Below, one piece after another: positions 1 through 64,000 of a stretch of 64,000 nucleotides of DNA (positions are counted from its first letter, which is position 1; each line of letters opens with the position of its first letter). The stretch comes from Heterotrichella gracilis (Eukaryota; Sar; Xanthophyceae; Tribonematales; Xanthonemataceae): NCBI GenBank assembly GCA_032358255.1, contig JAULBX010014314.1, forward strand, positions 31,742 to 95,741, written 5' to 3'. The translations under genes were made by a program, and so were the position numbers. The notes under the pieces were generated by a model. It was given only the letters and a program-made list of their open reading frames with translations, was not told where the DNA came from and did not search any database.

Positions 1-8
1 TTCTATTA

Positions 9-136
9 ATGGTGTCAACCTTGCCGTGTCATCTGGATCACGCACCTTCCTGAAGGTCTTGAATTGAACTTGAAATTGCGCCACCTAGCCAACCTCTTGG
101 AAGGCGCAGCAGATGATATGCCAAGGTTGACACCAT
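9..136. repeat. 15-bp perfect inverted repeat with 98-bp spacer
   Basis: Positions 9-23 and 122-136 are exact reverse complements (core GGTGTCAACC / GGTTGACACC). The enclosed sequence has no convincing coding potential on either strand. It could be the terminal repeats of a very small element or chance. No target-site duplication is evident because the left arm lies almost at the window edge. Confidence 0.5.
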
Positions 137-487
137 TGCAAGTGCTGACAAGACTATGGTTGAATATCCAAATGCTTTCACCCCGAGGGATATTTTGCAG
201 GGTAATGCTGACCTTGATGGCCACATGAGCACATGAGCAGAACACATACCATGCCATGCAGCGACTTCACCATCTCTAAATCCATTTAGGGACATTACAT
301 GAACTTGAAGCTTAATTCACTCGGGGTTTAGGATTTTTAAATTTAGGGTCGGTCATCATCATTTCATCTGCCTTCCTCGCTGACCAGAATGCTTGCTGCA
401 GGGCCCCAGTTTCCAGCCGCCCTTTGCTACGCACGAGCCTGTGGCAGCGCTGCTGCGGGGCCCATGTTCCTGCAGCAACAGAACAAT

Positions 488-536
488 GCTGCGCCACTCT
501 TGCGCGACTCTTGCTGCGCCACTCTTGCGCAATCTT
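488..536. repeat. Two-copy 25-bp tandem repeat
   Basis: The unit beginning GCTGCGCCACTCTTGCGC occurs at 488-512 and again at 513-536 with one small difference. The surrounding stretch, about 300-900, has only short overlapping open frames on both strands and no recognisable protein family. Confidence 0.6.
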
Positions 537-909
537 GCTGAGGGCTGGGCAAGGGAAGGGCCACTGGGCAGATGCGGCAGATGGCTTGCAGGGTGTGCAG
601 CCATGCCCGGGGAAGTCAGCATTAGCGAGGTACGGCAACTGTAGATGGGATTTGTATTGGGTGCAATACGATATTTGAATTTATTGCCTGTTGAAATAAT
701 CGTTAATAGTGAATTACTGTAAAACAATCTTTTGTTATGTTCACACCTAAAAAAATCATTATTTGCAGCGCACAATAAATCAGATCTGGCAAACTTAAGA
801 TAGGATACGGTAATCAGATTCTGTCAAAAGACCACTCGTCACGAGAGAATCCTCTGTCTGACAGTCATGACTGCACTGTCACTGCAAAAAAAGGCTGCCT
901 CCACTGCAG

Positions 910-1143
910 TTGGAGGAAATTGTGCTGACGCATGGGCAGCTGGAGGGTAGGCACCTGGCACGTGCAGCAGTGGTGTGCAAGGAGTGGCGCAGGGTGGTCA
1001 GCGGCCATCCCGACTGCCAGGGGAAAATCAGCGATGCCAGGAAGGCCATGGAGCAGAAGCCGCGTATCCGTCACTTGTATAGCTCAGATGAAGATGACGC
1101 GGTCACGATCTATGCTCAACCCAGGAACAGGTCGTCGAGGTAG
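910..1143 (+). CDS. F-box-like C-terminal exon (partial gene)
   Basis: A plausible 3' acceptor (ACTGCAG) ends at 909 and is followed by an open frame to a stop at 1141-1143. The first ~30 residues run LEEIVLTHGQL, then HLARAAVVCKEWRRVV. This matches the F-box pattern of hydrophobic residues followed by VCK-x-W-R, and F-box proteins recruit SKP1 in SCF ubiquitin ligases. The rest is a short polar tail (SSDEDD). No start codon lies in this exon, so an upstream exon is required, and I could not place one in 1-900. It may be a real small gene or a decayed fragment of one. Confidence 0.4.
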   Translation: MEEIVLTHGQLEGRHLARAAVVCKEWRRVVSGHPDCQGKISDARKAMEQKPRIRHLYSSDEDDAVTIYAQPRNRSSR

Positions 1144-2180
1144 TGTAGCAGCGGAAATGGGTATGGCAGCCCTTGACCTGTCTGTGAATTTAGTGTTTTT
1201 TCAAGACTCTGCGTGAGCTTACTCCATCAGCTGTCACAGTGGGGTTGCAGCTGGCCAGGATGCACGGAGGACAAATTAGCAGACTCAAACTGAGTGTCAT
1301 ATTGTGTGCATATAGGCAATGTCTATTGTATCACAGTAAACAATGAGCAAGTCAGAACGCAGGGAGAAAGGGATGCAATGCGGGATTCAGTCGGAGGTGC
1401 AGATGCATTGGCATTTTGTACAGTGCATTTTGCGGCAACCATAAGGGGTGTGGGCCAGGCATGTGCTGTTATAGGAACAAAAAGTTGGGCTCAGCCAGAG
1501 GCTCAGAGGCTCTTCATGAAGACTGGCTATTCAAATTGATCGGGCCCACACAGACAGACACTAATTGGGGTTAACAACATAGTATACTTGGGGGCTGTGC
1601 CCTTGTTACCTACGCCATAGTGGTTGCTGCCCGGCCTACCAGATTTGGTGTTTTTCAACATCCTTGGCTCGTGGTGTGCTGGCAGTTCGTGCTGTTCTGG
1701 CAGTGCCGTGTGTGGGGCCACCTTGTTTCTTTCATATTGCCCTTGGCGCTTGGCGACTATTGGTGGATGCATCCCTCTGGGGCCATGCATGTAACTGTAA
1801 CTGTAACTGTAACCCTTGGCGCTGATGCTACCTTGGCGTTTGCATCCCTGCCAGCCCATAGCTCAAGCGGAACAGAGCTGCATGCCAGTGGGATGGCATT
1901 CCCCCTGATGCTGTGTCATTGGTTGCAGCTGCTCAGGCAGCAGGCGCACTTACAGGTGCACCATGTAAATGTGTTATCAGTGCTAACTGCTGACCACTCA
2001 AGGGTACCACTCGGTGCTGATATTGGAGTGCAGCCAGGGAGGTGCTGAGATCACCTCAACCATCAGGGGAACTGAGCCTGCTTGAGCGCTTGCACGGTCC
2101 GGTAGTGTATCCACACAATAAAAACAAGTACATCTTTGGGCGTGTATAATTGACTGCTAATCTGGCTTTATCGCCTTCTT
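1144..2180. other. Non-coding stretch with a dispersed repeat copy
   Basis: No family is recognised here. A plus-strand open frame at 1620-2048 has no homology I know of and is rich in Val-Thr codons from a CTGTAA microrepeat near 1793-1813. A 31-bp word at 1764-1794 (TGGATGCATCCCTCTGGGG...) recurs with one to two changes at 55536-55566 in an intron of the PP2C gene, with weaker similarity extending about 20 bp to the left. It is therefore probably part of a dispersed repeat. Confidence 0.5.
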
Positions 2181-2189
2181 TTTTTTGGT

Positions 2190-3130
2190 TCACGCGGAGT
2201 TGCAGCGTTGTAGAGTAAGTTTGGCAGTTTGCAGGCAAATTAACAGGCAACGCTGCAGCAGCCCAACCTCAGCAAGGTACAGTAAAATGGCGAGATTTCC
2301 GGGAAACGTACTGTGCAAGAGGGGGATGACGCGCGGCCATGCGTACACCAACTGCACGATTGTGGAGGGTGTGTGTACAGCGGTTCTAACAATACTAAAA
2401 CGTCGAGCATACACTAGTGCTGCTGCGCAACTACACCCATACCAGGGAAAGGGCTTCCAGGACACCGATGCATATGCGCACGCAGGTTGACACATATGCA
2501 TGCATACACACGACCCCAAGTAGCTGCGGCGGCCGTGGTACAGTAAGTTGGCGTTAATAACAGGAAACTTGCTGGGAAGAGGGGGGATGACGCGCGGCCA
2601 TGCGTACACCAATTGCACGATTGCGTTGTGGAGGGTGTGTGTACAGAGATTCTAACAACACTAAAACGTCGAGCATACACCAGTGCTGCTGCGCGAGTAC
2701 ACTGGGACCAGTAAAAGGGCTTCCAGGGCACCGATGCATATGAGCATGCAGTTGTACACATATGCATGCATACGGGACGACCCAGCTTCACGCGTAGCAG
2801 CGTTGCAGCGTGGTACAGTGAATTGGGCGGTTTGCAGGCAAACTTACCGGCAACGCTGCAGCAGCCCAATCTCCAGCGTGGTACAGTAGATTGGCGAAAA
2901 TTACGGCAAACTTACTGGGGAAGAGGGGGGATGACACCCAGCCATGCATACACCAATTGCAAGACTGCGTTGAGGAGGGTGTGTGTACAGCGGTTCTGAC
3001 GCGACTGAAACGTCGTGCATACACCAGTGCTGCTGCGCAATAGCACTGATAGGAGTGAAAGGGCTTCTACAGCACCGATGCATATGAGCATGCGGTTTCA
3101 CACATATGCATGCATACAAGACGACCCAGA
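2190..3130. repeat. Three-unit satellite-like tandem repeat (about 270-350 bp units)
   Basis: Three diverged units share the same ordered landmarks: GGGGGGATGAC with a gene-like CCATGCGTACACCAA, then GGAGGGTGTGTGTACAG, then AAACGTCG, then GTGCTGCTGCGC, then AGGGCTTC, then CACATATGCATGCATAC. AGGGCTTC occurs near 2448, 2717 and 3059. Units 1 and 3 also carry a GTTTGCAGGCAAA / GGCAACGCTGCAGCAGCCCAA module. Minus-strand frames stay open through the units, but all three frames do so and the products resemble only one another. I therefore treat the array as a repeat, not a gene. Confidence 0.75.
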
Positions 3131-4209
3131 CCCAGACTTCAATACTTTACTCCCCTTGCTAAGGTTTTTCGAGGATGACCACTTCTATTACAATGGGCTC
3201 CGAATAAAAGAGGTTGGCACAACACGAGCAAAAGCTTGTCTACCGGTGCCCTCTGGACTGTTTGTTGGGGAACGTGAAGCGTCTTGCACGGGGTCCGATT
3301 GTTGACAACTTGTGTCGCAAGCCCTGGTCTTGATCACGAACCCCTCGTTGCTGCCTGATCACAACCGCACGCCTTTTGCTGTGTTCAATAGTACGAGGGC
3401 TTGGTCCGGTTTGTTGTGACAGCCAACTGGGCATAGTTGCTTGTGCGCATGCATGCATGTGGACCAGCACCCATTGACCGCACAGCCCCATCGGCACTGC
3501 AAACCCTGAAAAAACATCCATACGGCATATCATTCTGGAATTCCAATATTGGGCGGTGCGGTTAGCGCCCTTCCGACGAGCTAGGGGGAGGCAAGCAGCG
3601 CCATGCAGTAAACAGGTGAGGCCGCAAACAGGCTGCGCCGCAGCAAAGGCAATAGTATTGCGTATTACGCTGCAGACCGTCAAAAGCTGCCACGCAAACG
3701 CCACGAGGCAATGGGAGGAGGAATATGCAATACCAATCCCTTGGGGTTGCGCCACTGGCAGGCAAAATTTGACTGATTACAAGGTGTCGTAATAAGTCTC
3801 AAGTGTTCAACAGCATCTACTGCCCTACAAGATGGTGCAAGGTACACGAGCTCTCTCCACCTGTCTGCACACCAGACTGCGCTGCAGCAAAGGCAATGCG
3901 CTGCAGACCGAGCACTTGGCCCTCAATAACTGCAAACCTTAATCACTGGATGTTGTATCACAGCGCAATGAGCTATTCAGCATGCAAATGCCACCCCCCT
4001 CCCCACCCTTACCCACATCCCTAGCATTGCATTCTGTACCTCCCTCCAGTGTCATTGAGCGCAATATCGCACCCCTCCCCCACCCCACCCTTTCAATAGC
4101 ACCATGCGCTCCCCTCAACCGCCGCCTCCTCTCCACCCCACGTCAATGCGCCCCCCCCTTCCCCCCCTCTGTAAATGCGCGCCACGCGTCCCCCCTCCCC
4201 CACCCCACG
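3131..4209. other. Intergenic region downstream of RIC1
   Basis: No gene is recognised. About 3590-3720 and 3870-3915 share a word around CTGCGC(C/T)GCAGCAAAGGCAAT, which is a short direct repeat. From 3990 to 4205 the sequence is a C-rich simple-sequence tract with repeated CCCCCTCCCCCACCCCACG-type words and mentions of GTCAATGCGC; this is the 3' flank of the minus-strand RIC1 gene. A minus-strand TGTAA near 3777 is a candidate algal poly(A) signal, about 430 nt after the stop. Confidence 0.4.
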
Positions 4210-7200
4210 TCATTGCGCGCCGTCTGGCCCCCCCTCCCCCACCTCCGCCTCCACCGCCCTCAGCACGTGCAACAGCTCGTGGCATGCCTCGTCACCCGCA
4301 GCCGCTCCCCGCAGGGCGGCCCACAGCTTGGGGCGCTTGGACATGACGTCTGCGGGGGAGGCAGGGGAAGTGGGGTTGAGAACATGCGTCACGTCTCTGA
4401 CTGATGGTGGGGTGGTGGGGTGTGAGAATAAATGTGTAATGAAGGAATGTATTTCCCGTAACAACCCTTTGCAATTTGATATCGTCTGCATTCCAGCAGT
4501 TGAGCCAAGGTAGCAGCCACTGAAGGCAACCGGACAGAATTCACCATAATTAACCAAAAAAACTGGTTGCAAGAATACTTGGAAGGCCTTCAAGCAAATC
4601 CAACACACACAAAGTGCCCGCCTAGCCCATTCAAACCCTCCCACACCCACACACATACCCTTGAGCAGGCTGCTGCTGTTGAGCAGGAATGCCAGCGGTA
4701 TGACCCAGCGCCAGATGTGGTTGGCCAGGCAGGCATCATACAGCATCTGCACATCGCTGATGCACTCCGCGTCGACCTGGAGAGGGAACTCGCCGGCCGC
4801 TAGGAGGTAGCCTGCAGACAAAATGAAGTTTTGTTACAAATGTATCAAACCCTAAACCCTGTGTAGCGCACTCCGCATCAACCTGGAGAGGGAACTCGCC
4901 GGCTGCTAGGAGGTAGCCTGCAGAATTACATGGGTTTCAGGTCGCTGATTTGTAAATGTAGTACATTGTTTCACGCACAGGGAGCAGGGTTTCAAGGGGG
5001 CGTGTGCGAGCACGCCGCCTTTTTGATCCCACAAAATAGAATGCACATCAAGCAGGGACACCACATGGCGCAGTGGCATATGTGTGTGTTGGGGGGGGTG
5101 GGGAATAGGGGGCGCATCAGCATGGGTAGTGGCCACACCAGACCCTGCGCCACCCAAACCCTCAACCCCCCTGCGTGTACTGACAGCACATTGTCCGCTG
5201 TGGGCATGCTGTGCGAGGTGCTCTGCTGCTTGCCATTCCTGTACCCTAGTCCTAAACCCTAAACCCTATATCGTAAGCCCCCCTGCGCGCACCTGACAGC
5301 ACGTTGTCAGCGGTTGGCATGCTGTGCGAGGTGCTCTGTTGCTTGCCAGAGTGCAGCATGGCGGCAAAGGTGCCACCCATGGCCGCCAGGGCATCAGCCA
5401 GGTTGAGGAGCTGGCGCAACTGGCCCTGTTCCAAAAGGCGCCACGCGTGCAGGGAGATCACCTGCGGGGGGTAAAATAATAAATACATGTACTCATGCAC
5501 ATTGATTTGCACAATCTACTTCAATTTAACTCTACACCGCACAATCTTCTGCACCAAGCGGAGGAAAGGGCGTGGCATGTAACAGGTATGTCAACCCTAA
5601 ACCCTATGCCAGTGGGGCATGGGGTGCAGTGGGTTTGTGACAACATCCTGGACAGCAGGACAAGCACTGCAGCGCTCCAATGCTGCATCCTAAACCCTTA
5701 AACCTAAGGGTAACAGCCTAGGACTAACAGCCTGGCGTGAGCAATCTGATATTCCCCACATCCTCACTGGTGCGCCTGCACACGACCCCAAACCCTAGAT
5801 CCCAAACTTTTTCCAGCAGTCCCCATCCCCACCACCATCCTCACCTCGAACGCCTCAATCCCCGGCGTGAGCAGCCTGTCATCTGCTTCATCCCCACTCG
5901 TGCGCCTGCGCTCAACCACGGAGTAGCTGGTGCGAGGCCCGCCGAATATGGCGCCAAGCCACGAACCCTGCAGCACCAGGCGTCGGGGAAAGTGTCAGAT
6001 GGAGGCGGTAGAGGGGGTGCGGGTGCGATTTGCTGCTGGTGATGTAGAAGTGTGGGGTGCAGGGTAGAGTGGTGTGGTGTGGTGTGGCCGGCAGGGGAGG
6101 CACCACCAATGCCACCCTGGCTTTCTGACAGAAAATGCAAGGGAGTTTACACCAAAACCATCTAAAAGTTCCTCCCCCCAAGGCATACGCCCCGGGACGC
6201 CACGTCACAAATCGCACTCACAAGCCGAGCACGACCAAACAAGCATGTGCCAACCAGTGCCCGTGTGGCGTCACCCTAAAACCCTAAACCCTAAGAAGCC
6301 ACTTACGCTTGGCTGCTTCCCTGCCGCTGCCGCAGTGGGTGTGTCTGCCTTGGCAAGGTGCGGGGCCACCTCCCGGATGACAGCCTGGGTGCGGCCTGGG
6401 GGTATGAGGAAGCGCAGCAGCTCGGCAACTAGCTCAAACTGGTGCACAGACAGCGCCGCCTGCAGGGTGGTGGTGATTAGGGTTCAGGGACAGGAGTGGA
6501 GGGTTTAGGGCAGCAGCTCGGCAACCAGCTCCAACTGGTGCACAGACAGCGCCGCCTGCGGGAGTGGTCCAGAGTTTGGGGTTTGGGGCCAAGGATTTAG
6601 GGTCACAATTTGGTGCACTGACAGCGCGGCCTGCAGAGGTGGTAGGGTCAGGGTTCAGGATTTTGGACCACAACATCAAAGTACGTCGCGACAGCCCAGC
6701 CTGTTAATTCATTTGCCAGGCCCCTCCTGGTCCACCGTCATCCATAGCTACAGCTCCAACCCGCGACCTCCCAACACCCCCCCGCACACGCGCACCCCTC
6801 CCCCTTCCCCCCCCCCACACCTTAATCAGCAGCATCGCCAGCGCATTTGCCAGGCCCGACCCTTCGATCTGGTCCACCACCAGCAGGCAGCAGCCATTGC
6901 CTGCCCCCCCCAGGACCCACCCGCACGTGCCCACCCTACTGCCATCCCACCCTACCTCCACTTGCACCACCACCCAAACCCGCACCTTGATGAGCCTCAT
7001 GGCCAGCGCATTGGCCAGGCCCGACCCCTCAATCTGGTCCACCACCAGCAAGCAGCAGGCGGCGCCATGCAGCGCCCCCTCATCCAGCAGGCCCTGCATG
7101 AGCCCCGACGGGCTGCCCACCGCGGCAAACAGCGCGGGCCACAGGCTGGCGTCGGTTTTGCGCGCGACGCTGATGAGGATGTCGGGGAACTGCGGGGAGT

Positions 7201-10200
7201 AGAAGTTTAATGTCATTTTAAACTTAATGTAAAGATAAACACCAATTTGACATAATTTTACAACGGGGGATGTATTGGTAACAGTAAAATTAAAAATGAC
7301 ACCCATTGACATGCAGTGTGCCAGAAACTCAAGGGAGGCATTGCAAACGCTCCATTCAGGGTTTTTGCAAGAATAAGCTTGAAAGCGCGGATGAGGATTT
7401 TACAATGTAGCTCCTTACCTGCGGGAAGTGCTTGATGAGCTGCCGCGGCGGTGATCACCCCGGCAAGTAGGGTTTGATTAGGGTTTCAGCAGAGATTTAG
7501 GGCACCCTCCTACCTGTGGGAAGTGCTTGATGAGCTGCGTGGCGGTGACCACCAGGCGCGAGGGCTGGATGGCGGCCTTGCCGCGCGCGCTGCCCCGCTG
7601 GTATGCGCTGCCTGCCAGGTGTAATCCCGGGGACTGGGGGCTACTGTGGTGGGGGAAGGGGAGGGTTAAAATATGGGGATCAGGCTGTGGCTAGCTAGCT
7701 ACATGCATCCCAAGGGCGATCGTGTGGTGTTGTATACAAAACGGCCATTTAATGATAGAATAAAAATCATCTGGTGGACCCAGTGCATTCCTGGAGGCCA
7801 GCGCCAGCCCCGCATCCAGCCGTACCCTAGAATGTATCCTGGGAACCCCACCTTTCCCCCTTGGGCTCCGGCGACGCCTGGAACACGTCGTTCTCCAGCG
7901 CAGTGAACAGCAGCCACTCCAGCGAGCGGTTGAAGTGGGGCCCCAGCGAGTGCCTGGAGGCCAGCGTGAGCGCCTCGTCCAGCTTCCCCTTTTGCAGCAG
8001 GCGGCGCAGCAGGCAGGGGAGTACAGGCTGCGACTCAGGCAGGGGGTGGAAGCAGGGGAAGGCCTCGGGGGCCCCCGGTGCCCTGCTGGCGTTGCTGTGG
8101 CGCACCACGCGCTGGGTCACGCCTGCGGTGGTGGGTGGTGGGTGGGGGATGGTGGGTGGTGGGTGGCGGGGGAGGGGTTGCGGCGGTGTGCTGGTGGCCA
8201 GGGACGTGATGTGATTGTAGCAGTGGGGTTTGGGAGTTAGGGTTTGCGGTGTAGGGTTGCAAGTGCGCTCGCCCAATGGTGTGGTTGCGGCAGTGGGTCA
8301 GGACTGCAGACGTTGCCCCTCCCCATCCCCGCTTTGCTCACGTATCGGAGTGTTGTGGTTTCAGGCTGTAGGGTCTCAACTATGATCGCCACCTCCTACA
8401 GTAAAATGCGAAGTGGTACACCTTGGGTTTTTGGGGTACAGGGTTTATGATCTAGGGTTTTAGAGTGTAGGGCCTCACCTATGATTGCCACCTCCTCCAG
8501 CAAGATGCCCACCGGGTACACCTCGAGGTCAAGGGCTTTAGGGTTTTATGGTATACGGTTTTGGGGTTTAGGGCCTCACCTATGATTGCCACCTCCTCCA
8601 GTGAGATGCCCACCGGGTACACCTCGGGGTCAAAATCTAGCTCGGGGTCCGTCTGGCGCTTGGACTTTTCCCGGAACACAGGCGAGGTGGGGTCAGCCAG
8701 CGCCGACTGGAACCACATCTGCATGCCCGAGGCGCCGTAGGTCCACATGGGCATCTCAACAAATGCGGCTGCGGGGGTGGGGTGGGGTGGTGGGTACATG
8801 GGGGTGAGCGGGGATGGTGGGTGCTGGTGCCAAGTCACGACCATCTGCCAAGTCATCCGTTCCCGCAGCTGGAAACGTTCCTCATTAACGGGTGATTATC
8901 CCGTTCCAGGTGGTTTGCATTTACAATACTGCTACGTTTTCCCCTATTAACTACCCTTCTCTGTGACTCACCGTTGATCTGCCCATCTGCTCGACTGCAT
9001 ACAGAGGCAGCATCCTCATCAGGGTCTCGTCGGAAGCCATCCAGGGACTGCCGGGATCCCCCGCCCCCGCCATTGGAGTGCGCCGGGCCCCCGCCCGGGG
9101 TGGTGCTGCCCTGCGCCATGAAGGGGGCCTCCGGCATGGGTGCCTGGGCCACGCACACATGCAGCGTTTAGGGTTTGCAGGGTTTTCAGACAAGGGTCAT
9201 CGGGGGTATTGAGGTTTTTGCTGCGCTGCCCGGGCGCCATGAAGGGCTTTGGGTTCAGGGTTTGGAGGGTGCTGCACTGCGCTATGAGGGGGGCGTTCCG
9301 GCGTTGGTAACTCCAGCGTGGATGCCCCGGGCACAGCAGTGTCCAGGGTTTGAATGTTTTGCAGTCAGATTTCAGGGATTTGCTCCGCAACCAGTGCGCA
9401 AACCCAGCCCAGCATCGGCGCATGGCAGCCTGCACCCCACACATGCACAGCTCCTCAAACCCTACAGCACATGTCCCACACCCTACCGCCCATGCCCCGC
9501 CCACACACGCCTTCCCTCCAACCCCCCTGCCCAAAACCCTACACTCTCAACCCCACAGCCTACCCTAACCATGCTGCACACACCTCAAACTGGCCCGAGG
9601 CTGCCGACGGCAGCGATGCCGCGCGCTCATACCCCTGATTCGCATCCGGGCAGCTACTGCTCGGCAGCCAGAAGAACTCCACATTCTCCGCCAGCGGCAT
9701 CTCCGACCCTTGATCCAAATCCAGCACGCTCAGCCCCCCGCCCTCCCGCAGAACCACACAGTGGCTGGGCTCCGCGCCGCCCCGGGGATCCGCGCCGGGG
9801 ATGCGCGAGAACGCGCGGGGCTCGATGAGCGCAATGTCGCGCAGCGGGTGCCCCACCGACATCATGGACAGCTCGCGGACGGCGGTGACGATGGCGCGGG
9901 CAGCGGAGTTTGGCGCCACCCGGCCGCGCACGTCCACGCGCAGCAGGACCACGTCCAGGGGCGCGCAGGCGATGGCCACGTACCGGCCGATACAGTCCAT
10001 GGCCAGGGGCACCTGTGGGGGTGGGGGTGGTGTGTGTGTGGACTGAATGGTGTGTTGGTGGATGCAGCATCCGTGGCCAGGGGTGTGTGTGGGTGGTGGG
10101 GGGAGAATGGTGTGTTTGTGGATGCAGTCCATGGCCAGAGGGGGCCTGTGGGGTGTGAATGTGGGTGGTGGGGTGGGGGTGGGGTGGGGGAGAATGGTGA

Positions 10201-13200
10201 CTTTGTCGATGCAGCGTGCATGGCACCTGTGGTGGGTTGGGGTGGAATGGATTGGGGTGGATTGATGATTTTATGATGACCATGACTCAATCCCTGCCAC
10301 CAGAAGTCCAAGTCAAAACCGCCAAAAAACACAGATCCCCTCAGCTAAAAATAACTCTCTATTTTTTTTGGGGATACGGTCCGCACTCCACCGCAGCTGC
10401 AGATCAAGAGCAATGCACACCATGTTGAAACTGCCATACACCAACACTTCCACCAGCTAAATATCAAGCCCCCGCCGCTACCAAAGCGGCACCAACAGCA
10501 ATCCTTCCGCACCTGAAGCAGGCAAAATCCTAAACCCTACCGTACACCCTACACCAGCAACCTGCCGCACCTGAGGCAGCGGGAATCGCGCCAGTATGGA
10601 CGAGTTGTCTAGGTGGTATCGGGGGTACAGCAGCAGCTGGGCAGCTGCAGAGGCCTTCTCGCTCACCGCACTCACTTGCGCGCACGCAATCACAATGTTG
10701 GGCAGCCACATCAGGCCCTGCGCAGCATGCGGTTGGGTCATGCTTTCTCTTTTCAGGATGAGATGCTTGTTGCCAAGCTGGGGGGAGCACGGGGCTGTTT
10801 GCGCGCATGTCATGGCGTGGTAGGGGAGCCTTACGAGGCCCTGCGTGTGCAGTCATGAAGCACGCGTGTCCAACTATGAAGATACATATATATTTTTTCA
10901 GTACATTACTTAAAAAGATTCAAATTATCATCTTTTGCAGGGGGAAGGGACGGAAACCAACTTGTTTTTAGCTTTGTTCGTGAACCTGACTTGATTTTCT
11001 AAGCTGCTTTGCATTTAATGCAAATGACAGTCCACTGTACCCCCCACCCCCACCCCTGCCTACCCACCTTGACCTTTATCTCCTTCTCCTGGCTCACATC
11101 CCCAAACAGCCGCCACCTGCTGCTCCGGCAGCTGTACAGCGCAAGGCCCTGCCGCCCCGCCACTGCGATATCCAGTCCGTCGGGGCTGGCCGCGGCGTGC
11201 AGTAGTGGGTAGTTGGCGGCCATGTAGGATGTGGGAACCTGCGGGGATGTAGGGGTTAGGGTTAAGTTGGCGGTCATGTGTGAGGCGGGGTAGGGTAGGG
11301 TTTGGTAGGCCACCTGCGAGTCAGGGTGGATTAGGGTACGGGTGGCAGCTATGCAGGTGTGAGCACCTGAGGCGCACACAGGGTCCAAGAGGTTATAGAG
11401 AGGTGGAGACATCAACATTTATAATCATCTGCATACCACAAGGTCAAATTCTGACTACATCGACCATAAAAAAGTTGCCTGCTTTGAGGTGGATCAGGTC
11501 CGATCCCAGCCTCAATTTGCTGTTGCCATGTTAGGATTTTAGGGTTCAGAGTTTAGGGTTTACAATACTTTGAGATGCCTGACCACCAGGTCCGACCCCA
11601 TCCCTGACTCGTCCCATGTGGCGCTGTTGCTGTGTCTGGGGCTGGACAGGGGGTCGCTGAAGTCGGGGCTGCCAGAAATGAGCACAAGGCGGTCGGAGCC
11701 CTGCGGGGGTGGAGAGTGTGGTTAGAGTTGGTGTGATAATGTGCCAATTTGACGTGTGGGAGTGACAGTAAAATACCGCAGGTTGATGTGGTGTGGTGGT
11801 TTGTGGTGTGCCGGAGATGGGCACCTGGCGGTCCGAGCCCTGTGGGGGGTGGTGATGCAGGTGTGGATGGTTGTTGCTGTGTGGCGTGGCGTGGTGTGGC
11901 ATAATCCATGCTGGAAATGTGACCGCTGCAGTGCTATATGCATGTGGACCAAATGATATGGTCATCAGCACGCAGACGGCACAAGCAGCAAATCCCCTCC
12001 CTCCCACCCCCCTCCGATAGGCACAGCCACATCCCCTCACCCCCCTCACCATTACATGCACATCCCCTCACCCACCACCACCACCACCACCACCGCACCC
12101 ACATACCCCCCCACCACCACACCCACCATGAGCACGTGCAGCTCCTCCGGCTGGCACCCCTCCCCCTCCGCCTCCCCCCCCTGCGTGGCCTGCAGCAGGC
12201 GGTGGCTGGTGCGCAGGCTCTTGGCAAAGCACACCTCCATGATGCTAATGGCCTCCCCTGCCTCACCAACCATGAGCGAGTAGCCGTGGGGATCCCAGGC
12301 AAGCGCCGACGTGCCGTTCTGCGGGGAAAGGTGGGTGGGTCGGTGGTGCGGTGTGGGTGCACAGCGCTGTGGAGGGGTGGGAGATGTGCCTCAGCCCATG
12401 CATGGGTGCAATGTGCAGTGAAGGGAACGATTCGCCGGCTATGAATGCTGTTCCTTTTGCATGAATTGTTCCCAATGTGACTGCCACCACTTTGATTGCT
12501 GTCCCCAAGTCCAACAACTATCCTTATTGTGAGTGGGGTGTTCTCATTGTCCATTGCGACTGTGAATGGTGATTCCAACATGAATGCTGTCCCCCACTGT
12601 GAATGCTCCCCCCAAAGTAGATTCCCTCCCCATGCATGAATTGCACAGCCTCACCTCTAGTGGCACCGCAGACGCAGCAGGAACCTCCTCAGGGCTGGCT
12701 GAGGGGGCCGCAGGCAGTCGCCCTGTGTTTGCGCGGTAGGTTTGCCTCAATGAGCACATGAGGCGGCAGCCAGAGGCCGACCACACAGCCATGCCGCGCT
12801 TGGCCCAGCCCACCTGCAGTGGAAAGGTGCTTGAGTGCGCACGCAAACCGGTAAACCCTAAACCCTACATAGCAAGAGGCCGGCCACAACACCGCCATGC
12901 TGCCCGCGCTTGGCCCACCCCACCTGCAGTAATGAGCCTGCTGAGTGCGCACGCCTACCACAGCAGTCAACCAACCCTAAATACTAACCCCAGGCAAACA
13001 CACTGCCTTGCCACGCTGCTCAGTAACGGCATGCATCCCAACATGCACCTCACATTGGTTGCATATCGCACCCCACTGCGTGCGGCTGCGGTGGGCGCCA
13101 GATAGGTGCCACCGTAAACCCTAGACCCTACACTCACCGCCAGCACCGAGGCGTCTGGCGACCAGTGCAGCACCGACACTGAGCTAGTAAACCCTAAACC

Positions 13201-15088
13201 CTAAGACTCACCGCCAGCACCGAGGCGTCTGGCGACCAGTGCAGCACCGACACCGAGCCAGTGAACTCTGGCCTGTACTCCCAGTCCTTGAGGGAAAGCA
13301 CCCGCACGGCGTCCGGCATGCTGTCGCCCCCTCGCCGCTTGGGCGCCCAGCCAAACAGCGGGTACAGCGCCACCTCCCCTGTGGCAAAGCCAACCTGCAG
13401 GGCAAAGCAATAGTGGTTTCACGCCAGTACCATCATGCCCCAAATAGTTTCCGCCTAGTCTGACGAACCAGCTACTTTTCAAGGGTCATATCACGCCAGT
13501 TCCGTTAAGCCAGACACAACATCCACCTAGTGCGTCTCATCCTTGTAGTGCACCAGCCCCAACACCACATGGATGCACTTGTAGTGCACCATCGGAACAA
13601 CAACCCCTGCAGCAATCCCCGGCTCACAGAGCAAGGCAGCATGCACCCCACCGCCACAAGCCGCGCCTTGGCCCCTGAACCCTAAACCCTAACACAGAAC
13701 AGTGCGCCACCCACCGCCACAAGCTGCGCCTTGGCCCCAATGGCCACCTGCACCGCCCCCGACCCCGGTTTCGACAGCCAGTGGTTGAACTCCAGCTGGT
13801 CCAAGGGGTGCAGCCCCGCGTCCGACGCGCGGCACAGGCATGCCCTCCCGTCGCTGAAGGCAAACGCCAGCAGCTTGGCTGGGGGGGAGTAGTCCGCTGA
13901 CAACACCTCCAGGTTGGAAAAGTCGGACTGGGAGCTGTGCATGGAGGAGGAGGAGTGCAGGCCCAGGCTGCGGGTGTAGGCCAGCCCGTCGTGGCTGCTG
14001 GTTTCGCCTGGCGTGGGCGTCCACGCGAACATGCTGGACGACATGGTGGACAGGCCGGACATTGCGGGCGCCAGGGAGGAGCTGACCAGGTCAGACAGGC
14101 TGCGCGCGCCCCGGGCCTGTTCAGCGGGATGGAATGTGGAGTGAACGGGGGGGAAGTGTGTGGTCAGCACATGGCGAAGGCACTTGTCAGCGGGCAGGTG
14201 GACCACATGGGTGCATGGCATGTGGCCCTGTGATGGTGTGCTGAAAGTGCAATATGCGGTCAATGCCCTACACAACCCCACCCAGCATAGGCGAGGTCAG
14301 GCGAGGGATGTGTGGCAATGCATGCATATGCGAAACAGCATCCCCGAGTGAGTACCCCACCTTGCCCTGCCATGAAAACAGGTGCATGTTGCCGTCCGAG
14401 GTGGCCACCATGACCGAACGGCTATCCCCCCACAGCTCCGTGGCAGACACTTCCGGAGAGGTATCCATCTGCTGCACCTCCTGGAGGTAGATCACGGTCT
14501 TCTTGAAGTCATGGACCACCCTCCCCGCGGGGTCGGTGGTGCGCACCGCGCTCTCCTTGGAGATGTGCAGCCCATAAAAGTGCAGCACGTTCCTTGAGGT
14601 CTGGAGCAGGGAAATGGGCACCGGCTGAGCACGGCTGGCGTTGGCAAGACCGCCCACAACTTGCAAGTGGACACCATCCCATGCACCCCCCACACTGCCC
14701 ATGACAGGGGCTCATGCAGAGACAGGCCCTTCCATCGGTCAGGAGGGTTGCCCTTCCTCAGCCCACAGATCTGGCTCAAGCCCTTTGAAGGGAAAGTGCA
14801 ACCTGCGTCCCCTGTTGGCACCAGCACTTGACCACCCACCAGAACTGCCAGCAAGTGCCTGCTGCCACTCCAGAACGCCTTCACGTTTGCTCCCTCCGCT
14901 TCAATCGCCGATGGTTGACGAACGAGCTCGCCCAGCTTGACGCGGTGCTGACCCCCCGTCCACAGCTGTATCCCATTGCTGGTCACAAACACAAGGTACT
15001 CGGTGTCGAAGGAGATGTAGACCAGGTTGGTGCCCGCTGCTGTTGGGCCAACCGCCAAAGCCCTCGGCCAACCGTACGCAAAGTGCAT
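4210..15088 (-). CDS. RIC1: RIC1-like subunit of the Ric1-Rgp1 guanine nucleotide exchange factor
   Basis: RIC1 with RGP1 activates Rab6/Ypt6-type GTPases in endosome-to-Golgi traffic. Exons in sense order: 15088-14840, 14600-14361, 14116-13715, 13394-13212, 12813-12655, 12318-12127, 11700-11569, 11238-11068, 10717-10571, 10012-9584, 9143-8972, 8768-8580, 8122-7852, 7607-7514, 7189-6986, 6459-6307, 5967-5845, 5461-5293, 4811-4659, 4349-4210. Phases agree throughout and give about 1323 residues. The N-terminal WD-type half starts MHFAYGWPRAL and includes QLWTGGQHRVKLG and WRLFGDVSQEKEI. The RIC1 core follows: LLLYPRYHLDNSS, VRELSMM, LDFDPEVYPVG, FNRSLEWLLFTALE and ISVARKTDASLW. These match the plant RIC1 family in order. 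Intron 7 needs a weak GTATTG donor. Thirteen of the 20 exons have one or more exon-end copies in the neighbouring intron (see findings). Glycine/proline-rich exon 11 is lineage-specific linker. Confidence 0.9.
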
Positions 15089-17382
15089 CGTGCTTTTTCA
15101 AGTTCCCGAATACTGCTGCTGTGTTTCAGCCATCGTGCTGGCACATACAATGTATTCAAAGTGGTGAGGCAAAAAGGCAATCAGAGCCCCCTTGTCACAT
15201 CCCGTGATGCCTCTTCACCAGCCCGAATCTGGGCCTATATTGATAACCATCAATACATAAACGTTCAACGCCCGTCTATCCGACCTTGCGAGCTATAGTT
15301 GTGTTACCCTCGATTTATTTGGCCACCCTGCTGCAATGCTTGGGCAATGGGCAAGGCAGATCTGCATACTGAGGAAGGTTGATGCACATAGCCACTCAAT
15401 ATGACCTACTTCAATATAGCCCAGTTAACAACAGCTTTGCAAAACACTTCGAACTGCCATTCCTTTCCTGCTTTGGCACCGAACAACTTTTACTTTGGCT
15501 CCCAAGGGGCGCGTAGCACAATCAATCAGAAGACCCCACAACAAATGCATATTCTTCCTTGGGGCATAACGCATCCCCAGTCAACGTCGAAAAGCCTTTT
15601 GGAGAGAAGCGACAGCGAAGCGACACGTTGCACCCAAAACTCGAAAGTTAGCTGCCACGTCAGCTGCCACATGGCATTCCAGGCTGGTCCTTTGTGGCGC
15701 AGGCAGCAGCAAACTCACCAACGCCTTGGGTGTTGTATGCTTTCCGGGGGAAAAGCTCTGCTTTCCTGCAGACACCTTTTTGCTGCCAGGGCTTGCGCAA
15801 ACAAACACAGACCTCCGAAAGCACATTCCCACCCAAGCATTGCTCGCAAGCTCTGGATACGCTCGTAAACAGCACCTGCATGTACGAGCGCTGCAAACCT
15901 ACCACACCACCCACTTGCCGCGAGTCCTGTTGGCGTTTCTGAGCCACAAACCAAGGGCACCGGCAGAGCAGCTGGAACACAGACAACACACCAGGGCATC
16001 CCAGCAGCAACGCAGGCAAGTAGAGGCGCGTTTCGTTCCTCAGGGGCTTCGCATCGTGTTGTTAGTCATGCATCTTTGGCAACCTGCTGATTCAAGTGCC
16101 GCTGCCGCGCGATAATCCAGAGCAAACGGTTGCCTTTGACTGGCAAGTGGTAACTCCGAAACAGTCCCTGGTCGTTGGCGACAGGCTCACGCGTGGCCAA
16201 GCAGTATTTGACTGCCCGAAACCTTCCCTCAGTGCGTGCATCCACACACCGTTCAGTCACGTCCCTGCTTACAGCATTGCGGGTGGAGGGGTTTGTCCCC
16301 CCATTGCAGTCTGCCCTGTGCGGTTGCCAGCATGGCACAGGTATACGTGTGTGTTCTGACGTACGAAACGGTTTACCCCCAGAAGCATCCCATGTGGGCT
16401 TCAGAGGCATGCGGCTCCCGGTCGGGCAGTCACTCGGTCGTGCATTGCCCACGTTGGTTTCATGCCCTCTTGGTCAAGGTGATAGACTTGCCAGGTGACA
16501 GGTTTACCCCCCGGCACTAACCACGTCCGTAGCCGTGGGTTGCTGGGTTCACGAAAGTGGGTGGCCATGGCTAAAGTGACCCACGTGGTGTGGCTAGGCT
16601 CGTGCGCTGGCACTGGCTTTCGTCAGGTCCCACTGCCAGTTTTGCTCGTGTGGTCGTCGCCGTCACAGGCACGGCCGTTGAACACCGCGTTTCACTCTTC
16701 TTGGACCCACCCAGCCACCCACTCGCAAGCACTGTTGTTAAACACCCGACCAGTCACCATCTACTCATAGCCAACGTTTGGTGTTCCGAGAGTTGGCATC
16801 ACATCGTCACTCCATCTCGCCCAGCACCCCGTCGCCGTGTAGCAGGACCCATCGGCCTCCACTGCAGCACCCACACACCAGCAAGGACTCAGTTGGTCAA
16901 CTAGGTGGTTGTTTTCAACTCTCAACCGTTCACTTAACTCGGTATGTCCTCATGCTGTCGCATGTGTCGGAGTATCAGATATCTGGCATGATATTCAGTT
17001 TGAAAACGCCGGTTTGTACACTTCACGAAACCTGCTATTGAGACACGATGCTGTGCAGTATAACAGTCAATTGGGTAGAGGGCATTCAGGGTGATACGCT
17101 CTGCAAGCAAAGGTGTTGTTGTTTGCAACCTAGATATGCCTGTGCCATCTGATCTGTCCTCCTCTGAAGCAGTTGCCCAATAGCCGTCTTTTGCTCAGTC
17201 CAACTTGGTTTCGAATTTTAAAGCAAGTGTCCTGGGATCAGCTCTCCTGGGCTAGGAGCTCCTGGCGTTGCATCTTGGATCAGATATCTACTCTCCCTCA
17301 GCAGTGTCATATCAGAGTCTTGCGTTGACCCTGCCACTGACCCTCCTTGCCTTGTGCCCTGCAGCTGCCCCCACCCCTCCCG
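15089..17382. other. Divergent intergenic region between RIC1 and AGPase-like gene
   Basis: RIC1 is transcribed leftward and the AGPase-like gene rightward, so both promoters and 5' UTRs should lie here. Open frames near 15401-15868, 15726-16115 and 16066-16452 overlap on both strands and resemble nothing I know. I see no clear TATA box, tRNA or repeat, apart from a lack of the TTTAGGG words common in the introns on either side. Confidence 0.45.
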
Positions 17383-20300
17383 ATGGCGGCACAGCTGATG
17401 GACACCCGGGGGATAGGCAGACCCAGCCTGTGTGACACAGTCCTCAACCGCTCCAAGCTGGGGAGCTCAACCAGGCAGCTCTCAACCAGAGCCTTCCACC
17501 CCAGGAGGCTCGCACCCGCTGCAGCCACCAGCCAGGCGCTGTGGAGGGAGGACGAGGGCAGGAATGCCTCTCAGAAGCACGCTGCCCTTGCTGCCCCGCC
17601 AGAGAGGCGGTCCCCGCAGGACTATATGGAGAGGCAGCCGGCAGGCGCGATCAACATATTCGGCAAGGAGAAAGAGAGGTGAGGGTGCTGCAGGGACTGG
17701 TGGGGCATACATGATGTTGTTCCCACTGCTTGTCTTTGTTAGGCTCTGGTCCAGGTCTGGGGCTGGTTTTCCCTGCATAGGAAGGGTCTGAAGTTGAGTT
17801 TGTGAACAGAAGTGGGTTCCTGCAGGACAGCAAGAAGTAGGCAGTTTGCACAGGTGGCAACACCCAGAGCAGTATGACTCTTCCTGGCACACACCCTGAC
17901 CCCATAAACCCTTAACCCTGACGCCTTAACCCTACTGCCTGCAGGCATGCCAGGCCCGCAGAGGCCAGGCAGCCACCCCCCCAGAAGCGCGCAGCCCCCG
18001 TGACCGCACCCGTTGAGGCTGTGGCTGCAACCGACCTGGCCAAGACCACCATCGCTGTCGTCCTGGCGGGCGGCCCCAGCAACAATGCACTGGCCCGCAG
18101 CAGGGCCATGCCCGCTGTGCCTCTTGGTAAGCCCTTAATGCAAACCTATAACCCTAACAACACACTGGTTCGCAGCAGGGTCATGCCTGCCGTGCCACTG
18201 GGTAAACCTAATCCTTTATTTGAAGGCCTTGAGCCCTTAACAACTCACTGGGCCTGCAGCAGGGCCATGCCTGCATTACCCTTGGGTGCGCCCCTTATCT
18301 GCTTTGAGATTGGTGTTTTTTGTTGGATCCGGACCCTTGCTGTTGTTTTGGATGCGAAGCACCATATCTGGCTGGAGCGGGGGGATTGGTCCACCCAGCG
18401 TAAACCCTATAGGGTTTTAGGCTGAACCCTAACCCTCTGCTGCAGGCTCCAACCTGAAGCTCATCGACGTGCCGCTGAGCAACTGCATACGCGCGGGAGT
18501 CAACAAAATGTGAGTTAGCGGATTTGCTGACGGGCCCTGTACATGTCCTGCTTTTTCTTTCCTGTTGCTCCATCTAGTGTAATTGAGGCAGGTTCCTGCT
18601 AATTTGAGCACTCAGCTGCCCAATGCACCACACCCAGTTTTCCAATATTCCTGGTGTGCACTCCCCCCATATACACCCCCCCATCCCCTTCCCCTGCACC
18701 CCCCTCACCAACCCTCCCACCCTCCACCCACCCCGCAGGTACGTCCTCACCCAGTTCAACTCCCACTCCCTCAACCAGCACATCAGCCGCAACTACCCAC
18801 CCACGCGCTTCGGGGGCCTCTACCAGGAGAGCTTTGTGGACGTGCTGACCGCCACCCAGACGGTGCACGACCAGTCGTGGTACAAGGGGTCGGCCGACGC
18901 CGTTCGGCGCAACTTGGAGGTCCTTCTGGAGCCCTACAAGGGGGAGTTTGTGCCGGACGATGTGCTTGTGCTGTCCGGCCAGGCGCTGTACAGCATGGTG
19001 GGTTGGGTAATGTTGGTGGTGGTGCTGGGTCAGGCGGCGTATAGCATGCGAAGTGGTGTGTGACGGTGGTGGTGTGGGGCCAGGCGCTGTACAGCATGGT
19101 GGGTGGCGTGGTGGTGATGTGGTGTTGGACGAGGTGTCCTGTTGTGTGGTGGTGGGTCCGGCACCCGCTTTTGGGTACTGCTCACCTCATGGCGTCGCAC
19201 AATCAGGGACCCTGATGTGGTTTTGTGTACTACTAAACATAGGCAGCAATGTTAAAATGGGCACTCTGGGCTTGATTTGCATGTGCTGGCAGGCTCATTG
19301 GTTCCTCCTCCTGAGGCACCAAGCCCTCCCCTTGCACCTGAAATCGACCCCCTTTTGCACCTTGCTGATCTCTACCACGCGTGCTATTTTGCATTGTGCT
19401 GACGTCTGCCATGTGCACCTCCCCCCCCCAGGACTTCCAGAAGGTTGTCGGGTACCACCGTGCGCATGGCGCCGATGTGACCATCGTGACCACATCGGTG
19501 GACTTTGAGGATGCGAGCCACAGGGGCGTGTGCAAGGTGTCAAACGACAGTGAGTAGCCAACCCTAAACCCTTACACAGGGTGTCATTGAGAAGCCTAGC
19601 CTCCCCCCACCTTGCCCATACTCACCTTAACCCTCTGATTTCTTGCTGACCCACCCCCCAGCTTATATTGAAATGCCCACACATGGCCCACAGCTATCCT
19701 GCAAACTGCATCTCGCACTTCAATTATACCCCCTCCCTACCCTCCGCCACACACACACACATCCTACCTCCCTTGCCACATCGCTCACCCTCCCCTCCCC
19801 CCTCTCGCAGACCGCATCTCCCAGTTCATTGAGAAGCCCAACCTGCACCAGCTGAAGGAGCTTGCCTACTGCAGCCAGTACGCGTCAAACGCACAACCAT
19901 TCGAGGCGTCAACGGGGGTGTATGTGTTCAAGCGGGAAGTGCTGGAGCACCTGCTGAGTGGAGATGCATTCTCCGAGGGCAACGGAGTTGGCAAGTACCA
20001 CTTTGGCCACCACGTGCTGCCCAGCGCAATCCAGGAGGGGCTCAAGCTGGTGTCGTACCACAACTATGGATTCTGGAAGGTGCGCTTTAAACATTGACCC
20101 AGGAAATACTCTAAGGTGTAAGAAGTTAATTGCAAATGCAAACACCCTAGTCCTGAAAGTGATAATCCTAACTACTGGGTAGGCTACATTTTGTCCTAGG
20201 AAGGTGAGCGCTGGTTGCATGCCACAGCCACAGCTCTTGTATAAAGTTCTGGATGGTAGGAGAAGCCAACTGTCCATAACAGGGAATAATGTTTTATGTT

Positions 20301-21376
20301 TTCCCGCAGGATGTGTCCAGCCTGCGCGACTACTACGAGGCCAACCTGTCCATGACTGAGCGGCACCCGCCCATCAAGATGTTTGATGTGGAGGCCACCA
20401 TCCAGTGCAAGGGCACATGCCTGCCACCCACCACCATCACTGACTGCACGGTGCAGCAGACCCTGGTGGGCGAGGGGAGCGTGCTGAGGGTGAGTTGAGG
20501 AGGGATGGGGATGGTGCATGCTTGACAAGGATGGGGCCCTGAACTGCGGCGGGGGTTTTCACAGTAGTGAATTTTGGATTTGAGAATGCAAAAAGGCTCG
20601 TATGGCAATTGCATGCTTCTCAGCAACCCATATTCAAGCCCCATCCGCTGTGGTGTATTAAAGTTACATTCCCTATTTGGTCCTAGAGCCGTAGCTAGCA
20701 GGAGGGCTAGCAGAGGGTATCAAACCAGGTGAACTAAACAAGACCCTCCACCGCAGGGCGCCCGCCTGTCCCGCTGCGTGCTTGGTCGCAACACCTACAT
20801 CCAGCCAGGCACCGTGGTTGAGGACAGCCTCATCCTGGGCAATGACACATACCTGGATGACCGCACCCGCGAGCTGCAGCGCGCGGAGGGGCACCCAGTG
20901 ATCGGCATCGGTACGTTGGGAAACCCTAGGGAAGGTCTTAGTAAAGAATACCAGTAAAGAATCCTAGCAAAGGTCTTGGTAAAAGATATTAAGCTCTGAC
21001 TGGTGAATCAAACATGGGGCCGACAGGGGCCGTGGTTGGTGGGTAGTGAAGTTCTCATTTGTGCACTGCACTGCACCCAAGGAAAATTCCCTATCTGCCT
21101 TAGAACACCATGACCGCTATTACCTTGCACCATGCGGCGCCCACCCCTCCAACCTCAACCGGTAACCCCAATTCCACTCCCCACCCTCCAGGCCGCAACT
21201 GCCACATCAAGAACGCCATCATCGACGAGAATGCAAGCGTGGGGGACAACGTGACCCTGCACAACAGGCACCAGGTCAAGGAGGCGGACCACGCAGATGA
21301 GCACGGTTACATGATCCAGAACGGGCTGGTGGTGGTGGTGCGCGGGGCCACCATCCCAGACGACTTCTCCATCTAG
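17383..21376 (+). CDS. ADP-glucose pyrophosphorylase-like subunit, catalytic motifs degenerate
   Basis: AGPase makes ADP-glucose from glucose-1-phosphate and ATP for plastid starch. Exons: 17383-17678, 17945-18126, 18446-18509, 18739-18997, 19432-19549, 19811-20079, 20310-20489, 20757-20910, 21192-21376, giving about 568 residues with consistent phases. The Ser/Arg-rich N-terminus suits a plastid transit peptide. Family marks are SRAMPAVPLG, LIDVPLSNC, YVLTQFNSHSLNQHI, GSADAVRRNL, QFIEKP, YGFWKDVSSLRDYYEANL, then the left-handed beta-helix (RCVLGRNTYIQPGTVVEDS, HIKNAIIDENASVGDN). Two active-site motifs are altered. The nucleotide loop GGGxGTRLxPLT is replaced by AGGPSNNALARS, and the catalytic Asp of GDHxY is missing (SGQALY). 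It is probably a non-catalytic or regulatory subunit, or a diverged paralogue. Introns 2 and 4 carry exon-end copies. The start could lie farther upstream, since ATG 17383 follows a CTGCAG. Confidence 0.88.
18102..18278 (+). repeat. Three copies of an AGPase exon-2 end
   Basis: The exon-2 terminus coding RSRAMPAVPLG plus its donor (18102-18127) is repeated at 18171-18196, where it would read RSRVMPAVPLG with a donor-like GGTAAA, and at 18253-18278, where it would read SRAMPALPLG. A CCCTAA-type word separates the first two copies. Only the first joins in phase to exon 3. The others are pseudo-exon ends or possible alternative donors. Confidence 0.8.
18978..19106 (+). repeat. Copies of AGPase exon-4 end and donor
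   Basis: The exon-4 terminus GGCCAGGCGCTGTACAGCATG with its GTGGGT donor (18978-19003) recurs in diverged form at about 19028-19045 and almost exactly at 19077-19106. The spacer is GGTGGTGGTG-type simple sequence, here without a telomere-like word. Confidence 0.8.
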
Positions 21377-23409
21377 GGCTGCGTTGTGTAGCGTTTTTAG
21401 GGTATTCGCGGCAGGCGCTCCCTGGGTAGGTTGTGGGCGCTGGCGCCGGTGGGGGTGGGGGTGGGGGTGGGGGTGGGGTGGAGGGGTAAGGGTGACAGGT
21501 GGGGTGGGTTGGGAAGGAATGGCGGAGGTAATTTGTAGTCCAGTGTGTGTGTGTGGTATCTGTTCCCTGGGAGTCACAGTGGGGATTGTGTGTCGCGCAG
21601 GCACCCGCTTGCGAAATGCGCACACGTCTAAATGGAGGGTTTGATTCGGGGTAATTTTGGGGGGTATTTTGACGCTCAGTGCGCCTAGTATGGTGGCTGG
21701 CAACATGAATTATTGTATTAGCCACGTAGTAGCAGGTGAACATTGTGGCATTCCCTTTTTTTGTTGGTTGATGGCACCTCATATACAGGTCGCATAGTGG
21801 AACTTTTCTTTTGCACCTGTGGTTTGGGCCCGGAATCTATGCGGAAATCTGTCTCAACATTTGTTGCCTGTTGAAGCGAGCAAACGAGTATTTTAGGCGT
21901 GGGAATGTAGTACCCACCCAGTTTTGTGTACCATACATATTTCCTTCTCACAATCAAGAAATAGGGTAGGTTAATCTACCCACATTAATGCTCCCATGCC
22001 GATTTTGCCACAAATCCCTTTTTACGCTGCTGGTTCCGCCAACCAACATGGCAACCGCAAGCGCTATCCCACATTTTTCACTGTGATCTAGGCTGGCAGC
22101 ATTATTTTTGAGCGATATGACGCGGTTTCAAGCTTGGGCAATGGGTGCTCACAGGCAGCGAATGGTGGGGGGCACTAATTGTCCCTATGCGGCCGTGGGT
22201 CTCAGGGGGGGTTGGGTTTGGGGGGAGGGGTTTCAGTGCTCTACCAAATGTATAGGTGGAATACTGCGGGTGGGTGGACATGAGCTGCAAAGGGATGTGT
22301 TAATAGCAGGTACCTGGTATGTGGCAGGTGTGCTCAACACTGAAAATCGGCAACGTAGTATCAATTATCATGCTTTTTGCAGGGTAGCGCTGTCCTCTGC
22401 CAGGTGGCTTGTGTGGTGGCTCTCCTTGGTTCACATGCTAGGGCTAGGATATCAATATCTGACTTAGTGACACGGGCTAGATCGTGGAATTGCATTCACG
22501 GACAGTATTTAGTCCAAACCTGCTGCTTCTTTTGCTTTGAAGGCGCCGTAACGGCATGGGTGCCTTTGGGAATTTGTCGCTGACACATCGTTAATAATAG
22601 CGCTATACTAGTAGCCTACAACGAGTTTTTTCCTAGGTAGGGAAAATGTTTTGCAGAAGATCCTACCAGGTGTGATGGCGATAGGGCTGCTGATTCAGAA
22701 GTGCCGCCCTTTTTTCTCAGCTCAATTGTAACGTGAATACACATGCTTACTGAGTACTGCACCGGGTTGTTTGCCGCTATTACTTAATGTTATAGCCCTG
22801 CCCCTGCATATCATGCTGCAAGACTAGTCCCACACTGTGAGTCTCGTCGAGACTCCGGGCGAATGTCATGGTGCCTGCTGTTGTTGGACGCGTATGTTAT
22901 ACTCGAGCTGGCGATGGTCAGTTACACGGTGTTCGCATCGTACTCGATGTCCCCCCCAGATACGGTATGCCTGTGACCAACCGCCAGTGAGTAGATGATT
23001 TCCTGACCCACGGGCACTGTGCCACAAATCCCTTCACGGCGTGCTCACAGTCCCCAAGGGTACTGTGCAGAGCTGCCTGTGAGTCGAGAGTCCTTACTGC
23101 CAAGAAAGACACATAGGAAATAATTGCCCAGAACACCCACCACAACCCCGCTGGTGCCAGAATCCCAGGCACAATCGCACACCCCGTGGCACGTCCCTCC
23201 TTCACCTGCACATGTCATGGTCACCCCCAGCCCTGATCACATGCTGAACGCTGATCAGGCTGTTGACGCACCCAGCTGATCCACAGTGCGCACTGATCAC
23301 ACCACTGATCAAGTGCGCCTCTGTGCTCCACTCGCTGCTCCTCGCACTGCAATTAGCACTGGTTGCCTAGATTGTCCCACCAATCGGTCCCCATGCACAA
23401 CACTGCTGA
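21377..23409. other. Convergent intergenic region between AGPase and ClpP genes
   Basis: This holds the 3' ends of the two convergent genes. Just after the AGPase stop there is a (GGGGGT)n tract at about 21450-21480. A TGTAAC near 22728 could be a poly(A) signal but is far from the stop. A cluster of TGATCA/CTGATCAC words lies at about 23230-23310, close to the ClpP 3' end. No gene was recognised. Confidence 0.4.
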
Positions 23410-25509
23410 TCACTGCTCCTCTTGTTGCACCGGCTGTGGCCTGGCCGCGATGACCTCATCGATCAGCCCAAACTCCAGCGCCTCATTGGCCGATAGGAAG
23501 TAATCGCGCTCAAGGGCAGACTCTGCACCGCAGGCAAGGCCAATCAGCATGCTACTGGATGAAAATACAGGGCTTCATGTGTGCCCATAGGCCAACAAGC
23601 AAGATGGCCCTTGGCAGCGGCTTCGAGGGTGAACGGCAGCCCGCACTGTGCGTGGCGCATGGTAATCATGGATTGATGCATTCCACATGAACCCACAGTG
23701 GTCCTGTAACTGCAGCGAGGCAAGCTACCTGTTTTTCACTTTCAGTTTCATTTTCATATTCTGAGGTACTGGGCTCATCTGCACCACGAGCCGATCGGCC
23801 TGCTGTTTGTCAGGTTTAGGGTTCCATGTGTGCCACAGGCCAATCAGCCATGTGCCCCTTACCTACTGTCTGCAGCGGCTGGCCCGTGTGTTGGATGTAC
23901 AGGCGGTTGAGTGTGGACCGCATCTTGCCAATCTCTGCAGCCTGGATGAGGATGTCGGTGGCTTGGCCCTGCAATGGTGGTTGCTAATCAGCGGTAATTC
24001 GTGCTATAGTGTTATAAAAATATTGGCTTTCTATGATGCAATTCAAGGGGCATACTGCAACCATTTTGAAAGTCCATCTCCAATGCGCAGGCCGGGGCCA
24101 TCTGTCTGCCGTCGCCGACGTGTATGGCAAGGCTTTGCTGCGTTCTCCAGGAATGTTGCACAGGTCAGCACAACATGCACTAAAGTAGAATGAGCATGGG
24201 GCCGCCGACAGGATATGGGTCTTCGCAGCGGCTTGCAAGGGATAAAAATTTGTAGCCTGGCGCCGCCCTCAATGTATGCATCCCATCCTGTCCATCGCCC
24301 TATACTGGGGTGACTCCCAATGTGCACGCATGCAACTCTACCTAGATGTCGCCTGGTCTGTATGTGTTAAACCCTAAGGCGGGTGCTACCCGAGGGCTAG
24401 TGCCGCATGCTACTTTAGCTAGGGGTGACACCTGACGTGCACCAGCAGAAATCCGGTTCTAGGGTTTCACCTGTGCGCCCCCCGATGGCTGGTGCAGCAT
24501 CATCCTGCTGTGTGGCAGTGACCGTCGCTCCCCGGGAGCGCCAGCGCACAGGAGTAGGGATGCCATAGACGCCGCCTGGCCCACAGCAATGGTACTCACC
24601 AGGGGCCGGATGTACTGCAGGGGGGGGGGAGATATTAATCAAAATTGGAGAAGTCTGTTTTACTTTACAGAAGGGCGCTCACTACGAGGTGTATGGCTGC
24701 AGAGGCGCGAGTTGAAACATGAGGGGTGCGAGGGGTTTCGCTGGGTGCATTGGGGGTTGCTTTGTGGGGGAGCAGGGGTGGGGCTGGGGCCCTTACCTGC
24801 ATTGTGTCGTAGATGGCGAGGCCCCCCGTGACGATGCCCCCTGGGGAGTTGATGTACATGTTGATCTGCAGGTGCAGAGAGGAGTGACAAGTTACCTGTG
24901 GTTGTCTGTTTGAAGAGGGCCACCCATGCAGACGTTTTAGCAGGAGACACATGACATGCTTTGGTGGGTTGTCTTGTAACCCCACGAGACTTGGAATGCC
25001 TCCAAAAAAAATAGACGCGTACTGCTGTAATGAAGGGCATAAATACAGGTTGGACAACGTCTTCCAAACTTGGGGTGTACATGAGTGTGTTGACATGTGC
25101 GTGCATGTGGGCACATCTATGCACCCCGCACACCTTGTGTATTTCACCATACTCAACAATACGAGGTGTTCAATACCGCATGTTAAACTGTTCCATATGC
25201 AGCGCGTGTTGCATGCATACATACAAATTAAATGGGCATATGCATGCATGCATGTGGGTCCCAACGGGGACCACGCACCGGCTTGTCTGGGTCCTCAGAC
25301 TCCAGGTATAGCAGCTGGGCAACCACCACGTTGCTCATGTGGTCGTCTATAGGGCCGTTCACGCACACTATCCGCTCCCTCAGCAACCGGGAGTAGATGT
25401 CGAAGGCGCGCTCCCCCCGGGGTGTGGACTCGATGACCATAGGGACCAGGCCATAGCTACGCCTGTGGATGAGACTGGAGGCGTGCGCCAGCCGTTGTAA
25501 ATGGTTCAT
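23410..25509 (-). CDS. CLPP: ATP-dependent Clp protease proteolytic subunit, mitochondrial type
   Basis: ClpP forms the double-heptamer serine peptidase used with ClpX in organelles. Exons in sense order: 25509-25279, 24865-24797, 24614-24471, 23968-23863, 23522-23410, giving 220 residues with perfect phases. The N-terminus ([20 protein letters not shown]) is a short basic presequence. It is followed by the hallmark mitochondrial/bacterial segment [19 protein letters not shown], and NMYINSPGG is conserved. The catalytic Ser is in [11 protein letters not shown], the His in MMLHQPSGG and the Asp in [20 protein letters not shown]. Length and order are normal for active ClpP, unlike plastid ClpR paralogues. 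TTTAGGG words sit just after the exon-3 donor and in the last two introns. A diverged copy of the exon-4 end flank occurs near 23570-23640. Confidence 0.95.
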
Positions 25510-26487
25510 GTTTGCTAGTGTGTCAAGGTGGGTCCAAAGCGTTTGGTCTAGCAGTGATGCTGCATGAAGGGGTTCAGCACATGCTGCGAAGAGTGCAACA
25601 GTATTCGTGAGGCAAGGGGCGGATATGCAAGAAGGTAAGCGCTGGAGCGTTTGGGCACTTTTGTTTAAAACAGTTGTGGCCTGTCAGCTACAGCTCAGCT
25701 CAGCTATCAAAGGCTGTGCCACCATGTTTCCCACCTGGCCATGGCCTGGCACTGCTGTAGGGTTTTAGGGTTTTGGACCACGCACAGACTGGGCCCAGGG
25801 TGTCTCAAGGATCTGACACAGGATAATTCACTCTCACAAGGAAGATGCTCTATAGTGCACTCTGCCTGTGACTTTGGGGACAAGTCGACTACCAACTGTC
25901 GTATTGACTGTGGATGGTGTTGATAGTGGGTGTAAAACCTGGCTGGCCAAAGCCCTTTGGCCAATTGCGGCACCATTGCATCCATCAGACTGCCCGGTCT
26001 TTGCAATAATCGTTCAATAGCACACGATGGCAGTCATTAGTGCATATCCAACTGCCCGTTGTCTGCAATCATTGTTCACAAGCACAAGGAAGGATGCCAA
26101 GCTTGAAACCCATAACAAACCGCTCACCACGCAATTAATAAACCCTTATCCCTCCCCCGCACTACGCCATTCACCAACTCTAAACCCTAAACCTCCGCCG
26201 ACCACGCCACTCATGAACCCTGACCCCTCCAAAGCACGTTATGCGCATTCAAGCTGCATCTCCCCCAGACAGCCCCAGTGCAGCACAGGCTGGTCCGCTC
26301 CCTCAGCCAATCATGGCCTGCTTGCTCCCTAAGCCCCATAACCCCCCACCCAGGTCAGTGCATCCCTCACCCAATCATTGCCCGCTTGCGCCCTCGGGTC
26401 CTCACTGCACGCACCACCAATGAAGCATGTCAGGATCCACAGGGTGTCAACAAACCTAAACCATAAGAAAAGCTTGAAACATGATTC
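25510..26487. other. Region between ClpP and Bud32 genes
   Basis: It contains the ClpP promoter side and the Bud32 3' end. A CAGCTCAGCTCAGCT microrepeat lies at about 25690-25706. Diverged ~70-bp direct repeats lie at about 26130-26420, with words such as ACCACGCCACTCA and CAATCATGGCCTGCTTG alternating with AACCCTAAACC. No gene was recognised. Confidence 0.4.
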
Positions 26488-28889
26488 TCAACCAACAATT
26501 GCTGCATCTGCAGGACATGCACATCACAAATTATGAAATTTAGTCAAATCAATATCAAACATATTTGGTTGAGGATCTAGAGTCTCCACACTCACCATCT
26601 GCGAATCTGTTGAATGTGCTGCTCCACGACCTTGACTGGCGCTTGTACGAGTCCAACACCTTGTCAAACTGGACACACACAGGCGCAGTCGGTTTGATAC
26701 ACGCCAACCACAGCACAGCCCACCGTGTGCACATGGCAATGCAGGTGCACAACCCTTGCGACAGGTATGCAGAGCACACTGAACCCAGGCCCAAAACCCT
26801 AACATCCAAACCCTGGCGACAGGAGTGCAGAGCATGAAACCCTACATTCTCAACCCTGCCGACAGAAACGCAGCGCACAGCTCAGACACTCATCCCTGCA
26901 TCCTGGCGACCGGCACGCAGCGCACTAATCCCTTTACCCATTCCTGGTTCCGCACCACTTTGCCGTATGCTGCGTGCGCGCTGACAAATGCCCTCTCCAG
27001 CACATACAGGTCCACCGCCTTGTCCTCGGGGATGGTGGAGGTGTAGCTCAAGCCAAAGTCGATCACAACCTGCAGCGTGGGCCAACTTTAAGCCAAATTA
27101 CAGTTACAGCTACAACCTGGAATGCATCCATCAACAGTGGCCACATGCATTCCTGCCCTTCACAAGGCGGAGTTCATGATTCATGAACGCGCAGCTATCT
27201 TTTCTTAAAAATGAAAATGGAATCCGTGGGGCCATGCTACCCAGCTGGCCACCATGATGGAACCACAAGGTGGCCCGCAAGCCACCAATACCCTAAACCT
27301 ATACCCGAAACCCTAACCCCATGCTCCAACTCTTAAAAGGGGTGGTGGGCCACGACTCGTGCATGCACCAGCTCACCAGCACCCTGTCCCTGTCCCGCAC
27401 AAGCATATTTGATGTGGTGAGGTCACCGTGTATCAGGCCCCCGTCGTGCATGAGCGCAAGCGCGGTGCCCACCCCCTCCAGCAGCTTGTCCAGATCTGCA
27501 TTACCAGGGCACACACCAGAAAATCAGCCCACGTGCCATGCTGGCACACCACTGGCATATTCAGACAATTTACAGGCAATTCTGAGAGCATAGTCAAGAG
27601 GCAGCCATCCGGGTGCGAACCATGGCATACTCATGGGATACTCATGGAATGGCCCCCTCGGAGCGTGCTGGTCTGACACCATGGAGTTCAGCATCCTGAA
27701 GGTAAGGCAAGCAACTGCATGCTGCAGACTGAAACGGCTGTGAATGCTGGTGAATGGGCAAACTTGTTTTAGGTTGGCTACCTTTCTCCGCGAGCTTCCC
27801 TTCGTGCAGCACCTCCTTTAGGGACTTGCCCACCACCTTCTCCATGTATATCATGCTGTTGAGGTGGTCCACGTAGTAGGCCACAGGCGTCATCACCCCG
27901 TGCTTGCGCGCCTTGAGCAGGCACCGAACCTCCTGTGGACAAACAGGGCACTATCAGCGGCCAATGCAGTGTGTGTCAATGTTTCATTTTGTACCAGCAG
28001 CGACTGCGTGAGGTGCACCAGTTAAATGCCAGCAGTGCACGGATCAAACATGCCATACCCTATCGGAGGTAACAAGATAAAAGGCAAAAATCAGCAATAC
28101 AATGTCTTAATCTTTTGCGAGCATTTCATTTCGTTCTTGGCCAACGCGTGGCCACACAGGTCTTCTTCCATTTTTCATTATATAGTTTTTGGAGATCAAG
28201 GCACTGTCAGCAGCCTAGGCGGCGCCGCTGTTGGGCCACGCCCAAACCCTGCAGGGTCCGGGTTTGAAGCCACCTAAAGCCATGGTGGGTCTTAACTTGT
28301 ACCTGTGACCCTGTAACCTAAGGTTGTGCTTGTCCCTTCCTTTCTGCTGGCACCACTCGTCTACAACCCCAGAACAGGGTGCCGCTTGAAGTAGTACCTT
28401 GGCTGACACTAGAGGTAGGCGTCACCAAGACAGTGGTATGTATGCAGTGCACTGGGAGTGTTGAACAATACCTGTTTGAGCCGTGTGGTTGTGAGCTTCT
28501 TGTCCAAATCAGGGTGTCGGTACTTTTTGTTGAAGCGCTGTTTGATGATTGTGGGCTTGCCAAGGAACGTCCCCTCCCAAACACGCTGCAATACATACGG
28601 TTGTACATTAGTAGCACTTCAATACTAAGTAGGGTGAAATGCAGATGACCTGGTGACGAATTGCAGCACTAAACTGGCTGCGTGCATGCATATGTGCAAA
28701 TGCATGCACGCAGCCAGGAACTGCACGGCACCGACTGAAACACGCGCACACGCAGACAAGGGCAGCAATACTCACCGCTTCAGCACCTTGACCAAGGAAA
28801 CAGCTGACCTCAGCGTCCATTAGGTGGAAATCTCTGTGTTGTTGCGTTCCCGACACGCTCGCCGTCGGTAGGTTCTCCATGCTTTGCAC
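26488..28889 (-). CDS. BUD32: Bud32/PRPK-type atypical kinase of the KEOPS/EKC complex
   Basis: Bud32 (TP53RK) is the small kinase/ATPase partner of Kae1 in N6-threonylcarbamoyl-adenosine tRNA modification. Exons in sense order: 28889-28776, 28585-28472, 27932-27782, 27495-27377, 27069-26959, 26668-26596, and a tentative terminal exon 26507-26488, giving about 219 residues in phase. Visible motifs are GQGAEA (glycine loop), [46 protein letters not shown] (catalytic loop), VVIDFGLS and [14 protein letters not shown]. All are specific to the family. The usual basic tail RxRGRKR is not visible after exon 6. The tentative last exon adds only DAAIVG, whose final VG recalls the family's normal C-terminus. 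The 3' end therefore needs transcript support. Exons 1-6 are secure. Confidence 0.88.
26757..26935. repeat. Four-unit ~50-bp minisatellite in a Bud32 intron
   Basis: Four diverged units share the pattern GCGACAGG-x-TGCAGAGCACA followed by an AACCCTA-type word, starting near 26757, 26815, 26858 and 26904. The telomere-like words again mark the unit boundaries. Confidence 0.65.
28674..28717. repeat. 18-bp perfect hairpin built on a GCATGC motif, in Bud32 intron 1
   Basis: 28674-28691 and 28700-28717 are exact reverse complements with an 8-nt loop. The arms contain GCGTGCATGCAT. GCATGC/TGCATGCA words are very frequent across the window (for example at 2764, 25247, 29170, 32640, 36118, 43488, 45068, 54448 and 59706), so the arms may have grown from this background motif. 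Confidence 0.75.
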
Positions 28890-30014
28890 GTCCTCCTATC
28901 GCGTATGTGCTGAGTTACGAACAGGCTTGAACTATGCAGGGTGTGTGTTGCAAGCGGGTTCAAAGCTTTCCAAAGTTCAGCATCCTCCACAGCTTGAATG
29001 AGAACTATGAGCTCATCTGCATAAGACCATCTGGCATGGACCCTTCTGGCATGCGCGATACATACGTCCTTGAAATGCGGCAGTGTATTGAGGTCTGTCG
29101 CAATAGCTATTGTGCGCAGAACACCCGCCAATTCAGTTTATATAGGATAACTATCTGGGTAAATTGGATGCATGCATGCATGTGGCAGTGGGGCAACTAA
29201 AAACTTCGTAACGGCCTGGGTAATCCCTTGGTGTCAACACAACGAGCGTTGTCCAATTGTCAAAGGTGCTGCTATAGTCTGTAACCTGCTTCGCTGGGCA
29301 GACATATTGGTAGCAAATTTGAAATATTACGTGACCAGTTATATTGGATAAAATGTGGCACCTTTCCTGCACTTTCCTCCTGACTTACATCCAGGATAGA
29401 GGTGGCGATGCAGTTAAACTGACGCAGGTGCTTTTTAAAGCGTCGTCAACTGTTCATTGTCCTGGCCCGGTGGGGCATGTGTTTTGGACACCCCAGCTGT
29501 GCGGCCTGAGTTGAAGTGAGAGTGTTTGCTACTGCTCAGGTGCTCACTCAACTTATATTGCGTCTTCCTTAACTTGAGCCCGCAGGGTCCCCAAACTGCT
29601 GCGCCCTTCCTGTCTTGGTCTTGCACTCCTTTCCACAGGCAGGTTGCCAGAGGAGCATCACTATGTGATATGCTATCACAGCTGGTGACCAGTATGTGAT
29701 GTGCTATTGCATCCATAGGACGCTGGAATGAACCGCGGAGAGGAGTTAGAAAGGGTTGATGAGGTGCGCTGTGCACCACTAGCAGCGTTTCTGTGGGTGC
29801 TGGTTGTGTGTCATAGCCTTGACTCAAGGCTTGAGGAGGTTGCGATGGTTTCTGTGTGATATAGCGTGTCCATACTTACTTCACAGGAAGCCACAGGGTT
29901 TAAGTCCCATTGGGTTTTTGCACTCGTTCCTGGCTCGTTGCACAATGTTGCTGGACTAGCTGCTGCACGGCACACATTACCAGATCCACCACATGCTGAC
30001 TGTCGCTATGGGGG
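28890..30014. other. Upstream region of Bud32, no gene recognised
   Basis: Short frames occur on both strands, such as a minus-strand frame ending at 28820 and a minus-strand frame at 29435-29827. None shows a domain I know. A GCATGCATGCATG tract sits at about 29169. The region contains almost no TTTAGGG words, unlike the introns. Confidence 0.35.
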
Positions 30015-30254
30015 CATGTGCAGGACGATGAAGCCGTCCACTGCCTGGGGATATACAACAGAGTGGCTTGCGAGGTGTTTGCGTGGTTCTTCGCTACAGT
30101 AGCCTGCCTGCTTGGCTCCCCCGATATGTTGCTCCGGCTGCATGCTGCCCGGCGCCAGCGCTGGCAAGCTGACACTCACCAGCAGCATACAGACCAGGCA
30201 GCCACAGACCAAGCAGCCGCAGAGCGCTTTTGTGATGAGGGCCCTAAAAAGTAG
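30015..30254 (+). CDS. Possible terminal exon of a small single-pass membrane protein
   Basis: An acceptor-like TGTGCAG precedes an open frame beginning DDEAVHCLGIYNRVACEVF and ending at the stop 30252-30254. It contains one hydrophobic segment (VFAWFFATVACLLG) followed by a basic, then Gln/Thr/Ala-rich tail (AARRQRWQADTHQQHTDQAA). Codon composition looks coding, but I cannot find a start or upstream exon. No family is recognised. Confidence 0.3.
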   Translation, partial: HVQDDEAVHCLGIYNRVACEVFAWFFATVACLLGSPDMLLRLHAARRQRWQADTHQQHTDQAATDQAAAERFCDEGPKK

Positions 30255-31647
30255 TTGAGCTGCGACCAGTGGAGGGTTGAGGCCGGGCAAGCAACAGCTA
30301 ACCATGTCAGGGGCCTAGCAACGTTGAGGTCACGTCAGGGGACAGCCCAGCGACTCAGCTTGGTTGCAGGCTGTGAACGCAGCTGCAGCAAGTTTATGTC
30401 CTGCCAAGTACAGCAGCTACACAAGCTGCCCAGAGTAGCTGTGTTTGAACTGAGCATTTAAGGAATGAAGTGGAAAAATACTAGGAGCAGTGGATGGTGT
30501 CAGAACTCTTGCTGTTCAGAGGTGCCATGATGTACCAGGAACCCAATTGCGCCTGTCTTCAATAGCCATTTAGTCCTTTCAGTACTGGCACGCCCTCCTT
30601 TTTATGGCTTGTATGGTACAGCTGAGCTAGAATGTGCCACCCTGGACCATGGCCTTGCTATATCACGGTGCATCGACGGCTTTTGCAAGTGGCAACTATT
30701 TGTATTCTATTGTGACGTGCTAGCTGTCTAGTGGCTTAGGTGAACGCCTTCTCCACACCCCTGCATTTTGCTGTGTATCGAACGTGTACTATGTCTGCAG
30801 TTTTTGACAGTAGTGATTGCCCCCTTTTCCCCTAGAATGTTCAGGATTTTAGGTAGATAGTGTGCTCGACGTTTGCTGACCTGACAATCGGTCTGAACAT
30901 GTTGCCAGTTTTTTGCTGCCAGTCTGTTGCTATTGTATGAAACTGTCAGCTGCATGTGATGTAGACGTAGGACGTGACCCGATATGACTTGCAATGGTTT
31001 GTGTAGTGGCTCGTACACTAATCAACAGTGAGGATCACTTGGCTTAAGAGTTTTCCTCCCAAGGCTGGCACAATAGTGGGCTGTAGGTTTTGCAAGGCCT
31101 CTTAGTGTACTTGAAGGCAGCTGTCCTTTTGTGATTTATCGACCAGGGTGGGTGGGTGCAACACTGCAAGCGACCAAGATGATGGTGCACAGAGGCACTT
31201 TGTGAGGCATGTGCTCTGGCAAGCATGCTGCCCGCTGCTAGTGATTCAACTCCACAGATTGTGCGCAGCACAGGGCCCCCTTTGACTGGCGCAAAGCATT
31301 GTTGATGAATATATGTTACAGGAAAAAATGTTGTAAAAGAGCTCTTCTCTGTTTGTTGCTTCAACCCCACACTGCTGCTGGTTTGCCCCTAGCAGGTCAA
31401 CGCTACAATGACATATGCGCAGCAATAGTTGCAACGTGCTAGCAAGTTCTGCATACAAATGTCATGACACTCAATTATGAGGTGCCCAACTGGAAAAACT
31501 GCAGCTGTTGAAAAGCAATCCCCCTCCCAAGATTCCACAACCCCACACCCCAATGCTGGCAAAACCCTTTCAAACACGCAAGCTGCCCTGCTGCCTGCCT
31601 GACTCTGCATCATCGAGCTGAGTTCTGGTGTGGTAGGTTTGGTGCAT
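30255..31647. other. Intergenic region downstream of petC
   Basis: No coding sequence is convincing. A minus-strand TGTAA at about 31316-31320 is a plausible petC poly(A) signal, about 330 nt after the petC stop. Confidence 0.35.
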
Positions 31648-32286
31648 CTACCTCCACCATGGCTCAAGGCCGGTACGGAAGTCGGTCTCCGTCCAGGGTG
31701 AGAAGGTGACCACGTCGTCCACCACGTCCATGTGGGCGAGGGCCAGGGACAGGGGTGCTGGGCCGCGAACCACCTTCCCTTGGAAGTTGTACTGGGAGCC
31801 GTGGCAGGGGCACATGAACTTGTTCTCGTTGTTGTTCCAGGGCACCACGCACCCCAGGTGGGTGCACACCGCGTTGAGCCCGTAGTTCTCCAGCGCCCCC
31901 GTGTTGTTGACGATCAGGTAGGTGGCGTCGCCCTTGAGGCCCTGGGCCAGCTCCCTGTTACCGGGCTGGTGGGTCTTGAGGTACACGCTCTCCTTAATCT
32001 GGTTGCCCAGCGCGTCCAGCGCGGCCTGGCCACCGGTGCCGGTGCTGGCGCTCTTTGGGACAAAGAACAGCGCGTAGGGGGCGGCAAGGGCGGTCACGGG
32101 GAGGCCGATGGCGCCCAGCAGCAGCAGGTTCATGGTGTTGCGCTTGTCCATATCTGGCACGTCCGCGCTGACTGCTGCCATGGACATGGGCCTCCTGGCG
32201 GAGGCCCGGGTGGCCTTGGCCAAGGGCTTGAGGCCCTTGACATTGCCGAAGGTGGCGCGCGAGGAGGCGGTCTGTGCGGCGATCAT
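31648..32286 (-). CDS. petC: Cytochrome b6f Rieske iron-sulfur protein (intronless)
   Basis: This is the 2Fe-2S subunit of the thylakoid cytochrome b6f complex, which passes electrons from plastoquinol to cytochrome f. From ATG 32286 it encodes 212 residues, close to the usual ~206. The order is a plastid transit peptide ([14 protein letters not shown] to about residue 40), [20 protein letters not shown] with one membrane helix, a Gly-rich hinge ([14 protein letters not shown]) and the soluble domain. The cluster ligand boxes CTHLGC and CPCHGSQY are intact, with ends [13 protein letters not shown] and [14 protein letters not shown]. The frame stays open upstream to 32466, but those 60 residues do not look like a transit peptide, so 32286 is preferred. 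It has no intron and none of the exon-end copies seen in its neighbours. Confidence 0.95.
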
Positions 32287-33135
32287 GGTGGCAAGGCTTT
32301 GCGCAACGACAAAGGTGGGCAACGGGTGGGTTGGGCTGTATGATATGTTGTAATCGCCACCCACCACAAGGCGAGCGGCTGAGGCAAGTTGCCAGATAAG
32401 CTTTTGATGGGCCAGCGTGGCATGCCACGCGGCAAAAAGCGACAGATCTTGTTGCAGCAGCGGCATGGTTGTCCGGACGGTGGTGAGAGCCGGTCTACAG
32501 CGGCGGGCGACACAAGATGTTGTTGTTTGAAGGATATGTTTGTATACAGAAGGTTATATATGTGCGAAGTACAAGCGCAACACAAGGCCAAAACTACGTG
32601 CATTTGAAGTGGGCTGTCATTTTGGGTCGTGGCATGTGACATGCATGCATGAATGCATGCATAAAGTAACACAAACGGAGCCGCAACTGCCACGCTGGCT
32701 AGCTGTTACCTAAGCGCTCAACGCAAGCTGAAAATATATTCGTGGCTGAAACAGGCAGTTGAGGCTTACCATGCCTCGTAGATAGTGGATGCCATGGGCA
32801 GTCCCACACCAGTTATCACCAGCACCACTGGCAGGGCCCTTCCACTGGTGTCTTTCCACCGCACAGCAGCCAGCGCACGCCAAGGGTTCCAGAACCTGTT
32901 GAGACCCACACGCAGGGAGCATCGCCACACCATGGTGAGTTTCAGAACCCTGGTATAGGGTATACCACCCACTGCAGGTTGCTGCTACCTCAGAGGGGCG
33001 TATCGTGAAACCCTGGTGCCAGTGGCATACAAGTGGGACCCAATGACAGGGGTGAGGTGCAAGGGTTTGGTGCTGTGCAGCGGGTTGCAACAGACAGGAG
33101 CAGCTGAAAGAAGCTGGGCACGCACGCAACTGTGC
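32287..33135. other. Divergent promoter region of petC and the PGP phosphatase gene
   Basis: The two genes are transcribed away from each other. The region contains a near-perfect palindromic tract of TGCATGCATG words at about 32639-32660. No gene was recognised. Confidence 0.4.
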
Positions 33136-34892
33136 ATGCTTGCTGCACTTGCACATCAGTGCAGCGGGCAAGGCGTGAGGCACAGGTGTGCTGTGACGCG
33201 CAGGCAACAACGACAAGCAGCAGGGATGCGCCGCAGGCCGACCCACAGCCTAGCCCATCGGTACGTTGGCCCTCCTTTCCACATGTCAAGCAGCGGTGCT
33301 CTGATGGTTTGTGGTCAGGCTATGGCCTCCACCCTTTGCATGCACCCAAGGCCGCAAAAATTGTCGCTGCAGCTGGTATGACAGCAGCATCTGCAACTGT
33401 ATACATGTGGCTGGTTGTGGGTGAATTTGAGGTTTCTACTTGTTTGTAACCACGACTTGTACTTGTAGCTGTAGTGTAAAACATTGTATTTGTGTCCCCA
33501 GGGCAGTGGAGGCCTGAGGAAGCTTGCGCAGAACTTCAACAGCGCAGGCATCGCCCTGTTCGCGCAAGTGGCCTTTGGGGATCAATCCCTGGCACTGCCC
33601 CACCTTACGGTGCGCAACATTGCGCACCTGGACTGGAAGGCACTGCGCGCCGCAGGGTTCGACGGGTAAGGGTCCCTAGGGTTTAGGGATGCATTCCGTC
33701 TCCTTGATACATTGCACAGCTGTGCTGGAAGGCACTGCACCCAGCTGGGCTTGAGGGGTAAAGGTCTAGGGTTTAGGGAAGCATTACATGGTTGCATGAC
33801 ACATTGCATGCTTTCCACAAGCCATGAGACAAGTGGAAGACAATAACAAGTAGCACCCACTACACCGGTGGCCACCATTCACCTGCATGCCAGCCAACCC
33901 TGGGGGTTCCAGCACGAGGGGTCACCTCCCCCCCACCAACACACCACATCACACCGTGTTGCTTCACCACACCCACCCCACTACTCCCCACCTGCATCCA
34001 CCCACCCCACTCTCCTGCTCCATGCAGGTGCGTATTTGACAAGGACAACACCCTCACAGAGCCCTACAGCCTGGACCTGCACCCCTCAATCGCAGCATCC
34101 CTGGGTGCATGCCTTGATGCATTCGGTGGCAGGGCTGTGCTGTACAGCAACTCAGCGGGGCTGCATCAGTTTGACCCGCAAGGTGCGCGGTCTAACGGTT
34201 ATCATAATGTTGTTGCTTGGTCCCATTTTACTTAATAATAAGAAATAATCCACAGTTGTTTTCTTCATACCAAATCCTTGAATCCAGGCCTTCCGTGCCG
34301 CTGTTGCCGCCTCCCTTGGGCGCTTGCTCGGAACGCATTCCAGTGCAGGACAGTGCTTTGTAGCAACTCAGCTGGGTTGCACAAGGATGACCACATGACA
34401 CGCGGGTGGAGTGATGGGCAAATCGGCCCGCCAGTGCGTGCACAGCCTCTTACAGCATCATGCAACCACCCCCACGTATCAATGTCTGCTCTCGCAGGGG
34501 TTGAAGCTACCAAGCTGGAGCAAGCGCTGGGGATTCCCGTCCTGCGCCACACAGAGAAAAAGCCCGCCGGTGGTCCCGGGGACCTGGAAACCCATTTCGG
34601 CTGCCCAGCGAAAAAGCTCATCATGATTGGGGACCGCTACTTCACCGACATCCTTTTTGGGAACCGCCTGGGGATGCTCACGGTGTATTGCCATCCCTTC
34701 ATAACCAGCAGTGAGCCAGTGGCGGTCAGGTTCTCCCGAGCGCTCGAGGACAGATATGTGGGGCGGTGGCAGGCGGGGGGGGTGCGCCCTGCGCCGCATG
34801 AGTTTTGCAGCTCGCCCGAAGCCTTTGTGGTGGAAGGTGGGGTGGATGGGGGTGCGGTCAAGGTAGAGCATGTGTATGGCGACTGGCACTAG
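33136..34892 (+). CDS. PGPP1: Phosphatidylglycerophosphate phosphatase (HAD family, GEP4/PGPP1 type)
   Basis: This enzyme dephosphorylates phosphatidylglycerophosphate to phosphatidylglycerol in plastids or mitochondria. Exons: 33136-33375, 33502-33665, 34028-34182, 34498-34892, giving about 317 residues with consistent phases. The N-terminus is Arg-rich and targeting-like. LALPHLTVRNIAHLDW and CVFDKDNTLTEPYSL carry the HAD nucleophile motif DKDNT, a signature of this family. They are followed by VLYSNSAGL (motif II Ser), the VLRHTEKKPAGGP lysine and LIMIGDRYFTDILFGN (motif IV). The order is that of plant PGPP1. Exon 1 has no homology, and its start could be ATG 33136 or an upstream codon in the same open frame. 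A copy of the exon-2 end with its donor and TTTAGGG lies at 33721-33763. A diverged copy of YSNSAGLHQFD lies at about 34330-34390 in intron 3. Confidence 0.88.
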
Positions 34893-35854
34893 CCCCTGGT
34901 GGAGGGTGAGAGGGTGGGTAAGGAGGGTTATGGTGTCGGGGGAAGGAGGCTTTGCCAAACCTGAGGTGACAGTTGGGGATGGGGTGGGGGGTGTTTGTAT
35001 CTGGATGTGCTTTTTGTCCCATTTACTGCAGTGTAGACCACCTGCCATGGGCTCGGGTAAACGGTACATAATATCCCGGTAATCCCCGCTTTGGCAACAG
35101 CTGTGAATACATTACTTTGCTTACTTGCCCATACTTTTACTGCACGCTGGGATCAGCGATTTCTACGACAGTCTGCTGACTTTTCACTGAATCGAAACAT
35201 TTTACTCTTCTGCCTCTGCTAGGAGGAATTACATTTACATTTACGCATCTACTACTTCAGGTTGATGGGGCTGAGGGCATTGAGTACGAGTCCACAACAC
35301 CTAGACAAAAGCTCATTGAAAATCATAGATTACCTGGGCGCCAAGCAAGAACCCATCAGTGGATCATGACACTTGCTCACTTTCGAAATGCACGGCTGGC
35401 AAGGCCTTAAAACTGCTTCTATGTCATGACACATTGTGTTGGCAACACGTTGTGCTTGCATTGCAGGACAGGTATCAACCATGACAGGGGATACGCCATG
35501 ATGTGACATTAAGGTATCAGGCCACAGGGTCACATTATCATAACGGCTGCCATGGCAGTATAAAGGGGAGCCAGTTCCGTTAGTGGATCACCGTGCATAC
35601 AGGGCCCCCTTTCCCGCCACATTCCAGGAAACAAACCCTACCCAAAACCCTGACCAGTTATCGGCATATATGCCACTCAAGCTCTGATACACTTATACTA
35701 GTCGGGGCTTTGTTTTCTCGACAGAGGTGGAACCAAGGGACTTTTTAAGCCGTGTGGGTGTCTGCTTTTACTGTAATCAGTGCCAATGTTTTATAGCTAC
35801 CTCGTGAGGGAATTGTACAGGGGCGTATGTGCTGGTCCGTCCCAAAACAATAAC
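34893..35854. other. Intergenic region
   Basis: No gene was recognised. AT content is higher than in neighbouring exons. A short CCCTAACC/AAACCCT pair lies at about 35633-35652. Confidence 0.35.
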
Positions 35855-36540
35855 ATGCAACAGCTCAGTAACGCTCAGGTCAGGCCGCAGCAGTGGAGAG
35901 CCATATGCATAACACGTGGCCGCGCTATTACTACCACACGCCGCGCGTTCGTTCACCAAGGCAGTCTCGGACCTGTGAGGCGCGTCATAGTGCAAGCAGC
36001 CCCGTCGGAGAGTAGGAGGGAACACGACGAACTAGACAATGTAAATAAGGCATGGTTCATTTAGCCTGTCGAGGCGCGGTTGTGCACATTGCTTCTGTAA
36101 AAGTTGGAGTTACGTTATGCATGCATGCATATGCGTGCGTGACATGGCGTAGGTGGGGCGCACCGACCCAAGTAACTCGTGACAACCCGATTCACTGGCT
36201 GCAGGTGACTCAACCAGCTGCCACACAACTAAACAGCGGCGAGGTACGCAGGGCTAGGCCTATCTGCTGGCACCAGTATACGTTAGAGTACATGCTGACC
36301 GCAAACTCTGTGGCGTTGCAGACGTTGGGTTGGGGGTACAAGCTCCGCCACTCGGAGTTTGCCGCCATCTCCTCCTTTCTTTTCCAAGTGTGCTTAATTA
36401 ACCTGTTGCTTCTGACTCTCATCTTCTTCGCGAGATACCTATCGGTTCGTGCTGACTGGTGGCGAGTCGCTGTTTGCTGCTTGGGAGTCTGGGTCACAGC
36501 GCTAGCTAGCTGCAAGGTATACACGCTCTTCAACTTCTGA
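35855..36540 (+). CDS. Small two-helix membrane protein with targeting-like N-terminus
   Basis: Three exons join in phase 0 at GT-AG borders: 35855-36040, 36205-36243 and 36322-36540, giving about 147 residues. The first exon is Arg/Thr/Gln-rich (MQQLSNAQVRPQQWRAICI, TRGRAITTTRRAF) and ends in an acidic stretch (SESRREHDELDN), like a plastid transit peptide. The last exon has two hydrophobic segments (FQVCLINLLLLTLIFFA and WWRVAVCCLGVWVTALASC) linked by RYLSVRAD. I do not recognise the family. It could be a small thylakoid or envelope protein. A decayed copy of the last exon follows at about 36640-36720. Confidence 0.5.
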
Positions 36541-37602
36541 TGCCTCCTATATGCACTTCCTGTGCCCCTTATCCGTGTGCGGTGCAGCTACTGTGCGGTG
36601 CGGTTCTCAGTCAGCAACTGTTGGGTGCATGCAGGTGGAGGTGGCGTGGATATATACCACTTACGCCACTCAACATTTGTAGCCGGCGCCATCTTGTGCT
36701 CGAAGGTTTCTTCGATAAATATGTTGTTTGTGGTTTGCTCAGCTACTGGCGTGTTGAAGGTGAGTCACTGTCTCAATATGCCTGCAGCTTGCCCCACAGA
36801 AAACCCTAGGCCTAGGCAGCGTAGGCAGTGTCCACAGCGTGCTGCTGCTCACGCAAGCCCTGCAGCTTCTGCTGAACCTCCTTGATAAACAAGGCTTGCA
36901 TACTTCATTGCAGTTGGTGCAATATATTGTGCTCCGGCGGCTCACTGGGAGAAAGTATAGACTTACAAGACCCACCCAAACGGCCAAGTTCCAAAAAGAT
37001 CAAAGACACTTGGGGCCTGCGTGGGGTGACGACAGCACGACGTCGTCACAAAGTGCAGATCCAGTACCATTACAAAGCCCAAGCGTTGCTGGCTCGACTG
37101 TATGGCTTAAACACAGGGAAGCGCATCATGCTTCGGCCATCTACCCGTCATAATGCCAACAAACCAGGCCCGCTGAATTGTTTTTGGCAGTAATATAAGT
37201 TCCCTTGTCAATGGCCTGTAATGTGTTTCAGTGCTGTAACAAAAGCTGTGTCAAACTCCATATCAGTAGGCCTCTTTGCCCCTCCCAAGCACTGGAGGTC
37301 AGCCCAAAAGTGGGCGTGTTTGAAACTAAAAGCTGGGCATTGAAGACCATTTGCCGTCCAGTCGGCTGCAGCGCTTGCACCCCTTAGGCTACAGACTCCA
37401 TACAAACCTCCACCCCGCATCCCATACCAACCCGTAACACAGCACCCCCAGTTGCCCTGGAAAGAGCAAGCACGCCGCACAAACCCTAAAACCCTAAACC
37501 CCCACTCGATCAAAAGCCCCCGTACGCATGGGCTGCAACCCGCAGTGCGCTGGACCGAGATGCAGCATGTGCCTCTCAAAGCGTCCCCCCAACAAAGCGC
37601 TT
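36541..37602. other. Intergenic region with a decayed exon copy
   Basis: About 36640-36720 aligns imperfectly with the third exon of the preceding gene. The words CGCCACTC and GCCGCCATCT / GCCGGCGCCATCT occur in the same order and spacing, but stops break the frame. The remainder is unassigned. Confidence 0.45.
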
Positions 37603-40600
37603 TCACGACCCCGCGGCCAGCCGCCTGTGCAGGTACTTGAGCACTGCATCCTCCACCCACTTGCCCTTGAAGAATCCTACCCAGCACAGCAACTACACGT
37701 TAGCAACTGGGTGCAAGGCCTGTCTTGATCCAACAGATTGCGCAAAGCAATTGGTCAACAAATGGTGGCGGTTGCGCTAGGACAGCGCTGCTTAGCGGTG
37801 CACGTGCAAACCAGAAGGATGGTGTTGATAGCAGTATTGTGATAGATTGAGTTATTAACAAATGAAACATCCCGCTTCCAGACAGGCAAATGCTGTGCCA
37901 AACCATCAGGAGTGATGATGGCTCGGGTGGCAGTAATTACTCGAAAATTGATCCAATACAGAACACGAAGCAAAGCCTATGGACCCCACTTGTTGGCCCC
38001 ACCGCAACAACCCTTATGAACCTAATTACAGATAATTTGAATTTTTCTCTCATTTGTTTAAAAAATAAAAAAAATTATGTTCCCACCTGTTCGCCGCACC
38101 GCCTCCAATTCCGATGCGCCCGCGCGCGCCACCACCCGCAGGTCGCTGGCCTGGGAGGCAACCAGGGCGTTGATGAAGTCCACCGGGGACTGGCTGAATC
38201 CCAGGAAAAACGCGCGGCGGCGGCGGTGGTCAGCCAGGCGGCGCGTGGCGGCGATGAGCTGCTGGTCAGCCTGGGGGTGGGGTGGGTGGGGTGGAGGGTG
38301 ATTGGCGGGTGCAGGGTGGTGGGTGCAGGGTGTGCAGGGGTGCAGGGGTAGAGGAGGAGTGGGTGCAGATAATGGGCGGCAGCCGGGGGCCGCTGGTGTG
38401 CATTATGAGGCACACATGCGGCCCTGCTTCCCCCCTCCACGTCCCCTTACTCTTACCTCTCCTTGTCCTGCGCCAGCAATACTATAAACCCTAACTCCTA
38501 CCTGCTCTATCGTCTTGCCCAGCGCCAGCACCACCCTAAACCCCACACGCTAAACCCTACACTCTCACCTGCTCAATCTCCTTGTCCTGCGCCAGCTTGG
38601 TGAGGAACAGCGGCAGCTTGTCTGTCCCCAGGGTGGCAGGCAGGTCGATGTCGATGTCGTAGCAGTCAGGGTGGGAGGGGCTGGGGCCAGACACGCTGCG
38701 GCAAGGGGGGATTTTCTAAAAAACAAAACAAAATTACTATAGACATCGAGATAATACTGAGTAGCTGAAGTTCATTTGCCGCTTATACATATGATTGAAT
38801 AGTTTGTACTACGAACACGTCTGCACAGAACGCGTTGGACTACGACTACACTGTTACGCATGAATGATTGTTACCATAAACAGGTGCAACCTCATTTGCC
38901 CTCCCACTCACTTGACTGTGTAGTTGATCACCACCGGCTCCGGGCATCAGGAACCCAGCCAGCAGGCGGCTCAGGTCCTTGAACTTGACCATTGTTGGCA
39001 ACAGAATAGACTTGAAAAATACACCGTTGCCCTTGTTTAAACCTTGCAACCTTTACTTGGGCCCCACACCCCACCCCACCACTACTCACTTGACTGAGTA
39101 GTTGATCACCACAGGCATCAGGAACCCAGCCAGCAGCCTGCTCAGATCCTTGGACTTGACCATCATTGGCAACAGAATAGACTAAGAAAACTACACCATT
39201 ACCCATTGAAAAAGATCTGTAATCTCTCCCTAAACCACCCATACCCCATTCGAATCCCTGGATCCACCACAACCCCCCACTCACTTGACCGTGTAGTTGA
39301 TGACCACCGGCTCCAGCGGCATCAGAAAGCCAGCCAGCAGCCGGCTCAGGTCCTTGAACTTGACCGATGTGGTGCGGAACAGCTTGGCCCGCAGCTCCTG
39401 GTTGCACTCAATGAGGGTGGGCTGGGTGGCGCTCTGCAGGCGGTGCCGGGTGATGTAGGCCCACATGGACTCCAGCACCTACGGGGAGGAGGGGAGGGTG
39501 GTGGTGGGGTGTGAGCAATGGGGGGCTGCGGCATGGGAGTCAGTACACTTGCATTGGGAAAAGGACTTGCCCTTCCGACTGGGACGCATGTTATTGAGAC
39601 TGGGACTAACGATCGCGAAATTTTAACTGTGAACTGGATGTGAGGCGTACTAAACTGTGCTGTAAGTACGCTCTGTGCAAAATCGTGAATGCAGCTGTAC
39701 CCCTTTTGCCGCACCTGCTGTCTTTCGGCTGGCCCCTCCAGGCCCAGGACCTGGCTGAGCACAGGCGGCACCGCTCAGGCCATGAAACTGTACCATTGAC
39801 TCTAAACTGAGGCGCATGCAACATGTAGCTGTACCATTTACTGTAACTAGGAGGCATGTGAATGCCCCATGCACCCACTAGCCGCACCTGCTGCCTTGTG
39901 GCTGGCCCCTCCAGGCCCAGCACCTGGCTGAGCACAGGCGCCAGGCGGTAGCGCTCAGGCTCCTGGTGAAGCTCAAGGGAGATCTGCACAGGCAAGGGGG
40001 TGGAGCCGCGGCGGCTGCAGGAGGGGAGGAATGGAGGGTGTCAGTGCATGCGGGGGCCCATGTGATTGTGTGTGCGTATGAGGTGCGTTGGTCATGTGCT
40101 TGTGTGAGAGGGTGTGCGTGTGCCACAAGGTACTCTAATTCTGCCACCGGATTTTCACTTAAATGTAATCTATCGTACTTTCCAACAACAAATACTGCTT
40201 CTCAACCCCTGCGCCCCAAGGTAGAGCTACACTGCCGGAATCCATGCAACCAACCAAATCACCAAACTACCCCTGCAACAGGTGCCACAATTCCCACACG
40301 AGACCGCGTCACCCCCAAAACCGGGCGCCTCACCGTATCTCAAAGCTGTCCCGGTGCACCCCCACGTGCTGCGCCCGCTCCCACACCGTCACCCCCTGCG
40401 CCCCCGGGTAGCGCTGCGGGTCCAGCAGGTTGACCTTAAGGCTCTTCAGGTAAGCTGAGAAGGGGAGGGCGCTGTGGCTGGGCTCGTGGGGGGTGCGGGG
40501 TGCGGGCATGGGCGCCGGGGTGGGGGCTGGGCCAGGGCCGGCACCCGGGGCGGGGGAGGGGCGGGGGGCCATGGGCCGGGGCGGCGGCGGGTGGGGCTGG

Positions 40601-43594
40601 TGTGCGGACCCTAGCGTGGGGTCTATGAGTCGGCCGTACACTACCAGGGTCCAGGAGGGGGGCTCTGTGGAGGGGGGAGGGGGGAGGGAATTGAAATTCA
40701 CATACAATTGAGGGCGAGTATCATGGTGGGTCAGACCTTTCTGCCATCCCGACTGACCTACCCTTACAGTGGATGTATGCACAGGCATGTTACACCCTTA
40801 CAGAGGGTAATGCAAAGCTGTGGCCCATGCCTCCACCTGCATGTACATCCACAGAACATGTACCACAGTCACCAACGCCCTAGCCAACCACCTCCCACTC
40901 AAGACCCCACAGGTCCACCCCTCCCTCCCTACACACACCACCACACCACATCCTCATCTGTGCACCCTGACCCCTGTTTATATTGCCCTCTCACCCCCCC
41001 TGGCCACCTCCCACCTCTCCATCCCCCACCTGTGGCCCCCGCCCCCTGGTTGTGGTGCCTGCTGTACACATACACCCGCAGCCGCCTGGCCACGTGCGGG
41101 GGCTGCGCCACCACCTCTTGGATCTCAATCTTGCGGCGCTGGGTCAGTCGGTCCACCTCACGCTCCATGGCCAGCAGGTCATTGAACAGCGCGCTCTCGG
41201 GGATTTCCTGCACCAAGGGTATTTAGGGTTTAGCGTTTCGAGTAATCAGAGGGTTTCCAACTCACGCTCCATGGCCAGCAGGTCATTGAACAGCGCGCTC
41301 TCCGGGATTTGCTGCGCCAAGGGGGTTAGGGTTTTAGGGTTTCAATTGGTCCACTTCGCGCTCCATGGCCAGGAGGTCGTTGAACAGAGCGCTCTCAGGG
41401 ATCTCCAGTGCCAAGGGGGTTAAGGGTTTTGGGGAACCACAGGTCCAAGGGTGTCCCCTGGTTCAGCCGGCGTGTTGTCTACCGCTCTGCTCTTTGATCT
41501 GACACCACCCCATGCGCCTTGCCCTGTACCTGCACGCCACGTGGCGCCATGGTTTGATCTTGCGCACCACCCCATGGCCAAGTCCCTCACACTACTATCC
41601 GTCCCACCATGCACCAGGCGACCATTCGGCGCACCGTAGCTGCCATTGGGCACACCAAGCCACTCTTCGGCGCACCATTCACACCACCCCGTGTCCAGGC
41701 CCCTAACCTCCCTTGCTACTGTATTTGGCACATCGTGCTACTATTCGCGGCACCATGCGCACCACTCCATTTCGGATCCCCATTCATGCTCCTACAGGAT
41801 TCCGCGCACCAGACGCCCCATGCGCACCACCTTACCTGCACTCCCCGCGGCACCACCGGCTTCCTGGTCTGCTGCACAATCTTCTTGCGCCGCTTGACTG
41901 CTGGGGCAAGCTCGCTGGCGTGCATTGATGCGGGCCCTGGCGGCTTCGGGAGAGGAAGGGGAGCGGGGTTGGATCATGTGCAGCGGGGGATATGGGGGGG
42001 GCAGGGGGCATGTTTGGGGTGCAACATTTGGGGGCTGGGCCAACCTCAATGGTGATCAGAGACTCTGGTGGCGGCAGAGGAGGAGGGGCAGGGGAGGGGA
42101 AGGAGGGGATCAAAGCTGTGCAAATGTGCAGCAGGGAAATCAGATCCCTATTATTGAGGCTGTGCCGGTCATTTCCATTTCCAGTAAATTTGAGACAAGA
42201 AAGGTTCTAGCTCGTCTGTAGCCAGAATGAGGAAAATTGAGGCTTCAACAGCTGTGGATGCGATACATGCTGTAGAGTTTAGGGTTTTCAGGTATCCCTG
42301 GCTAACAGCCGCGGGTGCTGCAGCAGACCTAGGTGCCGCATGGATCTAGGGTTTAGGGTCTATAAGCGTACCCTGCCTACAGGCCTGGACATCGGAACAG
42401 GAGGCTTGGGTGCTGCCTGTCCCTGGGGAACCCCTCCGGTGGCCATGGCGGGGGGTGGGGGGGCGGCTGTGGGGGGGGCGGAGGGGCCTGGCTGGCCAAC
42501 TTGGCTGGCCGCGGGAGGCACCACACCCACCTGCGAACGCCGCCATGCAGTGATTTGGAACGGGGCTACAGTGGGATTTAGGTAGGTGTTGGGCGGGTAA
42601 GGCGTTGCTGCAATGCCGTTAGGGGATCTAGAACGGTCGCGACGGTTCAAATGGGTGTGGGTTCACGCAAGGTGGCGCGACATCATGCTGCGGTATCAAG
42701 TGCTCTGCAGAGTTTGACACTAGTTGCATACTCGATCACTAGCCTAAACCCAGGTGACCCATAACACGTCAACACCCGCCCCCTTTACCTGCGCCCGCTG
42801 CCCCGCGTCCGGCTGCGCGCTGTTCCCAAAGCCCTGCTGAGGGTTTGCCACCTGGGGCTGAGGCGGCCGCACCTGCCCTGCTGCCTGCTGCTGCTGAAGC
42901 TGTTGTTGAAGCTGCATCTGCTGCTGCTGCTGGATCTGGTGCTGAAACTGCTGCTGCTGCATCTGCTGTTGGGCAAACTGCTGCATCTGGAGCTGTGCTT
43001 GCAGCTGCTGCTGTTGCTGCTGCTGGAGGGAGAGCAGCTGCTGTGGTTGGGGCTGTGGCTGGGAGTTGGGGAGGGTCAGGTTTCGGAGGGCGGAGAGGTT
43101 GATGGTGGGTTGGGGCGCACTGCCGGGGGCCCGCTGCCCACCCAGGTTTTGAGCAGGTGCGCCCACCTGTGCCTGCGGTAGAAAATGGTGTTGGAAAGAG
43201 TTATTATACTGTAGTGTCTATAATGTAGCAGGACTAAGGGTGGTGGACGGCCTGCCAGGACGAAAGGCCGGTGGGCGCAACTATGCAAGGTTCTGGCTGT
43301 GCACACATGCATGCAACCAACCAGCAGTGGCAATCTTAAGATCAACTTAAAGTAAGGTATGTAAAAGCCTACCCCTACCATTAGTGGGGTGCTGGCAACT
43401 TGAAAAAGGATGCAATGGTGGATTCAGAGTCGTTGTACATATGAAACTACTAGTTGAGCTATATGCGTTGAGAGGGGATAGTGGCATATGCATGCATATG
43501 TGATGCCCCCCACCTGCTGGAACACCCCAGGCTGCTGTTGCTGCTGTGGAAACCCCGGCTGTTGAGGGAAACCAGGAGGCCCACCTGACGCCAT
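37603..43594 (-). CDS. SWP73: SWP73/BAF60 (SMARCD) subunit of SWI/SNF chromatin remodeller
   Basis: Exons in sense order: 43594-43514, 43172-42789, 42530-42372, a fourth near 41908-41836 whose 5' border I cannot fix, 41207-41030, 40664-40334, 40014-39888, 39478-39285, 38695-38569, 38270-38087, 37676-37603. The N-terminus is Gln/Pro-rich (polyglutamine in exon 2). AVKRRKKIVQQTRKP precedes the core IPESALFNDLLAMEREVDRL and RRKIEIQEVV. SWTLVVYGRLID follows, with a Pro/Ala/Gly insert. The SWIB/MDM2 fold spans RYRLAPVLSQVLGLEG, MWAYITRHRLQS, FKDLSRLLAGFLMP and CYDIDIDLP. The C-terminal coiled region has ADQQLIAATRRLADHRRRRA and FFLGFSQSPVDFINALV. All blocks follow BAF60 order. Phases agree except at exon 3 to exon 4. 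Exon-end copies are present in introns 4, 7, 8 and 9. Confidence 0.88.
38908..39375 (-). repeat. Two intronic copies of the SWP73 exon-8 end
   Basis: The exon-8 terminus coding FKDLSRLLAGFLMP and VVINYTV with its GTGAGT donor (39279-39370) is repeated at 39079-39170 and 38908-38998. The copies retain donor-like GT(G/C)AGT and differ at a few percent of sites. Unlike exon 5, the spacers lack TTTAGGG, but both end in a shared GGCAACAGAATAGACT word. Confidence 0.85.
41163..41419 (-). repeat. Three copies of the SWP73 exon-5 start
   Basis: The acceptor side of exon 5 (41163-41219; coding ESALFNDLLAMERE) is repeated at 41261-41325 and 41354-41419. TTTAGGG or TTTTAGGG words lie between copies. In the second copy a CAG acceptor is kept (GCGCAG); in the outermost it has become CTGGAG. 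Confidence 0.88.
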
Positions 43595-45541
43595 GGCTGC
43601 AGCCAGAGGCCAAAAGACGCACCGTCAACAATGCGAATCGGTGTTCACATACCAGGGGCTATCACATACCAGGTGTACGCATGCATTTCCTGGTGTGAAA
43701 CCACTTCGATCAGCCGTGAACAGCTGAGCAGTTGCCACAGCGGTGAATACGATGAGCAGCAAACCTGACCGACAACCGAAACCAGTGACTTTAACGTTAA
43801 GTTCAAGCACAAAAATATTGAAAATGGTCATTTTTAAAAAGTTAGGCCATTTTCACAAATTAAAATGAAACCAAAAAATTGAGGCCTGATTGTTTAAAAA
43901 TGTTGTGACAATACTTGTTGGATCACTCATGTTCTGAATGAAATGCTGCATTGCACAGGAGAGGGAGACTTTCTTGCTACTCAACCACAATTTGTGCAGT
44001 CTAGGGTTTCAACAAGGGTTTCCCCTCACACCGCCTGCGCCCTCAGCTCCTCCAAACGCACGTCCCAGTCCACTGCTTGAACCTATTGTTGTGCGCCATC
44101 AATTGCATGCACCATGCGCCCTACCCACTATCCACCATTGCACACCTGTTGATGCACTGGCTTCCCCCACCCCCAGCAAACTCATCCTCCTGGCAGAACC
44201 ACCCTTACATCCCCGGGTACCACGACTGTGCAGGTTGTCTGGGCGAACCACACCATGCTCCGCTGGATGCTCAACAGGCTGCACGGTGCCCTGGTGTAGT
44301 ACAGCATCATAGCACTGCAAATCCTGCTTCTGAACGTCAGAACATGGTGGGGATTGCTTCTGGGAGTCTGGGTTTTTGGGTCCACGCTTGCGATTCTTTG
44401 TGTGCATTTTGCCTCTTAGCAGCTTTGCCTGTTCAGAGTGTCAATGTTGAGTTTCATGTGCAGAGATTGCCCCAAGAATACTGGTCCACAAGAAAAAAAC
44501 GTCACTGTGGCTCTGCGTTTTGGGGACAGCATGTAACTGGCTCTGCGCTAGCGGGTATTTGACTAGTCCTTGGCGCTTTTCATGTTGGTCTTGTTTAAGG
44601 GGTTCAAGAGGTACCAGAAATGCCAGACACATGTTTAAAAAATGCCTTTTATCATACATGAATCACCTTGGTCTAGCATAAGTGTCCTAGTGACAGTGTG
44701 CCTGGGTGCCTGACACGGCCTGGCCACCCAAACCCTCGGCATGCAGCCATGTCACTGGAGTGGCGAGCCTTCGCAAACTCGATGAGCACCTTTGGAGTCC
44801 CTAAGCACTCCTTTGATTACGTCTAAATCTGGCATTTGGGACACAAAAAGGCTGTCCAAGTGGTGCACCTTCGTGTTTGTGTTGACCATCATGCCGTGCC
44901 ATAGTGTATATATGCATGCATCTCGAGATGTTGACCACGACCCAGTTAAGCTATGCATACATAAGGCACGTCGTATAGAACCTTCAACGCGATCATGTTG
45001 GCCTTATGGGATTCAAAATGCAGACGAAAGAAGAGCCAGCTAACCAGGGTTAGTAACCTATTCAGCGCATGCATGCACATGCGCTAAGGGAGCTGTAGGC
45101 AGCGGCGCTCGAGCTTGTTAAGCTTGTAACACATACCAGCAAAGCAGAAGGAATACTGACACTACATGCAACTCTTTCAGCGTAGTGGGGACTTACACAT
45201 GCCGGCTGGAACGGTCCCAGGAACGTCCTTTTGGATGTAATTTTGTACCACATCTCAGGCCTTTCCTGGGTCCATTCACCCAACACGTTTTCCGTCTCGA
45301 TAAAATCCATTTCAATGTACTTATTGCTTTGCAAGCTTGCTTGCAACTTTCTGGAGGGTAGTTTAGGTCGTGTTGCTGTGAGTGGGTGTGTTGTAACCAA
45401 CTACTGTACACATGTGCAAAGGATCCTTCGAGTTAACGTCCACCAACTGACGCAACTTGTACACCTTCATTGACTCAAGCTGAGCTAACTTCCACCTCCT
45501 GCAATAGTCATTCGTCTATCACCTGGGGTGCCGTTGCCATC
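43595..45541. other. Intergenic region between SWP73 and the multi-pass membrane gene
   Basis: Promoters of two divergent genes should lie here. About 43800-43920 is unusually AT-rich (AAAATTGAAAATGG-like). Short frames near 44077-44562 (+) and 45062-45411 (-) lack recognisable domains. No RNA gene was seen. Confidence 0.4.
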
Positions 45542-48158
45542 ATGCCACCACGTGTAGAAGCAGCCCAGCACGCTACCACATGGAGGAGCAGGGCGTTTAG
45601 TGCGCTTGCCTATCTCCATTTGGGGCTGGCCTTTGTCACCATGCTATGCCCCCAAATGGTGCGTGAACACAGTGTAGGTACCCTACAGCAGGTTGGGGCA
45701 ATGCCACTGTAGATGTAGCAACCACAGTAAGGCGTTCAATTGCTGCTGATATGCTTGGTCCTCAATAAATGGCAGGGTGCAAATGTGGATCGGGTATCAA
45801 GGTTGGACCACATGTTCCCTCCTCATAGCAGTGCTTAACACCCTGCCTCGCCTGCTAGCACTGCTGAGGATCTGTCGGTGCACTCCATTACACACTTTGT
45901 CACACCGCAACATCTGCAAGCGCGTGCTGTTCAAGCATATAGATACGATATATTCCACACTTGATAGACCCTTCAGCACCTTGCAGCTTTCATGTGGGCC
46001 ATTTGGCACACTGCCTCACCCTTTCACCTAGCCCAAGCAGTTTTCAGGTGTCAACAGACCATACAATCCCCACCCTGCCTCCATCCTCTTACTTTCCCAC
46101 TGTCCCTGCGGTCCGTAGCTGTCTTGCTCCCCTCACTGCCTCAAGCTCATCACACTGCAACGCGATTCACATGCAACAGCGTCACATGTACATGCAACAG
46201 TGGGAACGGAATCCACTGTACCCATGTTTCACCTCGCTTTGCACTAACCCTTTCTCACCCCCTCTTGCCACAGATCGACCCATTGTTCTTTGCTGATGCC
46301 CTGTCTGGGCCGTTCCCCGGGACTGTGGCGCGCATGATGGGGATCGCCTTTGGGATGCTGGGGGCCTCATGTGACCTGTGCGCGCATCTTGTGGTGAGTG
46401 AATGAACGCTGTACAGATGTTTGGGGATGGCAGTGAACCCAAAGCTTTCCATTTGTCAATTTGTTTGTTGAGGATGCAGGAGGATCATGATTGATCATGT
46501 GGATGCAGGCTAATTGATGCATGGTTTATGCCAAAAAAATGCAGTGCCTGGCCAATGTTGGTACCCCACATTCTGGGTTTGGGTTGGCATGTCCCCATGG
46601 CCGCAGCAGTTTTGGATTGACAATGGCCATCAAATGTTTGACAAATCCTTGTATGATAGTCCCCAGGGTGGAAGACCCACATGCATGTTCAGTGTTGTTT
46701 CAGCACCTCAGAGGCTGTAGCGTGTAACCTGCAAAAATGACTCACCCATGCATGGCATGCTACAGTGCTCGCACCCCAACCGCCCTTGCACCGGTGTGCA
46801 GGTATTCAGGGCAAACCAAGGCTACGGTCCGGTAATACTGAACAAGGTGCATGATGCGCTTATTGAGTTCAGCATCATGGCACTGATCCTCCTGATACTC
46901 ATTGTCACTGCCTGGTGGGGCCTGCTTTATGGATATCTGGTGTTTGGAACTACCCTTGCAGTGCCCATCGCCTGCATGACTCGGGAGGTCAGGGCGAGGG
47001 GGCGAGCAGCCCCGCTAGGTGTCGCAGGTAAGCCGTGACTGGGAACGGGGTAATTGGGTTGAGATTCTCATTATAGACATGTCTCGCAATGATGTGGATG
47101 CCTGTTCAACTCATGCCCCTCATGGCCGTTCCCATGCGGCGCCACAGCACCTAGTATTACTCTGCAATAGGGTTTAGGGTTACAGTTTGCAACGTGGCCT
47201 GCAGAAGGACCCCCATGCATGCACAGCTTCACAGCGTTGCAACATTGCACGCCTGCGTCAGGACTCTGATGAAGGCAATGCTTTGCATGATCAAGGCAAT
47301 GCTTTGCATTACAGCTGGGACTATATAAACTCTTGCTGTTGTATCACTTCCCTTGCCGTGACTGGTTGATGTCTCAAAGAGACCGCATGGCATCGTTGCA
47401 TGTGGTACAGCTGCTGCACAATGAGAGTAGGATTTGAGTTCAGGCTGCCTGATTCTAGGGGAAGACACTCATTACTTGCTCCTCTTGCAAATGCAGGTCC
47501 TATCAAGCCCTGGTACAGGACATATGGCCTATTCAAAGTGCTGCTGGTCGCACTGGCCAACGCCATGGGGTACTCCGTCATCAATTTCCCTGCCTACACC
47601 CTGCAGGGGGTATTGGGCGCACTGGACAACACCCCCATCGACTCCAATTGGGGACTCAGCAACACAGTCATGCTACTCGTCCCGTACCCATTGGCTGAAT
47701 TGGTCTACTGGGTTCTGGGCACCAAGGGATACGGGGGGCCAAAAATGGCTGCCCCATGGGTCCTCGCATGCGCCGTTGTTGCTGGCATTCTGTGGGGGTT
47801 GTCTGGCGTGCTGGGGTTGGCGGTTGGGCCCTTGGGATGCGTCCAGCTGGCCTTCAAGTGGCAGCTCCTGGGCGCAGGGCTGCTCATTCTACTGCCTATG
47901 CTCATCGGCTTAGCTGACCGTGCCGTGCTTTTTCCGGCTGATTATAGGGGCCCACCGGTGCCCAATATGGCGATCCCATGGCTGATCGTATCCGTTGCCC
48001 ATATTGGGCTGGTGGCATTGGATGTGGCGCAGGGGGGTCAGACTCTGTCGCAGGCATGGGGACTCCACCCCTGTCTGGGACCGCTTGCTGGATATTGGGC
48101 GGTGTGCTTTGTGTGCGCTGTGGTGTGGCTGGTGGAAAGCGGCACCCTCATACCGTAG
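45542..48158 (+). CDS. Unrecognised multi-pass membrane protein
   Basis: Four exons join in phase: 45542-45658, 46274-46393, 46802-47027, 47497-48158, giving 374 residues. About eight to nine hydrophobic segments are visible, for example FSALAYLHLGLAFVTMLC, MMGIAFGMLGASCDLCAHLV, FSIMALILLILIVTAWWGLL, APWVLACAVVAGILWGLSGV, LLGAGLLILLPMLIGLAD, IPWLIVSVAHIGLVALDV and YWAVCFVCAVVWLVESG. No cleavable signal is obvious. Short soluble motifs are ADALSGPFPG, NQGYGPVILNKVHDA and IKPWYRTYGLFK. I cannot assign a family. The compact DPLFFADALSGPFPG loop and the FPAYTLQGVLGALDN loop may be conserved. The intron before exon 2 is C-rich and those before exons 2-4 carry no exon copies. Confidence 0.72.
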
Positions 48159-48418
48159 GGGGCCCCAGCAGACTGATGTTATGCTCATATCGATATGGAG
48201 ATGCAGTCGCCCATTTGGCTGTGCGGCCCCATTAGGGTTTTGTGCCCAGGTGTTCCTCCCCGTGTGTCCTTGGCAGAATGATACCACCCCTTGGTATGGA
48301 TGTCAGGTTTTTCATGCTGCTTACTAAGAGGGATCAATTACAATTGTCACACTGTCAGGGATATCATGAGTCATAGGCCGCACCTAAAATCCATTCAGTG
48401 GCTGAAGAATTCAATTGG

Positions 48419-48455
48419 CAATGTCGACATCTTGCACTGCAAGATGTCGACATTG
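48419..48455. repeat. 18-bp perfect palindrome with 1-nt loop
   Basis: 48419-48436 and 48438-48455 are exact reverse complements (CAATGTCGACATCTTGCA core). Each arm itself contains the palindrome TGTCGACA. Such a tight cruciform is unlikely to be a small-RNA precursor and more likely reflects an inverted duplication. Confidence 0.9.
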
Positions 48456-48989
48456 GGCAAGTTGCCCACCGCATGCCAGCAGTTCAAGCCTATAGTATAT
48501 TCTGAGTCACTCACGGTCAATGAGCCACAATTGGATTTATGTAGTGGCTTAGCATAGTAGGTGAAGGGCAGAGATTTCAAAGGCACGATACAGTAACTGT
48601 GAATGAGTTATTATTTACAGTCTTGACTGGCAGGTGAAGACAAATAATCATGGTTACCGTACATGGTACATCGCTTGCAAGCAATGCAGACCATGACTAA
48701 GTGGCCCGGCCTGAAGCTTGTCGTGGAGCAAGGCTGATTGCTGGTTCTGTAACACTATGTAGACGTCTGTGATGTGCGCTTATCACAGACCACGAGCCTC
48801 GGCAAACATGTACCTCAAAACATGAAATCAAGGGCTCTGCAGACATTACTGTTGCCGGGGATATGACATTAATCTTGTACATGTTATTGCCCAATGAAGG
48901 TCATTGCACACAGACAAGTACGCCAGCCTCCATTGCCGTTGAGGTTTTCATTTCCAATCATGCCCAGGATATTTCCTGAGCCTGCTCCG

Positions 48990-49123
48990 CCGCGGACAAC
49001 CATGGACTGGCCAGGACCCCTACACAGAGCCCTACAATTTCTTTGCTCAGAGCAACTCTGCTCTTTGCTCAGAAAATGTAGGGCTCTGTGTAGGGGTCCT
49101 GGCCAGTCGATAGTTGTCTGCGG
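48990..49123. repeat. 47-bp near-perfect inverted repeat (long hairpin)
   Basis: Arms 48990-49036 and 49077-49123 pair over 47 positions with three mismatches near the outer end. The inner ~30 positions are perfect. The 40-nt loop contains two copies of CTTTGCTCAGA, one in each half. The transcript would fold into a long stem, resembling algal small-RNA precursors or a fold-back element. No coding frame or target duplication is evident. Confidence 0.9.
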
Positions 49124-49605
49124 CTGACCAGGCCCTTAAGCCTTAAGTTAAGGTACACTTGCAATCCTGGCGCTGTGCAGCACTGCAGGCGAGGGGACAG
49201 TGGTGGGGCTGGACAGGCCAAAGGACGAAGGCACGCGCAGCACCAGCTGGGCCTTGGTCCCTGAAATGATGATGATGGTGATGATCTGATTTGGTTGCTT
49301 CCTGAGATGATGATGATGGCCTTGTGAGCACGAGCGGCAGTCTTCAGCTCTGGCAGTAGGAGCGGGTTTGGGTTGGCAACCACATCTGCCCAAACCCGAC
49401 CATTTCGAAGTTGCGGCGGCTGGCGGAAGGGTGGGCGGGTGTTGATGCCATCCAGAACTGCTCACATATTGCAAAGGAGGAGGGGGGGATGGTACAAAGT
49501 ATGGCGGGAATTGTAGGTTCACCCAAGCGCAAGCGCCAAGCGTTGGCTCACCAAAGGTTGTGCCTTGCGCTCGCCTGGAACAAAGAGGAACCCTTGCCAG
49601 GGTTT

Positions 49606-51623
49606 TCACCCCTCCAGCTGGAACAGCAGCGAGTTGAGCACATGCATGCACATCCTGGCCATGGATGCCTCCCTCCCCTTTGGCCCCTGGGCCACCGCCT
49701 TCACCCTCACGGCCACCCCCTGCAGCACCGCCTTGGCGTGGGGATTGACCACGGGATCCTGGGGATTCAAAGCCATGGCTGCCTCCTGGACCCAAGTGAG
49801 CGTGGTGGCTAGCTCCTTGGTGAGGTCCATCTGGTATATGAGGGAGAGCAGCACCGTCTGGCTCAAGGGGAGGGGGTCGATGGCAAAGAAGGGGTGGGGG
49901 TCCAGCTGCGAGGACAGCCACATGACAGGTCAGCAACACTGTGGAATCAAACAAAGGACTAAAATGACGGCTTGGAAAACAGTGAAATGTTTTCTATGTT
50001 GCCAAAATTCCTGCCATTCTTAACAATGTAGTGTAGAAGGCAGGAACTGGTGGGAGGACTCAGAAAATTGCAACCATACAGCACACAAAAAGAAAAGACT
50101 GTACTAAAAATGACCTGAACTAGAAGGGATTCAACTGTCTCTTATTTGCTGTTTGTTTGATCTGAGTTTCAAACGCAAAGGGTTTCAAGGGTTCAAACAG
50201 ACTCATATACCAAAAAGTCAACACCACCACCAAAATTGCGCGCTTACCTGCGTGCACAGCCAGGTGACCACATCCAAGTCGCACAGGGACAGCGCAGTAT
50301 TGAAGGCATCCTCAAACCTGCGCTCTGCCAACAGGGCAGAAATCTTGGCCATGTGCGCCTCGATTTCAGCCACCAACTGGGGGGCGGATTTGGGCCCTGG
50401 AGCCCCGCACCCCCCTGCAATGCCCTCCAATGTCCTGCGCTGCTCGGCCTTCTGGAGGGCGTCCAGGTGTGTGGATTGGGTGCAGGCGCTGTTATAAAAT
50501 GTGTGTGTATTTATATTATATATAATGTCTGTGTGGCTGCGCCGAGTGCTGCGTAGTGCTCTGCCCCTCCCGCCAAGAGGGCGGATGGCACCTGCGGGGA
50601 GGTGGGTGTGTAGTCGCGCAACCTTGGTGATGCGCTGCCTTGAGGTGTGAGTGGACTGCTGCGTGGTATTTTGCGCGTGCGGGCTTGGTGCTGTGGTGTA
50701 CGTGTGTGTGTGCGTGTGTGCCTCAATCGGCCACTTGATGACGACCCTACGCAGGGTTTCCCACAGGGAGCGCCAGCAGCTGATGCTCTTCTCAAAGTCC
50801 AACAGAGTTCTATCACACATGCGACATCCTCCTCCCCCCTCTCACTTACCTGGGAAAACATTGCCGCGCACCTGAACCCTAAATTCCAAACCCTAATCAC
50901 CCACCTGGAAAACATTGCCGCGCACCTGACCCCAAAACCCTAACTTAGGGTTTAGGGTTCAGGTGCAATAGAGCCTAAGCAATCCTGAACCCTGAACCCT
51001 GACCCCCAAACGCACCTGAGCGACCATTGCCGCGCAACCCGGCTCAATCGCTGCTTGAAAAGCGTCCTTCAGGGACTGCGCCAGGCCTGATGGTAGCTGG
51101 GGGACCACCTTCTCTTGCAGGGAGGCGGACAATGCGGCCTGCCTTGGTGAGGGGTGGGGGTGGAGTAAATGTGGGGGTGGGGGGTGGTAGCTGTGCTGCG
51201 CATTTGGGGGGCCATGTATATGTCAGACAGGAGAGGTGTCACAAGGGACCAGTACTGGTGAAGGCAGAGAGGGAGAGAGGGGGAGCAGAAGCAAGCGTGG
51301 TGGGGCGGTGTGGGGCAGGGGGTGCCAAATGATGCGCATTTGGCTACCACTGGTGTAACCCAGCTCTGTCAATCCTGCCATGCACCTGGCTGCACCATCA
51401 CCCCATTACCGCACACACACCACCACCACCGCCGCCACGAGTACCACCGCCCCCCTCCCCCCCACCTCCAGCGCATCCCCCTCCCGCGGCCCCACCACCC
51501 CCTCCGCCAGGCCAGGTGTCTCCGCCCGATTGACCGCTTCTGCCCGCTCAGCCACATCCAAGTGAGCAACAAGAACCTCGCCTGGACCCCAGCTGTGTCC
51601 GACGGCAAGACTGCATGGGTCAC
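49606..51623 (-). CDS. C-terminal part of an EDC4/VARICOSE-like mRNA decapping scaffold
   Basis: EDC4 (plant VARICOSE) bridges DCP1 and DCP2 in cytoplasmic decapping. Supported exons in sense order: tentative 51623-51466, 51138-51016, 50451-50248, 49905-49606. Key blocks are LSASLQEKVVPQLPSGL with AQSLKDAFQAAIEPGC, then ISALLAERRFEDAFNTAL and DVVTWLCTQ, then LPLSQTVLLSLIYQMDL, MALNPQDPVVNPHAKAVLQG and MCMHVLNSLLFQLEG before the stop. These follow the plant VARICOSE C-terminus in order. One or two exons between 51016 and 50451 (candidate segment MFSQ near 50904 and DFEKSISCWRSLWETL near 50790) are not resolved. The N-terminal WD40 half is not seen. Either it is farther left in sense (51.7-54.9 kb), beyond my recognition, or the gene is truncated. 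Copies of the 51016 donor side lie at about 50868 and 50913, next to CCCTAA words. Confidence 0.7.
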
Positions 51624-52123
51624 CTGCAGTCGGCATCGTGCACCATGCCCCCCGGCACCGCAGCCGGCAGCTTCTCACCGCCCTGGCCCTCCTCCGCTGG
51701 GTACGCAGCACGCTCTTCTGTATTCTGGGAGGCGAATGGAGGACGTTAGGGGTTAGGGGTTCACCATTACAGCCAAGAGCCTATGCATCGCAGTCGGCAG
51801 CTTTGCAAAGCTCTAAAATGCTTTTTACCAATAAATTGTTATTTGAAAAATAAAAAAACCAAAGCAAAAGCGTGCGCAGCAGGGAGCGCAGCGCCAAGGG
51901 TATACTGATATACTAACTTAGTAGATTAGTATACCCCCGGCAGCGCATTGGCCAGCAGGCAAACGAGTCTGCTGCTCAGCCCCTTGCTGCTGCTGATCTG
52001 AGGAAAGAAACACTCCCTTGGCAGTCTCAATGCCAGCACCAATTACCTGGCGGCTTGGCTCCACTGCCTGCTGGCCAATGCCCTGCTGCTGCTCCTGGCC
52101 TGCTCCCCTGTGTCCCCTGGAGT
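51624..52123. other. Region upstream of the EDC4-like exons
   Basis: An AT-rich segment at 51818-51862 and a palindromic tract TAGTATACC / GGTATACTGATATACTAA at about 51898-51935 separate the EDC4 exons from the 52.1-kb hairpin. Part of a minus-strand open frame (51918-52445, Gln-rich) crosses the hairpin. I cannot decide whether it is coding. Confidence 0.35.
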
Positions 52124-52179
52124 CAGGCAAGGGAGTGTTGTGTCCCTCCCCCTCTGTGGACACAACACTCCCTTGCCTG
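52124..52179. repeat. 22-bp perfect hairpin with 12-nt loop
   Basis: 52124-52145 and 52158-52179 are exact reverse complements (CAGGCAAGGGAGTGTTGTGT core). Flanking direct repeats of CCACTGCCTGCTGG(C/G)CAATG occur at about 52061 and 52181. A third partial copy of the arm (ACACTCCCTTGGCAGTCTC) lies at about 52009-52028. The size is that of a small-RNA duplex, but the arms could also be a nested inverted duplication. Confidence 0.9.
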
Positions 52180-55064
52180 TCTCCACTGCCTGCTGGGCAA
52201 TGCCCTGGGCGCCCCTGCGGCTGGGTTGGGGCCACATTGCCCACTGCGCATGCAGCATCTAAGGCAAGGATGAGCTTTTCTACATCTGCGGTCACACGGC
52301 ACTGATCAGTCCCAATACCAAAGAGACATCTGCACCACTTGTGACAAGCATGCTTTCTTGGGCGGTGCCCAGAACCAGGTGCGAGGCTCTGATAATTAAT
52401 ATGCTCGCGGTTAAGTCTGAGCACCAAGAAAGTGTGCTTTGTCACAAAGCTTCAGACCTGGAGGCATGGTAAACATGGAGAGCACCCATAGTATATGTAC
52501 TTTTACCCTATCGCAGAGCAAGAGATGGTATTTAGCAGCTCAGCGGTGTGAGGGAAGAGCTGTCAATGTGAGTACCGCCCGATACCAATTTTACCCCTCA
52601 TGCACACTGAGTTACCGATATCCCCCATAAGTGCATTCACATCTGGGGGCGGCTTGCGCCCTTAGCGCACCCCCCCGCGCCCAGCGCACGCACTTTTTTC
52701 ATCAAAAATTTGTTGGTTATCTTTTTTTCCCCAGGGTTTTAGTCTTTTGATTTAAAGATATTTTCAACCCAAAATGCGCCCAGCACGCGCACCCGCGCCC
52801 TGCGCCTTCCCAGCCCAAGCGGCTTCATAATTACATATAACCCACCTAGGATTAAGGAGGGCTCCTTGATTGCTAGCGCCTGGCTGTGGGCACTGGACTC
52901 TGACTCAGAGCTGACACTGGTTGACTCACATGACTCGCTGCTTGATTCATATGACTCCCCGGTTGAGTCACGTGACTCGCTGTTCTCAGTAAAACCTGAC
53001 CCAATGCTGAAGCTGACTGACGCACAGGGCTCTCCGCTAATACACTCACTGCCCAGATGCTGGTCACGCTCCAGTTGGTTGCCAAACAAATTGTTGCTGT
53101 CTCCCGACCACGCCCTCGCCTTAGCACAGGAAGCAGTCTGGGGTGCCGCTGCAGAGATAATACCTTCCAGACTCCTAAGCTCTTCCAGAAGCCGCTTGCT
53201 GCGGTTGCCAAGTCCCCCTGTCAAGCAAGGTGAGAGGTTGGTACAGAGGACTTGGTGGTTGTGGTGCAGCAACGTGCCCTATACACAAGACTGCAAGCAG
53301 TCCACTGACAGGGATGCTGCCACGAGCACAACAGAAGCCCACTGAGTTGGTCTGAAAGCCCATGCACACAGAAAGACTTCCCACAGGCCAACTGCACGCA
53401 GCAAATGTGTAGGCTGAGTAAACTAACACGGAGTACATATCAGCAGATACGGGCACTGCACATAGATGTCTCTTTGAAGCTGAAGGAATGCAAACAGAAC
53501 GTCCCAAAGGCCATCTTAACCTTGTTGTGCCGTAGGAGCTTGCTGTTTACAACCTGTGCAGAACCCCACTCTCGCCTGTCTATGGCTGTTCTTACCTGCT
53601 GGCGGCAGAATCACCCACAAGTATGCGCCTTCAACCACCAGGTGCACGGTGGTCTCGTCTAGCTCCTCCCACATCCCACCTTCCAACACAAAAAACTCGC
53701 TGGCAGCAGGGAAAGCTTTTCGTACTGCTGCTATGGTGGGGCCGTCTATCTCCGTCTGCGCGTTACAATCGTCCTTTGTGACACGATCGGCGAGGGTTTT
53801 TGACGCCGCGTACCTGACCCACATAATGTCATCTGCAGCAGAAATGACCAACAACGAAATGGTCCAAAAGTGGTAAAACCCACTTGGCCGGACTCACACG
53901 AAAGACCACTAACAAACTTCAACGAACTTGGCCTGACTTTGCGCTGCGCAAATTGCGCACCGCACGTTGTTTGAGTACGAAATTCGGTACCGGTATTACC
54001 TAGCCTAGCCTGGGCTCTGAGAAAAGTGCAGATGGGTAAAACGGGAAAGGAACGTTTCTGTGGGTCCACATTTCCGTGGGTCATAGGAAAGGAACTGACC
54101 CACATGAACGTTTCTGTGGGTCATAGGAAAGGAACTGACCCACATGATTGCCCGTGTGCAGTCTGTCTGCAGCAGTGGAAAACGGTGCAACGGCGATGGT
54201 AAAACACACTTGGCCCGTGCAGAGCTACTTAGGGTAAAACTCACTACAGAAAACGTTCCTGAATTGCTCGCCGCAGTCTGTTTACAGTACGGCTGTGCAG
54301 TGCTAAGTATGGTGTCACGGTGGTGACAGGGGGACTGGAATAGGACGAGGGACGTTGTTGGCGTCGTTGGCGCTCAAACCTTTGAGTAACTTTCCTTCGT
54401 GGAAAAGTGCCGCCCACTTGGCCACTATGTTAACACGACATGGGTGCATGCATGCATGCATCTTCGCTCTATGTTCTTGGTACCTACTGAACCCTCCAGT
54501 CACTCTGGACAAGCAGTGCCTAGCAACTGCCAAACGCCAAAAAGAGATTTTCCACATTGTTACAAAGAGAACTACCCAAGAGCAGGTTCAATCTGTATGT
54601 CCAGCACTTCCAGTGGGCCCTCCTCGATGTGGCTACTTTGGCACCCCCACCCCCCAACCCACAACAAAACCGTCCAACCCACCCCCACCCCTCATCCCAG
54701 TGCAGTTCGTGAAAAAATGTTGACAATGGGCACGGCTGACCAGCACCACCAGGATGGCTTCATTCTACATCAGCGATAGTGCCATCGTGTTATTTACTAA
54801 AAATCCATCTGCACCCTTCCCTCAACCCATACAGACACCATGCTGGCTACGGTCACAATACTAAGGCTGAATGTAAGTTGGCATGGAAGCACGGAACATG
54901 GCTCAGCACCCTTCCTCCACCCCTCAGTCCATCGGAAATCACTGATTCGAACGCGTGCCGCCAACGGTCATAGTGCCCCATGCCCCAAGGGACTGCATCA
55001 CGCAACGTTACCCCCCCTGCTACGCGCAAAGACTCCTGCGGCGGAATTCTCCCCCCCCCCACCT
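52180..55064. other. Poorly assigned region with two minus-strand exon-like frames
   Basis: Minus-strand frames with splice-like borders are 53219-52845 (LLEELRSLEGIIS, then a Ser/Glu-rich run ESYESSSESCESTS) and about 53838-53620 (KTLADRVTKDDCNAQTEIDG, FFVLEGGMWEELDETTVHLV). A short one lies at about 54432-54318 (KWAALFHEGKLLKGL). They may belong to one unrecognised gene or to the missing 5' part of the EDC4-like gene. No family was assigned. A 40-bp tandem repeat lies at 54047-54145. Confidence 0.35.
54047..54145. repeat. 40-bp tandem repeat, about 2.3 copies
   Basis: The unit containing GAACGTTTCTGTGGGTCATA and GGAAAGGAACTGACCCACAT occurs twice almost exactly, with a partial third at the left. 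Within each unit TGTGGGTCA and TGACCCACA form an inverted repeat. Confidence 0.8.
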
Positions 55065-58000
55065 TCAGTCCCAGTTGAACATCATGACGATGACGGTCAC
55101 GTTATCCACCGTGCCTCGATGCAGCGATGCCTGCACCACCGCCTCAGCCGCAGCCCGCCCCACCTCCTCACTGGGGCCCCGGGCAGCCAGCGGGTGGCAC
55201 TGGATGGCCTGCTGCGCCACTTCCACAGCCTCGGAATCAGACAGCACGTCCCACACGCCGTCGCTGCCCAGGATGGCAAAGGAGTCATGCGCCTGCAGCC
55301 GCCAAACAAAAACTGAATATTTTTTTAGTTTTGCTACGTATTTACGTATGCAAGTCAACAGCATATACCATGTCATTGTGGTGGAGGAACAGTAAAATAT
55401 ATTGAGCTGACAAAGAGAAGGGCATCCACCTTGGAGATGGCCACAGAGTTGAACATATTATTTGTTAATTGAAATAAACAATAAACAACTTTGCATGTAA
55501 TATAGTTGGAGTGCATGGCGTTTGGCTATTTTCCATGGATGCATCCCTCTGGGGCCAAGCATGTAATGTAATGCATGTAATATAGTGCAGACATAACCTC
55601 TTGAACCCGTGCGCATACCTGCAGCCGAACCCGGTTCACGTCTGGGTCGCACTCCACAAATCGCCATGGCTCCTTGAAGTCAAGATCGCCTAGGGAGCGG
55701 GCGATGGCCAGGCCGCTGGCAGGGCGGTCGTGCCTAAGACAGTGAAATAACATATAAGAATACCGTATAAGTAGATCGCATAGCTACTGATAGCTACGCA
55801 GTCTGTCGATGAACAGGCGCATTGGCTAAGGGAGAGGAACCTTGTCAGCAAAGACAAGGGCATTGGGTAAAGTATGCAGCCCTCCTTGCTTGCCGCGTTA
55901 CGGTCAGATCTTTTGTGGGGGTTCCACCTTTCCTCGGGATTAAGCCCCTGGGTTAGTTTCTGGGTTCAGGGCGTGCCTGGCCTCGCAGATGATTCGTTTA
56001 GGGTTCAAGGTGTAGGGTTAAGGGTCTAGTGGCGTGCCTGGCCTCGCACATGACCCGCCAGCAGCGCTGTGGTATGATCCTTTGTTGGGGTTCAACCTTT
56101 TCTGAGGGTTAGGGTTTAGCGTCGTGCCTGGCCTCGCAGATGACCCGCCAGCACCGCTGGAACTCCACGCGCCCCCCCAGCGCCTCCACGCGCTGCTTCT
56201 CCTTGGGCAGGTCAGGCTTGTGGTCCTCGGTCAGGCGCAGGGCGGTGCCCGCTCGGCACAGCACCGCACGGCTGTCGCCCGCATGCGCCGTGTACAGCAC
56301 GCTGCCTGAAAAAGGGCACATGCAGGGCATGTCAGTCAGCGTCATAGCATCCCCTCCTAGGACGATAATCGGCGCATCGCTAAGCAGCAGTAACCAAATG
56401 ATGAAAAGCTTTGCGCGAACTCTTGAGCAAGTGGGTATTGCATAGCTGCACAGGAGTGCGGAGCTGTTGCTCGCATGCGCGACAGCACGCTGCCTGGGAG
56501 GGGCACATGCAGTGCATGTCAGCCAGCCAAATGACATGTAGCGAGTGGGTATTGCACAGCTGAAAAGGAGTGCGCGGCTGTTGCCTGCTGCCTGGGAGGG
56601 GCAAATGCTGGGCATGCCACGTAGCAATATGACATCAACCCAGAGGACCATGATTGGCGCATCGCTGAGCTGTACACTAGCTTCTAGGTGCCCCACCAAC
56701 ACCCTGCTTCCCTGTGCATAAAACCCCACACCCTAAACGCCACCTATGGGCAGCGCCACCAACACCATGGAACCCTGTCCACAAAACCCTAAACCCTATA
56801 TTCAAACCCTACAGACTACCTATGCACAGCGCCACCAGCGCCGTGGTTCCCTGTGCATACGCCCTACACTTTAAACCCTGCGTCCTATCTATGCATAGCA
56901 CCACCAGCGCCAAGCTTCCCTTGTGTTAAAACCTACACCCTACACCCCACCTATGCGCAGCGCCACCAGCGCGGTGGCCCCGTCCCGCGCCCCCTCCGCC
57001 TTGCACCGGTCGATGATCTCCTTGTCAACGGCGTGAAACACCTGCTTCAGCGCCGCGGTCATGGAGGCAAACTCGTGGGACTCGGCAGAGAGGGGGCCCT
57101 CCTCACCTGCAAGGATCAGAATGACATACACTTTTATTAAAACGAATTGTGATCTTTAGTTGATCGATGAAAGGTTTTATGAGTTCCTTTCTTTGTATGT
57201 ACTGCTTACTGCTTACACAATTGTTATGATGCATGGGATCCTTGTTGGCGTTCGCCCCGGGTGGGTACTGATTGGCATGCTGTCATTCCAAGGGCACGGA
57301 TAAGGGTTCAGGGTTTTGTTTGGGGTTCAGGATTTGGGGTTTTTAACATCAGGGTGTGTGTGCATGCAGCCCACCTGTGCAGTCCCGCAGGGCGCAAGGA
57401 TATGGGTTCAGGGTTTATGAATCCAGCCTTAGGGTGTGTGTGAGCGCAGCCCACCTGTGCACAGTCGCAGCGCGCAAGGATGCGGGTTTTGAGGTTCAGG
57501 GTCTAGGGTTTCACCGCTAGGATGTCTGCTCGCAGACCCACCTGTGCAGACCCTTAGGGCGGGCTCCGCAGCCAGCATGACGTGCAGCCGCGCAGTGGCC
57601 TGGTCAGCGCTCTTCACCCCATTGTGCCCGTCGTATAAAGCTGCAAAACTGCGGAACACGCCGTCATTGGCCACCGCGCTGCTCATGCCCAGGGGGTGGA
57701 AGTCCGACACGATGCAGTGCCGGTCCTCCATGTAGGGTCTGGCGCCTGCAGGTGAAAATCGCATGGGTGACGACGGGGTGCAGTATGCATTGCGCATGTA
57801 GGGTCTGGCGCCTGCAGAGAAGTCCATGGATGAACCTCTGCACTCACAACTTGTACGCTAGCATGTGTGGGTGCAAGTATGCACTGTGCCAACCAGTGGT
57901 GAGGGCCCATGCGGTGTTTGGTGCTGACAGCCCCGGAGGACAGTGTTTGTACGCGAGAATGTTTCACAGGCGCTGAACCACAAACTTACCTCGGGCAGTT

Positions 58001-58937
58001 GACACCCCAAACACGATATGCCCGAGCTCCTTGGCTGCTTTCCCCTCAGCGAGCCGGGAGGGTTCCCCAGCTGCCTCATACTGCGTGGCCAGGGAGCCGG
58101 TGGGCAAGTGGGCAGCATCGTGGATGTGGGGCTGGTGTGCGGCCAGGACTCGCTCCTGCTGAAACCGTTTGGCGGTGGCCTCCCGCAGGCCGTGCTCGGG
58201 GAAGACCTGCACAAACAAGGGCTTCTGATATCAAGGGTACAGAGCTCGGCACGGCGGCACCACCCTCACCGCCGCTGCTGCAGGCCATATTTGGGGAAAC
58301 CCTACACAAACAGTTATATGTAGGGTTTAGGGTACAGAGCGCAGTAGGCTGCATCCATGAAGTCACCCTGCCAGCCCCCAGCCCCACGGCGCGTCACCTG
58401 TTCCTCCTCCTCCTGCAGCTCCTCCCCGAAGCTTAGCATGCTCTGCGGCACCCTGCGCTTCTTGTGCGCCTTGCCTGCTGTGATGGATACACATGGTCAC
58501 TCACAGGAAAGCCGGTTTGTGCCTGTAGTGCACACTCAATAGAATACCATTCCCAACAACTTGGTCACTCTAAACTAGCACTCTTGAGGCATCACGCCCA
58601 GCTCGAGGTAGCACTCTGTAATATTGGTATGAGTTTCTTGCCAAGCAAGGGAAATAGTCACTAGGAGGAAACACTCAAGAGGAAACAAGTCTCAGCACCC
58701 ACTGTGTCGTTGCACAGTGGACAGCATGGGAGACAACATCGCACAGTGCGCAACCTTAACCACTTCATCCTCCTTACCCTCGTTGGGATCTGTTAGTTGA
58801 GGGTCAACAGACTGTGGCTCGTGGGCAGGGACCGCGGGGCTGGGAGCATCCACCTGGCCATGCTGGATCACTCCACCAGCCAATGTGGCACTGGTGGACG
58901 CACCGTTGGCCAACGGCGTCGACATCAACTCAACCAC
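55065..58937 (-). CDS. PP2C-family (PPM) serine/threonine phosphatase
   Basis: Mg/Mn-dependent protein phosphatase. Exons in sense order: 58937-58778, 58474-58398, 58206-57990, 57745-57542, 57106-56951, 56305-56128, 55733-55619, 55292-55065, exactly 445 codons. The N-terminal third is a low-complexity tail plus KAHKKRRVPQSMLSFGEEL. PP2C motifs follow: GARPYMEDRHC, AALYDGHNG (metal Asp), TALVALRIGGSVLYTAHAGD, SRAVL, LTEDHKPDLP, GLAIARSLGDLDFK, ILGSDGVWDVL and TVDNVTVIVMM. All metal-binding Asp positions are present, so it should be active. The start could be ATG 58937 or 58925. The exon-6 to exon-7 junction fits only if the donor is GC (AG|GCACGA), a GC-AG intron. Exon-end copies occur in introns 3, 4, 5 and 6. 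Confidence 0.9.
56743..56980 (-). repeat. Four copies of a PP2C exon-5 end
   Basis: The exon-5 terminus coding ATALVALRIG with its donor (56947-56980) is repeated at about 56886-56918, 56818-56850 and 56743-56776. Each copy begins ACCTATG-type and is separated by AAACCCTA-type words. The closest copy to the real exon is not clearly the most similar. The real donor is GTGGGG. Confidence 0.88.
57370..57560 (-). repeat. Three copies of the PP2C exon-4 end
   Basis: The exon-4 terminus with its GTGGGT donor (forward GACCCACCTGTGCAGACCC at 57535-57553) recurs at about 57448-57478 and 57369-57400. GGTTCAGGGT/TCTAGGGTTT words separate the copies. Confidence 0.8.
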
Positions 58938-60097
58938 CGCGCCCTATCTGCTAAAACTAGTGGCAGCTGTTCTGCAGAAGAGCTAAAGAATATGAGTGCT
59001 GCACCCACGAACTGGGAGACCCGGAATAAGTCTCCTAGGGTCCAAACGGATGGAGGAAGGAGTGTCGTGCCAAGCTTTCGGCAGCTCACCTTACTGTGCA
59101 ACAAAGTACGAGTACGCTTGAAACAGAGTTCTCACCAAAAACCCAAAGGGGTTGGAGAAACGAGAAGCAATTTCCGACAGTAAGGATGGGGTTGCCAGAT
59201 GATGTGCAACAGCGCCACCCTCATCACCATAGCCCCGAAAGGTAGATATGAAAGAGGCAAACACTATTAAACCCAAGACTCGCATGTATATGTGACGCTC
59301 AATTGCAGGCTTCGGGAGGCAGAACGGGAGACGATATTCAGGTGGACCACTTTGATGGGCGATGAGGTAATGCCGGAAAGATGCGGGGGATCATTCGCAT
59401 AACCGGTTATATTGTACACAACGGACCCTCAAAGCAGACGCGTTTTCCAAGTGCGCAACGTTCATGCATGCGTACAGGAAGGAGAATTCTTTGCTTTCGA
59501 ACCCATGGGAACAAACGAAAGGTGGCAAAGCTAGGCGGCCGTCCGGTCTTGTGGGCCGCTGTTTGAACTTGGGAATTGGCAAAAAATGCACGTCGCCCAA
59601 CATGCAGAACCATTTGCTCTTTATTCTCAATAAGGGAAGCCCATCATGTGATACTCCGTGTGTGCATGGGTGTCCTTTTGTTGCTCTCCGCAACCCTGTG
59701 AAGTGCATGCATGCACCTGACCACCACACAGACCCCTAAAACACTGGTACAAAATGCCCTATTTTTTGAAGATAGTACGTCGCTAATATAGCAGCAGTTA
59801 CTTTCAGTACCATATTGCTTCTTTGTGCATTGAGAGAAAGGACTTTTAAGGGTGTTGGGGTGACGAGTTGGGCATGGTAACCTGAAGAACCACACCCACC
59901 CACCAACAGTGCCACGATGCCAGGCAAGGGCAACCCCAATCATGTCACACACACTCTCCACACAAACTAACCATAAGCTGCTGCTTTATAGTCCCCTTGT
60001 ATTCCACTCCTTCCAGCTCTATCCGTGTATAACTCACAGCTATCCCCCAAACCACACCATGCTTGGCCCACTTCATCGCCCCTTCCCACCCCCGCAG
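58938..60097. other. Divergent region between PP2C and PPR genes
   Basis: It should contain both promoters and the first exon(s) of the PPR gene. One exon-like plus-strand segment at about 59309-59365 (acceptor TTGCAG, frame LREAERETIFRWTTLMGDE, donor GTAATG) may be a PPR-gene 5' exon or belong to another transcript. I could not place a start codon. Confidence 0.4.
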
Positions 60098-63000
60098 GAC
60101 ACATAGCATGCCACCAAGGCGCAACTGTGTACCTGCATGTATCGGGCAGCAGCTGCATTGCAGCCAGCAAGTCTGAGCGCTCAGGCCCCCATGCCTCAGC
60201 GCTCTCACCCCCCCAGCGCATCCCGCTGCTCCACCAGCACAGGAAACCCTCCAGGAAAACCCTACTGCCGCGCGCGCCCCACCTGCTCCGCACTGCCAAT
60301 GAGCAGCTAGGTGACAGCACGGAAGCAGCGGGTATGTACTACCATGAATGGGTATAACCTCAGCCCCATGGTGCACTATACCCTCCCCGTGCAGTCAAAA
60401 ACAGCATCTGCAGAGGGAATCAGGTATTGCGCACACTTGCGTCCTCCTCAAATGCAAATGCAGAGCAAAGGAATATTCAATTCAATGCAGGTGTGCCACT
60501 TCGCAGTGCATATAATGAATTCATTCCCGGTGGCATTGCAATGCACCATCGCCATGCTCAACCATGCCAATGCCGATGCAGGCACGGGCGGCGCAGCACA
60601 CCTGGATGCAAGCTCTAGGGATACCGATGTCGACCTCCACCCGCCCCCATCCAGCCCCACAGTGCGGGAGGTTGAGAACGCCGTCGCCACCACCCTCCAG
60701 GCGCGGCCAGTCCGGCCCCCACCCCCCCCACCCCCCACCACCCCTGTGGTCAAGCCTCAGAAGAGCGGCAGGGAGGCTGCGGGCCCCGGCGGCGGCGGCG
60801 GTGGTGGTGGTGGTGGTGGTGGTGCCATGACAGTCAGGCAGCAACAGGCTGCGCACAACCGCTCGACCCCCGTTCAGTTCATGGGGGGCAAGGATTCGCC
60901 TAGCCAGATGCCTGAGCAGATGTATTCTGCCAAGGAGGCGGAGAGCCTCTCGCCGCAGGTGTGTGGGGGATGGGTGGCGGGGGCCGGGGATGCTTGGAGA
61001 GGGGAAGGAGGGTTTTAAGGTTTAGGGTTTAGGGGGATCGACCACGAGGGAACAGACGTCAATGCACAAGCACAGTGTGTGTGTGCGTGGAAGGCGTTCC
61101 TCCCGGGAGTCGCTTGGCCTAAAGGGTACACTGCACTGGTGATGAACTTGCGCACAGAGATCAGGGCCCAGCTAGAATAAAACCCTGAAACCCGAAACCC
61201 TAACCCGGTCCCATCCTAGCCCCTAAGATTCCTCCCATTCCTCCTCCCCCAATCTTCTCCCTTCCTCCCTCTCCAGACCACCCGCCAGCTCCGCCAGCTT
61301 GCGCTCAACATCATGCAGCGACTGCTGGTGCACGACCCAGACACAGAGAGAAGGCCTTTGCTAGCGACGAACCATAAACCCTTGACCCTAACACCGACCC
61401 TAGAAAAACCTGACCCTGGATTTCTAATTGCTAAACACTCCTCCCACTCCCCTGCACCAACCTTCTTCCCCTCCCCTTCAGACCACCAGGCAGCTCCGCC
61501 AGCTAGCACTCAACATCATGCAGCGCCTCCTAGTGCACGATCCAGACACAGAGAGCGGGGCACAGCTGGCAGCCGACCTGGTAGCCATGCTTCCCCCCCC
61601 TGCGGACGCCTCGCTCCCCCTGCAGTTCAATAATATCATGCAGGATGGGGCCATGGCGTTCCTGACGCAGGATGCCAGCTACAGCTCCCGGCCGGCGCTG
61701 CGCTGCGGGCCGGACGAGCTGGCCAAGCTGGTGAAGGAGCTGGGGAAGCTGGTGCGTAGGGTTTTAGGGTTTTAGGGTTTTAGGGATTAGGAGCTGGGGT
61801 ACCTGGTGCGTAGGTTTTAGAGTTTAGGACCTGGGGCAGCTGCATCTTGTTCGTTGCTGTTATGGTGGGGGTGGGAGGGTCTCCGCTAGGGCATTCCTAA
61901 CACGGGACGCCACCAATGGCTTCCGAATGTTTCTTATGGAAGGCTGCATTCTGGGCCCGACAAGCTGGCCAAAGTTGTGCAGTTACCCCACCACACACAC
62001 CTTTTACCCCCCCAACCGACCCATGCACCCCTCACTACCTCGCCCCGTCATCCCCTCCCACCCTAAAGATTTACTTAGTTCTGTGTGTTGTTTATATATA
62101 CATAAAAATACTTTTAATAATCAGTGTTAATTGTTATTTTACCACAGGGCGGCGTGGAGGTAGCCGTGGCCATCTTCGACATCATCGAGGGGTGCGGCAA
62201 GGGCTACCCCGCACGCAACCTCACCTGCTTCCACGCGCTCATGGCAGTGGCGGAGCACCGATCGGACGGGCGGGCCGCACTTGTGTTGCTGAGGCGCCTG
62301 CAGGCATGTGGCTTGGTGGCCACCCTACAGAGCTACACGCACGCCATGGGCGCCGCGGCCAAGGCGGGGTTTGTGGACCAGACGCTGGACCTGTTTGAGG
62401 TGGGTGTGTGGGTGGGTTGGCGGTGAGGTGGGCGCCATGGGGTGGTGCATGATGTGGGGGGTTGGTGTGAGGGGTGAGGGGTGGGGTTTGTGTGCGGTCT
62501 GACCGCCATTCTGCGGAGCCACACGTATGCTATGGGGACGCGGTCTAAGGACACCAATAGAGTCCCCTGCCCCGCCCCGAATCCCCACACAAACCCCCCC
62601 AACTCCCACACAAACCACACCCAATCTCCCTTGTTCAGGAGCTGCGCCGGGCATCTCTTACCCCCCGCACCATGGTAGTCACGCCCCCCTTACCCATGTA
62701 ATCACACCCAGTTACTGTACACTTCGAGACAACCACCCAAACCCCGTCTCTTTACCCCACTGACACGTATCTCAATCACCACACCCACCAAACCTTCTCC
62801 CCACACTGTGCAGGAGCTGCGCCGCGCCAATCTGACCCCCGACACCATGGCCCACACTATGGTGATCATGGCCCACGAGAAGGGGGGCAGGTGGGAGGAT
62901 GCACTGGCCGCCTTTCAGCGCATGGGGGCGGAGGGGGTGGCGCGCAACTCTTTCACCTACAGGGCACTGGTGGCGTCGCTGGAAAAATGGGGGCAGCTTG

Positions 63001-64000
63001 ACCTGGCACTGCAGGTGGGTGTGGTAGGGGTGGGTGGTGCGGGGTGGTGTGTGTGTGTGGGGTGCATGTGGGGGGGAAACTGACGTGCATGGGATTGGAA
63101 GGCTTGTGGTGGGGCCCCATGGGGGTAGTTTGCCACCCTTCCACATACAGGGCGCTGGTGGCATCGCTTGAGAAGTGGGGGCAGCCAGACCTGGCGCTGC
63201 ATGTGGTGGGGGTGGGGCTGGAAGGGGGGAATGGGGGGGGTTGGATTGGTGTGTAACCCTTGTGCAGGGTTTGGGAGTGTGGGGCATGGCAGGCTCTAGC
63301 GTGTCAGGGTGCAGAGGGTTTTGACATGTGAGCAACGACTTTAGGGCCTTAGCGTCGGGTGAGAAACCCAAACCATAACCCCTGCACTCCCTCAAGTCGC
63401 TGCTGGCTGATGCGCCTTCCTGAGTCGTTGTGTGTGTGTGTGCCTGTAGGCGCTCGAGGACATGGGTGCCGAGGGTGTGCCCCCAAATAATGTGGTGTAC
63501 CAGGCGGTGCTCAACGCGTGCCTCAAGCAGGGGAGCTTTGAAAAGGTGGGTGGGGGAGTGGGGTGGGGTGCGTTGGTGGCCAGCGGGGGGTGGCGGTGGG
63601 TGGGGTATCAGGCTGTGGGTGGTGTTTGGGCAGTAGACTTACATGACTGCTGATGGGATCACTACCTGGGGCAGGCTGCCTTGCTACAGGGTTCTCCATG
63701 CAAGCTGCACTTGCCTTTACCCAGAACCCTTAATTTCAAACCCTAAACTTTTGATTCCAAACCCTAAATCCTCATTCCCACCTCTCCATGCAGGCTGTGC
63801 CCGTCCTGCACACCATGTCCCGCCATGGCCTTGGCTTTGATGTGTTTACTACAGGCAGGCTGTGCGGATTCTGCCAGGCCAACCAGCTGTACAGGGAAGG
63901 GGTGGAGCTGGTGCTGGTGAGGAGTGGGGAGTGGGGGGTGGATGGGGGTGGGAGGGGAGGGGGTTCTGCTGGGGCCTGCTGCTGTACACGGCGGGGGGGG
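60098..64000 (+). CDS. Pentatricopeptide repeat (PPR) protein, 3' end beyond window
   Basis: PPR proteins bind organellar RNA and act in its processing, stability or translation. Exons: 60098-60331, 60395-60423, 60491-60958, 61482-61751, 62148-62399, 62814-63014, 63450-63545, 63794-63916, continuing past 64000. Phases agree. The N-terminal part is basic and targeting-like, then Pro/Gly-rich linkers (PPPPPPPTTPVV and a poly-Gly run). Helical domains follow: TTRQLRQLALNIMQRLLVHD, then repeated 35-residue units with TYRALVASLEKWGQLDLALQ, VVYQAVLNACLKQGSFEKA and YTHAMGAAAKAGFVDQTLDL. I count about five to six PPR units before the edge. Each repeat border tends to coincide with an exon. Copies of exon ends lie in most introns (for example 61276-61355, 62635-62660 and 63138-63215). 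The first exon shown needs an upstream exon for its start. Confidence 0.8.
61276..61355 (+). repeat. Upstream copy of a PPR-gene exon start, with acceptor
   Basis: The first ~80 bp of exon 61482-61751, including the CTCCAG-type acceptor, are duplicated at 61276-61355 and would read TTRQLRQLALNIMQRLLVHD identically. The intervening segment carries CCCTTGACCCTAACACCGACCCTAG. Splicing to this copy would need a donor downstream of it. None is obvious, so it is a likely decoy acceptor. Confidence 0.85.

Follow-up and report, generated by a model that had tools for sequence, protein, structure and literature searches.

As outlined in Table 1, the 64,000-nt stretch of DNA analysed here (the window) carries genes annotated as RIC1, AGPase, PGP-phosphatase-like, SWP73-like, PP2C and PPR-type, in which exon ends are repeated together with their splice sites in the adjacent intron. 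SWP73 is the name given in the initial annotation to the gene at 38485..38597; a SWIB domain was found in the neighbouring model. The three RIC1 examples of that annotation are all present (first three rows; the second as 8542-8633/8441-8532 at 89% plus a third copy at 8357-8409). Across the RIC1 junction 13212/12813 two RIC1 homologues align over 24/24 residues without insertion, and the same number of residues aligns without insertion at the AGPase junctions 18126/18446 (with a 76% identical homologue) and 18997/19432. In the RIC1 triplication at 8357..8634, tblastn matched both the exon end (8578) and the copy (8530-8477) to the same homologue residues, the next exon following from 8123, and at 6411..6660 it placed the start of the next exon at 6465.

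Table 1 Duplications at exon ends in the window, with the copies, the strand and the accompanying sequence features.
Gene	Feature	Copies	Strand	Remarks
RIC1	Donor-end duplication	Exon end 13206-13269, copy 13132-13195	-	Whole 13132..13270; 64 nt, 94%; telomere tract between copies, word at 13192-13198; donor at 13211
RIC1	Donor-end duplication, three copies	8545-8634, 8444-8533, 8357-8450	-	Whole 8357..8634; CCCTAAA words inside unit; real donor at 8579
RIC1	Acceptor-side duplication, three copies	6411-6466, 6507-6562 (93%), 6606-6659 (76%)	-	Whole 6411..6660; real acceptor near 6459
RIC1	Donor-side duplication	6916-7080 / 6756-6912	-	Real donor near 6985; copy misread as exon by gene finder
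RIC1	Donor-side duplication	7507-7571 / 7411-7479	-	TTTAGGG at 7496-7502 in spacer
RIC1	Donor-side duplication	5263-5349 / 5152-5236	-	Telomere word in spacer; donor at 5292
RIC1	Acceptor-side duplication	4762-4819 / 4868-4925	-	49-nt spacer with CCCTAAA
RIC1	Acceptor-side duplication	12775-12872 / 12882-12984	-	Each copy with a telomere word upstream
AGPase	Donor-end duplication, three copies	18081-18140, 18156-18213, 18213-18288	+	Donor at 18126
AGPase	Donor-end duplications	18915-19009 / 19017-19110; 18968-19057 / 19069-19156	+	Donor at 18997; two spacers inspected, no telomere word
PGP-phosphatase-like	Donor-end duplication	33643-33717 / 33735-33809	+	Pfam PF09419
PGP-phosphatase-like	Donor-end duplication	34057-34191 / 34271-34406	+	
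SWP73-like	Donor-end duplication	38551-38597 / 38485-38530	-	CCCTAAA in spacer
SWP73-like	Three tandem copies	41342-41457, 41256-41344, 41144-41259	-	Telomere words separate copies; SWIB domain PF02201
PP2C	Donor-end duplication	56088-56160 / 56001-56070, and a similar stretch at 55892-55993	-	Pfam PF00481; telomere words between copies
PP2C	Donor-end duplication	57488-57562 / 57319-57395	-	
PPR-type	Acceptor-side duplication	61244-61371 / 61452-61577	+	Pfam PPR; two telomere words between copies; gene finder takes both copies as exon

A survey of 264 kb, composed of the window and 200 kb from another contig, yielded 137 local direct-repeat pairs after removal of low-complexity hits, whereas in the distant control, for both chunk sizes, 4 of 15822 chunks reached the score and none remained after the complexity filter. 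About 100 of the 137 pairs span a predicted splice junction, corroborating the local tandem duplication across exon-intron joints proposed initially, and 108 of the 375 predicted introns lie within the span of some pair. The repeats are direct and their units short (tens to a few hundred bp), with the copies lying in tandem and keeping collinearity across the junction. The offsets of the junction pairs have quartiles of 96 and 196 bp, and the gap between copies is at most 30 bp in 64 of the 137 pairs and larger in 73. With a median identity of 0.845 the copies of the junction pairs have diverged and are therefore not assembly duplicates. The divergence also makes the edges of the copies indistinct. 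A search of the organism's own genome for an allelic copy of a 2.4-kb RIC1 stretch, with which events might be dated, found none.

Within the window, the span of a local repeat pair touches 33 of 95 predicted introns, and 8 of the 12 gene models contain a junction-spanning pair. Two of these eight, 37510-39163 and 39281-44307, probably belong to a single gene, which brings the number of genes to seven, as given in the initial annotation. Its count of 25 affected borders is plausible, since the 32 junction pairs of the window together hold 39 predicted splice sites, part of which sit in copies misread as exons by the gene finder. The phenomenon is confirmed and extends beyond the window.

For a direct comparison, the terminal 60 nt of each exon were aligned with the exon's own neighbouring intron (score of at least 22) in the 312 of 375 introns for which both probes had at least 30 nt. 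A copy was found for 8.3% of the donor ends and 7.1% of the acceptor ends, as against 0 to 0.1% in length-matched other introns and 0.3% for the reverse complement; deeper exon stretches gave 0.6% on the donor side (n = 166) and 0% on the acceptor side (n = 174). Among 100 junction pairs, the predicted donor was located only in the upstream copy in 32 and only in the downstream copy in 4, and the predicted acceptor only in the downstream copy in 22 and only in the upstream copy in 2, the remaining 40 showing another mix of predicted sites, or none. Judging from the gene models and the homologue-tested junctions of RIC1 and AGPase, which fit, the outermost splice sites appear to be used and the copies to be intronic passengers.

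From the 100 junction pairs a set of clean cases was derived, with one nearest pair per splice site and the copy wholly within the predicted intron (27 donor and 20 acceptor cases). GT is retained in 19/27 donor copies and AG in 16/20 acceptor copies. Identity was higher at the acceptor motif (53/55) than elsewhere (1237/1473). Selection on decoy donors was considered and rejected, the identity at the donor motif (99/119) not being clearly different from that elsewhere (1569/1941). The copy offsets of the 100 junction pairs are indifferent to the reading frame (33, 32 and 35 per frame class), and the view of the copies as in-frame alternative exons therefore finds no support as a general account. 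In the smaller set the offset is a multiple of 3 in 7/27 donor and 2/20 acceptor cases; these counts are biased, since in-frame copies are prone to be taken up into exons by the gene finder. Individual copies may still serve as exons in this species.

With respect to position, the 137 pairs comprise 98 junction, 18 intron-intron, 12 intergenic, 3 exon-exon and 6 other pairs, while their random placement gave on average 59, 24, 38, 9 and 7, respectively. The special preference for exon ends implied in the initial annotation is weakened by geometry and, plausibly, by the slower decay of exon copies. A mechanism targeting exon ends was rejected, as random placement already yields 59 junction pairs. 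Relative to intron interiors the junction excess is about 2.2-fold. In a simulated decay with 25% divergence per copy, neutral pairs were lost from detection faster (0.27 vs 0.83), and the 2.2-fold excess is therefore plausibly mostly survivorship; slower decay of the exon copy plausibly lies behind much of the excess beyond the 59 random pairs. The preference for exon ends is consequently largely a matter of geometry (short introns) plus survivorship; survivorship does not account for the scarcity of intergenic pairs.

Arrays of seven TTTAGGG units were detected on 11 contigs. On six of them (C70, C140, C609, C712, C717, C770) the array begins within the first 140 bases in telomere orientation, and on the other five it lies in the opposite orientation at higher coordinates. 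The intragenic words match this telomere repeat of the organism itself; the four-unit TTTTAGGG is absent from the genome. A telomerase RNA-binding domain is encoded in the genome, and a CTC1 search of the genome gave no match, nor did its controls.

The window contains 54 TTTAGGG words, compared with 5.8 in shuffles (largest shuffle 12). The word density is 3.73/kb in introns, 1.34/kb in intergenic and 0.37/kb in exonic sequence. In the clean cases a word lies between the real site and the copy at 21/27 donors and 11/20 acceptors, where 5.8 and 2.9 were expected from matched positions in repeat-free introns; 15/47 cases are without such a word. A second set of 75 joints was formed from those junction and intron-intron pairs among the 137 with a gap of at most 60. 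Here, 35 joints have a telomere word within 10 nt and 40 do not, as compared with 9.5 in random intron segments and 16.4 elsewhere in the same introns, while each of 19 permuted word families is found at no more than 5 of the 75 joints. The telomere-type words are thus enriched at the joints; the statement that most spacers contain them holds for the clean cases and not for all joints. For the intergenic pairs a word was observed at 1/8 joints, and there are large similar pairs without any word (e.g. joined C2 21076-21528 and 118003-118496). Both strands are represented, with 20 C-rich and 18 G-rich cases among the 38 word-bearing joints in a set of 90. Similar flanks were found for 108/400 intronic words vs 179/1994 random intron positions, which, given the 9% background, is a minority with a true share below 108/400, and for 7/113 intergenic words vs 39/1987 random positions.

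We consider it moderately probable (about 0.6) that these structures are tandem duplications produced by staggered-break repair, with telomere-type sequence at many of the joints, and kept where splicing hides them. Nicks on opposite strands inside a gene would create the staggered break, and if both overhangs were filled in and the ends joined, the order left-B-joint-B-right would result. The telomere-type words (TTTAGGG or CCCTAAA, on either strand) would already have been there or would have been added at many joints, the simplest route being the action of telomerase on a free 3' end ahead of fill-in, as at telomeres. Duplications inside an exon would usually be purged, whereas those spanning a splice junction would be tolerated, since splicing takes the outermost donor or acceptor and the additional exon end turns into intron. 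As introns are short, most duplications touching an intron would take in an exon end, and later rounds would multiply a unit already bearing the word. Staggered breaks, and telomerase with CST-type fill-in, are the agents we infer. It is a more tentative proposition that telomerase takes part routinely in the repair of staggered breaks within genes and that telomere-marked tandem duplication is a main engine of intron growth in this algal lineage, in which case it would have left decoy splice sites, with about 10% of the intron bases still recognisable as copies and with a telomere word 10-40 nt past the donor as the trace of older events.

The words may instead have come first, as separate short insertions where the intron tolerates them, and formed weak spots at which slippage or unequal exchange built a small tandem array, with no telomerase at the duplication. 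We regard this order of events as rather unlikely, although in repeat-free introns, too, the words peak at a distance of 10-40 nt from the donor (three 10-nt bins with 7.5, 8.9 and 6.2% of bases; 0.7-3.1% deeper in the intron), both copies bear the word in 14/27 donor and 3/20 acceptor cases, and arrays such as joined C2 190458-190931 carry the words as an aligned part of the repeat unit. In 17/47 cases a word stands at the joint and again past the outer copy; it then belongs to the unit that is repeated, and its addition at that particular joint need not be assumed. Words restricted to the joint, however, outnumber those restricted to the far side of the outer copy by 15 to 2 (p 0.002), and two-copy families with a word at the joint only require no prior word.

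It is improbable that the words are functional RNA or DNA elements under selection (splicing enhancer, branch site or telo-box-like regulator) to which the duplications are incidental. Their peaks are position-specific near both splice sites, and the C-rich excess 20-40 nt from acceptors on the sense strand (129 vs 49 G-rich hits, which overlap and are not independent) would suit a branch-site or pyrimidine-tract role. Near donors (at 10-40 nt), though, there is no clear strand preference (193 C-rich vs 246 G-rich hits), and across introns there is little (220 to 183 word runs), which speaks against the intronic splicing enhancers suggested initially, and the co-location with joints beyond position-matched controls would be left unexplained.

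Templated insertions, by template switching or theta-type end joining, are expected to be often inverted. With inverted exon-end copies at 0.3% as against 8.3% and 7.1% for direct ones, template switching, which the initial annotation had also offered, is not supported as the main route, and the delivery of nearby exon ends into intronic breaks by either process is very improbable; spacers of 10-50 nt with mixed filler and some copies that, by eye, start microhomology-like would agree with it, the tandem copies running collinear through the junction would not. We give hardly any credence to the introns having been made by an introner-like or other mobile element or by intron gain through AGGT tandem duplication, since direct repeats flanking introns are expected under both, but only 24/375 introns resemble an intron of another gene and the upstream-copy donor is aligned with the downstream-copy acceptor in 0/100 junction pairs (predicted sites). 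An artefact of assembly or of gene modelling is most unlikely, for although the gene models are home-made predictions and several copies are read as exons, the copies of junction pairs differ at about 15% of sites, the raw repeats are independent of the models, and RIC1 and AGPase junctions match homologues.

In our view, intron lengthening has mostly been argued from indirect evidence, and the events described here may have left copies that can be dated and that bear a molecular tag at the seam, which opens their rate, the geometry of the breaks and the part played by telomere enzymes in gene-body repair to direct testing. The copies furthermore provide a natural experiment on the way in which the spliceosome passes over similar decoy sites close by. 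In our search of mostly open-access literature, copies of exon ends joined by telomere words were not described, and the density of telomere-marked duplications and their tie to splice junctions look new. Tandem duplications from paired nicks have reportedly been obtained in plants by Schiml and others in 2016. A staggered break that leaves 3' overhangs gives rise to a tandem duplication in human and mouse cells by way of end joining and of CST with Pol alpha-primase, which also carry out fill-in at telomeres (PMC8355091). Those duplications are likewise direct, tandem and of short unit, with overhangs of 43 bp in one experiment, whereas telomere words at the joints, enriched here, are unmentioned in the available part of that report.

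Telomere-repeat words inside chromosomes are also known from mammalian interstitial telomeric sequences (PMC2246262, PMC7215372). According to the available portions of these two reports, telomeric insertions with flanking duplications occur in horse, rodents and primates and were ascribed to staggered breaks in horse. Target duplication affects a minority of loci there, being the sole modification at 3/66 horse loci (2 further loci combine it with deletion and addition), at 6/130 rodent loci and at 4/25 primate loci, to be compared with the share of intronic words with similar flanks given above, background included. The human intron share looked random, whereas introns are the richest compartment here, and the mammalian insertions are defined against empty sites, whereas our duplications are read from one genome. 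The plant telo boxes AAACCCTA (PMC3022908) are the same word, for which that report, as far as its available text goes, proposes an origin by telomerase and error-prone repair. They are enriched in 5' UTRs and not in introns, with intronic densities of 150.7 per Mb in Arabidopsis and 72 in rice, as compared with 2035 here (505 intergenic; both strands, strand counting there possibly being different), and unlike them our words are tied to duplication joints.

Taken together, the data suggest that the introns of this alga grew in part through the repair of breaks with participation of the telomere machinery. Tandem duplication and staggered-break repair have also been proposed as sources of intron gain. 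The mutational event would be the same, but those models make new introns, whereas here, with the gain geometry absent from the junction pairs, existing introns were lengthened.

The exon-end repeats quoted in the initial annotation were confirmed by a direct check of the window. Besides the window, the analysis covered 200 kb of one further contig (C2:100001-300000, here the C2 stretch) of the source genome (68.5 Mb, 903 contigs). Gene models came from a purpose-written, self-training two-strand gene finder, which yielded 55 genes with 375 introns (median 277 bp). The exon calls are predictions from the sequence, corrected by homologues where available; in RIC1 (minus strand), copies near 7430, 6540 and 6820-6910 were miscalled as exons by the gene finder and corrected by homologue alignment. 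This DNA contains 137 local direct-repeat pairs with members at most ~800 bp apart, whereas the same chunks set against DNA half a contig away yielded zero. A pair's span extends into 108 of the 375 introns (window 33/95, C2 stretch 75/280), 28 of 43 C2 genes carry a pair spanning a predicted splice junction (junction pair), and recognisable copies make up 10% of intron bases. Among 312 introns, a copy of the exon end lay in its own intron for 8.3% of donors and 7.1% of acceptors, compared with at most 0.1% in other, length-matched introns and 0.3% on the opposite strand. Median identity of the junction pairs is 0.845, indicating diverged copies and hence not assembly duplicates.

The copies run collinear through the splice junction. 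Of 100 junction pairs, the predicted donor lay in the upstream copy only in 32 and in the downstream copy only in 4, the predicted acceptor in the downstream copy only in 22 and in the upstream copy only in 2, the remaining 40 being mixed or without a predicted site. Copy offsets modulo 3 (33, 32, 35) ignore the reading frame. All eight junctions of AGPase (plus strand), which is 76% identical to one unnamed protein and ~50% to those of Trebouxia and Coccomyxa, align with the 76% identical homologue without insertion (24/24 junction residues at seven, 18/24 at the first). For RIC1, the same homologue residues match twice, once at an exon end (to 8578) and once at the copy of that end (8530-8477), and alignment resumes at 8123, the start of the next exon downstream; some other RIC1 junctions, with poor alignment or small homologue insertions, are neutral on site use. 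Judged by these alignments, the extra exon ends are intronic passengers at the homologue-tested junctions. The organism is, from its proteins, a green alga, and the AGPase and RIC1 matches (Trebouxia supplying the best of eight for RIC1) make it probably trebouxiophyte-like.

Junction pairs numbered 98 of 137, against 59 under random placement, a high expectation given short introns and pairs that extend over a few hundred bp; intron-only (18 versus 24), exon-only (3 versus 9) and intergenic pairs (12 versus 38) were fewer than placed at random. In simulated decay, a neutral pair dropped below detection sooner than a pair whose exon copy was under constraint. For these two reasons we read the preference for exon ends as weaker than it first appears and as mainly geometry and survivorship; the residual intergenic deficit stays outside this account.

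The most enriched 7-mers are two rotations of the telomere word (TTTAGGG or CCCTAAA), whose family has 1387 intron matches, whereas 19 permuted families have 77-198 apiece. Runs of the word per kb amount to 3.73 in introns, 1.34 in intergenic DNA and 0.37 in exons. Within introns the figure is highest between copies (11.5), followed by the copies themselves (7.6), their 60-bp flanks (3.1) and introns away from repeats (2.7). Word coverage is 23% at the centre of the joint between copies, falling to 8-10% by ~30 nt, versus 3.6% for introns overall. In a clean set from the window and the C2 stretch (27 donor and 20 acceptor cases, copy wholly inside the predicted intron, nearest pair per site; median exon part 46 nt, donor to copy start 52 nt), the proposed association of words with joints held beyond a position-matched control: 21/27 donor joints (window 8/10, C2 13/17) and 11/20 acceptor joints (3/5, 8/15) carried a word, where repeat-free introns at matched positions would give 5.8 and 2.9. 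Searching from the words alone, similar flanks surrounded 108/400 intronic words versus 179/1994 random intron positions, 51/136 words near donors versus 143/1218 word-free positions, and 7/113 intergenic words versus 39/1987 random positions. Eight loci chosen only by a perfect 21-nt array gave two scores of at least 22 and a third of 21.5; one of the two high scorers (L002) lies inside the C2 stretch, so that the independent count is 1/7 and adds little. Words near both donor and acceptor occurred in 23 of 257 introns of at least 200 bp (13.4 expected), as if insertions bore a word at both joints.

A word present both at the joint and beyond the outer copy belongs to the repeated unit, as in 14/27 donor and 3/20 acceptor cases; it stood at the joint only in 7 and 8, and beyond the outer copy only in 0 and 2. 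The joint-only excess is 15 to 2 (p 0.002, p values being rough because copies of one multi-copy family are not independent events). Both orders thus occur, words preceding the duplication and words arising with it. Even in introns without detectable repeats, word frequency peaks 10-40 nt into the intron from the donor, perhaps a remnant of old events, since a short intron would presumably accept an insertion only in the stretch from the donor to the branch region.

Word-bearing joints comprised 20 C-rich and 18 G-rich cases. Within 10-40 nt of donors, 193 C-rich and 246 G-rich matches were counted; this presence of both strands runs contrary to an RNA enhancer and speaks against the suggested role as intronic splicing enhancers. 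At 20-40 nt from acceptors, C-rich words prevail on the sense strand (129 versus 49), perhaps because they serve as branch sites or because G-rich words are avoided there.

Other repeats were located in the same genome.

Further repeats and their positions
Feature	Position	Description
~66-bp element	55508-55577	PP2C intron; ATGCATG-like words
Intergenic tandem repeat	2189-3130	copies ~260-340 bp apart
Two distinct long TTTAGGG arrays	G000:C173:89224-89497	~200 bp between

Among the 40 other places listed for a 3.9-kb query, 36 match the ~66-bp element (up to 97% identity), one match being 1744-1800 of the window; ATGCATG ranks among the most enriched 7-mers, and the element looks like a short dispersed repeat. 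At C2:264487-264958 (L025:4487-4958; joined C2 164487-164958) some five units of 63 bp follow one another in an array; the majority combine an acceptor-like site, a 14-nt 'exon' and a donor with a telomere word.

Since the copies are tandem and direct only, they fit staggered breaks whose overhangs would be filled in and whose ends would then be joined. Extension of a 3' end by telomerase prior to fill-in would place TTTAGGG at the joint on either strand, as observed. The genome encodes a telomerase RNA-binding domain, and in six contigs a TTTAGGG array starts no further than 140 bases in; that telomerase acted at these joints is our inference. In human and mouse cells, fill-in of 3' overhangs is described as requiring CST and Pol alpha-primase, also the telomere fill-in machinery (PMC8355091), and telomeric insertions with flanking duplications are reported from mammals, the horse cases being attributed to staggered breaks (PMC7215372, PMC2246262).
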